DNA from: Puccinia triticina
Taxonomy: Eukaryota > Basidiomycota > Pucciniomycetes > Pucciniales > Pucciniaceae
NCBI RefSeq assembly: GCF_026914185.1
Contig: NC_070569.1
Location: 744,001-808,000 of the forward strand
Length of the DNA: 64,000 bases
Direction of reading: 5' to 3'
This document shows, piece by piece, positions 1 through 64,000 of this stretch. Within the stretch, counting starts at the first letter, position 1; the number at the start of each line of letters is the position of its first letter. The notes beneath the pieces are model-generated. The model did not search any database. It saw only the letters and a list, made by a program, of their open reading frames with translations, and had not been told where the DNA came from. Made by a program: the position numbers and the translations under genes.

Positions 1-140
1 ATCTTGAGGATGAATCTTGAGGATCTTGAGGCTGAAGGGTCTTGAGAGGCTGGATAATTCTTCTCTTGAGGATTTTCTGATGAGTGATCTAAAATCTTGA
101 AATCTTGATCTTGAGGCCCTGTACCAGTTTGACCACCACA
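1..140 (-). repeat. Partial LTR (left copy) of a Gypsy-type element
   Basis: Positions 1-140 match 3828-3967 base for base as far as I can read, then diverge (141 t, 3968 c). This is the right-hand end of a longer LTR cut off by the window start. The repeat ends ...CCACA, so on the minus strand it begins TGTGG, the expected TG start. Just inside, 141-150 is pyrimidine-rich on plus (GGTGGGTGGA on minus), fitting a polypurine tract before the 3' LTR of a minus-strand element. Confidence 0.8.
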
Positions 141-348
141 TCCACCCACCATTTGCAGTCTGTCCCTAGACTGCGCCACGCATTCCTAGATCAAGAGAAG
201 ACAAAAGGGGAAGAACCCGGGGGCCGCTCACGAATGTGGCAAATTGTAGAGTTTTTGACAAAGCGGTAGAAACTACCCGAGAGGTGCATACTTTGGGAGG
301 ACTTACTTTTATACTCCTATGCCTCCGCAGAAAACCCAAACAACGCGG

Positions 349-625
349 AACTAGTTTACCCTCATTGCGGAGGTGGACTTGAGGAGAGCAGAGACATTCT
401 GCAGGATCAGGATCGGCTAGTTTATTCTCATTGCGGAGACGGATCTGAGTTCAAAAGAAAGGTTGTTGATTGGTGGAATCAGAGGAGGATCGGGAAGCTA
501 GTTTAACCTCATCTCGGAGGCGGATCGGAGACGGTGAAGATAGTTTAACCTCATCTCGGAGGCGGATCGGAGACGGTGAAGATAGTTTAACCTCATCTCG
601 GAGGCCGATCAGAGTCGGTGAAGAT
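349..625. repeat. 42-bp tandem repeat inside the Gypsy-type element
   Basis: Three 42-bp units at 500-541, 542-583 and 584-625 begin AGTTTAACCTCATCTCGGAG. The first two are identical and the third has about three changes. Degenerate copies of the AGTTTA..CTCAT..CGGAG core lie upstream near 349 and 417. The repeat opens reading frames on both strands (repeated SLTSSRRRIGDGED), but these are periodic by-products of a 42-nt unit (14 codons), not evidence of a protein. Confidence 0.8.
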
Positions 626-1089
626 GAAACCAAACATCCCACAGGCGGGTGGAGAGCTGAGAAAACCCTGGGATTGGAGCCTTCAACGAGGGTACCAGAT
701 GAAACCTTCACTTCCTGGGAACCTATCTTGATGCAGCGGAGCGAAATCCAATTATTCATTTTCTCTGCAGTGGGCAGAGCGATGGCAACAGACGCAGATG
801 TGGGTGACTTCCTCCTAGGAGGCTTAGACACCAAAAGACCAGGGCTAATAATCTTGGAGATCTTCTTCAGGACAGAGTCTACTGCCTGCGCGGACGGAGT
901 ACAACACGGTAGACATGCAGCTTCAGATTGATTAGACTCGGGGACAGGTGACTTGCGGATCGGACGGCGAGGATGAGGCTGGAAATTGGACAAGGAACGT
1001 TGGCTCAGGACCTTTCTTCCGAGTGGGATCAGACACGTGAGCATGTGAAAGAGACGGTGGTGGAGCCACTGGCGGATACCGCCTCTTGA

Positions 1090-1690
1090 GGTTGCCGCAA
1101 CTAGTTCTATACGGTAGATGATTGACTGGATCGGGAGAGGAGCTTGTAGCTTGAAATAACACCACGACACTTCGAATCGGGCGACTAGGATCGAACGGGA
1201 TCAGGGCGCCGCTTGGAAGGAAAAAAATTCTGACCCTTCTGTTCAATGAGATCGTCTTCTTTGTCCCTCTGAAGCACAGAACAACAGGCCATCCCATGTC
1301 CTTTGTGATGACAGTAATAGCAGATCAAAGGACGACGAGTTGCTGCGGCGGAAGACGAGGGAGAAGAAAGAAACCTCTTCAGCCGTTGCTCCAAAGACTC
1401 GAGCTTCTCTAAGCGATCTTCCAACAACCGCAGCATCCTTGAAAATTCATCCATAGCAGGAGACGATCGAGTGGGTGGGGTCACCAGAGCAGGATCAAAC
1501 CTGTTGGTTGTTTGGGTCCTCACACAAGCCCCTGAGACGAGAGTGGGCTGTCTGAAAACGATTGGGACTCTGTTGGGCTTCAGAACGAACGGATGAATGC
1601 TTGGATGGCTTTGTAGACGACTTTGAAACGTCTCGACAGCGGGATTCCCCCACCAGGGAGGTATGCAGGCTGGAGGGCCCTTCAAACAAT
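1090..1690 (-). pseudogene. Gag-like fragment with CCHC zinc knuckle (Ty3/Gypsy)
   Basis: The minus frame ending at 1185 carries a helical, charged stretch (LLEDRLEKLESLEQRLKRFL) followed by the zinc knuckle CYYCHHKGHGMACC (C-X2-C-X4-H-X4-C) and an acidic DKEDDLIEQ segment. The expected continuation FFLPSGALIPFDPSRPIR is in another minus frame (around 1215-1160), so the gene has a frameshift close to 1215. Knuckle plus 'NFF.P' tail is the layout I know from rust Gypsy gag proteins. Upstream codons (to about 1690) are open but low complexity. No protease or RT follows. This is a broken capsid/nucleocapsid relic; the domain call is firm, the family name less so. Confidence 0.65.
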
Positions 1691-1699
1691 GGGAGGGAC

Positions 1700-3130
1700 T
1701 CAGGAGGCCGTTCAGATGATCGGCAGGACCGATTGGGGCTTGATAGATGATCTAGGGGCTCAGTCGCCTTTTGAGGCCGGTGGCAGGTCTTCAGGCTGTC
1801 TGGTTGTTTGGTTTCTGTAACCCAAAAGGAAGTTGAGGGGCGAGGGTGCAAGCAATCCGTCTGGGAGCAATCGTCTGGACTTCTGCAGATCAGAGGAGGA
1901 AGGAGGGCGAGAAGATTGGTCCGGTCTGGCTATTTGTGCTTTCTAATCGGTCGGCCGCGCAGAAGAACAGCTAGAGATTGAGATCGAAACAAGAGATGCA
2001 ATCTGAACAATCGGCCTGGGCTTGATCTTCTGAGGCTGTTCAGGTCCTGAAACAATCTCGGACCGATCCTGAAACGACAAGGAAAGGAGAGCCGGAACCT
2101 AGACAAGGATGAAAGACAGTACCGCAAGGCTCACGTATGTGGCAAAGGTAATGCTTTGACAAAAGTAGATAGACCCTGGAGGTGCACTATGGAGGGGACT
2201 TACTTTTGTCTCTCCTATGCCCCGCTTATAACACCAGAAAAAAAAAAACAAGAAACTCCACTCGGTTGCGATTGCTTTCAGCGGCTCTTGCTCCTGAAAC
2301 GGCTTGAGGGTACAAGAATGAGCTGTCTAGTTGATCTTTGATTGCTCCTGCGACGAGGAAGAAGGAAGAGATAGGGCCTGGCGATATGGACGTCCAGTCG
2401 AGCTAAAAAGAAAGAAAGAAGGGGTCGACAATTCCTCTAATCGATCGGTCGAGTTCCAGAGAGCCAGGAATGGGGTGATCGAGTGTCTGTAGTCGTCGTC
2501 GGGACTTTGGGTTCAGATTGAGAGAAGGAGAGAGCCAAGCGCTCGTCGATCGATCGGGCCTGGAGATCAGAGAAAGTAGGAAGGGGGATGCGACTTTGAG
2601 GTCGAATAACTTCTGATCTAATCGTGCAATCGGGACCTAGAATATGTACGATTGAAGCTTGTGTCGTCCTCTAGAACCTCGTCGTCGGATAATTTGCACA
2701 AAAGCTAACGGCTTTGGCGATAAAGCAGCTAGAAGTTCAAGATCAAGGGATTCGGATAGGTCGGCTTTGACGTGGGATAAATTTTGATCGAGTCGCCCAA
2801 TAACACCAATGAAGGGCTCCAAAGAAAGCTGGAATCGTCCTCTACAACCTTGATCTCAACGGCGTCCTCTAACGTCGGGCCGTATCCGGGATTCGATTGA
2901 TTAAAGTTGAGCTGACTTGGGGCTTTGCCTCCGCCGACAAATCACAAACAAAAAGGGAGACTCCAAGCGAAGCAGATCCACGCCTACGACGCCGAGAGGA
3001 GTCGTCCTAGATAGAGAAACTCAGGGGGAAAAAAAAAGAAGCAGGAATCCGGGGAAGAACTCGAGATCAAGTAGAAAGGATTTGAAAGGGAGAGCGCCTC
3101 AACCGCCAATCGTCTCGAAATCCGTAAGGG
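1700..3130. other. Internal non-coding part of the Gypsy-type element
   Basis: Between the gag relic and the primer-binding site there is GA-rich, CGATC-rich sequence with only short reading frames on both strands. I see no conserved domain here. It behaves like the long leader of a minus-strand LTR element. Confidence 0.4.
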
Positions 3131-3180
3131 CGAGACTGTAAATCTTGAGGTCGCTGGTTCGATCCCGGCTCGGGGGACCA
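3131..3180 (-). other. Primer-binding site, extended tRNA-Tyr match
   Basis: Read on plus, this is the 3' half of a mature tRNA-Tyr: anticodon stem 3131-3135/3143-3147, loop CTGTAAA (anticodon GTA) 3136-3142, variable loop 3148-3152, T-arm 3153-3169 with loop TTCGATC, 3' acceptor strand 3170-3176, discriminator A and CCA at 3178-3180. On the minus strand it starts TGGTCCCCCGAG two bases after the LTR, exactly where a PBS belongs. Usual PBS matches are about 18 nt; this one extends about 50 nt, past the T-loop to the anticodon stem. No D-arm or 5' acceptor strand is present, so it is not a tRNA gene. Confidence 0.75.
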
Positions 3181-3182
3181 AA

Positions 3183-3967
3183 TGTGGAACTCCTACCGTG
3201 CCAGGCGGTAGGCAGAGCGTCGAGGGGAAAGGTGCTGTTGAGGCTGCCCTCGTGGTGGTCCGGATGAAGAGCAATGAGGATCAGAAAGTGATAGCGTTGG
3301 GGGGGGATTTTTGAGAGACGACGGGGATGGAATACCGTCGGCGGTGGTTGGTTTGTTAAGGATCAGATGATGATAAGGGATCAGGATCAGAGATAAAGGA
3401 TCAAGAATAGTGCTGGGGATACTGCCAGCGGATCAGAAAAGGGTGATGGAATTTCTCTTGGATCAGAGCAAGTCCCATGCCGTCCCATCCTCCAAGTTTG
3501 AACTCGAACTTGGACTCTGGGGAGTGACATGTCACAGGACATGTCATCACATCCCTAACTACAAACATCAAACAGGAAAAGAGAAAAAAGAAGAAAGAGA
3601 AGAAAACACCACAACAATCAAAGATAAAGCAACACCAATGAGAATAAGGAAGAAAAGAAACACACAATCAAATAATAAAGAATCTAAAAAAAAGAAAACA
3701 AAACAAAACAAGACAAAAGAAACAAACTAAAACCCACATGACTCATGTGTTAGGACCAAGAAAGGAAAAGAAAGAATCTGGGAGGGATTTAGAATCTTGA
3801 GGAAGTGAGAAAGTGAGGGAGGGGATCATCTTGAGGATGAATCTTGAGGATCTTGAGGCTGAAGGGTCTTGAGAGGCTGGATAATTCTTCTCTTGAGGAT
3901 TTTCTGATGAGTGATCTAAAATCTTGAAATCTTGATCTTGAGGCCCTGTACCAGTTTGACCACCACA
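3183..3967 (-). repeat. Right (5') LTR of the Gypsy-type element, 785 bp
   Basis: Bounded on plus by TGTGG (3183) and CCACA (3967), which are inverted 5-bp termini with the canonical TG..CA ends. The right 140 bp are duplicated at 1-140. The left boundary rests on the adjoining primer-binding site, not on a second copy, because the other LTR is cut by the window. An A-rich stretch at 3570-3730 and repeated GATCTTGAGG words near 3780-3950 are visible. Confidence 0.68.
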
Positions 3968-4310
3968 CCGGTGATGACCGGTCATCAAGAGGAGGTGTTA
4001 TTAGCCTCGATGACCGGTGTGACCGATTATCGAGGTGTGAGTCCCCTCGATGACCGGTCTGTGCCAATCATCGGGAGGTGTGACCGGTCCGCGCCGGTCA
4101 TCGAGAGGTGTGAGTCCCCTCGGTGACCGGCACAGACCGGTCATTGAGAGGAGATGTTACTCCCCTTGATGACCGGCACAGACCGGTCATCAAGAGGTGT
4201 AATTTCTGTGATTTCCCTCAATGACCGGCGGTCTGGTACACACTGGTCATTGAGAGGAGATGTTAATCCGCTCAATGCCAGTCTGTACCGGTCATGGATA
4301 TCAGGAGGAT
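3968..4310. repeat. Hairpin array of GATGACCGG / CCGGTCATC words
   Basis: About 340 bp made of the word GATGACCGG and its reverse complement CCGGTCATC, each followed or preceded by GAGAGG(A)GTGT / ACTCCCCTC spacers. Adjacent words face each other, so single strands can fold into many short hairpins. The same word set returns at 34680-35170. No coding potential; small frames here are read-through of the repeat. Confidence 0.8.
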
Positions 4311-4337
4311 CAAGTGGGGTGTGTTTGTACATAGCCC

Positions 4338-4650
4338 AGTTGAATTTGTAGGCACTCCAGCTCTGGCTGGAGTGCAGAGTACTGCACTCCCCTTTTGAGG
4401 AGGAGAAATATCAGGAATGGAGTGCTGGGGGAATGCACTCCAATCTGATGGAGTGAGACTCATGGGCACTCATTACATTTCCTGGCCACTGGAGTTCTTT
4501 GTGGTGCACTCCAAAGAGTCTTGAGTCCCCGGTTCTGCACTCCAATTGACTTGGAGTACTCTGGTCTGTACTCCAACAATCACTGGAGTGCACACTCCAT
4601 ACACTCACTTTTGGAGTGCTTTTGGGATTTTTTTGGAGTGCATTTAGGCT
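4338..4650. repeat. Hairpin array of GGAGTGCA / TGCACTCC words
   Basis: A second array immediately follows the first with an unrelated word: GGAGTGC and its complement GCACTCC occur more than a dozen times in both orientations, for example GCACTCCAGC..GCTGGAGTGC at 4352-4375. The organisation matches the previous array although the sequence does not. Spacing between words is irregular (about 15-40 bp). Confidence 0.75.
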
Positions 4651-4829
4651 GACCCAATTACATATCCAACTGCCTTTCTGTATTTTCATTTTTCACTTCC
4701 AACTACCAAAATGCACCCAGGTCAATTTTTGGTCCGCGCAACCCGGGAGCAACATTGGGGAGCATTCCTCCCAACGCGAACCGTGATTGGTAATTGGAAA
4801 TCAAATTTGAGTTAGTCAATTGATTAAGA

Positions 4830-6290
4830 CCCTTTCTTTATTAATTCATGTTTTGGACGCTGCTCTAGCTCCTGGGGCAACAGTGATATTTCTATCACTG
4901 TCACAGATGAAGAGAGTAATGAAAAATCATTTCATGGACAAGAAGAAAACAGCAGTGAATCTCTCAGCAAAGCTGACATTGAACAGTCAAGTGAAGAAGA
5001 CAAAGGAGATACCTATACAACTAATAGATGCAAAATCACACTGGCAAAGTTAAATTTCTTTGCAGTCTGAAAGCTGCTTCAATTAAACTTACCAATTTAT
5101 TTCTACAGTTTTGTGCTGTTGATAAGAAGTTACGGTCCTCTCCAAATTCAAAGGCAGAGTTTGTCACAATTTAATTTTTTCAAAAGAACAAGTGTCAGGA
5201 CTCCTCATAGCATGGAAATGGATGTACGTACTTGGTTTAACTCAACATTTTCTCAACTCAAAAGCAGAATCTGGTGTGATGATGTGATGTGAGTCCTTTG
5301 TAGTCTGTTGACTTTGGTATCAAATTAATATTACCGACTGTGTGTTCTGGGATGCTCACAGCCTTGAGTTGCAGAGGCATAAGCGACATGGTATCAAGTG
5401 CCAGTATCACTTGGATAATTCTGATCTTGATTTATTGTGTGACTTAGCCCACATCCTTGGCACTTTTGAGGAGTTAATGCTTCAAGATTCCACAGCCAGA
5501 TTGTCTTGCCTATTGAAAATTGTAGTATACATTGACCAAATCACCAAGCACTTATCAACAGTTATCATTGATTTAAAAGAACCTCCAGCACTGAGGAAAG
5601 CCCGCAGATACATATTAAAGCTGACTAGCCAATACTATAGCTTAACTGACTCTTCTCCTCTCTACAGGATCTCTATTTTTACATATGATTCTCTTGTTTT
5701 CAGCCATTTTCTTTTTGCATACTTACCAACTTTTTTTTACAGTGTTTCACCCATTGTTTAAGGAAAAGTATTTCAAGTTGGCTAAATTGGAGCCCAACTG
5801 GATTGCTGAAGCCATCCGCCTAGCCGGGGAAATGTGGATATCCTTTTATAAGCCCCAACCACCATCAATTCCCCTGACTTCCCCGACTCTCTCCTCCAAG
5901 GCAAGTCACCTGTTTCTACATAATTAAAACCATTTATAAATCTGATTGTAATATTTCTATTTATCTCTCAAAGTCCCAAGACTAGTATGCTTGCAGTACT
6001 GGAAAAGGCTGCACAAGGTGGAAATGAATTGACCAACACATTTGATATCTGGCTTTCCAGAGGTCTCATCCTGGATGGTAGCAAGCCAGTCAACCCCCTC
6101 AAGTGGCGGAGGAAACAGAATTGTGCCTGTAAAATGCATGGTGGCCTTGTAGCTATGGCACTGGATGTTCTAAGTTGTCCAGGTAAGTCAAACGGTGAAA
6201 ATTCTGCTTTTTCCTAAATCTAATACCTCTTGTACTTTATTTTGTAGCAACATCCATTGATGTTGAGTAAGAATTTAGCTTCATTTGAGA
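4830..6290 (+). pseudogene. hAT-family transposase relic
   Basis: Interrupted plus-strand coding blocks resemble rust hAT transposases. In order: an acidic block near 4885-5060 ending LAKLNFFAV; 5342-5670 with LGTFEELMLQDSTARLSCLL and YYSLTDSSPLYR; 5745-5900 with FKEKYFKLAKLEPNWIAEAI; and 5985-6182, the hAT C-terminal dimerisation segment (HGGLVAMALDVLSCP). A GTAAGT donor follows at 6182 and an acceptor TTTTGTAG at 6246, after which the frame reads ATSIDVE, then TAA, then EFSF. The in-frame TAA interrupts the signature and there are several frame changes, so this is a decayed copy. No terminal inverted repeats or 8-bp duplication were identified around it. Domain assignment is from family knowledge; exon boundaries are approximate. 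Confidence 0.7.
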
Positions 6291-7024
6291 TTATTTTTTG
6301 TCAAAGTGTCACTGACTTGCACCCCTCTTGATAAGTTGGGGATGAACATGGCATTCTACTCAAAAAATAATCTGATAAAAGAAGGTGTGTTGGCCTCATG
6401 CAAAACTGGAATTGTTGATGCAAATAAGAGTGGGAAGAAAGAAAAGGTATTTTTGTGGACAAAAATTGATCTATGCCCGCCACAAAAAAACTGGTATTTG
6501 CTTGATTTGATTTTTTTTTATATGTATGCCTGCTGCAATATGATACTAGTTTTCCCGAGTTGAATAGTTCCAATTATATGAAAATGATAAATAAATATTT
6601 AGCATAGTATAAAGAATGTATGTGTGCAGAGTACAATTTAAAAAAAGGCCCTGAAAGTACCTGTGGTACCCGCCTTAAGTACCGCTAGTACCCGCCAGGC
6701 GGTGCTGGGTTCCAGTTTTTTGCAAAAAAATGTGTGGGTACCAGCAGTGCAACCGGTGCCTGGGTCCATCTTGCAGTTCTCTAGAATGGGGAAGGGAGGA
6801 AGGAAAGAGAGAGAGAGAATATAAAGCCCCAATCAAGACACAGTTAGGGTTCTCAAAGTTCAAAACATACAAATTTCAAGCCTTACACCAGGAAAAAAAA
6901 GTAGTCACTTGATGGCAAGTGACATGATGAAGCTTTGTTTTCAGCTCCAACACTGCTCCAGTGCTGCTCCTCTACACCAGCACATCTAGGGCTCACATGA
7001 CAGGTGTCAGGATCAAAGCACTCA
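6291..7024. other. No gene seen; GGTACC-rich patch
   Basis: AT-rich sequence with a short patch of GTACCCGC/GGTACC words at 6660-6765. No convincing reading frame or RNA gene. It leads directly into the 28-bp tandem array. Confidence 0.4.
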
Positions 7025-7690
7025 ATGTGATAAAACCAGATGATGCTCAGCTTTGTACCTGGCACAGCTGATGCTCAGCTTTGGCCCTGGCACAGCTGAT
7101 GCTCAGTGTTGGCCCTGGCACAGCTGATGCTCAGCTTTGGCCCTGGCACAGCTGATGCTCAGCTTTGGCCCTGGCACAGCTGATGCTCAGCTTTGGCCCT
7201 GGCACAGCTGATGCTCAGCTTTGGCCCTGGCACAGCTGATGCTCAGCTTTGGCCCTGGCACAGCTGATGCTCAGCTTTGGTTGGCCGTGGATCAGCTGAT
7301 GCTCAGCTTTGGCTCTAGCCTAGCTGATTTTTAGCTCTGGTTCTGTCCAAGCTGATCCCAATCTTTTTCTCTGGCCTGGATCAGCTGATACTCAGCAAGC
7401 TGAGCATCAGCTGTCCAGCTGGCCCAGGACTGGGTCAAAGCTGAGCATCAGCTGGGACAGGACTAGGAAAAAGCTGAGCAAGGACTGGTACAAAGCTGAG
7501 CATCAGCTGCGCCAGGAGTAGTACAAAGCTGAGCACCACCTGGGAAAGGACTGGTCAAAAGGCTTCATTCCAATTCTGAGAGTGAGCTGCGTGAAAAAGC
7601 TGAGTATGAGCTGGGCAAAAAATCTGAGTATGAGCTGGGTACCAAAGCTGAGTATCAGCTGGACAGAACTGAGGATCAGTTGGGCTCATC
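7025..7690. repeat. 28-bp tandem array followed by inverted degenerate copies
   Basis: From about 7040 to 7270 the unit CAGCTGATGCTCAGCTTTGG + CCCTGGCA (28 bp) repeats about eight times with few changes. From about 7395 the reverse word GCTGAGCATCAGCTG appears in diverged copies to 7690. The switch point lies near 7380-7400 (CTGATACTCAGCAAGCTGAGCATCAG), so the whole block can fold as one long hairpin. No CRISPR-like unique spacers are present. Confidence 0.85.
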
Positions 7691-9080
7691 AAAAACTGAA
7701 CAGGACCTCCTTGGTAGATTTTGGAAGTTGAGGAGATGGTTGGGATATTGGGATAGATAGTGGATAGATATTGGATAGATGGTGGGTAGCTGGCTGGAGC
7801 TGGTGTGATTTCACTTGTCATCAACTGGCTATTTTGTTTTCCTGGTGTTATGGGTTCAAGTTCAATGTTGAAAAACTGATATGGACCAATTTTCTGGGGG
7901 TAGAGAGATGATAGTAGATCACATTACACAAGATTCCATATCAACTTTTTGACCTTTAGTCCAAGAGTATATCATGCTATGATTTTATGTCACCCAACTT
8001 TGAGAACCCTAAGTGTAGCAATCACTTGTGCTTGGTAGGTGAAGAGATAAGTAAACCTAAAATCTTGGTTCTCTATAATCTGGGAATCCTCCTAGTAACA
8101 AGGTCCCCTAGCTTTAAGTGCTTTCCTCACATGCATTCACGCTTGGACAGCTATTCCCAGAAGAGAATATCAATCTCCATTAGGGAATACTAATTGCCCA
8201 ACGGTGCTACTAGTCTCCTCAGGGCTAGTAGGTATTGGGAGCTGTATGTCAGCTCTTTAAGGCAGATTTACAGAGTATGTAAGCAATTTTCCACCCCCTT
8301 GCCCTCTTTAGGGCTCTTGAACAAACTAGTTGTTAGGTAACTCTGTCCGGCTTGCTAGATTTGCCATCAACTGCAGAGCCTCTGTAAGACAATTCTAACG
8401 AGCCTGCCTACTGCCCTTGTTGAAAACCATAAGTCCCCAGCATATGTTGTGGTAAGACCAATCAACCATCAACTACATCAAATCATAGTATATTTTAATA
8501 TTAAAGTACAGTAAAAACTACATACAAAACATAGTTAGTACAAATAACCTCCATATTAAATTTCACTCAGCTGTCACAATTATTTTCACACCCAGAAAAC
8601 TGGTAACATTTCTTTACATAAGTATCAGACATGTAACAAATCTCATAGTAACATTCAAGAATCACCTCTAAGAAATAGCTCATAGATGTATTTTCCATAT
8701 AAGAGCAGATTACAGTAGATACACAGTAGATCTCAGAATATTTTCCACTCTCAGAGTATAATCACATCTGATACACTCTTCTGTGAAAAGAAATTCCTAC
8801 TTAGATAGTAAAATACCAAGCCCTTTTGTATTTCACACAGCTATTCTCATCACATAGTAGAAGAATCTTTCAGCTACATATTTCTAGTCTCAGACAAGTT
8901 TATCTACTATATAAGGAGGCCTCTTCTGACCCTTCCTGTTGTCTTCTTTCCCCATGTTTGCACTTGATAGTAATATTGTAGATTACTAGCACTCATCACT
9001 TGATATAAATAGTTGAATTATAATATTTTGAAATATTAATTGATATATATAACTTGCCCCTTTGACATAGATAAATTTCA
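7691..9080. other. AT-rich region without recognised genes
   Basis: Short frames only. TGTTATGGGTTCAAG at 7847 resembles the TGTTATG LTR start seen elsewhere in the window but no matching end was found. I see no RNA gene or conserved domain. Confidence 0.4.
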
Positions 9081-9268
9081 TACATATAACAATTCTCTTT
9101 ACATCACCTACATATAACATTCCTCTTCTTCATCCCTTACATATAACATTCCTCTTTACATCCCTTACATATAACATTCCTCTTTTTCATCCCTTACATA
9201 TAACATTACTCTTTTACATCACTTACATATAACATCCCTCTTTACATCCCTTACATATAACATTCCTC
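9081..9268. repeat. Tandem repeat, ACATATAACATTCCTCTT unit
   Basis: About six to seven copies of a 28-32-bp unit with core CTTACATATAACATTCCTCT, separated by TTTACATCCC or TTTTTCATCCC. Unit length varies because of the T-run. Non-coding minisatellite. Confidence 0.85.
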
Positions 9269-9820
9269 ATCTCTTGCGCACTGAACACAGGTAACTAGGG
9301 TTCTGAGTCAGATAGAATTAAGAATAGTTCTAAAGATTGCACCACACTACAAATTCTTAGTGTACATTCTCCCAGAAGCTTATTCAAGGAAGGCAGCCCT
9401 TCAAGCACCCATGTAGTCTGTCATTATCCATGACTCCTACATTTCCCTTCCAAGCTCAGATAACGCCTAGCATAGAAGTTCCACAATGTACACAGCAGAT
9501 ACTTACATGCCAGTAGCTCTCCACCCCTATAGATGGTAAAATCAGGAAGAGACGCTGGATCAGCGGATTGACTTTAATTTCCAGAAAAGAGTACATAATA
9601 ATGGTGATCAAAGGGAATCAAAAATAGTTGGCACAAAAAGGACAAATGAGGAGTTGAAATCTACATGATGATGAGTGAATGGTCAAAGAAGGTTCACACA
9701 CACAAGAAAGTTTGCTGTTATACATGTACTACAATGATGAGACGGCTTGTTCGGATGTGTATGCAGGAGAGAATAACCAGCGTAGATCGGAACAGCCTAT
9801 GGGCGCAAACCCCCTCGACT
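9269..9820. other. 3' flank of the nitronate monooxygenase gene
   Basis: No gene recognised. The monooxygenase, on the minus strand, terminates at 9821, so its 3' UTR and terminator fall in this stretch. A 66-codon plus frame at 9679-9879 partly overlaps the terminal exon in antisense and is not supported. Confidence 0.4.
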
Positions 9821-11300
9821 TCAAAGTTTTGATTGTGGTGCGGATGGTTGAACGATCATGCGAGCCATGCCACCAATGACTTCTTCGGCGTCTCGCTCGC
9901 ACTCACGAATGAAGGATTCACCTAATGACCCAGATCCCACTCGTAGAGTCAACGAGCTGAAGAGTTTTGTACAGCAATGAGAAACCAGCGAAGGAGAATA
10001 AGGTTACCCACATGACTGGATTTTCGTGAGCAGGCCAACGCTGATCCCGCATGTCCATACACCGGCATTTATATCCCCTTCTTCATAAACTTTCTTCCCT
10101 CTCGCCCCAGAGACGAGCTGGAGATAACATTTATAAGAGGTCAGATTGAGGGCCGAAAGGTAGATCTGTTGATGCTAAAGCTGGATACTCACGTGGGCAA
10201 TGTCCTTAAATTCGCACCCACCCGGACGGTTTTCCAATTTGACTACTTCCATAGCCACCTCGTTTCTGTAAACACGCGCAGTGTTCCTGAGGGTGCGAAA
10301 GATGTGGATTGTATTCCGTTCGTCTGCTTTGATCATCTCTTCCTTGATATTTTGATGAATCTCTGCTTCTTCAGTGACCATAAAGGCAGTGCCCATGTTC
10401 ACTCCTGCTGCACCCAGGGCAATCGCGCCCGCCAGCTTTGTTTGACGCATGAGATCAAGAGCAATCAGTCAAAAATAAATCAATAATAGGTAAACTAAAG
10501 AAAGTGGACAAACCCCTCTGCCGTTTGCGAAACCACCTGAAGCGATGAATGGGACTTTGAGCTCCTGAGCAGCTCGAGCTAGCTGCAGGTATAGTCACAA
10601 GCGAAAACCATCTAAGACTTGTGAGAAGTTAATCGGAAGAAATCTTGCAGAAGAGAACACTGACCAGAACAACCCCACCAATGTCGTCCTCGCCAGGATG
10701 GCCAGCACATTCGAAGCCATCGATAGAGAGCATATTGGCACCGATCTTAACCGCACTATTGGCATGTCGGACACTAGTACATTTATGTATCACATAAATA
10801 TTTGCTTTGCGAAGCATCTGGATGATTGGAGTAGCGCTTGGTCCACCAGCTGTTTCACAAACCTTGATGCCTTCGTCGATGATCACTTGGGCAAACAGGG
10901 TGTATGGTGGAGGATTGATTGATGGTAAGAATGTGAGGTTCACTCCGAACGGCTTCGAGGTCATCTTCCGGGTCTCTCGTATCGCTTGTCTCAGTGCTTC
11001 TGGCGTGGGTTGTGTGAGCCCGGTGAGGATCCCTAAACCGCCGGCATTAGATACTGCCGCGACTAGTTTGGGCAGACCAACCCTGATTGAGAAGATAGCA
11101 CCGATCAGCTCTTGTCCTGTTTCCTGTCGAATACTTGAGGGCAACCTGTTATTACCACATCATCCCACCTACGACCAACGGAGAAGAAAGACATTTTATT
11201 AGGTTGCTGCTAAATGTAGTTAGGACATTGCGAATTACGAACCTTGGACGATCGGGACCCGGATCCCAAGGGCCGCAGTCAAGGCAGTCTGGATAGTCAT
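9821..11300 (-). CDS. Nitronate monooxygenase (2-nitropropane dioxygenase family)
   Basis: FMN-dependent TIM-barrel enzyme that oxidises toxic alkyl nitronates such as propionate 3-nitronate. My model has seven exons: 11300-11243, 11168-11156, 11082-10665, 10582-10514, 10435-10193, 10117-10008 and 9956-9821; spliced length 1047 nt, 348 aa, all phases consistent. Family landmarks: N-terminal RVPIVQ, then GGMMWVG across two junctions, LVAAVSNAGGLGIL, KPFGVNLTFLP, FECAGHPGEDD with the conserved His after GFECAG, PFIASGGFANGRG (FMN phosphate loop) and GVNMGTAFM. The C-terminus DINAGVWTCGISVGLLTKI and CERDAEEVIGGMARMIV match full-length fungal members. Exon 2 is a 13-nt microexon. The last intron's acceptor (9957) is the least certain: the open frame continues to TGA at 9823-9821 but the first residues of exon 7 look atypical. 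Single host gene, divergent from the frame at 12727. Confidence 0.88.
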
Positions 11301-12726
11301 TGAATATGAGGAGAGAGACTAAGTTTTTCGAGATGTTTCGTGGACTAATAGTTGATGAGCTAGTCGACCAATTGGATGAACCGAATGCCGAATGAACCGA
11401 ATGCCGAATGGTATGGATGTTGATAATCGGAAACGATGCGATTGACAGCAAATTGAGGAGTCAGAGTGTTGAGTCAACTCTGACGTTTTCCTCACCTCGC
11501 TTCTGGGCGGGCGGCCCGTGCCAAAAGCCCACCCGAAACTTGCAAGCCCGGATCATGGACCGACGGACCTTTGTGGCCAACGGTTCCAGATCTTCAGCTC
11601 AACAGACAGAATCCGCCGTGTAAACAAAAAACGGTGATTCATAGATAAGCACACTTGAAGATTACCAACCCCACTTTGACTGTTTCTTTGTTCATGCTCG
11701 GCAATTAAAGGCGGAATCCGAGGATGGTTTGTTGAGCCGTGTCTTCAATCTTCCACAATCATAAATTACATCATTTCCTTCGACTCGATGCCACATCCTG
11801 AAACTAAATAATTAGCCTTACCGCCGCGGGAAACGGGGACAAGACCCCAAAATGATTCCATCATGGTCCCTTGATGGTAGAATCCCTCTGTGAGGACGTC
11901 GAACGCCCTTGGTTGTAGGGGTGCTCCCCACAGAGTCATCTCATACATACCATCTATCTTCGTATCAAGGGCACTACCTCATGGAGGCAGCCTGCAAGTT
12001 GGAACTCGCACAAAGCTGGTGACTATTGCGTCGGTTCGGAGTTCCCGCTCCCCGGTCCAAGTCCTTCTCCTTCGATCACGCCTTCCGGAGTTTTACCCAA
12101 AGTCGCTATCAAGAGCAACCCAGCTTTCCCAGCGGTGGGTCACATCAGCCGATGAATGTGCCCATCACGATCTTCTTCCAACCAAGAGGCTTGAGTCGAG
12201 TGACCTGACGGGCCAATAAAGACTGAGCTGGATTTCAAACCGATTGTCTCCTCCAATAAATTGCTACATACCACCCCCATCTGCGTCCGTGATTCTGTAT
12301 CTTTTCAACTCACAATAGAGTTGGCGTCTCTTCAAGTCTTCAGCATAGCAAAACTCCCGTTGCCATCAATACGAATTCAACCCAGTCGCCACGGTAACCT
12401 CGCATCAACCGCCAAGAGTGTGAAGCGGTGATTGTTGAGCCCTGCCGAGGTCGAAGGCAACATAGAGTAAAGAGACCAAAAGGCTTGGCTGGTTAGGCCT
12501 AGGCAGTATCCAGTAGGTTACCAGGTCTTCAGTTGATATCGTGAATGCCTCATTTTTCGAACGTATATCTGACATATCTAGGCACGCTATGCACCTCCCC
12601 GTTGTAGATTGTCAATATCCACACTCAGCTACTTGAAGTATTTGCTTACTTCTTCATTAGTGGCCTCGGAGTCGAATTCCCCTCAAGCACAAATCCGAAG
12701 AGCTGGACCAGGACAAGCCAACGATC
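11301..12726. other. Intergenic between divergent genes; unresolved frames
   Basis: This 1.4 kb holds the promoter side of the monooxygenase (left) and of the 12727 frame (right). A minus frame at 11766-11948 (MYEMTLWGAPLQPRAFDVLT) and plus frames at 11890-12219 overlap each other. The minus one has a non-random look but no family I recognise, and the only candidate intron near it (about 27 nt) is too short. I do not call a gene. Confidence 0.35.
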
Positions 12727-13341
12727 ATGCAGTCCGGAGATTTGACTAGCCTTATGCCCGCCTCCTCTCTTTCGATTTCTTCGACGGTTCCCCCGCCACG
12801 TGGTCGACGTAACATCACAAGGCTCTCCATCATCCGACCGCTACGATTCAACACCCCTTCGGGAACCCGGCCGCCGGACGGTCGGCAGGACAAGCTCGCC
12901 GGAGTCCGGGCGATCCGGCCACCAGGTCCAACTGTTTCTATTAGGCCGGCTAGTCTGCTCTATCGGGCTCCTACTGCGCTCCATGGTACCGCGTCGCACC
13001 TCTTACGTCACATCCTTCGCGCATCATCTCCGGCTGCTTCTCCGACGGCCAAACCTCCGCCGGGATCACCCGTGAAATTCCTCTCCTTGCCCACTAAAGG
13101 CTCTCACCAACCGCGTGGGCCACTATTCCGAAATGACGCTGTTTTGGACGGATTCTTACTCAACAATGGGGGCTATCTCGATGATAGCGAGTCGGAATCC
13201 GAGCCCGATGATTGCGATACTCCCGACCCTTCCGTCCTAGATCTTAACAAACAATCGGGCCATTCACTCAACCAGGCCAACAAATTTTCAGACCTATCAC
13301 AATCGCGATCTTCTCTCAACAGCTCCATCTTATACTTCTGA
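12727..13341 (+). CDS. Hypothetical Ser/Pro-rich protein, 204 aa
   Basis: Single open exon with ATG at 12727 and TGA at 13339-13341. The N-terminal half is basic and rich in Ser, Pro and Arg (SISSTVPPPRGRRNITRLSI). The C-terminal part has an acidic cluster (YLDDSESESEPDDCDTPDPS) followed by polar residues. No signal peptide, membrane segment or known domain is visible, and the composition suggests a disordered nuclear or cytosolic protein. Overlapping frames on both strands are shorter and less structured. AT-rich sequence follows the stop, fitting a 3' UTR. It is not obviously TE-derived. The gene call rests only on frame length and composition; an upstream exon cannot be excluded. Confidence 0.45.
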   Translation: MQSGDLTSLMPASSLSISSTVPPPRGRRNITRLSIIRPLRFNTPSGTRPPDGRQDKLAGVRAIRPPGPTVSIRPASLLYRAPTALHGTASHLLRHILRASSPAASPTAKPPPGSPVKFLSLPTKGSHQPRGPLFRNDAVLDGFLLNNGGYLDDSESESEPDDCDTPDPSVLDLNKQSGHSLNQANKFSDLSQSRSSLNSSILYF

Positions 13342-13860
13342 GATCGCCATGTAAGATTCTCTAAAGTGCTCTCAACCTCCGTTCACTCAGATAATTCGAA
13401 GCAAAAGATCGTACACCCACATTATTTGTCAACTGTATCAGTCTCTTGCGCTATTGTGATTCCTCTTTCCTATTTTGTCTGGTCTGAGTAGCTATGTATA
13501 CTAAAATACAGTCAACAGCTCCCCGTTTCATAGGTGATAGAAGATTCAGTGTTCTGCTATCCCGCAATGAGTAGTTATCTGTGTAGTTACCCTATGTATC
13601 CCGTTTGCGACGAACATATCAAGACCACTTTTTGTAATCAAATATATAGATATGGTAGTAGCTGTAAAGTTGATATTCAAGGTGCAGGATAGTGATACTT
13701 ATCACAAGCTGCCGCATAATAGAAGAAAAATCATAACAAGCAAGAAAATGGAGCTTGGAGATGAAGCAGTGTTTCCTAGTGTTTCCATGTCCAGTTCACG
13801 TTGGAACTAGGAATATTGACATTCTATTAATCATGAGAGTTTGCCAAACTGTTCAGAATT
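13342..13860. other. No feature seen
   Basis: AT-rich flank between the hypothetical Ser/Pro-rich frame and a MITE. No reading frame or repeat of note. Confidence 0.4.
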
Positions 13861-14041
13861 TATGGTGTTCAAAGTTGGTTTGCATAATTTTATGCATGCA
13901 TAAATCATAAAATCATACAAATATTTTGGTGAGGAAATTTTGTATTACATAATCAGACAGTCATATCCCCTGCAAAAAAGATTTTATGATTTTATGATTT
14001 ATGCAGGCATAAAATTATGCAAACCACCTTTGAACACCATA
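13861..14041. mobile_element. Stowaway-like MITE, 181 bp with TA duplication
   Basis: TA at 13861-13862 and 14040-14041 flank an element starting TGGTGTTCAAAGTTGGTTTG and ending with the inverse (CAAACCACCTTTGAACACCA). The terminal inverted repeats run about 55 bp each (about 13863-13917 and 13981-14039) with only a few mismatches, leaving about 60 bp of unique centre. TA target duplication, small size and no coding capacity fit a Tc1/mariner-type MITE. Confidence 0.8.
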
Positions 14042-15075
14042 TTTGCCTGGAATCACTAATTCTGATGCTTGAAAATTCCATTTGATAAAGTGTAATAGAA
14101 ATAGTGTTAAAGCTGCCTATGCAAACCAGGCTGTTGAGAATCCTGTTGATCTCTGATTGCTGACACTGACAGCCTCTGTTGGTTGCAAATAGGTCCTTAT
14201 ACATGACAGAGTCAAGTCCTTTACTGCAACAAAAAGGACAGATTGATGGACATAGGACACATCCCATATGAAAGACTCTGTTAAGATAGTGTATCATATT
14301 CTTATAGAGTTGTATGCTTCTACTCCAAGCTGGCCCATATCATGTACCATCCTATGTAGTTCAGCCCCTGTCTCAGTTGTCTTCTCTTTTACTTCACTGA
14401 ATGATAATTATACATTGACTCAATGCTCCTGGACTATGTCCTTGACATCTTGTCATCTCTCACTTAGTCATCATGTCACCCAAGTTCCCCTCAACAGACT
14501 CAACTGGAGCAAAGCAAGTGGTCTGGAAAGAGTCAGTCCTCTTGTCCAATATAAATCAACAAAACAAAACAAAACAAAACAAAACAAAACAAAGTGTCAA
14601 TTTGGATACATATCCAGGGATTTACATGAGGGGGATTTTGAAAAAAAGTAATTTATATTTGTGCTACATGAGGTGGCTTGGTAGGGGCTTTCTGGGGTCT
14701 TGGAATGGAGGTATCCAGTCAGAACATATGTTACACAGAATTTATTTCTTGGAAGTGCAAGCCTGTCACCCATCTCCTCAGAATCAGCTTGATGTAGAAC
14801 AGGTTTTATGTTGGCATAGTGAATGAAAGCCGCAGGTACGATGTCCGCAGAAAAGAAAAACAGACTGGTGCTTGTGTTGATGTAATCAAAGATGAAACAA
14901 GGGAAAAAGCAGTTGGTCATAGAGGTGAAGGTTTTGATGTAGACAGTGTAGATTTAGATTCGGAGCTACGGATTTTTAACTTGATACGCTTCGTGACAGC
15001 GGGTCAGATCAGGAAGGCCATCGGACTGGATAGTTTAAAACACATTGGAAATCAAAATTGGATTTTTAGCAAGGA
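14042..15075. other. Gene-poor stretch with AAAAC microsatellite
   Basis: An AAAAC pentanucleotide repeat lies at 14558-14592. Short plus frames at 14268-14826 and 14819-15088 have no recognisable domain. The 3' flank of the secreted-protein gene starts at 15075. Confidence 0.45.
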
Positions 15076-15534
15076 TTACTTGAAGTGATAAATTCTCCTA
15101 GAAGTTTTACTGACCAGCTTCTTACAAAAAGAGCCCCTAGAATTTTCTTGACAGACAAAAAACGGCTTGCTCCGGCCCTTTTCCTTAGATATATCTATGG
15201 GAATATTTCGGGCTAAAAGCATGGTCGGATAAAATCAGTCTAAATATATGGTATGTTTAGAAAATTCACAGAGAGGATCCCAAGAGAAAAAGCTCAGCTT
15301 ACCCCGGTTGCCTTCGAAGCAAACAGGAATGTAGTATTTGTCGGCAGTACTGTGAGATTCCCAATATGTGTCGCCCGGTTGCGGGGGGTTTGATGGTGGG
15401 GTATAATAGCGGTTGGGGTCAAAGTTGGGGGCGGATGGGGGGGATCGGCCGGTGGTTGCCGCTTCCCGCGCATGAGACCCTGTACTGATGAGCAGCAGCA
15501 GGATGGAGCTCAGAATGGAGGATTTAGTTTTCAT
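15076..15534 (-). CDS. Small secreted protein A (candidate effector), 122 aa
   Basis: Two-exon gene: exon 1 15534-15303 (232 nt), intron 15302-15213 (90 nt, GTAAGC..TTTTAG, CTGAT branch-like motif), exon 2 15212-15076 ending TAA. Spliced CDS 369 nt. A classic signal peptide is visible (MKTKSSILSSILLLLISTGS, likely cleavage after SHA). The mature part has a Pro/Asn/Tyr-rich stretch (FDPNRYYTPPSNPPQPGD), then a Cys in YYIPVCFEGN; exon 2 adds two more Cys (FFVC..GSFCKK) and a basic tail. There is no known domain. The gene at 25521-25956 is a paralogue with the same exon-1 length, intron phase (1) and 5' leader CAAGACCCAAGC before ATG. The secreted destination is well supported; a host-directed role is inference from the organism type. 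Confidence 0.75.
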
Positions 15535-16949
15535 GCTTGGGTCTTGATTTGTGTCCTAATATAAGCGAAAGAATCCGATCTGCCGGCTGTCAGGGTGTGT
15601 TCAAGTCAGGACTGGTGGTCAACAGTAGAACGGTCTAGAAAACAGTGATAGATGGAATATATTCGTGCGAGAAATAATGGGAGGAGCGCAGATAATGCGC
15701 AAGAAAGGTGGGAGGTTGGTTGCTGATTGGTCGAGTTTTGTGAGTGGAATGGAAACGATAATCAGCCACGAATACAAGGCCGGTACCGCCAGGACGGTGC
15801 GGTGCTTTACAGTGACTAATACGCAATAACTAATGGACCCTACCACCGGCTGTACATAAGTGTCAGGTCTCCGACCCTGCAAACGGAGAAGGCTGACGAG
15901 CGTCTCTCTTCTTTTTCTCTTCTTTGTCGTCATTTCTTCGTGGGCCCGTGGATGTGTGTGGTCGACCCTAGCCAAAAGGGAGGACCCCGGGGCACTAAAG
16001 AGCTAACTTTAAAATTAAGTCCCTTCTAGAGAGCAGGGACCAGAGCACATGTTATGCCCCGTCTCCGGAATCTCTGCGCAAAGATCTCCGGAAGTGCTGG
16101 AGTCCGGGCCGGCGGCCGATGAAGCCACCAACATCTTGACACCTCGGCCATTCATATTTGTTCTCAAGTGGTTAAATTTTCTGGGGTTGATATGTGTTGA
16201 TGACTTGGCTTAATCTTGATGGATACAAGGCTCATACGGTTGGGCCACACAAGCGTTGCCATCAAACTGTGCATCGGGACCGACAAGAGCCGGGCAAGAG
16301 CTTGCGCGGAAGGGCGAGATGAGCAGCCGGCAACTGCGCACTTTCACAGCCCAGGCCACACGCGTGGGCGCGAATGCCAAGCAGACAGTTGCAGACAACA
16401 CTCACCGCCTCCGGGATCGTCTTCCTCAGAGACATACATAGTCATGGAGAGCAATGATCCGGCTGAGATCATTTGCACCCCCTCCCCCTCCCCCCTCTTG
16501 AAATGTACTCATTATATCTGCATTTCTTTTGGGTAGAACGATCGGATGAAGGTAAGATATCTATTTAAATACACAGACGGATACGAGAGAATGGTAACAG
16601 AGCAGATACCCGTGTGTTTTTTGGTACGTTTTGGTCGGAGTGGGGCGCATGTATATGAGTGTTTGGCGAGGATGATAAGGAGACATCACAGAGGAGACGA
16701 GGAAGGCTGTTGTCAAGCGGGACAGCGCCGTTGTCCTCAGAAATGCCAAGGGTTGATCGGCAGAGGCCGGGCGATACTCGTCTTGTCGACGATGGGCGTC
16801 TCATTGGGACGCACTTATGAGCGGCGGGTCGGTGTGGACGCCGGACAGGCGGTCAAGCCGTGGCATCAAGTGCGTATGTGTGTGTGTTTTTTTGGCAAGG
16901 GGTAAGGGGGGCCAGAGGGATGGCGCACGGGTCGCCGACGAAGGACGTC
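15535..16949. other. Upstream region of secreted protein A
   Basis: The promoter of the secreted-protein gene lies just above 15534. A plus frame at 16316-16441 (MSSRQLRTFTAQATRVGANA) has plausible composition but no clear splice partner or stop context, so I leave it uncalled. The right edge is the 3' flank of the RS-rich gene. Confidence 0.35.
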
Positions 16950-18525
16950 CTAATGGCGGCCACTGTTGGGGTCACGGAGATGAGGACGGGGGACGGCGGC
17001 AGGAGCCGGGGGATCGCCCAGTTTCTGCTTCTTGCGAGAGGGGAGGGCGGAGTCGAGGCGGTCGAGGGGGCGGGTTCTGGATGGACCCGGCCCGGGCCCA
17101 GGGCCCGAGGAAGAGGATGTGGTGGGCAGGGGCAGCCGGATGAGACTGATAGCGGCATGGTTTGGCGAGTGCGGGCGGTCGAGATGCGCCGCAAGCACCG
17201 CCGAGATCGTCCCCGAAGTAGGCTTCTGGACCGGCGGGTTTGGATGTGCATGGGCAGGCAGAGACTGCGAGGAAGTCGGCGCGGGGGGCTTGGCGGGCCG
17301 GTTGGCGCGGGAAGAGCTCAGCTGGGCGTCGGCGTCGAGGATCTCGGTGATGAACGCCCGGGTCGGGTCTTCTAATGGCTTGATCGGTTGTTGCTTATGA
17401 TGCGCTTTGGGCTGGCTGACGAGTTCGACGGGGCGGGTGAGGCCAAGACCTAAGAGGACGGCGGCGGCCTCGACGGTTTCTTGTTCGGCATCGACCGGCA
17501 GGACTTTGTGGGTCGCTTCTTGGAAGTCGGGAGGCGGCTTGGGCTCGTCCAGAGTGGAGCGGTCGCTAGCGATTGAGAACCTGCGACTGTTGTGGGCACA
17601 GGAGGCATCGACGGACTCGAGGCTGCGCTGGAAGTACTCCTCGGTCGAGTCTCTCCTCCGCAGCCCGCCGCCGACGGCTTTGCGGGGGCCGAGGACGGTG
17701 GAGTGGGCGAAGTACAAGTCGCGCTCGCGTTTGCGGCGTTCGTAGGCCTCGAGCTCGACGTAGTATCGGGCCATCTCGTCGCGGTATCTGCGCTGCTCCT
17801 CGGCGGCCCGCTCCTCCGTCCAGGGCCCCTCCGAGTCCTCGTCCTCGTCCTCGTCTTCCTGAGAGCAGCCGGGTTCCACGAGATCCGGCGGGCGGCTCGA
17901 CCGTCTGGATCGCGACCGATGGCGCCGCGAGGAGGGCTCCGGGGACGACCGTCTGGAGCGCGCCCGGCGGGGATCGTCGTCGTCCGTCGAGCGCTGCCGG
18001 CGCCGCTCGCCAGTGGGTCTGTGGGAGCGGGACCTGCGCAGGGGCGAGGGCGCTCTCGAGCGGTGGTCCCGGCCGCGATGGTGGTCGGCGGGGTCGAGGG
18101 GCTTGGGCTCCGGGGCGGGCGCCTGTCTGAGGGGCGGCTGCTCAGAAGACAGGGACAGCCGTTTCTTCAGCCGAGGGTCCCGAATGGCAGGCTCTTGCGG
18201 AGGGCCCGGGCTGGGCTTCACGGAGGGGTCGGCCATCTCGGCTGGGAGCACCGGCGGGGGCATGCCGCGGCGGGCATCGGCTGGCGGCGGCGGTGCTGGG
18301 GGCCGTTCGGCGGGCGCTGGGCCCCGGGCGAACGGGGCTTGCGGATGGCGCCGTGGGTTTTCCTGCGGAGGGGGATGGTCAGTATGGAGTTATGTGGTTA
18401 GGGCGAGCACCGGGACGGCTTACTGGGGGGTGTTCGGATGGGAGGGTGGTCTCCGGCAGCGTTTTCCGGAGTTCGAGGGTGAGCTGTCGGAGTTTGCGGA
18501 GGTCTTCGTCGAGCTGCTGCTCCAT
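16950..18525 (-). CDS. RS-rich, proline-rich nuclear-type protein, 504 aa
   Basis: Two exons: 18525-18424 (34 codons, MEQQLDEDLRKLRQLTLELR, a heptad-like helix) and 18362-16950, joined across a 61-nt GTAAGC..CCGCAG intron in phase 0; stop TAG at 16952-16950. Layout: N-terminal helix; proline-rich linker; Arg/Ser-rich domain at about residues 100-195 (RRSRSHRPTGERRRQRS, RRHRSRSRRSSRPP); acidic run SQEDEDEDEDSEGPW; a charged helix (EEQRRYRDEMARYYVELEAY); then a Pro/Ser-rich tail with GPGPGPGP and a basic SRKKQKLGD patch that could be a nuclear signal. The RS and acidic blocks suggest a pre-mRNA processing or chromatin role, but I recognise no RRM or other fold. GC-rich codons contrast with the AT-rich TE flanks, and the long frames on the opposite strand are shadows of this gene. 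Confidence 0.72.
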
Positions 18526-20470
18526 CGCTACCCACCAGGCCACCCACGCTGACCAGCACTCACTTTTATCGCAAGAGGGGCTGTGACAGGTGGAAAGCTG
18601 TGAATCTTGGATACTACACCGCTTTCCAAGCTTGGTTCTGATTGATTGTGCACTGTGATATCCATCCAAACTTACAGATCTACCCAGATCTGCAGCCTCT
18701 GGGACAGCATGTCTCGCAAAAATTTAGGTTTGCTGGCTGCAGATCTGGTCCTACAGGGAGCTGTAGATTGACAGGAAGTCCTCCACTCAAGAGAGGATGT
18801 GATGTGAAAACCAAAGAAAACAGGTTGAACAACAAGATTGTAACTATCAAGTCCAAAGATTTACAAGATATTAAATGAATAGAAGTTTTACAAGCATCAC
18901 AACGACACAGTGAGAAGAGGAAAAGTGGACAAAGTGAAATATCAGGGTATCATTGACCAAGCCTTGGAAGAGGCCGCGGAATCAAAGCCCAAGCAAGCTA
19001 AAATTAAAGCCTCCAGCAACCCTTCAAGTAGCAAGACAAAGGAACAAGGCAACTAGAATTTTCTTTTTTTTATCTTTTTACACAGTTTTATCTTCCCCTC
19101 CCCCCCAATTTGTTGCTTGGTATCCCCCGCTGTGTACCAGATTTGTTTTTATCCCCCTGTCAGCTCCTTTCTGAGAAATGCAAAGGACAATCCCCCATAT
19201 ACAGGATTGGTATAGGATTGGAAATCCAATCCTATACCATGGAAATCCAATCCTATACATGATTTCTGTGTTTCATTTATTTGGTAACCAATACCTTGGA
19301 TTGGGATCAATTGAATTGTCTGCGCAATGCAATCCACAGCTTAAAAAATATCATGTATTGAGCATCCAATACAATCCAATGTATATGCACATACAATAAA
19401 TAAATTGTATTGGTTGCACCGTTGCTGGAACTCATTGAAAACTGATTTGAAACTGATCCTGGATTAATCCATAAATTATGCAGAATTCATACAGAATTCA
19501 TCTGGAACTCAACTGGAACTCAGTTCAAACTACTAAGACAAAATGGCCACAGTCCAATCATTGTTCCATTTGAAATGTTTGTTGATTGAGATGATTTCTT
19601 GGGGTTCAATTCATGTTATTTACATGCTCATGAAGGTGGTAATTGTTTTCAATTTGCTAATGTCACCCTCATGTACATGCGTAAAGGGGGTGAAAAATCA
19701 CTATTTGGACCTCCCATAGACAACACTGGATCAATACAATTAAATACAATATTGGAGCTAATTTTGTATCAAATCAATCTCCATTACCTAGTTATGCTGT
19801 TACAGTTAGCAGTAACAAGGTTTTCTGCAACCAGCCTCTATTGTACCAAGGATGATTATTTTGTATTTCTCATTTTGGGTACCGCAACACGCCATATTGC
19901 TCTGTAATGTTGCATAGCGCCCTGTAACATGCCATAATGCCCTGTAGCCAGTTTTATCCCTGCATTTCATGTATGTGCAGTTGCGGTAGTCATCCGTTGA
20001 CTCAAACTTTTGGGAGGTCCCAATTGGGGAGCCTGGATTTTTCCAAAAAAATATTAGGGGCCCCAAGGCCGGGGCCACAGGTGGTCAGGGTTAGCTGGAC
20101 GTCAACCTTTGGAGAGAATAATGTGAGGAAGTGAAGTTCAGCTTTCTTCTGTAGAGCCTATCAGATAAAGATGGCCTTGGGTGAAGCATCATCAGCTCAG
20201 CGGAAGAGGAGACAAGATGAGAAACCACCAACACAGCCAAAGAAACTATCCAAGAAAGCAAAGCCACTTCTGAAACCTGCGCAACAAAAGAAATCAACAA
20301 TAACAACCACATCTATTGGCAAATCTCAGTTTATTGGGAAGGATATGACGGTCCACAATCAGCCATTCTTATGAAGTGATACGAATCACACCAATGCATC
20401 CCTCGGAATGCAGCATTGAGAGTTGACATGATTCTAAACTTGTTTCCTTTATCTTTTTCCCATCATCTCA
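18526..20470. other. Upstream region with short palindromes
   Basis: Contains a GGAAGTCCTCCA end at 18775-18790 (fold-back family, see 41584) with GATCTACCCAGATCTGCAG words at 18676-18760, and a tight palindrome TATAGGATTGG..CCAATCCTATA at 19207-19236 repeated once to 19257. No gene called; the frame at 20171-20374 (Lys-rich, QRKRRQDEKPPTQPKKLSKK) is short and unsupported. Confidence 0.4.
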
Positions 20471-20723
20471 ACTCACTGCAAAAAAAACTTGGTCAACTGC
20501 TTGCAGTTGACATGCAGGATACACAAGCCAAGCTGCCATTTTAACTCCACCTGAATGCAGAAGTTTCTTTGTTGGCACAGTCACTGTGCAAGGTGCACAG
20601 TGACTGTGCATTAAAGCTTGGGTTGATTCAAACCTTGAGTAAGGCTGGTGTAACACCACAAGCTTCCTCAGAGTTACCGCATGTCAACTGCTCACAGTTG
20701 ACACAGTTTTTTTTGCAGTGACT
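20471..20723. mobile_element. CACTA-like MITE, 247 bp, ACT duplication
   Basis: Terminal inverted repeats CACTGCAAAAAAAACTTGGT (20474 on) and its inverse ending GCAGTG at 20720, extending about 40 bp with the inner palindrome GTCAACTG..CAGTTGAC. The 3-bp direct repeat ACT at 20471-20473 and 20721-20723 fits the 3-bp target duplication of the CACTA/EnSpm superfamily, and CACTG is an accepted terminus. No transposase inside. Confidence 0.78.
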
Positions 20724-20989
20724 TCCATCAATCTCAGGCTTGATTGAGACCCAAGCGGCTTCCTGGCTTTGGTCATCCTAGTCTCCAAACTAATTTATGT
20801 ACATAGATGTGCTTATGAAACATAAAAATATGGCTTTATAAAATGTTTGAACCCCATAGAATATACAAATTCCATACATATGGGCTTACAGTATGTATGT
20901 GTGCCCAGGTCCCAATCGAGGGGACCCATAAAAATGAAGCTTTTTTTGGGCTGGAGCAATCACAAAGCAAAGATAGATTTAAAATTTAC

Positions 20990-21457
20990 AACCTCCAAAG
21001 ACCCCAAAAATGTGGTCAAGGTGAGGTTTGGGCCTGAACTACACTCTCAGGTTAGGCCCGCGTCTGGTTGTCAACTTTTGCCCACGGGTTTGACCTGACG
21101 TATGATCCTTCAGTGTACAAACTAACTCTACCAGCAACAATGCACAGAATTCATCCAGTTTTTCACATGTCTTTCCTTAGGAAACACAACACGGAAACAA
21201 TGTTGGGACAAAGAGGCGTGCAAACAAACCCAATCCTGATGGGCAGCAACAAGGAATGGGAGGTTGATGAAATCTTGGACTGTAGGAGGAAGGGTAAGTG
21301 GAAGGAATACTTGGTGGTGTGGAAGGGTTTTGGGCCAGAGGATAATTCATGGGAGCCGGAGGATCATCTTCAACACTCACAAGAATTATTAGCAGACTTC
21401 AAATCAAAATTCCCAGGAGCAGCAGAGAGGCACTGGAGAACACGGTGGTTCAAGTGA
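20990..21457 (+). pseudogene. Chromovirus (Ty3/Gypsy) integrase C-terminus with chromodomain
   Basis: The frame ending at 21457 encodes the integrase tail (YKLTLPATMHRIHPVFHMSF..LRKH) and then a chromodomain (WEVDEILDCRRKGKWKEYLV, KGFGPEDNSWEPEDHL), which in chromoviruses directs integration to heterochromatin. Nothing of RT, RNase H or the integrase core precedes it, so only the 3' end of the element remains. An LTR-like TGTTATGAGC sequence starts 76 bp downstream. The aromatic residues expected of a chromodomain cage (W..Y/F..W) are present. Confidence 0.8.
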
Positions 21458-21533
21458 GGGCAAGCTTTTTTACCAATGTGGTTTTTTTAATGCTGCCTGG
21501 GGAGGAGGACACAAAGCCAAGGGCCGGGTAGTG

Positions 21534-21826
21534 TTATGAGCTGTGCCAGAGCGCTGTAGACTACGCTCAAGGGACATGTCACAGCTCCCTCAGTTATGAG
21601 GGAGCCAGGGGGAGATCATCACACTCTTCCCATCCAGCAATCTACTTACTCAAGAGAAAATACCCTTAGATCAGACCTTCTTCCACCATCTGCGGCCATT
21701 AAAGATCCCCCATGCAGCTGGAGGATACACAGACTTCAGCAGACCAGAACCACACCTCCAGAAAACCCAGGATCACCAGAACAAGGCCACTTCACTTCCA
21801 GTATCACCAACAGGAATATTGACAGT
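21534..21826 (+). repeat. LTR-like sequence of the chromovirus relic
   Basis: Starts TGTTATGAGCTGTGCC after the purine-rich stretch ending GGGCCGGGTAG. It shares its first 100 or so bases in outline (CATGTCACAGCTCC, ATCATCACA, TCTAGCAATC-like blocks) with the minus-strand sequence running down from 23288, and its TGTTATG start with the solo LTR at 47970. The right end is not defined; 21826 (ATTGACAG) is a guess. Confidence 0.5.
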
Positions 21827-21974
21827 TAGTACCCTTTTTTTGTTGACCCTTGCTTATCTCAGAGGAGTTCCTCTCTGTCTCTTTGACTGATTTATCTCCT
21901 CTTGTTTGCTTCTCTCCTCTTTGATCACAGGTACATATATACATCTAGACTTCTACTCTCAAGGATCAATCTTT

Positions 21975-22447
21975 AGCATATGCCAACAGTGGGCCACTAA
22001 GCTAAACTACACTATTTTAGCCCTAACTTTTAGTGTAGTGGCAAAAAGCGCTGGCCTTTTTTGAATAGTGTTAGCGCCGCTACGCTACGCTAATTTTCAG
22101 CAGCGCTAACAGCAGGCCAATTTTTGTTTAGCATTGGCGCTACACTACAGCCGCTACGTTGCGCTAAGGCACTTTGAGCGGAAAAAAGCCCTTTTTTGCC
22201 TCAAAAAGCGCTGTAGCGCAGCGTAGCGAACGCTCTTTTGCGCCCTGTGTGCTTAGCGTTAGCGCCATTGCGCAAATCTGCGCTAACGCTACGCTGAAAG
22301 CTAAAATAGCTTTGCACCCTCTGCGCGTAGCGGCAGCGCAGATGCGCGCAATTGCGCTAACACTACGCTAAAATATTGTGCATTTGCGCTGCGCTACGCT
22401 ACACTAACAGCTATGGTTAGCGTAGCTGACCCACTGTTGCATATGCT
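21975..22447. mobile_element. Fold-back MITE packed with GCGTAGCG / CGCTACGC words
   Basis: Termini AGCATATGCCAACAGTGGG (21975) and CCCACTGTTGCATATGCT (to 22447) are inverted copies, with TCTTT directly repeated outside (21970-21974, 22448-22452). The inside is nearly all GCGCTA, GCGTAGCG and CGCTACGC words in both orientations. The duplication is low complexity, so its length (5 bp) is tentative. Small frames inside are by-products. Confidence 0.7.
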
Positions 22448-22819
22448 TCTTTTTCTGTGGTTTCTGTCAGGAAAAAAACCACATAGGTTTCCCTTTGAAG
22501 AACCTTGAATATACACAGAGAAGTCTAAAAAATTGTGGCTTATTAGACTTGTCTAATTCAGATACCTTCCACATTTCCATTGTGAGAAGAGGCTGTTGCA
22601 AACTCTGGCACAGCTTGGCAGCACTCCATTAAGTATTAGCATTGCTAGTGGATGTTAGTTTCCAACTTCAGGTCCACAGAACCTTGATTATCATCATTCA
22701 GATCTTATCTTTTCCTCTCTCTCTTTCTATCTTACTGTTTGTTGTTTCTTTATCCCAAGAAATCCAAACAGTGCCCATCCAAAAACCTTGTGTCCTGTGG
22801 TCACTTTAGAGACAAAGGC
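22448..22819. other. No gene seen
   Basis: AT-rich sequence with pyrimidine tracts (CTCTCTCTTTCTATC at 22715). It may be the decayed interior or LTR of the adjoining minus-strand Gypsy relic. Confidence 0.35.
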
Positions 22820-23288
22820 TCAAAAATGTTCCCCACCTGGTTGGAAATAAGTGGTTGCAATCCAATTCTGAAACCTCTGGGGTGGCAGGTTATGGATATC
22901 TGTGAATAGCTGTTGTAAGACCTCTGACCTGTATCTATAGATGAGCCAGCTGATTTCTTCAGGGATCCCACTCAGGCCAGATTCACATTGGCCAGCTATT
23001 TTTCCATTTGGGTGGAACTTAGTTGATATTTCTGCTGGGCCACATGGCAGGGTGCACTGGTTGCAGGTCTGGAACGGGGGGTAGAGCCTATCTGGCCTAA
23101 CACTGTTAGGGTCTTGGTTGGGGAGAGGTTCTGGGTCTGGGTTCTCTAGCTGAAACGGTTGATTGCTAGATGGGGGACTGTGATGATATTCCCCCTGCTC
23201 TTCCTTATGACAAGGAGCTGTGACATGCTTGTGTAATGTAACATGTATATCCTGATAGGTCACGGCGCGCGGGTGCGGCTCATAACAC
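22820..23288 (-). repeat. LTR-like region of a minus-strand Gypsy relic with a 147-codon frame
   Basis: On minus, TGTTATGAGCCGCACCC starts at about 23288, directly after the purine-rich end of the chromodomain block, so this should be the 3' LTR. A frame at 23263-22820 (147 aa, ending IATTYFQPGGEHF) lies within it. Its composition is protein-like (LPPQRFQNWI) but I recognise no domain. It may be a captured or spurious frame; I cannot decide. Confidence 0.4.
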
Positions 23289-23414
23289 TATCCCACCCTT
23301 AAAGCCCAAGCCCCCGGCTCTGTGTCCTCTTCCCCAGGCAGCAATAAAAAAACCCATGCGGAAAAAGCTTAAACCCGGTTATCTCCTTCACCTGAATCTT
23401 CTAGTCCTGTTGTG

Positions 23415-23720
23415 TCATGACTCCGCCTCCAGAAATTTTTGATTGAAGTCCTGTAGCAAATTCTGACAATGGTCCAGGTTACCTTCTGTTTCCCACGAGT
23501 TGTCCTCCGGTCTGTAGGCTTTCCACGCAATGAGGTATTCTGTCTTCCCCCATCGCCTCCGGCAGTCCAAAATCTCCTCCTCCTCCTCCTCTACTATCAC
23601 TGGTCCTGGGGGCGCCGTCTTGCGCTCTTCTATGGTTTCCGTGATGTGTTTCCTAAGAACAGACACGTGGAAGACAGGGTGAACCCCCTTCATTGAAAGG
23701 GGTAGCGTCAGCCGGTATCA
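23415..23720 (-). pseudogene. Chromodomain end of a minus-strand chromovirus
   Basis: The minus frame reads YRLTLPLSMKGVHPVFHVSV then LRKH, an acidic EEEEEEILDCRRRWGKTEYL and KAYRPEDNSWETEGNLDHCQ. This is the same integrase-tail plus chromodomain order as at 20990-21457, in opposite orientation and from a related but distinct family. The integrase core lies further upstream on minus (24177-24546) beyond about 450 bp of non-homologous sequence that includes a tRNA-like element, so the element is split. Confidence 0.8.
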
Positions 23721-23942
23721 AGATTGGGAAATTTTTGATACTATTGGGAATGACCCAAGACAACAGTGGCTTAGCTTGGGGCACAGCTGTTGTCAGGTTG
23801 TGGTTCTGCTACTCTTAGCTTTATCATACCTGCTGGTGTCACTCATTCATGACCTGTCATTTACAGGTCTTACCCTCAATTAGGGATCTTCATGTGACAC
23901 CAGTGGATGTTCATTCACCCACCTGCAGCCATTCATATCCAA

Positions 23943-24013
23943 GTGTCCTTAGTACATTGGTTAGTACACTTGACATGGATATAAGAGACATGGGTTCAAC
24001 TCCCATAGGACAC
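23943..24013 (+). tRNA. tRNA-like cloverleaf, probable pseudogene or SINE head
   Basis: The 71 nt fold as a tRNA: acceptor GTGTCCT/AGGACAC (7 perfect pairs), T8-A9, D-stem GTAC/GTAC with loop ATTGGTTA, anticodon arm CTTGA-CATGGAT-ATAAG, 4-nt variable loop, and a perfect T-stem ATGGG/CCCAT with loop TTCAACT. Position 33 is A instead of U and the innermost anticodon-stem pair is A-A, so a functional tRNA is doubtful; the formal anticodon would be TGG. A-box and B-box-like promoter blocks are intact. It lies inside the interrupted minus-strand Gypsy relic. Confidence 0.5.
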
Positions 24014-24176
24014 ATCATATTTTATGGAGTTTCACAGCTGTGTGATGGATATGTTGCAACTGTTGAGCCACACCATGTTGCCAATGTTCCAATCTGGGGT
24101 GTCCCTCAGGCCTTTTCAAATTGGGTCTTCATGGCCGTCTGCGCCTCCTCTAGTCTTGCGGTCAGCTCCTTCTAAA

Positions 24177-24546
24177 CCTCCACAATTTTCTGGAGTCGGG
24201 CCTCCACCCATGGCAGGCCCTGATTTCTTGTGGGTACTCCTGCGTACGTGGGGTTGAACCCATAGTTTGCTTTGAAAGGGGATATGCAGGTGGACTCGTG
24301 TGGGCTGTTGTTGTTGTGTGCAAACTCCGCCAGCATCAGCAGGGGCTCCCAGTTGTCTTGATGGTACCCCGCAAAGTGCCTCAGGTACTGATCAATGGCT
24401 TTATTGACTATCTCAGACTGCCTGTTGGTCCGGGGGTGATGGGCTGTTGATGGACACAGTCATGTACCCAATTTGCTACTCAGTTCTCTGGTGATTTGCA
24501 AAATAAAGACACTACCCCTATCCAACACAATTGTCTTTGGGGTTCC
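24177..24546 (-). pseudogene. Ty3/Gypsy integrase core fragment
   Basis: On minus the sequence reads GTPKTIVLDRGSVFILQITREL, shifting to STAHHPRTNRQSEIVNKAID, then QYLRHFAGYHQDNWEPLLML, AEFAHNNNSPHEST and ARLQKIVEV with a stop. This matches the second Asp (SDRG-like LDRG) and the catalytic Glu (TDGQTE-like TNRQSE) region of the retroviral-type integrase core. A stop codon between the two blocks and absence of RT make it a relic. It belongs with the chromodomain block at 23415-23720 on the same strand. Confidence 0.78.
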
Positions 24547-24749
24547 GTGTAGTCACCACGCGTGGCAGGCCATGAGTTCCACTAATCCTTCTGAGTCCGC
24601 GGTTTTTGAGCATGGCCCAGAAGTTTCTTGAGTTTTTTTTCACAGTGTAAGGTTAGAATAAAGGCTGGAATCAGCTTCACATCACCTGACACCCACTCCC
24701 CTCATTTCTTTTGTGGTGTGCCTGGTTCTTTAATGGGAATCTTGATGTT

Positions 24750-25110
24750 TTGCAACAGTTGCGGCATCCATGTGCCAGGCAGAATATATGGCCCTGGGAA
24801 GTGGGACTAGACATGTGCTATGGGTGAAACATCTCCTTACTGATATACTGAAGAAAGAATTTGTAGGACATTTACATTGTAATAATCAAGCTGTTATTTG
24901 TGTGGGTACGGATGACTCTGCCAATAAAAGAGTACAGCACGTGGATCCGGATTTTCTTCTAACTTGCCAAGCTCTTCACAGAAAAGAAACAGATATTGTG
25001 TGGGTGCCTACTTCTGATCAATGAGCGGATTTTCTCACCAAGGCACTTGGCAAGGAGGCCTTTGAAAATTTCTGGGGGAGAATTATGTTGGGTGCCTAGG
25101 CAAGGGGAGT
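24750..25110 (+). pseudogene. Copia RNase H fragment
   Basis: From a VAAS motif near 24759 the frame reads MCQAEYMALGSGTRHVLWVK, FVGHLHCNNQAVICVGTDDS and KRVQHVDPDFLL up to a TGA at 25022-25024, after which the same frame continues ADFLTKALGKEAFENFW to 25100. This is the C-terminal RNase H end of a Ty1/Copia polyprotein. The usual CDNQ Asp is Asn here (CNNQ) and the expected RTRHTDRDF reads RVQHVDPDF, so it is inactive. It resembles the C-terminus of the complete element at 28170-34237. A GGGGAG purine tract and TGTTGTAACCC LTR start follow at 25105-25110. Confidence 0.8.
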
Positions 25111-25250
25111 GTTGTAACCCAGCGGGGGTTACAGGCTTAGCTCTCACCTAAACCACCTTCTTGCTTATGTAATTACATGTATATATAGTTTATCCTCTCT
25201 ACACATGTAATTTCATCACCATTCCTCTTGTGAGCCACTTCGGGTTCCAC
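25110..25250 (+). repeat. Copia LTR start (end undefined)
   Basis: Begins TGTTGTAACCCAGCGGGGGT, related in its first bases to the LTR of the 28170-34237 element (minus strand TGTTGTAACCTAAG) and preceded by a purine tract. The right end is not recognisable; CTTCGGGTTCCA near 25250 is the last LTR-like segment. Confidence 0.45.
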
Positions 25251-25520
25251 TACCCCGCAGGGCTTTTTTCGTGGAAAAGTTCTCCTTGACAGCGTATCCA
25301 AATCAAGATTTGAGGGGAAACCCCAGATTTTTATACGTATGTACATATCTCAAACTCAGGTTTCCCCAGAATTACATAAGGCGGCTTGGTGGGTTCACAG
25401 GATCCCCATGACGAGACGCAAAATCGCAGCATTCATAATCCGTTAGCGACTTGGGCTAGAGAGTGTACATAATGGGAAAGTCAAAGGGGGATGGCAAGCA
25501 GATTTTCAGCAAGAATGCCC

Positions 25521-25956
25521 TCAGTTGAAAAGGGCCTCAAGGAGTTTTCTTACCTCCTTTGAACAACAAATGCCCCAAGTCCCTGTAGGACAGCGAAAGA
25601 ATGATGTCGGCCAATCATATGCATAACTCAAATCTTTGGCGGTTTTGCGGTCTGAGAGAATGGTGGGATAAAATCAGTCTCTGGTTTGTACGGTAACTCA
25701 ATAGAAAACATCCTTCCAACTTACTGTTGTTAGCAAGGAATAGGCAAAAAATTGGTACACCTTTTGCATTGCAATAAAACTCTTTCCCAGGACCATCGTA
25801 GGGAGCGCCCCCGACATTGCGACCTGGCCCTAAACTAGCGGTGTTTACCTTTTCCCCTGGCTGTGGGGTGCTGTCTCCATTGGCTTGTGTGTGAACTGCG
25901 TCATTGATGAGCAGCAGCACGATGGTGCTGAAAAGCATGGCGATGGTGGATTTCAT
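25521..25956 (-). CDS. Small secreted protein B (candidate effector), 120 aa
   Basis: Paralogue of the gene at 15076-15534. Exon 1 25956-25725 (232 nt, same as A), intron 25724-25652 (73 nt, GTAAGT..CTCTCAG, with the same GACTGATTTTATCC branch region as A), exon 2 25651-25521, stop TGA. Spliced CDS 363 nt. I chose ATG 25956 because it lines up with A after the shared leader CAAGACCCAAGC; an upstream in-frame ATG at 26037 would bury the signal peptide. Signal peptide MKSTIAMLFSTIVLLLINDA with likely cleavage after VHTQA. The mature protein has Cys in KEFYCNAKG and PIFCLF; exon 2 adds FFRCPTGTWGICC, aligning with FFVC..SFC in A, and ends LLEALFN. Secreted destination is well supported; effector function is inference. 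Confidence 0.75.
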
Positions 25957-28169
25957 GCTTGGGTCTTGTAACCTATGTGATCGAAAGAATCCAATCTGTT
26001 GGCTGTGCGAATGTGGAGACTTGAAGGTGAATGGCATATGAGTCAGTATTCTTTGTCAATCTATCTCCAGATAAAATAGAAGCTTGCTTTTACCTTTGAT
26101 CGGAGCAAACGTGGAAGAAGAGAAGCGGTAGTACGAGAAAGGTAGAGAAAACGTTGAGAAATGGAAGATGTTCGCGCGCGGAGTATTTGGAAGAGCAAAT
26201 GACTAAGATCAGAAAAAGTGCAAGAGGACAGACCAGTGGGAACGCGGAACGGCAGGGTCTCGCGAGCCTTTCAAGATAGAAGGGGCAGGCTGGTTGATTC
26301 TTTGAGTTTGGGTAACTTTGGAGCCAGCTGAGGATGTTGACGAGTGAAAATATGCGGAAAGGAGCGATGGTCGAGCTTCCTTTGAGGTGGGCAAATCAAG
26401 AAACGTGCAGAAGGCGCCACCATGAGGGTACAGACTGATAAGGACTCATCGGCTCCGGCACGCTAGCTACATAGAACTCCACAATGCGGAGCGGTAGCGA
26501 GCAGTAGATTACCTGTCTACTCCGCCGGTGCTGCCAAGGACCAGTCTGGCCAACATTCTTGACGAATCGGGAATTTGAATCCCTCCGCCAAAGAGGCTGG
26601 ATTAGGCGAATTCTTGGGTGATATACCGAAGCGCAGCGGGAGGCTTGTGTGGTCCGTAGAACAAGCAGTGAAACCACGCCAGTGCCGGCGGACTTGTAAT
26701 AATACTCCACAATGCGGAGTGGACTCCGCCGGTGTGGCCAAGTTCGCAGGAGCTGCTTCGCAAGGCGCCCAATGGCCCATTATGGAAAGGGGGGCACCGG
26801 GCAATTAACGGTTTAACATTAAGCGGACCGACGCGCCCACCAAAAAAAAAATTGGCAGCATCCCGCCCCCCCCCCCCCCCGACTTTGCAATTAACTACAG
26901 GTCCCGATTGTCCTGGATCGCTTGGCTCCTTAAGCAATTGGCGCCGAGCAGGAGCCAAGCGATGACCTTGAATTGTGTACAAGCCGTGTCCTTTTATACT
27001 GTGGCCCAAATCCTCATCTCATCAACGCTTTTTTTATCTTTCTCTCCTATTTCCGGTTGTGAAGCCTTCCGGATCAGGAAGTCGCTCCTTGCATTCCGCT
27101 TAAGGTAAGACTCTCGGCCTTATCTATACCTATATCCGCCGCTATTGGTCCTTGCTTCATTCATTGTTATGCCGACTTCGGCACCTTGTGTACTCATATG
27201 CCGCTCTCGGCCGTATCGTTGCCTGCTGCAAATGACTAATTTCCTCCTATATCGTCAATTCCGGGATACTGAGAGCGTGTCCCGGGATACCAAGTTCATC
27301 CGTGTATCGCCATTTTGAGGACGGTTGCGAAACCCGGGAAGATGAGTTTCCTCCTATTAGCGGTTTAACATTAAGCGGACCGACACCCGCCCCCAAATCT
27401 TTTATGGTGTTTCCGGAATAGGATCTTTCTCCGAGTGCTACTCATCAATCCTATCTCACTTCATCACGCCTACAATAGTACTTCCTTGCCTTATCCTTTT
27501 CCCTGCGCCCCACATCAACATTCTCCTTTTGAGGCCTGCCAAGCACATTAGTGCCTCCATGACGGCGCTCTCCCCCCAAAAATATCTTGCACTGCACAAC
27601 TGACACACTGCTTGCATTCTTCTCCGATGATAGGCATCAAACTTCCTTATCAAAATCCTCTGAGACAAGGTTTAGAGACAAGCACTGCCGACTGAGTTGG
27701 TTATTATTGTTGACATTCTACTTCAGAACAACCAAACTTTGATCAATCCTTTGCAACATCTAAAAATCACAATCAAAAAGAACTGCTTGTCAACAAATTG
27801 CATGAACAGAAATCGTCCATCAAATTGATTCTCCCCATTCAGCCGGAATACTCGAAGGTCAGATGTACTTCTTGATCTCTTTTTCTGACATTCAATTACG
27901 AACAAAGAAACATGCTCTCTTTTCCTCATCTGACAACACCAACTAATCTTGCCACCATTTTATTTGATTTCCATTATCTCAAAAAAAAAAGATAACAACT
28001 TAGCGGTGAAACACGCAGGGACCCTCCGAAGGAGGCGAAGCGAGCCTCCGAAGAGGCTCGCTTTGCAAGGGGTGCTCCGCGTCAGCCAGGCTGCACCAGG
28101 CCCTCTGAAGAAGTTGTTGTGTTAAGTTAGCCCGTACATCTTTTAGCAGAATATAATTGCAATTGTATT
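25957..28169. other. TE debris upstream of secreted protein B
   Basis: Repeated words ACTCCACAATGCGGAG occur near 26475 and 26704, each with CTCCGCCGGTG nearby. CGGTTTAACATTAAGCGGAC is directly repeated near 26808-26830 and 27360-27382, about 550 bp apart, possibly ends of a small element. A run of 15 C lies at 26866-26880. A hairpin GCGAGCCTCC-GAA-GAGGCTCGC sits near 28031-28055. No gene called. Confidence 0.45.
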
Positions 28170-28299
28170 TGAGATGACAAAAGCGTATATTTTCCGTGGT
28201 CGTGAGGAAATAGCTCTGCAGCTTATTCCCCGAAGACATAGTATGGTCTTTGGATAGGCGAGTATCACTAATTGTAACCTAACTACTTAGGTTACAACA
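28170..28299 (-). repeat. Left (3') LTR of Copia element 1
   Basis: 130 bp, TGAGATGACAAAAGCG ... TAGGTTACAACA on plus, i.e. TG..CA on both strands. It contains a short palindrome TGTAACCTAA..TTAGGTTACA at its right end. The polypurine tract follows at 28300-28318. Confidence 0.92.
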
Positions 28300-28434
28300 G
28301 CCACCCCCTCGCCTAGCCGCGAGACCCTACTTACAAGGAAAATAGATAAAGAAAGAGAAGAAACAAGGAGAGGAAAGCAGGGAAGAAGAAAGAAAGAATA
28401 AAAAAAAAAAAATAACATAAGAAAAGAAAAAAAA

Positions 28435-30024
28435 TTATTTAAGAAGATAACTCCTCATCCTTTTGAAAAGTTCTGGTGAAAGACTCTTCGTGAACACATC
28501 TGCTTTTTGTTCATTGGTGGGGATCCAAGTAAGTGTGGTCAGTTTGCGGAACAGTGCTTTGTTAGTGATGTAAAAGTCTCTGTCAGTATGTCGCGTGCGC
28601 TTATTTGCCGCGTCATCGGTACCTACTTTTACCGCAGACTGGTTGTCGCAGTGGATGTGTCCAACAAAATCAGTCTTTAGAATGTCCTTCAGCAGATGTC
28701 TTACCCATAGCGTATGTCTGGTGGCGGCTCCCAAAGCCATGTATTCGGCATGACATGTCGACACCGCCACCGAAGCTTGACGTCGCGCCACCCAAAGGAT
28801 CGGACAACCTATGAACTCAACCAAGACACTGTAAGAGGAGCGGGAGAATTCTCCTCCCCAAGACGCATCGCAAAAAGTTTGCAGCGCTTTCGGTTCCCTA
28901 TTGGGAAAAAGACAGAGTTTCTGCTCAGTGGACCCGGCAAGGTAGTTGACAAGGTGCCGGAGTCCCTTCCAATGAGCAACACTGGGTTTGGCCGAGAACC
29001 GAGCCAGGTAGTTCACCGCGAATGCCACGTCCGGTCTTGTGCCGACTGCCAAATAACTAAACATTCCAACTACATGAAGATATTTGGAGGACAAGGAAGG
29101 GTCACCGTCTTCGGTGGGCGCATTGAAATTTGGAGGTAGAGGAGTCTTCGTGATCTGAACACCGTCCCATTCTTCCTCCAGAATAGTGTTGATGAGTTTT
29201 GGTTGAGTGAGGACAAAACCATCGGCTGTCCTATCAATGTTCAGACCCACAATAGAGTCGAGCTGAGTGCTCCATTTGATTTTAAGGACATCCTTGAGAT
29301 CTACCTCGAGCTTCTTGATCAAAGCCTCGCTGGATGCAGTCACTACTCCGTCGTCCACATGAATCCATATCACTCCAGATTCTTTCTCATGCCGTAAGAT
29401 ATAAAGACTATTTTCATACTGTGACGGGGAATAGCCAAGTTTATCCAGTATTGCACGCAGGTGAAGCCACCAGCAACGCGCCGCTTGTCGCGTACCATAC
29501 AGAGCCTTTTTAAGTAGGAACCCATGTCCTGCGGGCACATCAACACCATCAGGAGGTTTCACCCAAATTTCTTCATCTATCGGTGAGTTAAGATAGGCCG
29601 CTACAAAATCAAAACTATGAACTGGCCAATCAAAGCGTGCCGCGATTGTGAGTAATAACCGTAATGAGACAAAAGTGGCTGTGGGGGCAAAAGTGGCATT
29701 GAAATCTTTCCCTGCCACCTGTTTGAAACCCTTGGCCACATAGCGGGCTTTGAAACGGCATGAGTTACCATCAGCACCCGTCTTCTTCGCGAAAACCCGG
29801 CGGCCGTCTAGCGGCTTTGTTCCAACTGGCATCGGCTTTGAGACCCAAACGTCCATCTGGTCAAGGTTGGATAGCTCTTCCGCAATGGCGTTGGCCCATT
29901 CAGCCTTTTCTCCTGATTTCATAGCCTGTTTGTAAGTCCTCGGGATGTCAATACCGTAAAAGGCACAGGATTGCAACACTGCATCCACGAGTAGTTCCTG
30001 ATTCTCAAACTCGATCTCGTTCAC
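28435..30024 (-). pseudogene. Copia RT and RNase H (element 1)
   Basis: About 530 codons in the same frame as the block upstream, separated from it only by an in-frame TGA at 30048-30046. RT motifs in order: FKARYVAKGFKQVAGKDF, FDFVAAYLNSPIDEEIW, ALYGTRQAARCWW, and the catalytic WIHVDDGVV. A connection segment (SKYLHVVGMFSYLAVGTRPD) follows, then RNase H with CDASWGGEFSRSSYS, STCHAEYMALG, CDNQSAVKVG and RTRHTDRDFY. All RT and RNase H catalytic aspartates that I can place are intact, and the block ends at KRMRSYLLK with a stop at 28437-28435. The lesion is purely the upstream TGA, read here as a CGA-to-TGA change (inference). Length is normal for Copia RT-RH. Confidence 0.9.
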
Positions 30025-30045
30025 AAAATTCCCAAGGGTGATTTG

Positions 30046-32895
30046 TCAAGCAATGAAATCCAGTGACATCTTCCCGGACGGCGAGATGACCTTCTCCGGC
30101 ACAGCCTTTGCCGAGGGGAGTGTAACTCTTGGGACACTGTCTACAAAACGGACCATGGCCGAAGAGACAAATTTGTTCTCCGCAGGCATGTAGAAAAGCC
30201 AGCCTTTGCTCGCTTCGAGGTGAGCTACCACATATGCCACGTGGGCCCGGTCTGCTAGTTTGTCCCGTTTCTCTGGCAGGACATGTATGAAAGCCTTGGA
30301 TCCAAAAATCCGGAAGGTTGTAAAACTGGGTGGGCGGTTGAACATTGCTTCATACGGTGTCTTCCCTTTACTAGCCTTATTGGGCACTCGATTGAGCACA
30401 TGGTTCGCCCAAAGGAACGCATAGTTCCAGAAAGTACGCGGTAACTGACTGTCGCTCAATACAGTCCTGCCCATGTCAGCTACCGTGCGATTGAAACGCT
30501 CCACTACACCATTTTGATAATGGTGATAGGGGAGAGAGCGTTCTGCTATGATGCCCTTCTCCTTCAGGAAAGAATTGAAAGCTTTGTTAGCAAATTCCCC
30601 GCCGTTGTTGTTGCGAAGGATTTTCACAGAGTCTCCGGTCTGCTTCTCCAGTTTTTGGATGATTTCAATCAGGACATCATTTGCTTCAGATTTTGCTTTC
30701 AGGCTCCGCACATAAGAGTAGCCTGTTGCTACGTCTCTGAGGGTGAGAAGATATTTGGCGCCATCCACTGATTCCACTGGGAAAGGCCCCATCAAATCGG
30801 TACATAAGATCTCCAGTCGAGTCGGACTCCGCATTGTGCTGGTGACTGGATTCAGACTCGTGCTTTTTGTAATCGCACACACGGGACAGTGGATCTTCCC
30901 AGGTGGCAGGTCAGATGGTAACCCAAAACCCAGCTTCTGCTTGATTAATGACCGTATCTTGCGCAGGCTAACATGCCCAAAAATGCGGTGCCAGAAAAGA
31001 AGGACTTTTTCGGACTCGGTCAGAGACTCCGGTCTCCAGGAGGAAGGATATACCCTCTCGAAAGGGGTGATGAATGGGTCATTGGGTGAGAGTGTCTTGG
31101 TCACACCGGTCACACCGAAAACGTCTGGACTAGAGCAAAAAGTGTTGTTGTTGTTGCATTCATCAGACGAAGAAGAAGAGGAAACAAATCTGGACGGGTG
31201 TTTAGGCGATAAACACCCAAGAGAATAAGATTGAGGAAGTGTCGAGGTTGGATGAGAACAGATAGTGGAAGACATAGCGGAAGAAGGAGATTGATAAGGA
31301 GAAGAAAAAGAGATAGCGCCAGGATCGGGCCGCTTGATGATAGGGAATGGGATGCACCACCGGTTCTTTATGCGTTCGAACGGGCACCAAAACATCAAGA
31401 CATCCTTCGCATTAAAAACGTCGAAGTGATTGCCTGGCGTGTCATAACTAAACAACCAGTTAGCCTTCCGGAGGGCCGCAAGAGAGATAAGAGTAGAACA
31501 GGCCTGCTCACAGAACAACACTCCAGATATGACTATGGTTGTGTCTCCGGGCCCCCGGAAGCGTAGCTCGCCTGCGCCTGATATGTAGGCTCCAGCTCCT
31601 GAAGTTGCTACATTCAAGGCAATAGGGGACTTGAGCACTCGGAAGTTGTGGAGGAGCTGGATTGCTCCGGTGAGGTGATGGGTAGCACCTGAATCAAGGA
31701 TAGCAGGAGTACTTATGTCCAAATCAGCCGTCATGGCTCCAAAGTCAACGTCGGCCAGACCATCTGGAAAACCGGGGACTTTGGCTTCCTTCGCAGATGC
31801 CCCACCCCCTTTTTGATGTTCAGGGCGAGTTCGCATGTGGTTGGGGTTGTGGCGGTGGGTTTGAGCCGAAGTTGGCCTGTAGCTGTCAGCTGGTCTGAAG
31901 GCTTGTTGTTGTTGAGCCGGATGTTGGTATTGTTGATTGACGGGGGGGTAGGGCATCGGATATTGCTGAAAGTACTGAGCTGGAGGGAACTGCTGACGAG
32001 GAAAAAGGCCGGGAGGGGACTGGAACTGTTGAGGTCCGTACGCAAAGTTCGGAGGTGGGTAGACTGCGCCGATCATTGGCAGAAAAGGCGTCTGTTGAGG
32101 CTGTTGTCGAGGTGCTTGTGCTGGTCGATAAGAGAAAGCACCAGGCCCACGTTGTCGATGGTTGACCGGAGTGGACCTAGATCTACCCGGGCAATCACGG
32201 AGATAATGCGACGCATCGCCGCAGCTCCAGCAGCGGTTTGCTGTAACCTGATGGAACTCGAGAGCTGCAGGCCACTCCACTTCTGGAATGTCTGCCAAAA
32301 ATGCCGATTGATCGAACGGTGGGAGATCAGCAGTCAGTTGATGTATCGCCGGAGAGTGTCCGGATGATGGCAAGGCCTTGACTGGTGACCAAGTGTGATC
32401 ATCTTGGAGCTTGCACGCCGTCAGCAGTTGTACCAATCTGTCAAAAGTTGGTGTGGCGCATTCTTGTGATTGTTGTAACTCGAGTTCGATCCTCCTGTCA
32501 AAATCCTGGCCCAGTTGAGTGTCCCGACCAATGCTGCTTTGAAGAACGAAGCCCATAAAGATGTCGGCCGTGAGGTCAATCTTCAGGTTGCGCCACTCAG
32601 TTGCAAGGTCCTTGAGTTTTGAGGCCACCCCAGCTGCTGTCGGGTTTGCTGAGTTCTTGAACTCAATGAAACGGTAGAATACGTCGAGCTGAGCCGCTCG
32701 ACTGACTGACTTGAACTTTTGAAACATTAGGTCGTACATATTGTTGCAAGAAGCAGCGCCATGGACGTCCGACTTGAGTGACTCGTGAATCATCGCAAGG
32801 AAAATGGCCCGACCAATCTTTTCAAGAACCGAATTGGATTTTTTCTTGCTGAAAAACTCCTTGTCGCTAAGATGAATCCCGGCCTTCTCGCCCAA
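30046..32895 (-). pseudogene. Copia gag C-terminus, protease and integrase (element 1)
   Basis: A 949-codon block: gag helical core (about residues 1-170), zinc knuckle CWSCGDASHYLRDC, Gln/Pro-rich linker, aspartic protease AILDSGATHHLTG, pre-integrase HHCC finger (LLFWHRIFGHVSLRKI.. CPVCAITK), and the integrase core. First Asp is in LCTDLMGPFP; the second should be in LRSDNGGEF but reads LRNNNGGEF, so the catalytic Asp is Asn; the Glu is present in YQNGVVERFNRT. The integrase therefore should not be active. The block ends at LDFIA-TGA, in frame with the RT block. Upstream in the same frame is another TGA at about 32903, immediately before ELGEKAGIHL, so the visible ATG at 32895 is not the original start. 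Confidence 0.9.
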
Positions 32896-32933
32896 TTCTC
32901 AGGACCAGACTTCAAAATTCAATCCATCCGCTG

Positions 32934-33620
32934 TCAGCACGATGTCGGTAGGAATGTTGGAAGTGGCAGCGTGGACTGCCTGGCCGACAATTTTTGACTC
33001 CTTGAGTTGCGCTTTGGCTTCGGCCAGGTCAGTGGCTTGTTGCGCTGCGGAGAGGTGAGGTGGTCGGTCCATAACAAAAGAGGGCGGAGGTGGATGATTT
33101 GGGGATGGGGGAGATGGGGGAACTTCAAGATTGGGGAAAGAATGCTCGTCGGAAGGTACCGGCGAGGCAAAGGACGGAGGAGGGGGGGTGGAGGTGGAGG
33201 CGCGGGAGGGGGGAAAATTGGTTTTCGGAAGGTTGATCTTGGGAGGGGGGCGTAGTGCCGTTCGGTCAGAGCTGTTGTTGGTTCGGCTGCCGTTGATGAC
33301 GGAAGAGGAGGAAGTTGGGGATAGTATTGGTTACCGGGAGTTGCTGGTCTTGCTTGTTGCCACGCTCCTGGTATTCGCTGATTGATAGCTGTGGTATTGC
33401 CTGGAGACTGTGTCAATGGCGCAGCGGGACGAGAGTTGAGATCAAGATTCTGTCCGAAGATTTGATCAAGACGCTGTGGTGTGTCCTGAATTGAGGCCGC
33501 TACTGCGTCGATTAATTCTTGGCCGCTGAGTTCCGCGATCGATCGACCAGACCAGGCTGATGAGGAGGAAGTTCGACGTTGAGGTCCAGAAGGTGGTTCC
33601 GTCGGACCGGGATTGAACAT
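32934..33620 (-). pseudogene. Copia gag N-terminal part with frameshift (element 1)
   Basis: Begins MFNPGPTEPPSGPQ at 33620 with a Ser/Pro-rich N-terminus (SAWSGRSIAELSGQELIDAV). It runs into a proline-rich stretch, after which the natural gag text (FVMDRPPHLSAAQQATDLAE, NIPTDIVLTADGLNFEVW) is found in another minus frame at about 33070-32905. A single frameshift therefore lies within the PPPPPP-coding C/T tract near 33190-33090. The shifted reading continues to a stop at 32934. The 5' untranslated leader of the element spans 33621-34107. Confidence 0.75.
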
Positions 33621-34067
33621 AAAAGGGAAAAAGGAAGAAAAAAAAGAAGGATCAACCGAGTCAAAGCAGGAAATCTGTGACTGCCTGTTCGAGCTCCTGA
33701 GTTCTCCGGAAAGGAAAAGAAGAGTAGATTTCGGATTATCAAGGTTGCGTCTAGGCCCTGCACCGTGCCAGGGAGCAGTTTCACAGTTTTGGCGTACTGT
33801 TTAGCCTTATCACAACGTGCTCGATTTTCCTAGTCAGGTAGGGTAGTGGGGTGGGCGGGGAAGAACTCAGAGTCTCAAACAAACAGACACAAACCTTTGC
33901 TCGACCCTGAAGATCCAACGAAGAAACTTGAAGATAAATTTTGGAAAAAAGATTTGGGTTGATTACTCCCTACGCTGGGATACCCAAGATAATCGAAGTT
34001 TGAGGATTGTAGAGAGAGGAAAAAGCGGGTCGATTACGCTTGACTCAAAGCTACCCTGTTAGAGAAA

Positions 34068-34107
34068 AAAGGTGATCCGGTATGGCGAGACTTACAGGCT
34101 CATAACC
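34068..34107 (-). other. Primer-binding site of Copia element 1 (tRNA-Met anticodon region)
   Basis: Adjacent to the right LTR, plus-strand ACAGGCTCATAACC is an anticodon arm with loop CTCATAA (anticodon CAT), so the minus-strand PBS GGTTATGAGCCTGT is complementary to the middle, not the 3' end, of tRNA-Met. Copia elements are known to prime from a cleaved half of initiator tRNA-Met; this fits. Similarity beyond about 14 nt is weak. Confidence 0.7.
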
Positions 34108-34237
34108 TGAGATGACAAAAGCGTATATTTTCCGTGGTCGTGAGGAAATAGCTCTGCAGCTTATTCCCCGAAGACATAGTATGGTCTTCGGATAGGCGAG
34201 TATCACTAATTGTAACCTAACTACTTAGGTTACAACA
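34108..34237 (-). repeat. Right (5') LTR of Copia element 1
   Basis: Second 130-bp copy, differing from 28170-28299 at one base. Followed by the GTATT target duplication at 34238-34242. Confidence 0.92.
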
Positions 34238-34242
34238 GTATT

Positions 34243-34357
34243 CAGCTCCTCGCCATCAATCATTATACATAAAAAACTCCATATACAGTTGTTGTATTAG
34301 TGGTAAAACAAATTATAAGATCATTCACGGGGCGGCGGAGCCGCCCATAAACCCTAG
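34243..34357 (+). mobile_element. Helitron-type 3' terminus (5' end unplaced)
   Basis: A GC-rich hairpin GGGCGGC-GGA-GCCGCCC (34330-34346) is followed after 7 bases by CTAG at 34354-34357 and then T. This is the canonical Helitron 3' end: hairpin, CTRR, host T. The matching 5' TC end could not be placed. Copia element 1 inserted 115 bp upstream, so the Helitron, if real, was there first. Confidence 0.45.
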
Positions 34358-34380
34358 TATAGTTTAACGCCGGCCACTCC

Positions 34381-35338
34381 TAAGAGCATCTCTAACGGAG
34401 CCGCGACTGGGCGTTCGGGGGCGAACTTTGGCCGCCCGGGTTCCTGTTTTGCGCGCTAACGGACCCGCTGAACGACCCTGGGAACATCGCCGGGGGCAGT
34501 CCAACCCGCGATCACCTGCTGACTTCTGCGGGTCGCCTCCCGGCCGCAATCGACCACACACACCTGCATCCGCTCGTCTTCATACCTCGCAAAGATGGAC
34601 GACACAGTATCAACACTTGCAGCTCACCAAGGAAGAAACAAAAAACTTCATCAATTGAATCAACGAGCCTCGTCTTGATAACGGGGTCTTTTCCGGTCAT
34701 CGAGAGGAGTAAACACTCCCCTTGATGACCGGTTCTCTCTGATCATTGAGAGGAGTAAACACTCCCCTCATTGACCGGTTCTCTCTGATGGTCAAGAGGA
34801 GTAAACACTCCCCTCGATGACCGGTACTCTCCGGTCATCGAGAGGAGTAAACATGACCGGAACGGGCCCAGTCATCGAGGGGAGTGATGACCGGTTCTCT
34901 CCGGTCATCAAGGGGGTGTTCACTCCCCTCGATGACTGGGTCCGTTCCGGTCATCGAGAGGAGTAAACACTCCTCGATGACTGGTTCCGTTCGGTTCATC
35001 GAGAGGAGTAAACACTCCCCTCGATGACCGGGTCCGTTCTGGTCATCAAGAGCAGTGTTTCCTCCACTTGATGACCGGGTTTGCTCCGGTCACCGAGATA
35101 CATGCGTCCCGACGACCAGAACGTTCCAGTCATCGATATGTGTGCATCCTGATGACCGGAATCAGGCTTGCAGAGGGTGGTGGGTGCTGGTGGGTGGCGC
35201 TGGAGGAGTGAGCTTTCAGTCGGATTGCGGCTTAAACCGCCAGTCCATAATTGGCGCTGAGCCGCAACTGCTGTGAAATGTGTCTGCGGGCCGGGGAACA
35301 CAGGCCAACTGCCCCCCGGACCGTTGGAGATGCTCTAA
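34381..35338. mobile_element. Fold-back element with GATGACCGG hairpin array
   Basis: Outer inverted repeats TAAGAGCATCTCTAACGG (34381) and CCGTTGGAGATGCTCTAA (to 35338) enclose a dense array (34690-35165) of ATGACCGG / CCGGTCAT words with GAGAGGAGTAAACACTCCCC spacers. The array is homologous to 3968-4310. No transposase. No target duplication could be fixed. Frames inside are repeat by-products. Confidence 0.72.
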
Positions 35339-37160
35339 GCCTGGCCTTCAATTTATCGACTAACGTCGAAGTAGATATCGGGCACCAAGTCTCCGTTCCG
35401 AGCGGCATCAATCCCTTTCCTTAGTCCTATGCCTCTCTCCAACCAAGCCTCTCTGGAGGAGGGCCCCGCAGGGTCTCCATCTCACAGAGACCCTAAGATA
35501 AGTCAAAGGGCTTCGAAAGCGCTTCTTTTGAGTTAGCACCCTACATGCCTGCAACCGAGGCGCAGTGATTTTCGGCAGGCTGGTGGATGCAGGATTCTTT
35601 CTCGGAAAAAATAATCCCCCCGGCATTGGGAGGGTCCCGAACTTAGCTAATTAGTCCCTTCCCTCCTGGGCGCGAAGCGCCTGCCTCCGAAGGACTTAGC
35701 TAAGTTCGAGAGTGTCTCTTCCCGATGAGTTGGCTGTACAACCAGTTCTTCATTTGTGAACAGAATCCCGGTGTTAGGAGGGTTTCCTCCTGATAAGTTG
35801 GTCTTACAGCCACTTTTGTTCTCACTCGGCGAGCAGAATCCCTTGAGCTTCATGAGAGGATTTCCGCCGATTTCCTCCCAACGTGACGGTTTTATAGCCA
35901 GCTCGCCAGGGGGAAACCCTAGCAGTCAGGCAGCTTTATCGCGAGGAAACGCGCCTGATGGGCTTCATAACCAGCTCGCCGGGAAGGCAAAAGCAGCTCG
36001 GCGGGAGGGTTCTGAAGTGATTTCGGCTCAGAACTCAGAGGCTAGGATGGACTCAGATCAGCACCTCGTGTCCGAAATATCTGTAGAGACTGATGATCAG
36101 ATTGAGTCAAGGTAAGATTGCTAACCTCCGCCTGGGCAAGTTCCACAAAAAACGAGGCAAGCAGCCAACACAACTCTGCTTCAAGATTGGGCAGAGCCCT
36201 AACTTGACACCAGTCCCCCCTGGTGGGAGGCTCGCTGTGGCTGGCCGCGAAGCGGCCCCTCCCGCAGGGAGGGACTTGTGCACAAAGTCAAAATTTTGGC
36301 TGAGAAAGAAATCACCAATGGCTGGAGGAAAAATACTTAGCATCACCCAGCCTCCCCCTCAGCTCCTGTGGACCTGCCCCAGAGCCAAATTACACTTCTC
36401 AATCTCGGCTTTCAAATGGTGCTGGTCTCATCTCCCCAATCCTTATCATTTTTGCTGTACTAATGTTTTTTTTTTTTTTAAAAAAAAAAAGAAATGTAAA
36501 CCAAGGAATTACAACCATCATGCCTTGTGGATATTGGATTCACAAGCCTGCAGATATCTGCAGATCCTACACCTGTACACCACAGGTGAAGTTTTAAAGT
36601 TTGAATCCAGTGAAAATACTGGAGGGCAAGAAAAACCAAAAAGCAATCGGAATGCTTCCGGTGTGGTTGAAGGACCGGAATGATTCCAATCGCAATTCGG
36701 GTTAAACCCAAACCTGAAAAGATGGGTCCGCACCGGAATGAAGTCGGAATTCATTTGACTTCATTCCAGGAAACAGACCGGAATCTCATTCTGGTTTCTT
36801 TCCTGGATTTTCCCCCAAATAGTTTTGTATATGACCGGGCAAGCCCCACAAATGCAGCCTTATATCCACTAATCACACACCTGACTGCATGGTGTGTCTA
36901 GCATAGTGGTCAAGCAGCTCCTGTGGGGTGGATCAGCCAGATGGTGCTGGTTCAATCCCCCCTTTTGTTTGACCAGTTGCCCGCTTGCATTTTTGAGCCT
37001 TCAGCAGCCCGCGCGAACCCGTTACCATTCCGAATAGCCATCAAAAGCAATTCGGAATGGGGTTGGCAATCCAAAATAAATTTGGAATCCCATCCAGTAA
37101 ACCGCTGAATTCCTTTCTGGAGAATTGCCCACCGTCAATGGACGGTCCGCCCTTGCAGGC
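35339..37160. other. Repeat-rich region without recognised genes
   Basis: Contains imperfect direct repeats of GTT(G/T)GTACAACCAGTT..GAACAGAATCCC at 35730-35850, read as FPPDK/LQPLL in a 119-codon plus frame (35756-36115) that I do not consider a gene. GGACTTAGCTAAG words occur near 35690. A T12/A10 junction lies at about 36468-36490. A weak pol III-like pair, A-box TAGCATAGTGGTCAAGC (36899) and B-box GGTTCAATCCC (36949), may be a SINE fragment. Confidence 0.4.
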
Positions 37161-37167
37161 GGGCCAA

Positions 37168-38100
37168 CCAAAAGCATTTCTAGAGATGGGCGCTTCGCAT
37201 CCGGGTACCCGCGCGTGTTCGGATACCCGCAGCCAATTTTAGCCATTTCCTGGCATCCGCATCCGCATCCGCATCCGACAGCGGGTACCCGCGTGCCTGG
37301 GCGGATACCCGCCCCTCAAAACGTGCTTACCGGTTGACTGCTGCATATGTCAGTCAACCGGGAGGCACTTCTCCCTGCCGACTGCTCCATATGGCTGTTG
37401 ACCGGGAGGGATGCCTCCCGGTTGGCTGCTTGATATGGCTGTTGACCAGGATGGACGCCTCCTGGTCAACTGCTCGATATATGACTTTTGACCGGGAGGG
37501 ATTCCTCCCGGTTGACTGGTGTGTATAGTTGTCGACCGGGAGGGATTCCTCCCGGTTGACTGGTATGTCTAGTTGTCAACTGGGAGGGATTTCTCCCGGT
37601 CAACTGCTCAATACATATGCCTGTTGAGTTGACTGGGAAGGACTCATCCCGGTTGACAACTAGACATACCTGTTGACTGGGAGGGATTCCTCCCGGTTGA
37701 CTGGTGTGTATAGTCATTGACCGGGAGGGATTCCTCCCGGTTGACTGGTATGTCTAGTTGTCAACCGGGAGGGATTTCTCCTGGTCAACTGCTCAATACA
37801 TATGCCTGTTGACCGGGAAGGACTCATCCCGGTCGACTACTTTATGTTGCTGTCGACCGGGAGCGACTCCCCCTGATCAACAGCAACATAGAACGGCTTT
37901 ATGGCTGCCAACCGCCGCAGTTCCCATACCCTAGGGAGAGCGGGTACCCGCCGGAAGACACGGGTACCCGCTGGATTCTGCCGGAATCTCAGACATCCGC
38001 ATCTGCTGGCGGGTACCCGCTGGAGGCCCTTGGGTACCCGCCAGCGGATAGCGGATACCTGCAACGGGTTCCGTGCGCCCATCTCTAAGCATTTTGGTGG
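37168..38100. mobile_element. Fold-back element with GGGTACCCGC and TTGACCGGGAGG arrays
   Basis: Outer inverted repeats AAAGCATTTCTAGAGATGGGC (37168) and GCCCATCTCTAAGCATTTT (to about 38096). Inside these are GCGGGTACCCGC palindromes on both flanks (37200-37310 and 37945-38060) and a central array (37330-37880) of GTTGACCGGGAGG / CCTCCCGGTTGAC words about 55-60 bp apart. The three layers are nested symmetrically. No coding capacity. Confidence 0.78.
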
Positions 38101-38970
38101 GCGATCGAAATAATTTTGACGCGCTTCACCCATGGTGTAGCCCCCCAATTGTTGCAGATAGGATATTCAATTGTGCATATTATCAGAAAATCCAAAATTG
38201 GATCTTCAGTGCAATGGAATATCCTCCAGAATTCCTTTGACCTCCAAAACAGATTCCTCCAATCAGTTTTGGAGTTTATGCCTCAAAAACTTGGGGGAGG
38301 GTGCCCATTAGCACTGCCAAGAAAACTGTCTATTCAGTTTTTCTTGTACATATTTTGGTGAATTTTAAATAGTGTTTATGTGTTTTTAGGATTGAAAATC
38401 CTCTCTTTGTCTGCCAGCCTGCAGACATTATTCATAAGCCTCTCCTACGGAGAGCCCTCCGGGCGGGGTCCCCCGGATGCTTAGTTAAGCTAGGGCAGAG
38501 CCAATCAACTCCCCGAAGAAGTCATAAGCGTATCCCTGTGCGCCCCCTGCCCCGGGGGAGAGGGGGTTTTGCACCACCACCACCACCAGCAGCAGCACCA
38601 CTCCCACGCTCGGCCGGAAGCGGATGCTCGCGAACGAACACCGATGATCGAAGAGGAACCCTCTCGCAATCAACATTCACACTGCAGCCAGCCAGCAGAT
38701 CAGCCATCATTCATCTGCCTACTCAAGCTAATCCGACGGCGATCCCATGACGGATAAAAGAAAATTAATTATGTAAACATGGGTAAAATAACTAACGGAG
38801 ATGGATCAATCCCCCACACGCAGTAAGAAAAACCACCATCACTCCTTCCAGCTTGCTCTTTCTCACTAATCATCCTGTTCGATAACCACCACAATCATCC
38901 TCGATTGACACTCTTCCTGCAACCACCACTCTTCTCTCTCAAGATTTTCAGCACCCGCGGCGCTGGCACG
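38101..38970. other. 5' flank of the G-alpha gene
   Basis: Repeat debris to about 38510 (CCTCCGGGCGGGG words), then less repetitive DNA with CCACCACCACCAGCAGCAG at 38570. Pyrimidine-rich sequence (CTTCCAGCTTGCTCTTTCTC) at 38845-38940 just before the ATG suggests the promoter/leader of the gene at 38971. Confidence 0.45.
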
Positions 38971-40555
38971 ATGGGGTGTGTGGGTTCTAAGCAGCTTCCA
39001 GAGGCCCAACATATCAGCTTCTACATCGACAAACAAATCTACAAGGATAAAGTCGCGCTCCGGTAAGATCTCTCTCTCTCTCTTACCCAAAAAAACCCCA
39101 CTCTTACTGATGTATGTGATTTGTGTTGCAGGAACGAAATCAAAATGCTTCTACTGGGCGCAGGCGAATCAGGCAAATCGACCATCGTCAAGCAAATGAA
39201 GCTCATCCATCAAGGTCAGTCATCCCCGCGTTACCACTGCACACTACGAGCTCCATATATCCACCACAGACTAGGAGATGAACACAATTGTGCGAAACAA
39301 CAAACATCCAGGCACATACACGGGCGCCGAAAGGGAATCATACAAGGGGCTGATTTTCTCCAACATAATCCACGCCATCCAGACCCTCCTCACCGCCATG
39401 AAAGCCCTCCAGATTGACCTCGACGACCCGGCGCTCGAAGCATCCGCTACCCTTGTCGAGGCGCTGCCCTCGTTCATGCTCCTGCGCCCGCTTGGCCCTC
39501 CAGAAGTCGCTGCGATCCAGCAGCTGTGGGCCGACGCGGGCGTCCAGCGGGTTTTCGCGCGCGGCCGGGAGTTCCAGTTCAGTGGCCCTCCTACTCCCGC
39601 TCGCGCCTCTTAGTTAGCTAACTTATTCCCGGCGGTGCTGGATGGACACACAGGGTGAGCGACTCGACGGCCTACTATCTGGACGGGCTCGGACGGATCG
39701 GCGGGCCAGCCTATCTGCCAGACGACCAGGACATCCTGCGCGCTCGCGCCCGCACCCAGGGCATCGCCGAATCGTCCTTCCAGGTCGGCCAACTCAACTA
39801 CCGCCTCCTCGATGTCGGCGGCCAAAGGAACGAACGCAAGAAGTGGATCCACTGCTTCGAACACGTCACTGTTATCGTCTTCTTGGCTGCCCTTAGCGAA
39901 TACGACCAGGCCCTTCGAGAGGATACCTCCGTCGTCTGTCTCTCATCCTCCCCTCCCCCCATCTACTCCACTCATTAATCGTTATTCTGGGATGTTCTTT
40001 AGAACAGAATGGTCGAAGCTCTCAACCTCTTCGACTCCATCTGTAACTCACGTTGGTTCACGAAAACAGCGATGATCCTGTTCCTGAACAAGACCGACCT
40101 GTTCAGACAGAAACTGCACCTCTCCCCCATCCACCTCTTCTTCCCCGACTTTGCGCCCCCTCCTCTTCTCCATACCAAGGAGCAGGACGACAATGCGATC
40201 TGGAAAAGCGGCGCCGAGTTCTTCTCGAACAAGTTTCGAGCCCTCAACCAAACCCCCTCCAAGCAGGTAAAACACCACCACCCCCACTCCGCCTCTTCCC
40301 TGTATATCCACCATTGACTTTTCTGTCCGCCAAAAAATAATAATACAGATATATGTGCATTTGACATGCGCAACCGACACCTCCCAGATCCGCCTCGTTC
40401 TGGCTCACGTCAACGATATTGTATGTCCCCCTCCCTCCCCCTCAAATGTGCTGTTTTCCTCGAGAGATGTGTTTGGGTGGATATTGATGCGAGGGTCGGA
40501 TCGTGTGGGCTTGCAGATCATCCAACTCAACTTGAGCGAATACGGGCTCATGTGA
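38971..40555 (+). CDS. Heterotrimeric G-protein alpha subunit, 364 aa
   Basis: Seven exons: 38971-39062, 39132-39214, 39312-39576, 39654-39933, 40003-40266, 40349-40420, 40517-40555; spliced 1095 nt, phases all consistent. GTPase that couples a seven-helix receptor to cAMP/MAPK signalling at the plasma membrane. N-terminus MGCVGSK carries the MGxxxS myristoylation site and a palmitoylatable Cys3. Nucleotide-binding motifs: P-loop GAGESGKST (G1), [11 protein letters not shown] (switch I, with Arg and Thr), [12 protein letters not shown] (G3, catalytic Gln), FLNKTDLF (G4; NKTD where NKKD is common), TCATDT (G5). The helical domain spans about residues 60-175. The C-terminus ends LSEYGLM: Tyr replaces the Cys found in pertussis-toxin-sensitive Gi types. 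Length is usual (350-365 aa). Two introns use GTTCAG and GTCTGT donors. I do not assign it to a numbered fungal Gpa class. Confidence 0.93.
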
Positions 40556-41583
40556 ACACCGTCTCTGGCAGGCCTTGCAGACCTCCCTGTTCACCAACCC
40601 TGCTTGTCGATATAACCCGCGCTTTCTTCATCTGCAGGCCTCTTCCTCCTCGCGACAAACATCTCTGAGCGGTGTTCTTTTCTTGTATCCGTGTTTCCCT
40701 CCACTGTGCTGGTGCTGTTGCCGGACCCTCCTCCCTTCTTTGTTTTTTGCTTTGCGCGTTGGGTGGATCAGGGACCTGTGCACACACCCGTACACACATA
40801 TATACACATTGATTTGTCGTTGTTGATGCTCAATTCATGCTTTTTTCAGGGAACTCTAACCGGCTGGCTTTGCCACTATTTAATGTGTTTAGGTTGGGCG
40901 GGGAAGGGCCTGGTGTGGGGCCGAGCGGCGGGTCACACGACTCGGCTGAATCGTCCAGCAAATCAGGTTCCTTGATGCCCAAGAAACCTCAGCAGCTCAC
41001 GTTGGCTCTGCTGCCCCTGTGCAGGATCAGATTGACGCCCACTCTGAAACGTTGGGGAAAAGAAAGGTGTTTTCCTAGGCCTGAGAATCATATATGAGGG
41101 GGGTTCACGTAAGGCTGATTTTGAAAATCAGCAACCAAAACCAGCAGATGCAGCTTTTGAAAATCGTGAGAAAGCAAAAAGGTTTGCCTGGGCAGCTCCC
41201 CTTTGGAAGCAATCTGCAAGGCATAAACCTTACTCACAGGTGCATGAGCAGACAAAATCAGCATTGCTTTTTTTGCAACGTGAACCCCCCTATTTCATGT
41301 GCGCTGCTTGGGGCTTTGATCATTGATTTATGATCTGGACATGGACATCTACAGGCCTGTAGATGGCTAGAGGAAGTCCTCCACTTGACTGTGTGGAAAT
41401 TTGGGGGCTGTTCAGGAGGATGCATTTTGTGGAAATGATTGCATAGATCAACCAATTGTTAGAATTCTTTAAAGTCAGAGCATTTCATTCTGGAACCTCG
41501 TCTCTAGCTCCTTGGTCCAATCCGAGCTCCCCCACGTCTACAAATCCTTTTCTCAGACTGAAAATTCCAAACGTGCACTCATT
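40556..41583. other. 3' flank of G-alpha; no further gene recognised
   Basis: CT-rich 3' flank to about 40830. AGGAAGTCCTCCACTTGACTG at 41370-41390 is another end of the fold-back family. No supported reading frame. Confidence 0.4.
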
Positions 41584-41729
41584 GGAGGACTTCCCGTCAA
41601 TCTGGGAACCCAGATTTTTCCAGATTTTGCGGGGAAATCTGGGCTCGATCTTCCCAAATCCTAGATCTTCCCAGATTTCCCTGCGAAATCTGGGAAAATC
41701 TGGGTTTCCAGATCGGCAGGAAGTCCTCC
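41584..41729. mobile_element. 146-bp fold-back element, GGAGGACTTCC family
   Basis: Terminal inverted repeats GGAGGACTTCCCGTCAATCTG and its inverse ending GGAAGTCCTCC, with inner CCCAGATTT / AAATCTGGG words. A near-identical 146-bp copy lies at 50569-50714, differing at only a handful of positions. Non-coding. Confidence 0.8.
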
Positions 41730-42533
41730 ACTGCCGAACCTCGCGCGAGTAATCTTCAGATTTTGACACAGTCACGAATTCGAAGCGTGCCATCTCGCAA
41801 TTGCTCCATCAGCACGGGGGTTAGGTCCTCTTTGTTTTCTAAAAAAGTCGTGTCATTTTGTGAAGTCAAACCTGTGGGGGACCCGGCACTGCTTGGCGGG
41901 AATTGCCCGCACACTCACCTTTGTTGGGTTTTGGAAGATATGTAACGGGGGGCTGCTGCGCTGCGCTGTCTGGCCGCCTAGTAGAAGCGCAGCGGCCAGT
42001 GCCGCAGCTCTTATTCTCCGTAGTGAGGGCGGGATTTTGCCGCCGCTGCGCTGCGCTACAAGTTCCTACAACGCTTTTAGTGGCATTTATAGCCTGTTTG
42101 CCATTAGAAAGCGCTGTAACATAGTGAAGCGTCCGGCTTATTCCTGCGCAAACAGTCAGCGTTAGCGCAATACCACTGACAGCTGACACTGAATCCATGT
42201 AGGCAGCTGGCATATTTTTGTTCCACACAGCTATGTAACGACCCCCAAAAGCCCCTACCAGCCCCCTCATGTAGCACATTATACATATTCAAACAGCTTC
42301 CTTTCTCAAAATAGTGTTTTGGTGCTCTGCAGTAGTGAATATGAATTCAATTGAGACTGGGCAAGGAAAGGAACAGTATAAAGATTATGGACTTGCTGTT
42401 GACTAGTTGTGTAGAATTCCATGCCAAAAAGTATGGTTGCATAGAGGAAGCGTTGATAGGAATAGCTACTGCTTGGAAACTAATCAACACTTAAGGAGCA
42501 AGACTACATAGGGTTGTGGATGTAAGAGGTGTA
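41730..42533. other. GCGCTGCG-word patch, no gene
   Basis: At 41950-42180 words such as GCTGCGCTGCGCTG and AGCGCAGCGG alternate in both orientations, recalling the element at 21975-22447. TATGTAACG..CCCC occurs at 41939 and 42233. No gene. Confidence 0.4.
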
Positions 42534-42896
42534 TCAGAGCTTATGATGGTGATGTCGCAGCCACAAATAAACAAAAAAGCACAAGTAAATAGTGAAACCA
42601 AAGACAACAATTGCAGAAATTTTTTTGCACATTGTATTCTTGACTGTTGGAATGGGAGTGTCATTGTGTACTTGATCAATGGAGATTGAGAGATCAGTGG
42701 ATGTGTGACTGGAAGTTTGGGGTGCTGTTTTGCTGGCTCTTTCTTGTTCTCCAATTGGCAAATTTTCCACGAGATGCTGACCTCCCCGGGGGGAATATGC
42801 TTGAGGCAAATTCACGTTGACTTGATCTGAGTGGTGTCCCAGACTGATGGTCCTTCCAGCCTGTCCGATGTCTGAGATTTCTGTTGTTGTTCCCAT
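42534..42896 (-). CDS. Hypothetical small tail-anchored protein, 120 aa
   Basis: Single frame, ATG at 42896, stop at 42536-42534. The N-terminal 85 residues are polar and Ser/Thr/Gln-rich (MGTTTEISDIGQAGRTISLG). One hydrophobic helix follows near the C-terminus (AIVVFGFTIYLCFFVYLWL) and the protein ends in a short His-rich basic tail (RHHHHKL). That layout fits a C-terminally anchored membrane protein. I recognise no family. There are no introns in the frame, and upstream bases (CTGCAA before ATG) do not settle the start. It lies in TE-rich AT-balanced DNA and may be a chance frame. Confidence 0.35.
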   Translation of the reverse strand: MGTTTEISDIGQAGRTISLGHHSDQVNVNLPQAYSPRGGQHLVENLPIGEQERASKTAPQTSSHTSTDLSISIDQVHNDTPIPTVKNTMCKKISAIVVFGFTIYLCFFVYLWLRHHHHKL

Positions 42897-44167
42897 TTGC
42901 AGGCTACGCGCAATGAGCTGAAGGTTTGGTGGTAAGATTTATCATCCCTGCTCATCATCAAGTACACAGCGCTTAACTATTAAATATAATAACCGCCCCG
43001 CCATCGCAGAAACTTGAACGGTTTTCATCCTAAAGCACGTAACAAGGTCAAAGAGCGTTTCAGCTGGTTTGAGGCAAGGAGATAGGTGTCTTCATCTTTG
43101 TAATTCTTGGTAGAATTTGCTGATCATGGATTGTACCTATCGATAAGATTTTGTGATTTTTATCTGGCTAGTTTGTCGCACTCCACCAGAAACATCCACC
43201 AACGCAAACTACCCACCTACTGGAGATAAAATAAAGAAGAAGGAATGTCAGATTAATTGATAACAAAAAGGGAAAGAAAATATGAGAACAGCAATTTGTC
43301 AATATACCTCCAATAAGCAGAACGGTTGAATCGAGTAGATATTGACGGAGATGAAGAAAATGTCAGATGGAAGATCTATATAAAGAAGTAACATGTAGAG
43401 AAATGGTTAGTATTGTCGACGGGTGTTTGATTGTTGGGATGGAAAATCGTGAAAATAACTATTATTTACTGGTCTCTCCTCAATACTAGATGTTACGATC
43501 GGGTAAGAAAGAGAGTAGCGAATTGGCGCGGCTGATATCCAATTGTGATGGCGGGGGAATCTTGATTATAGGTGTTACCCATTTAATACTGGGTTTCAAT
43601 CCGGGCATCACTGAGCTAGAGTAGGATGCTCCCCAATTAGACCCGGAGCATCACGAGGATGTTTCATCGGACGCGTGGCCAACTCGTCGGAGGCATGCCT
43701 ACTCACATGGAGGGGCAAAGGGATTGACACCAATTTCGAGGGTTTTTCCGGGTGCCATGTGCCCTTGACACGCACACATAACCAACGGCGCCCCCTACCA
43801 ACCCATCGGCGCTTGGCACGCGTCTTTGGGATGATACATAACTGGGCAGCCTAGCCCGGCTTAAACTTCCAATTCTGCTGTCCAGCCAAAACCCGTGATC
43901 TCATAATCATAATGAGGCAGACACGGACAGAGCAGCGGTGACCCGACAGGCTTCGAGCTTCCGAGCTTCGAGAAAAGTAGGCACGGATAATGGGCAAAAA
44001 GTAACCGGCGCCAGGGCGAGGCTTGGGCGCTCTCCTCTAGCAATCTTGCTTCTTGCTCCTTCCTGAGGCAAGGGGGGCGTCGGCGACGCGTTACAAATCC
44101 TGTTGCTACAGGTTGGCCCCGTGGACAACAGGACCTCGCAGCGCTCCGGTTCCTTACCGTGAATAAC
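42897..44167. other. No gene recognised
   Basis: Intergenic DNA. GATGCTCC..GGAGCATC forms a short palindrome at 43627-43655. Composition shifts from AT-rich to GC-richer near 43660. No supported reading frame. Confidence 0.4.
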
Positions 44168-45765
44168 TTTACGTCGCGCGGACCGCCTCTGGACGTCCGT
44201 CCCCGGTCCGCGGGACTAAAGTTTGACCCGCACGCATTTTGGGAGTTGGAAAATTAATTCTACTCTCCAGAATGGGAGTCGGAATTTTAATTTCACAAAA
44301 AATGACAGAAAATAAAGAAAAATTTATACCTCTGCACTGGGGCATCTGAAGCCCCCCAAAATTTTACAGCGGCCATAAAGCACTCTGAATAACACATGAT
44401 GAGCCTCACGGCATTGGCGCACCCCAGGAAAGGGGTGTGCTACTGTGGGTCTAATTTGGCTGATTTCCTTAGGAGGAAATCCACCAAAGCCTTAGCTACA
44501 GTGCCCCAAAGCCCCCCAAAATTTTACAGTGGGAATAGTAGCCTCTGAATGGCACATGGGGAAATTCTTTGCAGTATTAAACCCCAGGAAAGGGGTGTGC
44601 TACCGTGGGTCTAATTTGGCAGATTTCCTACTAAGGAAATCCGCCAAAGCCTTTGCCACAGTGCCCCAAATTGCACCAAACTTTTGGATCATGAAATAAA
44701 ATACTCTGTAACCAAATGTTTAGCTGCAAGACAGTAACACACCAGCCTAAAATAATTTTGAGGCAGCAGGGGCTTTTGGTTATATCTGCTACTAATTGCC
44801 TCTGCAACAGATAATAGTGCCTCCGCAACAGTTGATAGCGCCTCCGCAAGAGTTAATAGTGCCCCCGCCACATTTAATAGTGCCTCCGCCACAGTTAATA
44901 GTGCCTCTGCCACTGTTAATAGTGCCTCCGCCACAGTTATGTTGCGGAAGCATTATTAACTGTGGCAGACGCACTGTTGATTGTGCCAGGCACAAACTTT
45001 GAAAGAGGCACTATTAACTATGGAGGAGGCACTATTAACTGTGGCGGAGGCACTATTAAATGTGGCGGGGGCACTATTAACTCTTGCAGAGGCGCTATCA
45101 ACTGTTGCGGAGGCACTATTATCTGTTGCGGAGGCAATTAGTAGCAGATATAACCAAAAGCCCCTGCTGCCTCAAAATTATTTTATGCTGGTGTGTTACT
45201 GTCTTGCAGCTAAACATTTGGTTACAGAGTATTTTATTTCATGATCCAAAAGTTTGGTGCAATTTGGGGCACTGTGGCAAAGGCCTTGGCGGATTTCTTT
45301 AGTAGGAAATCCGCCAAATTAGACCCACAGTAGCACACCCCTTTCCTGGGGTTTAATACTGCCAGAAATTTCACCATGTGCAATTCAGAGGCTATTATGC
45401 CCACTGTAAAATTTTGGGGGGCTTTGAGGCACTGTAGCTAAGGCTTTGGCGGATTTCCTACCAAGGAAATCCGCCAAATTAGACCCACAGTAGCACACCC
45501 CTTTCCTGGGGTGCGCCAATTCCGTGAGGCTCATCAGGTGTTATTCAGAGTGCTTTATGGCCTCTGTAAAATTTTGGGGGGCTTTAGATGCCCCAGTGCA
45601 GAGGTATGAATTTTTCTTTATTTTCTGTCATTTTTTGTGAAATTAAAATTCCGACTCCCATTCTGGAGAGTAGAATTAATTTTCCGACTCCCAAATTGCG
45701 CGCGGGTCAAACTTTGGTCCCGCGGACCGGGGACGGACGTCCAGAGGCGGTCCGCGCGACGTAAA
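44168..45765. mobile_element. 1.6-kb near-perfect palindrome (fold-back element)
   Basis: The left arm starting TTTACGTCGCGCGGACCGCC and the right arm ending with its inverse at 45765 match for roughly 780 bp each with about 3% differences on reading. Each arm contains a 160-bp internal direct repeat (CCCCCCAAAATTTTACAG ... GTGGGTCTAATTTGGC, at 44350 and 44512). The centre (44808-45136) is an array of ACTGTGGCGGAGGCACTATT words, about 21 bp per unit, reversing direction near 44950. The arms are non-coding; frames on both strands mirror each other because of the palindrome. No clear target duplication (flanks AATAAC and CAACTT). Confidence 0.88.
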
Positions 45766-46837
45766 CAACTTTTGGGAGTCAATTAATTAATTCATGGGAG
45801 TCAATTTTTCAACTCCCTATAGATATTACCTGTTAACATAGGCCTTGCTCTTGCCCTTCTCCTCACTAATTTGAGGAATCATCCTTCACCAACTTCTACC
45901 AAAAATTAGTGATCTCTGGCCTCTGCCTGGTCCTTACTCCATCCCTGAATCCCATTGCTGCACAGTTTACTCAATTAAAATATAGAGATCATCAGGATCT
46001 ACACTCTAGATCCTCAGCATTACAGTCTACTCCCTTGTAGTCTCACTTATCTCATCTCACTATGAAATCTTACCCATAGCTTGTTGTCTTAGAATCAATA
46101 ATCACTAGATCCCTTCCCTCCAACAACACTGAAACCATTATGCTACATGTAAGTTAAACTTGTTATAGTGTAGTGTAATTGCACACTAATACAAAAATGT
46201 CAAAATGTGCGTACTGCATTTCTAAGCAAATAGGGGGGTTCACAATTAAATTTTAATAAACTTTGGATGCAAATTTAAGGCCTTTATGAACAAAATTTTA
46301 AAATTTTGGGAAAATGCACAGTAGCAGGTGATACAGATGAGTCAGTGCAACTTATCAATTTTTTTGAAAAATGTTCATAAACAGTGAACACCTTAAAATA
46401 TGTCCCAAAGTTTTGCAAATTTCAATTGTGGACCCCCCTAATGTGTACCAATGCAAATGATTGGCAAACACATTGATTTTGCCAATACAATCACTGTGGC
46501 ACAGAGGGCAATCAATACACTACACTACAGTATTATTTGTATTTTCTCTTTTAATTAGCTTATTGTGCTTTATTTACTCAATACTCAATTTAACACCAAT
46601 ACATAAAAATGTAACAGCAGTACAATATAATTATGCTACATGCCACTACAAATACAGGTAATGTAATGGTCTCAGCATTGCCTCCAAGTCTGAAAAAGTC
46701 TCATTATGGAGATCAAAGGATGTTATTTTGGTTGTTTGCCATGTTTAGAATGCAAATGATTTTTTTATATACCACTCTGCCTGCGGAGAGAGGGGAATCA
46801 TTCAAGTGGGGCCAATGTGGACCATGTGTCAAAGCAT
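45766..46837. other. AT-rich, no gene recognised
   Basis: Right flank repeats GGGAGTCAATT words near 45774-45810 that resemble GGGAGTCGGAA inside the palindrome. Otherwise AT-rich with short frames only. Confidence 0.4.
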
Positions 46838-47287
46838 AAGGAAATATGCCAAATTTGTGCACTTGGTTCAATTAAAGATGTGTTTTGAGTCTGAATTAGC
46901 TAATTCTCTCCTTGGGGGAGCGAAGCAACCTCCAAAGGAGGGACTTACGCCCTATGTGAACCCTGCGGCCTGAGAGAATTATGACTTTTGGTGGGGACTT
47001 TTTTAGAATCACTCTCCCTCATGAGCCTCTGCACCATTTTTGAAATTGTTTACATTTCTGGGATGGCCCAAGCTGTCCCTATCTTTCTACTATTTTTTCC
47101 CATCCTCAACACCTCTTGTTGAGCTGTAATCAGAGTTGTAACATCATGGATTCCAGATTCTGTACAGTGCAACATGTGTGATACGGGATATAGCCAACTA
47201 AATGAAGTTGCAAAAAAAGACATTTGAATGTCATTACATATCCCTGAAAATAGGCGGAAAGATTCTCCTTGATGTTCTGCATCTTTT
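46838..47287 (+). repeat. 450-bp repeat, copy 1 of an inverted pair
   Basis: Starts AAGGAAATATGCCAAATTTG and ends GTTCTGCATCTTTT. The reverse complement recurs at 49489-49937 with very few differences. It contains the AGTCCCTCC / GGAGGGACT words found in several fold-back sequences of the window. Non-coding. Confidence 0.88.
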
Positions 47288-47969
47288 GTTCCCCTACAAC
47301 TCAATCACATAATGTGATGTGATGATGCTACGCAGGATTGGAAAAGGCCAAGTTCCTGATTTTCTCAGGCTGCGGGGTCCACTTAGTGTATAAGTCCCTC
47401 CTTTGGAGGGTCCCTGTGGGATGGTGTCCCCCCTCCACAAAGAGAGGGACTTAGTTAAGTTAGGTTTTGAGTCACAAAACAATATCATCAGTTGCATGAT
47501 TTTTCATGACACACAAAAAAAATTCATCATAGTATTTTCAAGTTACAGAACAATTACATAGTGCCTTTAAGATTTCCATCTGCAACGTCTTTTGTGTTGG
47601 CTCTAGGTCCATTTAATCTCTCTCTTGTGATTTGTATTCTTCTCATTATTATCAGCCTGTGTTTTTTTTCAGGTTCACATATCTGCTTGCAGTTTTTTTT
47701 GAGTCAAGTGGCTGTGTCCTAACATCTGTGGTCTGGAACTTGAAACCAAAGTTCAGAAATACAAATATCTGATTGCCTTTATTTGATTTTCAAGTCTTAC
47801 TCATTCTGTCCCAACATCTTTTGTGTTGAATCTAGGATTGCATACAAACCAGAGAGCTTTTGTTCTTACATGGCAATGGTGTTCTCTGCAATAAAGTAGA
47901 AAACATGAAAAAATGTTCTAATGTTGGTGCAATAATAGAGGCTTCACAATATAATTTTTCTAACCAACT
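47288..47969. other. No gene recognised
   Basis: Has an imperfect hairpin AAGTCCCTCCTTTGGAGGG..GAGAGGGACTTA at 47391-47455. Otherwise AT-rich without supported features. Confidence 0.4.
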
Positions 47970-48170
47970 TGTTATGAGCCATAGCACGGGCTCCGCAGCG
48001 CAGACTCACATTACATAGACTACACATACATGTCACGGACCATACTCAAGGTTTGAGAGGCTGGAGATCCAAGCCTCTTCCTCATCCTGCAATCTACCAT
48101 CTTCAATCCAGAACCCCCAGAACCCCAGACCCCAGATTCCATCTTCCTCTCCCCAGAACAGACCATAACA
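47970..48170. repeat. Solo LTR, 201 bp (TGTTATG..CATAACA)
   Basis: TGTTATGAGCCATAG at 47970 and GACCATAACA at 48170 give 7-bp inverted termini. Flanks CAACT and CAATT are a 4-of-5 target duplication. The start matches the LTRs at 21534 and 23288 (minus). No internal region adjoins, so it is likely left by LTR-LTR recombination. Confidence 0.8.
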
Positions 48171-48936
48171 CAATTGTAAGGCCCTCATGAACAGATCAGC
48201 TTCTTAATTGTTTACAAGGTTGTTGTTTGATGGCTTAAAATGGGCATTAAAATTCTGAAAATTTTGGTTGTGAAACTATCAGACCATAAATGACAATACC
48301 TGTCACTGCTGAAAACCTGCTACTTCAGCATTACTTTACCACTGCCGTTGGTAAATTAACCACATTTCATTGTTAGGAGGGGAGCTGTTTATGTTTTCCC
48401 CAGCCTCTGAAATGGATTGTGTTAGGCTAGCCTCCAAGCAGGGTCTTGTGGACCCTCCATTGGTTCAAGTATCAAGTTCAATGCATAGGTTCTCACTAAG
48501 TTGACCAAGTCCCTCTGTAATTGGAGGGCAGATACCATCCCGCAGACAACCTGTAAAAGAGGGACTTTGAATTGAACCCCACAGCCTGATGGATAGGATT
48601 AGATATTTTGCATGGGGCTTTTTTAGTACATACAAGCCTCATTTATTTTCCATCCCTGAGTGGATTGTTTATTGTTTGGGTCCAAGCCTCCCCCATCCAT
48701 CACCAGTGCTTTGTAAGATTGTGAGTTTTGGATTCTGCAAAGTGCAGAATGATAGACTTCCTAGCATGTTGATCTGGAAACCCAGATTTTCCCAGAGTTT
48801 GCAGGGAAATCTAGGCAGGTCTAGGATTTGGGAGAATTAAGCCCAGATTGGAGGACTTCCTGTCAATCTGGGAACCCCTTCCAGACCCAGATCTGAGCCA
48901 AACTTCGCAGGGAAATTTAGGCTTTGAGACTCTGGG
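48171..48936. other. Fold-back family debris
   Basis: 48771-48905 contains GATCTGGAAACCCAGATTTT and GGAGGACTTCCTGTCAATCTG, partial copies of the 41584 family. A GGGACTT hairpin sits at 48508-48570. No gene. Confidence 0.5.
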
Positions 48937-50146
48937 ATAGAGTTGGGCCAAACGAACCCATTGCGGGTACCTGCCAGCGGGTGCAGGTGCGGGTGCGGGT
49001 GTCTGAGATTCTGGGTGAAATCCTGTGGATACTTGGGTATTTAAAGCCACACCCGCCCACCCCTTTGACCCAAAGGCCGGATCACTTCCAGTTTCCGAGG
49101 TTGTTCACCCCTGGCAGCTAGGAAAACCGACCTGGTCGCCGAGGTTATACAACCTCTTTGACCAGTAGGGATTCCTCCCGATCGCCGGGCTGTATCTTGG
49201 CGACCAGCAAGAAAAAACCCTCTCTGGTCGCTGAGGTTGAAAAAGCTTTGCGGCCAGAAGGAAATCATCCTGGTCGCAAAGGCTATACAACCTCGGCGAC
49301 CAAGAGGGTTAGCAATCCTTGGCACGCGGTCAGAAGGATCCTGGTCGCAGAGTGGCGACCATCTGCTGGCAGATCAGGTTATACCAACCCGGTGACCAGA
49401 AGGGAACCCCTGGTTGCCAAGGATTTATAGACTCAGGTCGTACAACCTCGACGACCAGGACCTTTTTTTATGCTCGCCAAGGTAAATAAAAGATGCAGAA
49501 CATCAAGGAGAATCTTTCCACCTATTTTCAGGGATTTGTAATGACATTCAAATGTCTTTTTTTGCAACTTCATCTAGTTGGCTATATCCCGTATCACACA
49601 TGTTGCACTGTACAGAATCTGGAATCCATGATGTTACAACTCTGATTACAGCTCAACAAGAGGTGTTGAGGATGGGAAAAAATAGTAGAAAGATAGGGAC
49701 AGCTTGGGCCATCCCAGAAATGTAAACAATTTCAAAAATGGTGCAGAGGCTCATGAGGGAGAGTGATTCTAAAAAAGTCCCCACCAAAAGTCATAATTCT
49801 CTCAGGCCGCAGGGTTCACATAGGGTGTAAGTCCCTCCTTCGGAGGTTGCTTTGCTCCCCCAAGGAGAGAATTAGCCAAGTCAGACTCAAAACACATCTT
49901 TAATTGAACCAAGTGCACAAATTTGGCATATTTCCTTCCAGGAGGCTGCCTCTGGTGGCCAAGATCTTTGACCTTCCAGCGGCCAAGGTGATTGTTATTG
50001 GCGGGTATCTGTGCGGGTACCCGCTTTGGAAGGCGGGTACCCGCCAGCGGATGCGGTTGCGGGTGCGGATGTCTGCTCCAAGCTAAAAGTGGTCGCGGGT
50101 ACCCGCACCCGCGCGGGTACCCGGGATCAAATTGCCCATCTCTACT
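48937..50146. mobile_element. Fold-back element with GGGTACCCGC and CTGGTCGCCGAGG arrays, interrupted
   Basis: GATAGAGTTGGGCCAAA (48937) and GGCCCATCTCTAC-like GCCCATCTCTACTC (to 50146) are inverted edges related to those of 37168-38100. GGGTACCTGCCAGCGGGTGC words at 48964-49010 and GCGGGTACCCGCCAGCGG at 50033-50120 form the second layer. The centre (49125-49460) is an array of CTGGTCGCCGAGG / CCTCGGCGACCAG. The 450-bp repeat (49489-49937) sits inside its right half, probably as a later insertion. Confidence 0.68.
49489..49937 (-). repeat. 450-bp repeat, copy 2 of an inverted pair
   Basis: Reverse complement of 46838-47287; both ends (AAAAGATGCAGAACA and ATATTTCCTT) coincide with those of the first copy. 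Centre-to-centre distance is about 2.65 kb. Its sharp edges against unrelated flanks indicate a transposed unit. Confidence 0.88.
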
Positions 50147-50780
50147 CTGGGAGGAACTCATATTGCTCCCAGATTGCAACCGGTCAATCTGGAAACTCAG
50201 ATTTTTCCAGATTTCACAGGGAAATGGAGGACTGGAGGACTTCTTGTCAATTTCAAATAGATCTGGAATTTCAGATTTTGTAGGGAAATCTGAACTTTGG
50301 AACTCTGGATCACTTCGGGGATCTTTGGGGACCCAGATTTCCCTGCAAAATCTGGAATATGGACACTCAGATCTGACTTTCCAGATTGGCAGGAAGTCCT
50401 CCACTTTCCCGTCGCAATCTGGGAGCAATCTGAGAGCCTCCCAGAGTCTCAAAGCCTAAATTTCCCTGAAAAATTTTGCTCAGATCTGGGTCTGGAAGGG
50501 GTTCCCAGATTGAGGGGAAGTCCTCCAATCTGGGCTCAATCATACCAAATGCTATATCTGCCTAGATTGGAGGACTTCCTGTCAATCTGGGAACCCAGAT
50601 TTTTCCAGATTTTGCGGGGAAATCTGGGCTTGATCTTCCCAAATCCTAGATCTTCCCAGATTTCCCTGCAAAATCTGGGAAAATCTGGGTTTCCAGATCG
50701 GTGGGAAGTCCTCCATTTCCCTGCGAAATCTGGGAAAACCGGGGTTTCCAGATTGGCAAGAAGTCCTCCACCTACAAAAT
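50147..50780. repeat. Cluster of GGAGGACTTCC / AAATCTGGG fold-back copies
   Basis: At least four ends of the family (GGAGGACTTC at 50232, GGAAGTCCTCC at 50391, 50516 and 50761) with CCAGATTT words in between. The intact 146-bp copy is 50569-50714, almost identical to 41584-41729. Tandem and nested insertions of one family explain the cluster. Confidence 0.78.
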
Positions 50781-51285
50781 TTGGAAAAATATGAGTTCTG
50801 CTGAATTGTTTCCCTGAGAGGCCCAATGATAAGATTATCGCCAGAGCTGCATCGTCATCATCTTGCTGGCGCCTGCGAGCGTGCTCAAATTGGAATTCCA
50901 ATTCCATGATGGATGAGGTGGTCCTGATGTCAAGGTAGTAGTTGATTTGATGGGTGTTGCGGATGAGGCCGAGTTGCTGGAATACCTGGGGGTGTCAATC
51001 TGGCAGGTATTCTGGCATCACAAGCCTGCGGAAAAGCTTCTAAAGCTAAATATTACAAGGTGAGTCAGATCTGGCTTTACAAGTGCCAGATCTGACTTTA
51101 CACAGCCGTGTAAATCAAAGGGAAGTCCTCCATTGACGGGAAGTCCTCCGATATGTGTGTATTTTTGTGGTACAGGATGAAGCGGAGCCAATGACAGTCC
51201 CAAATAATTAATGGGAGGGCCAGTTAAACCCCAGAAAAAAAAGCATTTACATAACTATATGGTCTTGTGTGTCTTTGGTCGCAAT
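50781..51285. other. No gene recognised
   Basis: A further pair GGGAAGTCCTCCATTGACGGGAAGTCCTCC lies at 51120-51150 with GTCAGATCTGGC / GCCAGATCTGAC words before it. The Copia target duplication GCAAT is at 51281-51285. Confidence 0.45.
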
Positions 51286-51536
51286 TGTTGTAGTCTGTTA
51301 CGTAATGTGTCATTACGTTACATCCTACATGTCCAGGGTAAGTCATACTGTCATGACTTACCGTAGACATGGGACTTTCCCATGTTTCCTCGACTAGACA
51401 GCGTTACTCTATTACATACATACTACACAGTAGCATATATATATAGAGCATGTTTTTCCCACTTGTTGTATTTTCTCCATTCATTCTCATTATTCATTCC
51501 TCTCGAAATACATACTCTCACTTTCAGGCTCTATTA
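51286..51536 (+). repeat. Left LTR of Copia element 2, 251 bp
   Basis: Starts TGTTGTAGTCTG and ends CTCTATTA, i.e. TG..TA not TG..CA; the end is fixed by the GCAAT target duplication after the right copy. Contains CGTAATGTGTCATTACG and TCATGACTTACC palindromic words and TATATATATAGAGC at 51437, a possible TATA region. Confidence 0.9.
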
Positions 51537-51802
51537 GGTTATGAGCATTTATTCTCGCATTTCTTCAGTTACAAAGTTATAAAGAGTCTTACAAGCAGTT
51601 TTTTTCCGCATACATCATTAGTGAAAGTCTATATCAGTGTTGTGTCGTGTTGTGTTGCGTGTGTGCAATAGTATAGTGAAAATCAGAGTGTGAATATCTT
51701 AGTGTTGTGTTCTTTTATTGTCTTAGTGTATAAACTTCTTTGAGTTATCTCTGTACCTTGTCTATATCTCTCTACCAGTGTCATCCTACGAATCTCCTCG
51801 AT

Positions 51803-52648
51803 ATGGCACCGGTCAACCGATCTCCGAGCTCCATCGCCACTCGATCTTCGAACGCGGCAGCTGCCGCTTCCAGCAGCAACGCGGCCGGCAAGAGAGTCGC
51901 TCGTAGCCCACCTCCGACCTCGGACGATGAAATCGACACCGTCAGGGCACCTCGGGAAGAACCACGTCAGCGTGCTCCGGTAGTCAACCTCCCGGAGGAC
52001 GATGCTCCCGCGCCCCCTGATTTCTCGTATGCTTTGGATCCCAGGAACAAAGACCAGATTCTCAAACATGCCCATCATCTGTTCCCGGAGGCAAAGAAAC
52101 TTGTTCCGTCGGGTTCCAACTTCCGTACTTGGCTCATGAAGATGGAAGAGCTTGCGGATTTTGCTCTGGACTATCGAAATTTCTACTTTGAAGATTTTTC
52201 TCGTCACCCGGTTGACCACATTGCTTGTGTTATCTTTCGCATAGCCTTATCCGATGAGATCAAAGAAGACATCAACCATCGAGACTCCTGCTACGCCATC
52301 ATGATATCCATTAGGCGCCGTTTTACGACTTTTAGTCGTGCAGCTCAGATCAACCGATGGGCCGCATTAAAAGCAATTCCGTGCGACCAGCAAACTCCGG
52401 CCACAACCATTGCAGCCACCTATCGTCGACGCCTATTGGATCTTAAGGAGTCTGGAGCTGCTCTGACTCAGGATTCCATTTTTGGAATGATGCTTCAGGA
52501 CTCGATTGCTCAGGGCTCTCCTTTAAGACAAGAGTTTGATTACAGAGTGGATCATGCAAGAGCTAGCGGCGCGTCGTCAAATCCCACTGCTCTTCGTCGA
52601 AATGATCGATTTATTAAACGACTGTCAAGAAAAAGTCCGCGGTCGTGA
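51803..52648 (+). pseudogene. Copia gag N-terminal part (element 2)
   Basis: Start chosen at MAPVNRSPSS (51803); an upstream in-frame ATG at 51740 lies closer to the LTR. An Ala/Ser-rich N-terminus is followed by a conserved gag core (FRTWLMKMEELADFALDYRN, FYFEDFSRHPVDHIACVIFR, RRFTTFSRAAQINRWAALKA, DSIFGMMLQDSIAQGSPLRQ). It leaves frame near 52585: the natural continuation (MIDLLNDCQEKVRGREAAH) is in the next frame and itself has a TGA near 52658. Confidence 0.82.
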
Positions 52649-52659
52649 AGCAGCTCATT

Positions 52660-54599
52660 GAGGTCCAGTAAATCCTTCGACTTTTGAGGCTGAACCGAAT
52701 CTGAAGGCGTCTCGCAGCGATTCGATAGAAAGTCACCCGGACAATGTCTACACGATGGTCACTCGTCCAGCAAAGTCCAAGAATTCGACCTCTCAAACCA
52801 GGAACTGCTTCCGCTGTGGTTCCGGTAGCCACCTAATCGGTACCTGTCCCGTCCCAGAGTCAGCTGCGAAACCTTCGGTAGCAAATCATCAGACCCAGAA
52901 CCGTTTGCAAACACCTCAATATCAGGCGTACTATCCAATCCTTGCCCCGCCGGTTCCCGGCTATGGTTTCCAACAGTTCTATCAGCCGATAGTCCACACT
53001 GGTAATAGCCCGGCAAACCCAGGACGCGCAGCTGACAATTATCGGCCTGTTTACCCACAGGGTTATCAACCTCAACCTGCAGCTCGTGAAGCTTCAGCAG
53101 AGGTACCACCCGATGTACCTCAGATGTTTGTCATGCAGCCAGCGCCACCAATGTATCCTATGCCTCAAGAACCATTGGCGATGTTCAGCATGCAGCCAGC
53201 CCCCCTCATGTACGCAATGCCTCAAGATGCGCCCCCGCCAAACAATGTACAACCATTGGCCCAGATGTTTGAGGTGGATTGCGATGTCAGTACGGCTCAA
53301 CCTTTGTTCAGCAATCTATCGTTCTCGGCTGCATCCCCGGCTCCCTACGCAGACAGCCCTGCGATCTTTGACACCGGAGCAACTCATCACCTGACCGGTG
53401 ACAGGTTAGCTCTCACAAACTTCACGCCGCTTAGTAAACCCATTCCCCTCCGTGTAGCCACTAATGGCCCCGCTCGTTTCATTACAGCGAAGGGAACGCT
53501 AACTTTCCCGGGGGCAAGTTCAACCCCTACATTGATTAATGACGTCCTGTACTGCCCTGATGCAGCGCATACACTCATTTCACCGGCGGCATTAAGATTG
53601 GCCGGCTTTTCTCTCTCTTTTCGGGATGACTCCTTTTACATCTCTCGAGGTCGTCACTTTTGGACTCGCTCAACCCTCAACCCCATTTCCAGGAAATGGG
53701 ATCTCCCGGCTCCGTTACACTCGTTTAGTTTCTCAAATTCTTCTGTATCTCCTTCTTCTGTCATTCCCTTGTCCAAATCTTCTGTGTCCTATCCAACCAC
53801 TGTCGCTACCGGTCTTGTCTCTCATATTACACCTGTTGTTCTACCATCGTCATCTATCGCACCACCTGTCAAGCAGCAAGATTGTACTGTTCCTTCATCC
53901 GTACCACCCATTGATGTATCTGCTGTCGAGTTGAAGAACGAATTCGTTCCTTTTGAGTACACTGTTCCCGCCGCAACCTCCCGGCCATTTGAAATGCCTC
54001 ATTTAACGGCAGATGAATCCCTGCTTCTGCATGTCCACAGACGTTTCGGACATGCCAGTCTTAGAACCATTCGCAGGATGATGTCGCTCGGTGTCGCTTT
54101 GGGCCTTCCCAAGACACTCCCTCGCGGAGAAATTCAATGCCCCTCTTGCATGATTTCTAAGAGTGTTAACCGGAATACTCTGACCTCCAATCGACGTGAT
54201 TTCCAACCTATGGATGCATGGAACGTCGACCTTGTTGGCCCTTTCGAGCTTGCGGCACTCGGCGGTGGTTTATATGTACTGACGATCCGCGATATTGGTT
54301 CTGGATATGCTGAAGTTAAAGTCCTAATAAAAAAAAGTGAGGCTTGCAATGTACTTCAAGACACCATCTTACGCCTAGAGCGCCGTACTGGACGGTGCTT
54401 AAAGATCCTACGTTCCGATAATGGCGGCGAATTCAACAGTAGAATTCTTGCCAACTTCCTAAGCTCGAAGGGCATCACCACTGAACGTTCGGTCGCTTAC
54501 CATCACTACCAGAACGGGACCATTGAACGCTTTAATCGCACTCTGCAGGATATGGGCAGAACTATACTCTTAGATAGCACACTTCCCAAGGAATTCTAG
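52660..54599 (+). pseudogene. Copia nucleocapsid knuckle, protease and integrase (element 2)
   Basis: In one frame: zinc knuckle CFRCGSGSHLIGTC, Pro/Gln/Met-rich linker, protease AIFDTGATHHLTG, HHCC finger (LLLHVHRRFGHASLRTIRRM.. CPSCMISK) and the integrase core with first Asp in WNVDLVGPFE, second Asp in ILRSDNGGEF (intact, unlike element 1) and Glu in YQNGTIERFNRT. A TAG at 54597-54599 follows LPKEF where Copia proteins have Trp, so TGG to TAG is likely. The same frame continues beyond it as the next block. Confidence 0.88.
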
Positions 54600-54602
54600 G
54601 GC

Positions 54603-55703
54603 TTGGCTTTTGTATGGGCATGTTATACACTGAATCGCATTCCTAATGCAGCTAGTGGTGAGATGATACCTTTTGAACGTTTTTTTGGGATCAAACCGAA
54701 CGTCGACCGCCTACGCCCGTTTGGTTCTTTGGCTTATGTTCATGTGCCTGCCGAAAAACGTCGTAAGCTGGACGATCGTGCCCTGCGAGGTTACGCTGTT
54801 TTTTATCTCCCTGACTCGAAAGGTTGGGGCTTTTGGATCCCTGATCTTGGGTCTTACTGTCATTCGGCTGTTGCAACGTTTCCCAATTTCCCCAGCTCTA
54901 TATCTTCATCTCCATCTTTCTCGTTCGCAGACTCTCTCGTGCTACAGCTGGGAAGTTTTGAAGATGAGGAGTTAGTTCAGTCGCAAGACGAGATGGTCGA
55001 CATTATCTGTAACCCTATCCCGGAAATTCTAGACGCGTCGGTTCCGACAACCTACAAACAAGCCGCAAAGGACAATGACAGCACGAAGTGGCTAGAGGCC
55101 ATTAATGAAGAACTATCCAATCTTCGGCGTCTGGGTGTCTGGTCAATTAAACCGATACCCAAAAACACTAAAATCCTTCGTGCTAAGTGGGTCTCCGCCA
55201 GAAAATTATCGGCGGCTGGGGTAGTGATCCGCTTCAAAGCTCGGTATGTGGCAAAGGGTTTCGCGCAGATAGAGGGTGAGCACTTCAACGGTACGTTTGC
55301 TCCGACGGCTACTTTCGTGTCAATGCGCCTTGTCTTGTCTATTGCGGCCATGAACGGGTGGCCGGTTCATACTTTTGATTTCGTTGCCGCCTACCTTAAC
55401 TCTCCGATCGATGAGGAAGTATGGGTTGCACCCCCTGAGGGCCTTAATGTGCCTGCTGGACATGCCTGTTTATTGCAAAGGCCCTCTATGGCACTCGCCA
55501 GGCGGCGCGTTGCTGGTGGCAGCACCTATCGGCAACTCTTGGAAGGCTTGGGTACGAAAGTTCTCAATTTGATAACAGCGTTTATGTACTCCGCAAACGT
55601 AGCGGTCCCTCTGTCATTTGGATACATGTGGACGATGGGATCGTCACGGGTTCTTCTTCTCAAATATTACGCAATCTGGAGTCGGCTCTCTTGGACAGTT
55701 TAG
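54603..55703 (+). pseudogene. Copia integrase C-terminus and RT N-terminal part (element 2)
   Basis: Same frame as the integrase block, after the TAG. Integrase tail and RT start are recognisable: FERFFGIKPNVDRLRPFGSL, YKQAAKDNDSTKWLEAINEE, FKARYVAKGFAQIEGEHFNG, FDFVAAYLNSPIDEEVW. Near 55478 (GHACLLQ) one base appears lost; the proper continuation ALYGTRQAARCWW is in another frame up to the next block. The annotated frame then runs as nonsense to 55703. Confidence 0.82.
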
Positions 55704-56581
55704 AAATTAAATGGTCGTCTTCTCTTTCCGACATAGTAGGCCTTAAAGTAGCCCGTGATACCACAGGTTTTAGTCTAGGACAGCCTAAACTTGTCTCTAA
55801 ACTCCTATCGCTACACTGGGACGGAGCCAGCCATGCCAAGACGCCCCTCCCGGTGGGAAATTTGCCTTTATCCTGTAGCGAAGGACCGGGATTGGACCCA
55901 TCCAAGTACCTCTCCATACTCGGTTTCTTGAGTTACCTTTCGGCAGGATCGCGCCCGGACATCACCTTTGGGGTAAATTTTTTGTCTCGGTTTTCAAAAT
56001 GTCCTGGCACAGAACACTGGAAATGTATTCATCACCTCGTGAACTTGGTGGCGGCGACAAGGGACCAACAGCTGTTCCTCAAACCCAAACCCTCCAGTCC
56101 TCGCCTGGTATGCTTCGCGGACGCCAACTGGGGGGGCGAGTTCTCTCGTTCTAACTACGGTATTCTAGTTCTATTCTACGGTTGTCCAATACACTGGGTG
56201 GCCCGTCGCTTGGCCACGATAGCGTCTTCTACGGCACATGCAGAGTATATGGCTCTAGGCCATGGTACGAAACAACTGCTGTGGATTCGCCACCTACTTA
56301 CCGATATGACTGGTTCTGAGACTACTAGACACTTGTTCTGCGACAACCAAGCGGCCGTAAAAATCGGTTCGGATGAAGCTTCTAACAAACGGACCCGCCA
56401 TACTGACCGGGAGTTCTATATCACAAATCAGGCGCTTTTTCGGAAGCAAGTGACTCTCTCCTGGGTCGATACCAAAAACCAATTTGCAGATATTTTTACA
56501 AAAAATCTACCGGTCATTGCCCATCAGTATCAATCTCGGGTGGCTCTCGGAGCAGTCTCGTCGAGTGGGGGGGTGTTGTAG
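55480..56581 (+). pseudogene. Copia RT C-terminal part and RNase H (element 2)
   Basis: Frame entered after the 55478 lesion. RT catalytic motif WIHVDDGIVTGSS, then connection SKYLSILGFLSYLSAGSRPD, RNase H motifs FADANWGGEFSRSNYG, SSTAHAEYMALGHGTK, CDNQAAVKIGSDEAS and RTRHTDREFY, all with acidic residues in place. The frame ends AVSSSGGVL with its stop inside the right LTR (TGTTGTAG), a common arrangement in Copia. Confidence 0.85.
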
Positions 56582-56768
56582 TCTGTTACGTAATGTGTCA
56601 TTACGTTACATCCTACATGTCCAGGGTAAGTCATACTGTCATGACTTACCGTAGACATGGGACTTTCCCCGACTAGACAGCGTTACTCTATTACATACAT
56701 ACTACACAGTAGCATATATATATAGAGCATGTTTTTCCCACTTGTTGTATTTTCTCCATTCATTCTCA
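56574..56768 (+). repeat. Right LTR of Copia element 2, part 1
   Basis: TGTTGTAGTCTG onward, matching the left LTR except for a 9-bp deletion, as far as CATTCATTCTCA at 56768, where the Helitron begins. The remaining 47 bp resume at 58462. Confidence 0.9.
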
Positions 56769-58461
56769 CTAGAGGCTACGGCGGCTTCGCCGCTGTGGGT
56801 ATATGTTCAAGTCTCAACTCCAATCATTATAAGAAGTGATAAAAGCTTATCCCAAGTCAATTCCTTGGGAGTATTAAACTAAACCAGCCTAACTTAGCAA
56901 CATAACCCCTACCAAACAACAATCTACACAATGATCACTACCTAATCAGTACTGCCCGCTTTTGACTCTCTTGATGTTCCTCACAGTACAATGGCCCGGT
57001 TTATACTGTCACATGATTCACCCCCAGTCTAGAAATTTATGGCCTCAGTCACAAACTCTGACTATACAACAGAATGACTTAAACAACAACAAAGTAATAT
57101 CACAGAATCTATGGATATCTTTTTCTTTGGTCCTTATTAAGCCGGGATCATCTCATTACAACAGAAGCTGACAACTTGGGCGCCAATTCTATGTGTGATG
57201 GAGCTTAACCTCATGTCAATCTTATTTGTTGGCTATCTAGCGCAGGGTTGACAAAGCGTGATTAAATGTGATACTACATCGCATCAAAAGTGATTAGAAT
57301 TATGCGCGGCATTTGTCACACGTAGCCCTTCACGGAAAGTTATGCATCATATTGAATGCCGCCTGCGACCCAGTCCAAGACTACCTGGTTGTAAATTAAA
57401 AAATAATTTCTATAGCTTATTGTATGATACACTTCTTTGTGCACATATTGACACCAACAAGGAACCCCAAAAACCATGCTTGGAAACCTGAAAGACTCAA
57501 ATTTAAGCCTATTGTCGTGTATAGCGCAGGGGAAATAACGAAGTTGACCTAAGCAACTGGGTTAGTGGCTTGTTGACTCGCATAGCTTCCTGATATTACA
57601 AACCTCTTGAACTCCTGTGATACATTATTGGGGTCCAAGGCCGCGCGCATCGCCGGCAGTCATGGAAAGCTCAACGAATTTGCCGACAGCATTCACAGGT
57701 AGGTGTTTATTTTCTGATTGAACTGATTCCTTCATTTTACGAAGCGGAGTCGCCGATATGACACTGTTGCGTACCAGGGTCTAATGAAAGGGTGGTGTGG
57801 CGGTGGCGGAATAATAGCAAGAGTCGTTTGGAGTTAGACAAACGGTGGTGATGTGTGGCGGACGGGACGGGCAGTTGTGTGGTTACGGTTGGGCTTGTCA
57901 AGGGGTTACTGGGTTTGTTGCCTGAGCGAAGGTGCCTTGGCGATAGTATGTCATTTTGGTTGTCTCGTGGGGTTCCGGCTCGTATTATAAATGAGGCAGG
58001 TGATCCTTTGTCTTTCTGCTGGGGCGACCTGGGATGCTGTAATTCCAGCTACCATTCGCCCCCAACCTCTCCGCTTTTGCAAGTGCGCAGTTTGAGAGGC
58101 GAAGAGTGGGCCCCCCACTGGTCACAGCCTGTGCTGCGGACCGGGGGCCTTCAAGTCCATCACTTTTGACCCGTGCGCTTGACACGGGCTGGGTGGTGAG
58201 CCTGTGGACACAGCACACTTGCTGATGTTGGAGGGCTAGGTTGAGGTTTCTGTTGGTGGTTTTTCTTGTTGTGTGTGGGTGAATTTGTTTTTTTTGAATT
58301 TTCCTTGTTGTGTTGGAAAACCCATGACGGTTTTTTTTGCAAGTTTTTGTAGGGGGGAAACCCTTGAATTTTTTTTTTCCCCATTTGTTGTATGAGTAGG
58401 GAAAACCCCTGAATTTTTTTTTTTTTTGGTCTCAATTTTGTGTGTCTTTAATAAACTTGGA
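56769..58461 (-). mobile_element. Non-autonomous Helitron, 1693 bp
   Basis: Comparison with the intact left LTR fixes both ends: CTCA|TTATTC is split between A and T. On the minus strand the insert begins TCCAAGTTTATT and ends CTAG, with a hairpin AGCGGC-GAA-GCCGCC (plus 56779-56793) about 8-10 bases before CTAG. TC start, CTRR end, 3' hairpin and A|T target without duplication are the full Helitron signature. It encodes no Rep/helicase. It contains a possible captured exon on plus at 57615-57692 (SKAARIAGSHGKLNEFADSI, followed by a GTAGGT donor) and other short frames at 57855-58169. T-runs mark its 5' part (58290-58430). Confidence 0.9.
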
Positions 58462-58508
58462 TTATTCATTCCTCTCGAAATACATACTCTCACTTTCAGG
58501 CTCTATTA
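58462..58508 (+). repeat. Right LTR of Copia element 2, part 2
   Basis: TTATTCATTCCTCTCGAAAT to CTCTATTA matches the last 47 bp of the left LTR without a difference, followed by target duplication GCAAT at 58509-58513. Confidence 0.9.
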
Positions 58509-58513
58509 GCAAT

Positions 58514-59814
58514 CACACAATCAATTGGGGTTGAGCTACAAATGACTGAGTGTACTTCTCTCAGGGCTCGCATGTACCGTGTGGGCTGGAGTGATGGACG
58601 CTCGAGAGTCCGGAGAGCAGAGGATGACAGCTGGGTGTCCACGCCACCCCGGAGATTTTCACTCCTCGGACGGAGGCTGTCTGGCGCGGTGGAAGCTGGT
58701 TGCCAAGTGGGAGTCCTATGACTGCCAAGAGGACAACAGCACGGCTTGAGTCCGCCCGGGGGGCCGGAATGGCGGCGCGACGGGCTGATGAAGGGTGGGA
58801 AAGCCCACACAAGAATGCGGGGGTGTATTTACATAATTGGCGGAGTGCTCACATCCTTCAGAGGACTGCTTGCCAACTCGGGCATCAGATGATCCCTCCA
58901 GTTGAGAATGGTCTGTTTGGTCCGCCCAGCGGAGTGCTTGGCTGCAAGATAGCTGGAGATATGTAAGACCGACCCAGAGTGTTTTACGTTCCGCACGGAG
59001 AACGAGCCGATATGTGTTAATGAGCTGCAGTCTCTGTGTTTGGGAGTAGGAAGCGTCTCAGGCTCCCAGCCAGGAGGAGCTTGCTTATAACCACCGTACC
59101 CTTGCTGGAACCTGTCCCAGCTCAGATCGACTCTTCGGCCAGACATCTTCGTTTCATATTCCAGGACCCCCACTGCAAGGTTTGTTTATCCCCTCTTCTC
59201 GTCTCCCCCCTCCCCCTCCGCGGATTCCGGTTCATGAAGGAGTCGAAAGCATTCTGAGCAAGATCACGAGGCTGCCGAACCCCAGCAGGAAGCTCGACAG
59301 GAGTCACCCAGTAATCGACATGGCTCCATGATCATGAGCCGCCCATCTCTGATAAATAAATAAATATTATAGCTTTGAATACACACCCTAGTCTCCCCCA
59401 GGCGGTGCCCCAGCCCACACAGCACTCCATCCCAGACTGAGAGGACGAGGGGGCCCCTGACATGGAGACACACACACACATCTAACAGAAGAGAAGACTC
59501 CACACTGAAGCCCTGGGAAGGCGCCAGAGAACCTTGTGTATACCCGGTCTACTGACTATCGCTGGTCACCCCATCCTCTAACTCTTCGCTCCTCTGCCGA
59601 GCTCGTCCAAAAAAAAAGAAGAAAAAAAGAAGAAGACTGGTTGCAACACATTCCACTGACCGAACATTCCCTTTCGCCCCTCCCCGGCCTCTTCAGAACG
59701 ACCAGTAATACCCCCCGCAAAGAACACTACCCGCAATACCTTATCATCCAAGGCACTCGACCTCCTAATATACGCTGAAAAGAAAAAACACTCAAACAAG
59801 AAGAAAGCGCCCCG
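58514..59814. other. Intergenic, no gene recognised
   Basis: Short frames on both strands (58496-58810 minus, 58700-58966 plus) without known domains. Right part has AAAAAGAAGAAAAAAAGAAG at 59609-59632 and leads into the leader of the 59815 gene. A GAAACGAAGATG..-type stretch near 59135 shows no partner. Confidence 0.4.
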
Positions 59815-61282
59815 ATGGATTACGACCTCAGCGATTTCTCGCCTACACGAACCGATCCAAGAACCTGTCCGTCCGAGAAGCACCGCCCCAACGACGAGCG
59901 GGTGATCGAGCAACCGCCGGAGCTCCCGCAGCTGTTCAAGGCCTGGATCCCCTCGCCGGAGGCCCGCTGTCGCCACTCGGCGCTGCTGGCGCCCGAGCCG
60001 AGCCCGGCAAGACGGCGCCGCTGGAGCGCATTCGTCTCCAACAAGCCTCTCTCCCCCTCCGCCTCTGCCTCCGATCCGCCGCCGCCCCCGGAATACGCTG
60101 CCCTCTCCAGCCCATCTGCCCCACTACCACTCCCTCGCACTCCTCCAGCCCGCCCCGCGGCCGACTTCCGGCGCAGGCTTTCCAGGACGATTCCCGGCCC
60201 GGCCCCGCCGCGGAACCCGCTGGCCAGCAGAGCCTCCCGCTCGCCGGCGCGGAGAGCCTCCCACGCCCCGTCCCCGCCATCCCCGCCCCGCTTCTCGTTC
60301 TCGCTCCCGAGCTCGACCGACGAGTCTGGCTGGACTCAGGCAAAGAAACACCACTCGCTGCGCTCCCGGCTCTCCTCGCTCCTCCACCTCTTCGCCAAAG
60401 ACCCTCCGCCACACACGCCCGCGGCCCGCCCTCGCCCATCATCCGTCTTCCTCGCCCCTCCACCCTCCCACCCGCGCCCGTCCTCGCTCGCACCCCCGTC
60501 CCTCGGCCCCCACTATCGCCCCACCTCAGCCACCACCCCGGCCGCCCCCAATCCTCGGTAAGACCTCCTGCCCCAAGGCCCCCACCGCACTGTGCTGAAA
60601 AAACCCTGCTTCGCTCGCCTCAGGATCGCGGAAGAAGACGACGACGAAGAAGACGCCGCGGTCCGCGACGCCAACCGGCGCCGCGCCCTGGCCGATCTCG
60701 AACGCGGCCAGGTCCGGGACAGTGGAGGGGCGCAGAGGATCAGACAGACAGCTGGCCGGGTGCGGGGCCGGCCCGCGACGCTTTCCCCCCTCCTCCTCCC
60801 CCCTAACCCGCAGCTCATGGTTGCCCTAGGTCGGTAATCTCTGCTCTCTCTCTCTGTCAGCTTCCAGCCATCTTGCACCACTAGATCATGTACATCTTCT
60901 GGCGTCCATGGCATACGCCCTCGTTGTATGCACGCCCATCTTCCCAATTCTCCACCCGGCTTGCTTGCCTACCGCGTAAGATTGCGGCCCGAAAAAAGGG
61001 GGGATGAGACGGATACTCGGGGGACGCCCCACAAGATAAGCGTTATGTACGTCGCGGCTGATGGCTGATGCTTTGGGATGTGTATGTGTGTGTACAGACG
61101 CCGATGAAACGAGCGTGGGGCCGGAAGGAAGAGGAGCCGGGCCGGCGCAAGCCGGGGCCGCCGACGCGGCGTCTGACGCCGGCCATCGATGGCCTCATCC
61201 TCACTCCCCTCAGCCAGCCCTCCACTTCCCCCACCCCCATCCCCGCCCCTCGGTTCCCCTCCCCAATCCTCCAGAGAACCAG
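59815..61282 (+). CDS. Proline/serine-rich disordered protein, multi-exon (3' end open)
   Basis: Exon 1 59815-60557 starts MDYDLSDFSPTRTDPRTCPS and is rich in Pro, Ser and Arg (SPSASASDPPPPPEYAALSS; ADFRRRLSRTIPGPAPPRN; KKHHSLRSRLSSLLHLFAKD). GTAAGACC..CGCCTCAG (60558-60623) removes 66 nt; exon 2 from 60624 encodes an acidic-then-basic segment (RIAEEDDDEEDAAVRDANRR, RALADLERGQ). A donor GTGCGG at 60760 would join in phase to exon 3 at 61098 (TPMKRAWGRKEEEPGRRKPG) after TGTGTGTACAG, ending at donor GTAAGC (61283). Exon 2's end is uncertain and the last exons are not identified; a frame ending PNLKKEEQDDFLFSA before GTGAGT at 61998 may belong here. No known domain. A nuclear or scaffold role is a guess from composition. 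Confidence 0.55.
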
Positions 61283-63458
61283 GTAAGCTTTCCTTCCTCC
61301 TCCCCTCGCCAGAGGCTGGATGACGGGCCAGATATGTCGTCGATGGCCGTCTGCGGGGCCCTCTGCCCAGGCAGCGCTCCCGCCGAGTTTCGGGCGGCCA
61401 GGGGGCAAAGAGAGCAGTGGTTTATACATCCATCCTGTGCGGCTTTTCCCCAGCCACGTCCGCTCGGCTGTTGAGGGCGGTGTGCTCTAAACGACAGCCA
61501 AGCGAGGCCAGCCGAAATTAAAGGAAGCGCGGGCCGATCTTCCGCGATCTTCCGCTGTCTTCTCTCCCTCCCTCTCTCTCTCTCTCAGTCTCTGTCTCCG
61601 GCTCGTCCAGCCGAGTCTCTGCAGCTGTGTTCTCCTCCACCCACACACTTGCAGTGGCGGGTGTCGGCTGGAGCCGCCCAGCCAGCCCAGCAGTTCCGGC
61701 GATCGGCAGCCTCCACCCTGGGCTGGGAACCCCCAGCCTGGGCAGGATGGGGCTGCTGTGTGCGCCTCGCCGGGCCGACAGTCGATCGGCTAAGCCCACG
61801 ACTGACTCATCCATCATGCTCCGACGATGACATGGCCTTGCTGTGCTCGGAGAGGGACAGTGTCCGGCCAGTGCGCCGACGGAGCTACTCACACGCTCCC
61901 CCATGCACATCGCCTTCAAACATCACTTCCATCCTCCCCCTCTCCTCTTTCCCAACCTCAAAAAAGAAGAACAAGACGACTTCCTATTCTCAGCCGTGAG
62001 TGGTCAAGAGGTACAGCCCAATCCAATCTATCGTTAGTACATAGCCATACATAACATTTCGTCATGTCGAACACATCCCCTGCCCCATCGGCTATATCCA
62101 TCAGACTGGGCTGGGTTTGATTGCTTGTCGAGGGCCTTATCCTGCACCGCCAAGCGACCGTTGGAGAACCTGGCTTTCAGATTGCCGACAATCGGGTGCT
62201 TTCACACGCCTCGGGCCTTACATAGGCCATCCATCCACGCGGCGGCTGGCTTGCCCAACCGCTGCCACGCGCACGGCCTGCAGCCCGTGCGCATGAAAGA
62301 ACGCAAAGGGAAACGCGGGGCCAGTGCGCCGTCGAGCGTTTTCACTCCGCAAACCCAGCCCCGCCCACCACAAGCGAAAGAGCACCGCCCCAGCCACCTC
62401 GAGCCTCAGCGGGCAGGAGTCTGGAGCATGTACTGGAGATCCCCCTCGTCATCATCCGCCAGCCTGCTGGCGTGGCCGGGATGGTTGGGGCAGTGAAGAC
62501 ACCATCTACCTGGCCCCGGCACGCACTCCCTGGCGCCATCTCTTCCCTGGAATCTACTGCTGACGATGGCTGCTCGCCATGCCCTGCCGCAACTCTACCA
62601 GGCCCCGACGGCCAACACATCCCGCGCTGGGAGGAGCGAAGGGCCTCTCCTAATCGGCTGGCTTTCTCTTGGCCCGAGGAGCTGGGCGGCGTCCCGTCTG
62701 CGCGCAGTGGGGCTGGATGGGGTGAAGCAGAGAGACCCACCGGCTTGGGTCGAGTGGGGCTGGCGCACACATGGGGCTCGATGCTCTCGTCATGTCGGTG
62801 GATTCGCCCGCTGACTGCCCCCTCTGCAGTGTATATGCCCGAGAGTGTGGTGTGGTGCGCTTGCCCTCTGCGTCCCTTTCCTTTGTCCTGGTTCCTCCTC
62901 CTCTTTGTTCTCTCATCCCTTTTCCAGCCAGCCCGACACTCCTTGTCCGCTGGATCGCCTTTTGGAGACACACAAAAGAAAAAAGAAAAAAAAAAAAAAA
63001 AAAAAAACACATACAACAACTTACAACAACCTGGCTTGTTTGTTCAACTCTCTTCTTCTTCCCTGCTGTTGTAAAGGATCGTCATCTGCCTGCTCACAAA
63101 CAAATCCCTCTTCTTAGACTTTCTCTCTTCGACGCTTTCCTCAGCATCACCCCGCCCCCCCTATACCTCATCCCATACTCACCCCATCCATTTCTCTGAC
63201 TCTCAAAGAGGGCAAAAAAAAAAGATATAAGAAGTCTGGTCTAATCCTGTTTTGCTCGCTTCCTCCCCCCACTCGCTTCTCTCCCCACACCCTTAGATTC
63301 GCTCGATAGTTGTTCCTCCTGGTCGCCTAGCCAAGTCTGGCCATCCTCGGCCGGTGTTGTTCATCCCGGCTGTCGCCCGTTCTGATCCTTATCGTCACTA
63401 TTATCATTACTACTGTGATCGCAGCCCCTTAGCCGAACTGCGTTCCCAACCAACCGCC
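61283..63458. other. Possible downstream exons and promoter of the last gene
   Basis: No exon firmly assigned; candidate exon at about 61880-61998 (IAFKHHFHPPPLLFPNLKKE). A run of 22 A at 62986-63007 and CT-rich blocks (61560-61590, 63120-63300) are visible. The long minus frame 62342-63019 is rejected. The pyrimidine-rich stretch before 63459 fits the promoter/leader of the next gene. Confidence 0.35.
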
Positions 63459-64000
63459 ATGCCAATCCTAGTCCATTCGCGTGCCTCGTCCTTTCCCTTC
63501 CGTCGTCGACGCGCCTCGTCCCCTGCCCGTCGTGTCCCCCCCACCGCTGAGCTACTAAACACTCCGGCTGGCCATCATGCCCCAGCCGACTCCTCCCCCC
63601 ATACCAAAAAACCCTCGAGCGCTTCCCATTCTGACTTGAACCAGCTCTACCGCCAACCGCTGCCTGCCGCGCAGCAGTCCTCCACTTCCCGTCTCCTGCG
63701 CCCCTTCCGCCGCCCGAGCACCCACTTCGAAAAGCTGCAGGCCAAGATGTCCAGCGTCAGGTTGAGGTCATCCAACTCGACCCCCAGATTGCCGGAAGCC
63801 TCCAGTCACTCTGACTTGGCCTCAGCTCTCCCGCCTGCGCCCCACTCTCCCATCCCACCTTACCAAAAGCTGCTGGCTGACAGCAGACGACCCTGGGAGA
63901 CCATCCATGCCGAGGAGCGAATGTCCACATTCTCGGACACTTCGCTGCCTCCTCCCATCGCCCCGTCACCCTCGCTCGTATCGGTATCTCTCGACCACCA
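63459..64000 (+). CDS. Ser/Pro/Arg-rich protein, 5' part (runs off the window)
   Basis: Uninterrupted frame from ATG 63459 to the window end, 180 codons and two bases, with no stop. It starts MPILVHSRASSFPFRRRRAS, continues with basic Ser-rich stretches (SSTSRLLRPFRRPSTHFEKL, QAKMSSVRLRSSNSTPRLPE), and has repeated phospho-site-like contexts (RRxS, RPST). Preceded by GAACTGCGTTCCC..AACCGCC, a fair fungal start context, and a CT-rich leader. No domain is visible in this portion. Composition is like the 59815 gene but not clearly homologous. It may be the first exon of a regulatory or signalling protein; identity unknown. Confidence 0.6.
   Translation, partial: MPILVHSRASSFPFRRRRASSPARRVPPTAELLNTPAGHHAPADSSPHTKKPSSASHSDLNQLYRQPLPAAQQSSTSRLLRPFRRPSTHFEKLQAKMSSVRLRSSNSTPRLPEASSHSDLASALPPAPHSPIPPYQKLLADSRRPWETIHAEERMSTFSDTSLPPPIAPSPSLVSVSLDH

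What the first reader, a model, noticed from the sequence alone, without database searches (positions are those of the whole stretch)
3968..50780. A recurring architecture: 'word / anti-word' hairpin arrays with unrelated sequences
At least eight loci consist of a short word and its reverse complement repeated many times: GATGACCGG (3968-4310, 34690-35165), GGAGTGC (4338-4650), GCTGATGCTCAGC (7025-7690), GCGTAGCG (21975-22447), TTGACCGGGAGG (37330-37880), GTGGCGGAGGCACTATTA (44808-45136), CTGGTCGCCGAGG (49125-49460), CCCAGATTT (41584, 50569). Several are bounded by longer inverted repeats. Words differ but layout is constant, as if one process turns different seeds into hairpin arrays. Transcripts would be highly double-stranded. 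A defined class of fold-back element or an sRNA-generating system is inference.
Basis: partly seen in the sequence, partly recalled or inferred. Interest (0 to 1): 0.8.

Follow-up and report, generated by a model that had tools for sequence, protein, structure and literature searches.

The report
Hairpin repeat arrays inside DNA transposons
The odd 'word and reverse-word' repeat arrays are parts of several unrelated families of short, non-coding jumping genes in what looks like a rust-fungus genome; most of this follows known designs, but one hairpin repeat is shared by jumping genes whose ends are unrelated.

Summary
The arrays are real and far beyond chance. They are not one class of element. 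Each lies in a dispersed, multicopy DNA transposon with its own terminal inverted repeat (TIR) and target-site duplication (TSD): A+B together (GGGTCAGCC, 8-bp TSD in 6 of 6 complete copies), A2 (GAGCATCTC, TAA/TTA, Harbinger-like), C (CACCAGG, 3 bp, CACTA-like), D (CAACAGTGGG, 7 bp in 8 of 8), E and G (TAGAGWTGGGC, 8 bp, hAT-like), F (771-bp arms, 9-bp TSD in 1 of 2 copies, Mutator-like), H (about 146-bp MITE). Layout varies: C and F are head-to-head blocks, D is irregular, the rest largely alternate. In the A+B element, word B occurs 10 and 13 times in the two ends and never in the 1288-bp middle, like known transposase-binding subterminal repeats. The middle array gains and loses stretches while the ends stay 99% identical. 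Unusual: the A hairpin word also fills A2, whose ends are unrelated. Small RNAs could not be tested, and no transposase was tied to any of the arrays. Verdict: a new variant of known fold-back and subterminal-repeat transposons.

The parts
3967..4655 (-). One-ended copy of the AB transposon: part of the middle hairpin array (A, 3967-about 4310) and one subterminal word array (B, about 4338-4655) ending in the TIR at 4647-4655; the other end is lost at 3967
   Evidence: Homology to 7 other copies stops at 3967 and about 4655; complete copies L002, L003, L004, L006, L007, L008 have TIR GGGTCAGCCTAAATGCACTCCA and perfect 8-bp TSDs, 6 of 6
4338..4655 (.). Subterminal array of GGAGTGC/GCACTCC (B), irregular spacing, both orientations
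   Evidence: Counts; in L002 the word is confined to both ends; query B found 40 of 40 scored copies at 98-99% besides itself or including itself
6886..7847 (.). CACTA-like element C: head-to-head blocks of GCTGATGCTCAGC, TIR CACCAGG...CCTGGTG, TSD TTA
   Evidence: Copies and ends; 3-bp TSD in 4 of 4 both-ended copies, a fifth lacks the right end; word number 17 here, 19 and 26 in two other copies
21984..22439 (.). MITE D with GCGTAGCG-type words, TIR CAACAGTGGG, TSD CATATGC
   Evidence: 7-bp TSD in 8 of 8 loci read, this one included; 988 first-look candidates, 40 scored
34384..35335 (.). Harbinger-like element A2: the same hairpin word as A, TIR GAGCATCTCTAACGG / CCGTTGGAGATGCTC, TSD TAA
   Evidence: TSD TAA here, TTA in L081; three further loci lack one end. 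Array matches A at E=3e-14 (window A) and 2e-21 (L002 middle)
37181..38087 (.). hAT-like element E: TTGACCGGGAGG-type hairpin array, TIR TAGAGATGGGC / GCCCATCTCTA, six GGGTACCCGC near the ends
   Evidence: 8-bp TSD perfect in 4 and 7 of 8 in 2 (this copy included) of 6 loci read at both ends
41584..41729 (.). H, a palindromic MITE with CCCAGATTT words, TIR GGAGGACTTCC
   Evidence: 3-bp TSD ATT/AAT in 5 of 6 loci; this copy is the exception (ATT/ACT)
44168..45817 (.). Mutator-like fold-back element F: 771-bp arms 95% complementary, inner block array; left terminus lost in this copy
   Evidence: 9-bp TSD TAATAATAA in one (L030) of two both-ended loci
48938..50144 (.). hAT-like element G: CTGGTCGCCGAGG-type alternating array, TIR TAGAGTTGGGC / GCCCATCTCTA, perfect TSD CTCTGGGA; interrupted by a separate repeat at 49480-49937
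   Evidence: ends 77% identical to E over 133 bp, E=2e-18; the TIR motif was not found in 11 other G loci
50569..50714 (.). Second H copy, in a cluster of H-type sequence (48771-50780) into which G has inserted

Best explanation
The arrays are cis-acting and internal parts of non-coding TIR DNA transposons of several superfamilies. Words packed near both ends (B; probably D; the GGGTACCCGC copies of E) are most likely multiple binding sites for each family's own transposase or accessory protein, supplied in trans; this would explain why words differ by family while the arrangement recurs. Arrays in the middle (A, A2, E, G, C, F) are hairpin satellites that lengthen and shorten, most likely by slippage, template switching or fold-back repair at breaks, which palindromic units favour. 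Shown: element boundaries, TSDs, word placement, length change of the middle array. Inferred: protein binding, supply in trans, and the repair mechanism.
For: Dispersed copies for each of nine array queries. TIRs with TSDs: AB 6 of 6, D 8 of 8, E 6 of 6 at 7-8 of 8 bases, C 4 of 4, H 5 of 6, A2 2 of 2. B word exact 10 and 13 times in the two ends of L002 and 0 in the 1288-bp middle, against 0.04, 0.03 and 0.28 in base shuffles; 10-13 per end and 0 in the middle in 6 of 6 complete copies; the word is part of the TIR. Over 15 pairs of copies: ends 99.2% and 99.1% identical with 1.1 and 0.0 gap events, middle 98.0% with 3.7 gap events and 220 gap bases. Exact AB TIR 290 times in the genome, reversed control 0. 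Precedents seen in print: Spm/En TNPA sites (PMC2613891, passages), Herves (PMC3143072, passages), Galileo (PMC3688188, passages).
Against: No transposase was tied to any of these TIRs, so superfamily names rest on TIR and TSD alone. F's 9-bp TSD holds in 1 of 2 loci and lies in AT-rich sequence. G's ends were read in the window copy only. The order of B words is itself largely alternating (11 of 14), so B and A differ by place and spacing more than by orientation. Aligned bases of the middle array are nearly as conserved (98.0%) as the ends. No binding data.
Confidence: 0.7

Rival explanations
1. The arrays are neutral minisatellites that grew inside transposons and have no role in movement.
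For: Middle arrays change length between otherwise near-identical copies; C has 17, 19 and 26 words in three copies.
Against: Word B is confined to both ends of AB and is part of its TIR, with the two ends otherwise little alike. Inverted pairs are 0.46-1.64 times as many as direct ones, unlike a one-orientation tandem satellite.
Confidence: 0.3
2. A hairpin satellite (A word) is a module that passes between transposons with unrelated ends, by nesting, recombination or repair.
For: A and A2 arrays match at E=2e-21 while AB ends and A2 flanks have no match at E 0.01. Weaker matches in L092 (7e-8), the L081 flank (2e-6) and the L006 flank (2e-4). A is part of AB: 4 of 5 copies fetched through query B carry it; in the fifth (L096) the TIR was not recognised and it was dropped.
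Against: E-values between repetitive arrays are inflated by self-similarity. Nested insertion followed by joint movement was not excluded. A versus E or G is not significant (0.83, 0.54) and neither is A2 versus E or G (0.09, 0.21).
Confidence: 0.2
3. The arrays are sources of double-stranded or small RNA.
For: Strong predicted folds: z -11.3 (A), -5.5 (B), -6.5 (D), -16.3 (E), 0 of 200 shuffles as good. In a related rust sRNAs map to class II repeats (PMC8444563, passages).
Against: Folding follows from the repeats and says nothing about transcription. No RNA data here; one Rfam match in the window, a tRNA (gathering threshold).
Confidence: 0.1

Closest known systems
hAT elements with subterminal transposase-binding motifs (Herves; Ac and Tag1 recalled)
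   Same: 8-bp TSD, short motif repeated near both ends; passages on Herves in PMC3143072
   Different: No transposase linked; E and G also carry a large inner hairpin array; motif sequences differ
CACTA (Spm/En) subterminal repeats
   Same: Family-specific short repeats near the ends, bound by TNPA, differing widely between families (PMC2613891, passages); element C has a 3-bp TSD
   Different: C begins CACCAGG, not CACTA, and its words form two opposed blocks in the middle
Foldback and Galileo elements
   Same: Long internally repetitive inverted arms; [quoted passage not shown] compare C and F
   Different: No P/THAP transposase sought; TSDs here are 3 bp (C) and 9 bp (F, one locus); Galileo TSD is recalled as 7 bp
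Tetris fold-back element of Drosophila virilis
   Same: Internal tandem repeats of a fold-back transposon that feed satellite arrays (PMC4079207, abstract)
   Different: Repeat unit about 220 bp, one family; here about 20-46 bp hairpin units in several families
CMITE elements of corals
   Same: Interior more conserved between families than the TIRs (PMC2872659, abstract and discussion), as for A and A2
   Different: CMITEs stay within piggyBac-like ends; AB and A2 differ in TSD length

Membership tests
hAT superfamily (E, G) | 8-bp TSD | tested here: met
   E: 4 perfect and 2 at 7 of 8 bases in 6 loci read at both ends of 8; G: perfect in the window copy only
hAT superfamily (E, G) | TIR of hAT type | tested here: met
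   TAGAGATGGGC resembles TAGGGTTGAGAATTGGGCC, the TIR of an element in L092 with hAT dimerisation, RNase-H-like and BED domains and a perfect 8-bp TSD; resemblance only
hAT superfamily (E, G) | Encodes or is moved by a hAT transposase | tested here: inconclusive
   hAT domains are frequent in the genome (993 candidates; 150 of 150 scored over cut-off), but none was found between E or G ends
hAT superfamily (AB) | 8-bp TSD and hAT transposase | tested here: inconclusive
   8-bp TSD 6 of 6; no transposase found; other superfamilies also make 8-bp TSDs (recalled)
PIF/Harbinger (A2) | 3-bp TWA TSD with matching TIR | tested here: met
   TAA and TTA in 2 of 2 both-ended loci of 5
PIF/Harbinger (A2) | Harbinger transposase | not tested
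   No search made
CACTA (C) | 3-bp TSD | tested here: met
   TTA, GAT, TTA, ATT in 4 of 4 both-ended loci of 5
CACTA (C) | TIR beginning CACTA/CACTG | tested here: not met
   TIR begins CACCAGG; hence only 'CACTA-like'
Mutator-like (F) | 9-bp TSD with long TIR | tested here: inconclusive
   771-bp arms; 9-bp TSD in 1 of 2 both-ended loci
P superfamily (D) | 7- or 8-bp TSD and P/THAP transposase | tested here: inconclusive
   7-bp TSD in 8 of 8; transposase not sought
Foldback class (C, F) | Long inverted arms made of tandem repeats | tested here: met
   Order strings +++++++++++------ and ------++++++
sRNA-generating locus | sRNA or dsRNA maps to the array | not testable with these tools
   No RNA data held

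The most novel reading that the evidence does not exclude
One hairpin satellite (CCGGTCATCGAG/CTCGATGACCGG) is a transferable module: it fills DNA transposons with unrelated ends (AB with 8-bp TSDs, A2 with TWA TSDs), has diverged forms in other elements, and may spread because a shared protein binds it or because fold-back repair copies it between elements. Words would then be passengers that change chassis.
Probability: 0.2. Interest if true: 0.65.

Novelty: new variant of a known kind. Interest (0 to 1): 0.42.

Why it matters
It replaces a possible new RNA class with a testable anatomy: families of non-coding transposons, each with its own word. That gives a natural experiment on how transposase-binding sites and their proteins diverge, and on how palindromic satellites arise and turn over inside transposons. 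The sharing of one hairpin word by elements with unrelated ends raises the question of how internal satellites move between superfamilies.

Tried and rejected
One common class: rejected, because TIRs and TSD lengths differ.

E arrays as an end of an autonomous hAT element: two E copies lie about 1-3 kb from hAT domains, but in L092 the hAT gene sits between its own TIRs and the E-like copy has its own ends, and in L091 the E-like copy starts with its own TIR next to a hAT fragment. With about 1000 hAT candidates in 123 Mb such neighbours are expected by chance (my estimate).

Long spans between AB TIRs (10-13 kb, 5 of 39 pairs) as autonomous elements: the one stretch opened (4.5 kb) held a reverse transcriptase domain; not conclusive.

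A common ancestor of all words: A versus E and G, and A2 versus E and G, are not significant; E versus G is weak, E=9e-6.

The inverted pair 46838-47295 / 49480-49937 as boundary of array G: rejected, it is a separate high-copy repeat of about 400 bp.

A breakpoint shared by the window copy (3967) and L093 was noticed and left as coincidence, since the neighbouring units differ. A first comparison of AB ends mixed orientations and gave about 94% identity; it was replaced.

Full report
Setting. The window is G000:C12:744001-808000 of an unnamed 122.8-Mb genome in 18 contigs. Size and number fit Puccinia triticina haplotypes, given as 121.6-123.9 Mb in 18 chromosomes (PMC8957140 and PMC10627818, passages); the identification is an inference. 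In rusts TIR transposons make up 10.2-28.1% of the genome and include hAT, CACTA, MuDR and PIF-Harbinger (PMC12210899, abstract and passages).

Observation. In 10 of 10 intervals reverse-complement 8-mer pairs exceed the maximum of 200 dinucleotide shuffles. Exact words are few for E, F and G, which are degenerate.

What they are. Every array query returned dispersed copies; each search scored 40 candidates, so counts are lower bounds (first-look candidates: A 1162, B 264, C 815, D 988, E 295, F 733, G 69, A2 1131, H 405). Query G matched other copies over about its first half only, at 76-81%. Homology ends and flanks gave a TIR and TSD for each family. AB: GGGTCAGCCTAAATGCACTCCA, 8 bp, 6 of 6 complete copies. 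D: CAACAGTGGG, 7 bp, 8 of 8. E: TAGAGATGGGC, 8 bp, perfect in 4 and 7 of 8 bases in 2 of the 6 loci read at both ends; 2 of 8 loci were not. G: same type of end with perfect CTCTGGGA in the window copy; a motif search in 11 other G loci found no such end. C: CACCAGG, 3 bp, 4 of 4 both-ended, a fifth lacks the right end. A2: GAGCATCTCTAACGG, TAA or TTA, 2 of 2 both-ended, 3 others lack an end. F: GGGAGTTGAAAAAT outside 771-bp arms, 9-bp TSD in 1 of 2 both-ended loci. H: GGAGGACTTCC, ATT or AAT in 5 of 6. TSDs other than those of AB were read by eye. Superfamily names are recalled rules on TIR and TSD, not proofs.

Layouts. From the order strings: A alternates at 10 of 11 neighbours, G 11/11, B 11/14, E 14/18, A2 11/16, D 5/13; C and F switch once, as two opposed blocks. 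Tandem Repeats Finder reports A, A2, C, E and F as tandem arrays but not B, D or G. So layout is neither constant nor cleanly split by orientation.

The AB element. In L002 (2058 bp) GGAGTGC or its complement occurs, exactly, 10 times in the first 400 bp, 13 in the last 350 and 0 in the 1288 bp between; 200 base shuffles give means of 0.04, 0.03 and 0.28. The ends share a perfect 24-bp TIR that contains the word; beyond it similarity is patchy. In 6 of 6 complete copies there are 10-13 words per end and 0 in the middle. The middle is array A, 35-57 words per copy. Over 15 pairs the ends are 99.2% and 99.1% identical with 1.1 and 0.0 gap events, the middle 98.0% with 3.7 gap events and 220 gap bases: stretches of the array come and go while the ends are kept. 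The TIR occurs 153 + 137 times exactly, reversed control 0; among the 100 of 290 sites listed, 39 neighbouring +/- pairs lie within 20 kb, 29 of them 3 kb or less apart. The window copy is one-ended.

Mechanism. Family-specific words packed near both ends match known binding regions: TNPA sites of Spm/En, which differ widely between families (PMC2613891, passages); a subterminal motif bound by the hAT transposase Herves (PMC3143072, passages); [quoted passage not shown] I take B, probably D, and the GGGTACCCGC copies of E (six) as such sites; this is inference. Inner arrays are best seen as hairpin satellites that turn over by slippage or fold-back repair; this too is inference. Short templated inverted duplications at breaks are reported for yeast (PMC11724301, start of abstract in the listing), and satellite arrays born inside a fold-back transposon for Tetris (PMC4079207, abstract).

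What is unusual. The A word fills AB and also A2, an element with Harbinger-like ends: the L002 middle and the A2 array match at E=2e-21 (window A against A2, 3e-14), while AB ends and A2 flanks show no match at E 0.01. Self-similar arrays inflate such E-values. Weaker relatives lie in L092 beside GGGTACCCG copies (7e-8), in the L081 flank (2e-6) and in the L006 flank, where a visibly similar array GGTCATTGAGAGC / GATGACTGG surrounds an AB insertion (best local match 2e-4). Query B, which does not contain A, led to five further copies; four (L093, L094, L095, L097) carry A, the fifth (L096) was dropped because its TIR was not recognised. E and G share ends (77% over 133 bp, E=2e-18) but have weakly related words (9e-6), so inner words can change while the ends stay. 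Coral CMITEs also share an interior across different TIRs, within piggyBac-like ends (PMC2872659, abstract and discussion).

RNA. Stretches of 300 nt from A, B, D and E fold better than 200 of 200 shuffles, as repeats of this kind must. In a related rust sRNAs map to class II repeats among others (PMC8444563, passages). No RNA data were available for these loci.

Literature. Seven searches listed no paper that, by title or start of abstract, describes these arrays in rusts; several listings were cut, and only open-licence PMC papers are held.

Noticed in passing
28438-33800 (-) and 51734-56578 (+): Two copia-type retroelements in several open frames (RVT_2, integrase core and related domains).
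   Followed up: no
46838-47295 and 49480-49937: A 458-bp inverted pair, 98% complementary, is a separate high-copy repeat; the right copy interrupts element G.
   Followed up: partly
13861-14041 and 20470-20724: Two further palindromic, MITE-like hairpins (67-nt and 46-nt arms) not in the finding.
   Followed up: partly
41584-41729 and 48771-50780: The H MITE occurs in local clusters here and elsewhere (C5:6537707-6539722, C2:5896174-5896763), as if it inserts near itself.
   Followed up: no
L092 2343-5639: A hAT element with TIR TAGGGTTGAGAATTGGGCC, perfect 8-bp TSD ACTAGGAC and hAT and BED domains, inserted in sequence with A-type words and GGGTACCCG copies.
   Followed up: partly
G000:C4:4523500-4528000 (L098): A 10-13 kb distance between paired AB TIRs recurs (5 of 39 pairs); the one stretch opened has a reverse transcriptase domain.
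   Followed up: partly
23943-24014 (+): A tRNA gene, the only Rfam match in the window at the gathering threshold.
   Followed up: no
16001-18000 and 60001-62000: GC rises to 61% and 66% against about 47% elsewhere; a 479-aa open frame at 16953-18389 (-) has no Pfam match.
   Followed up: no
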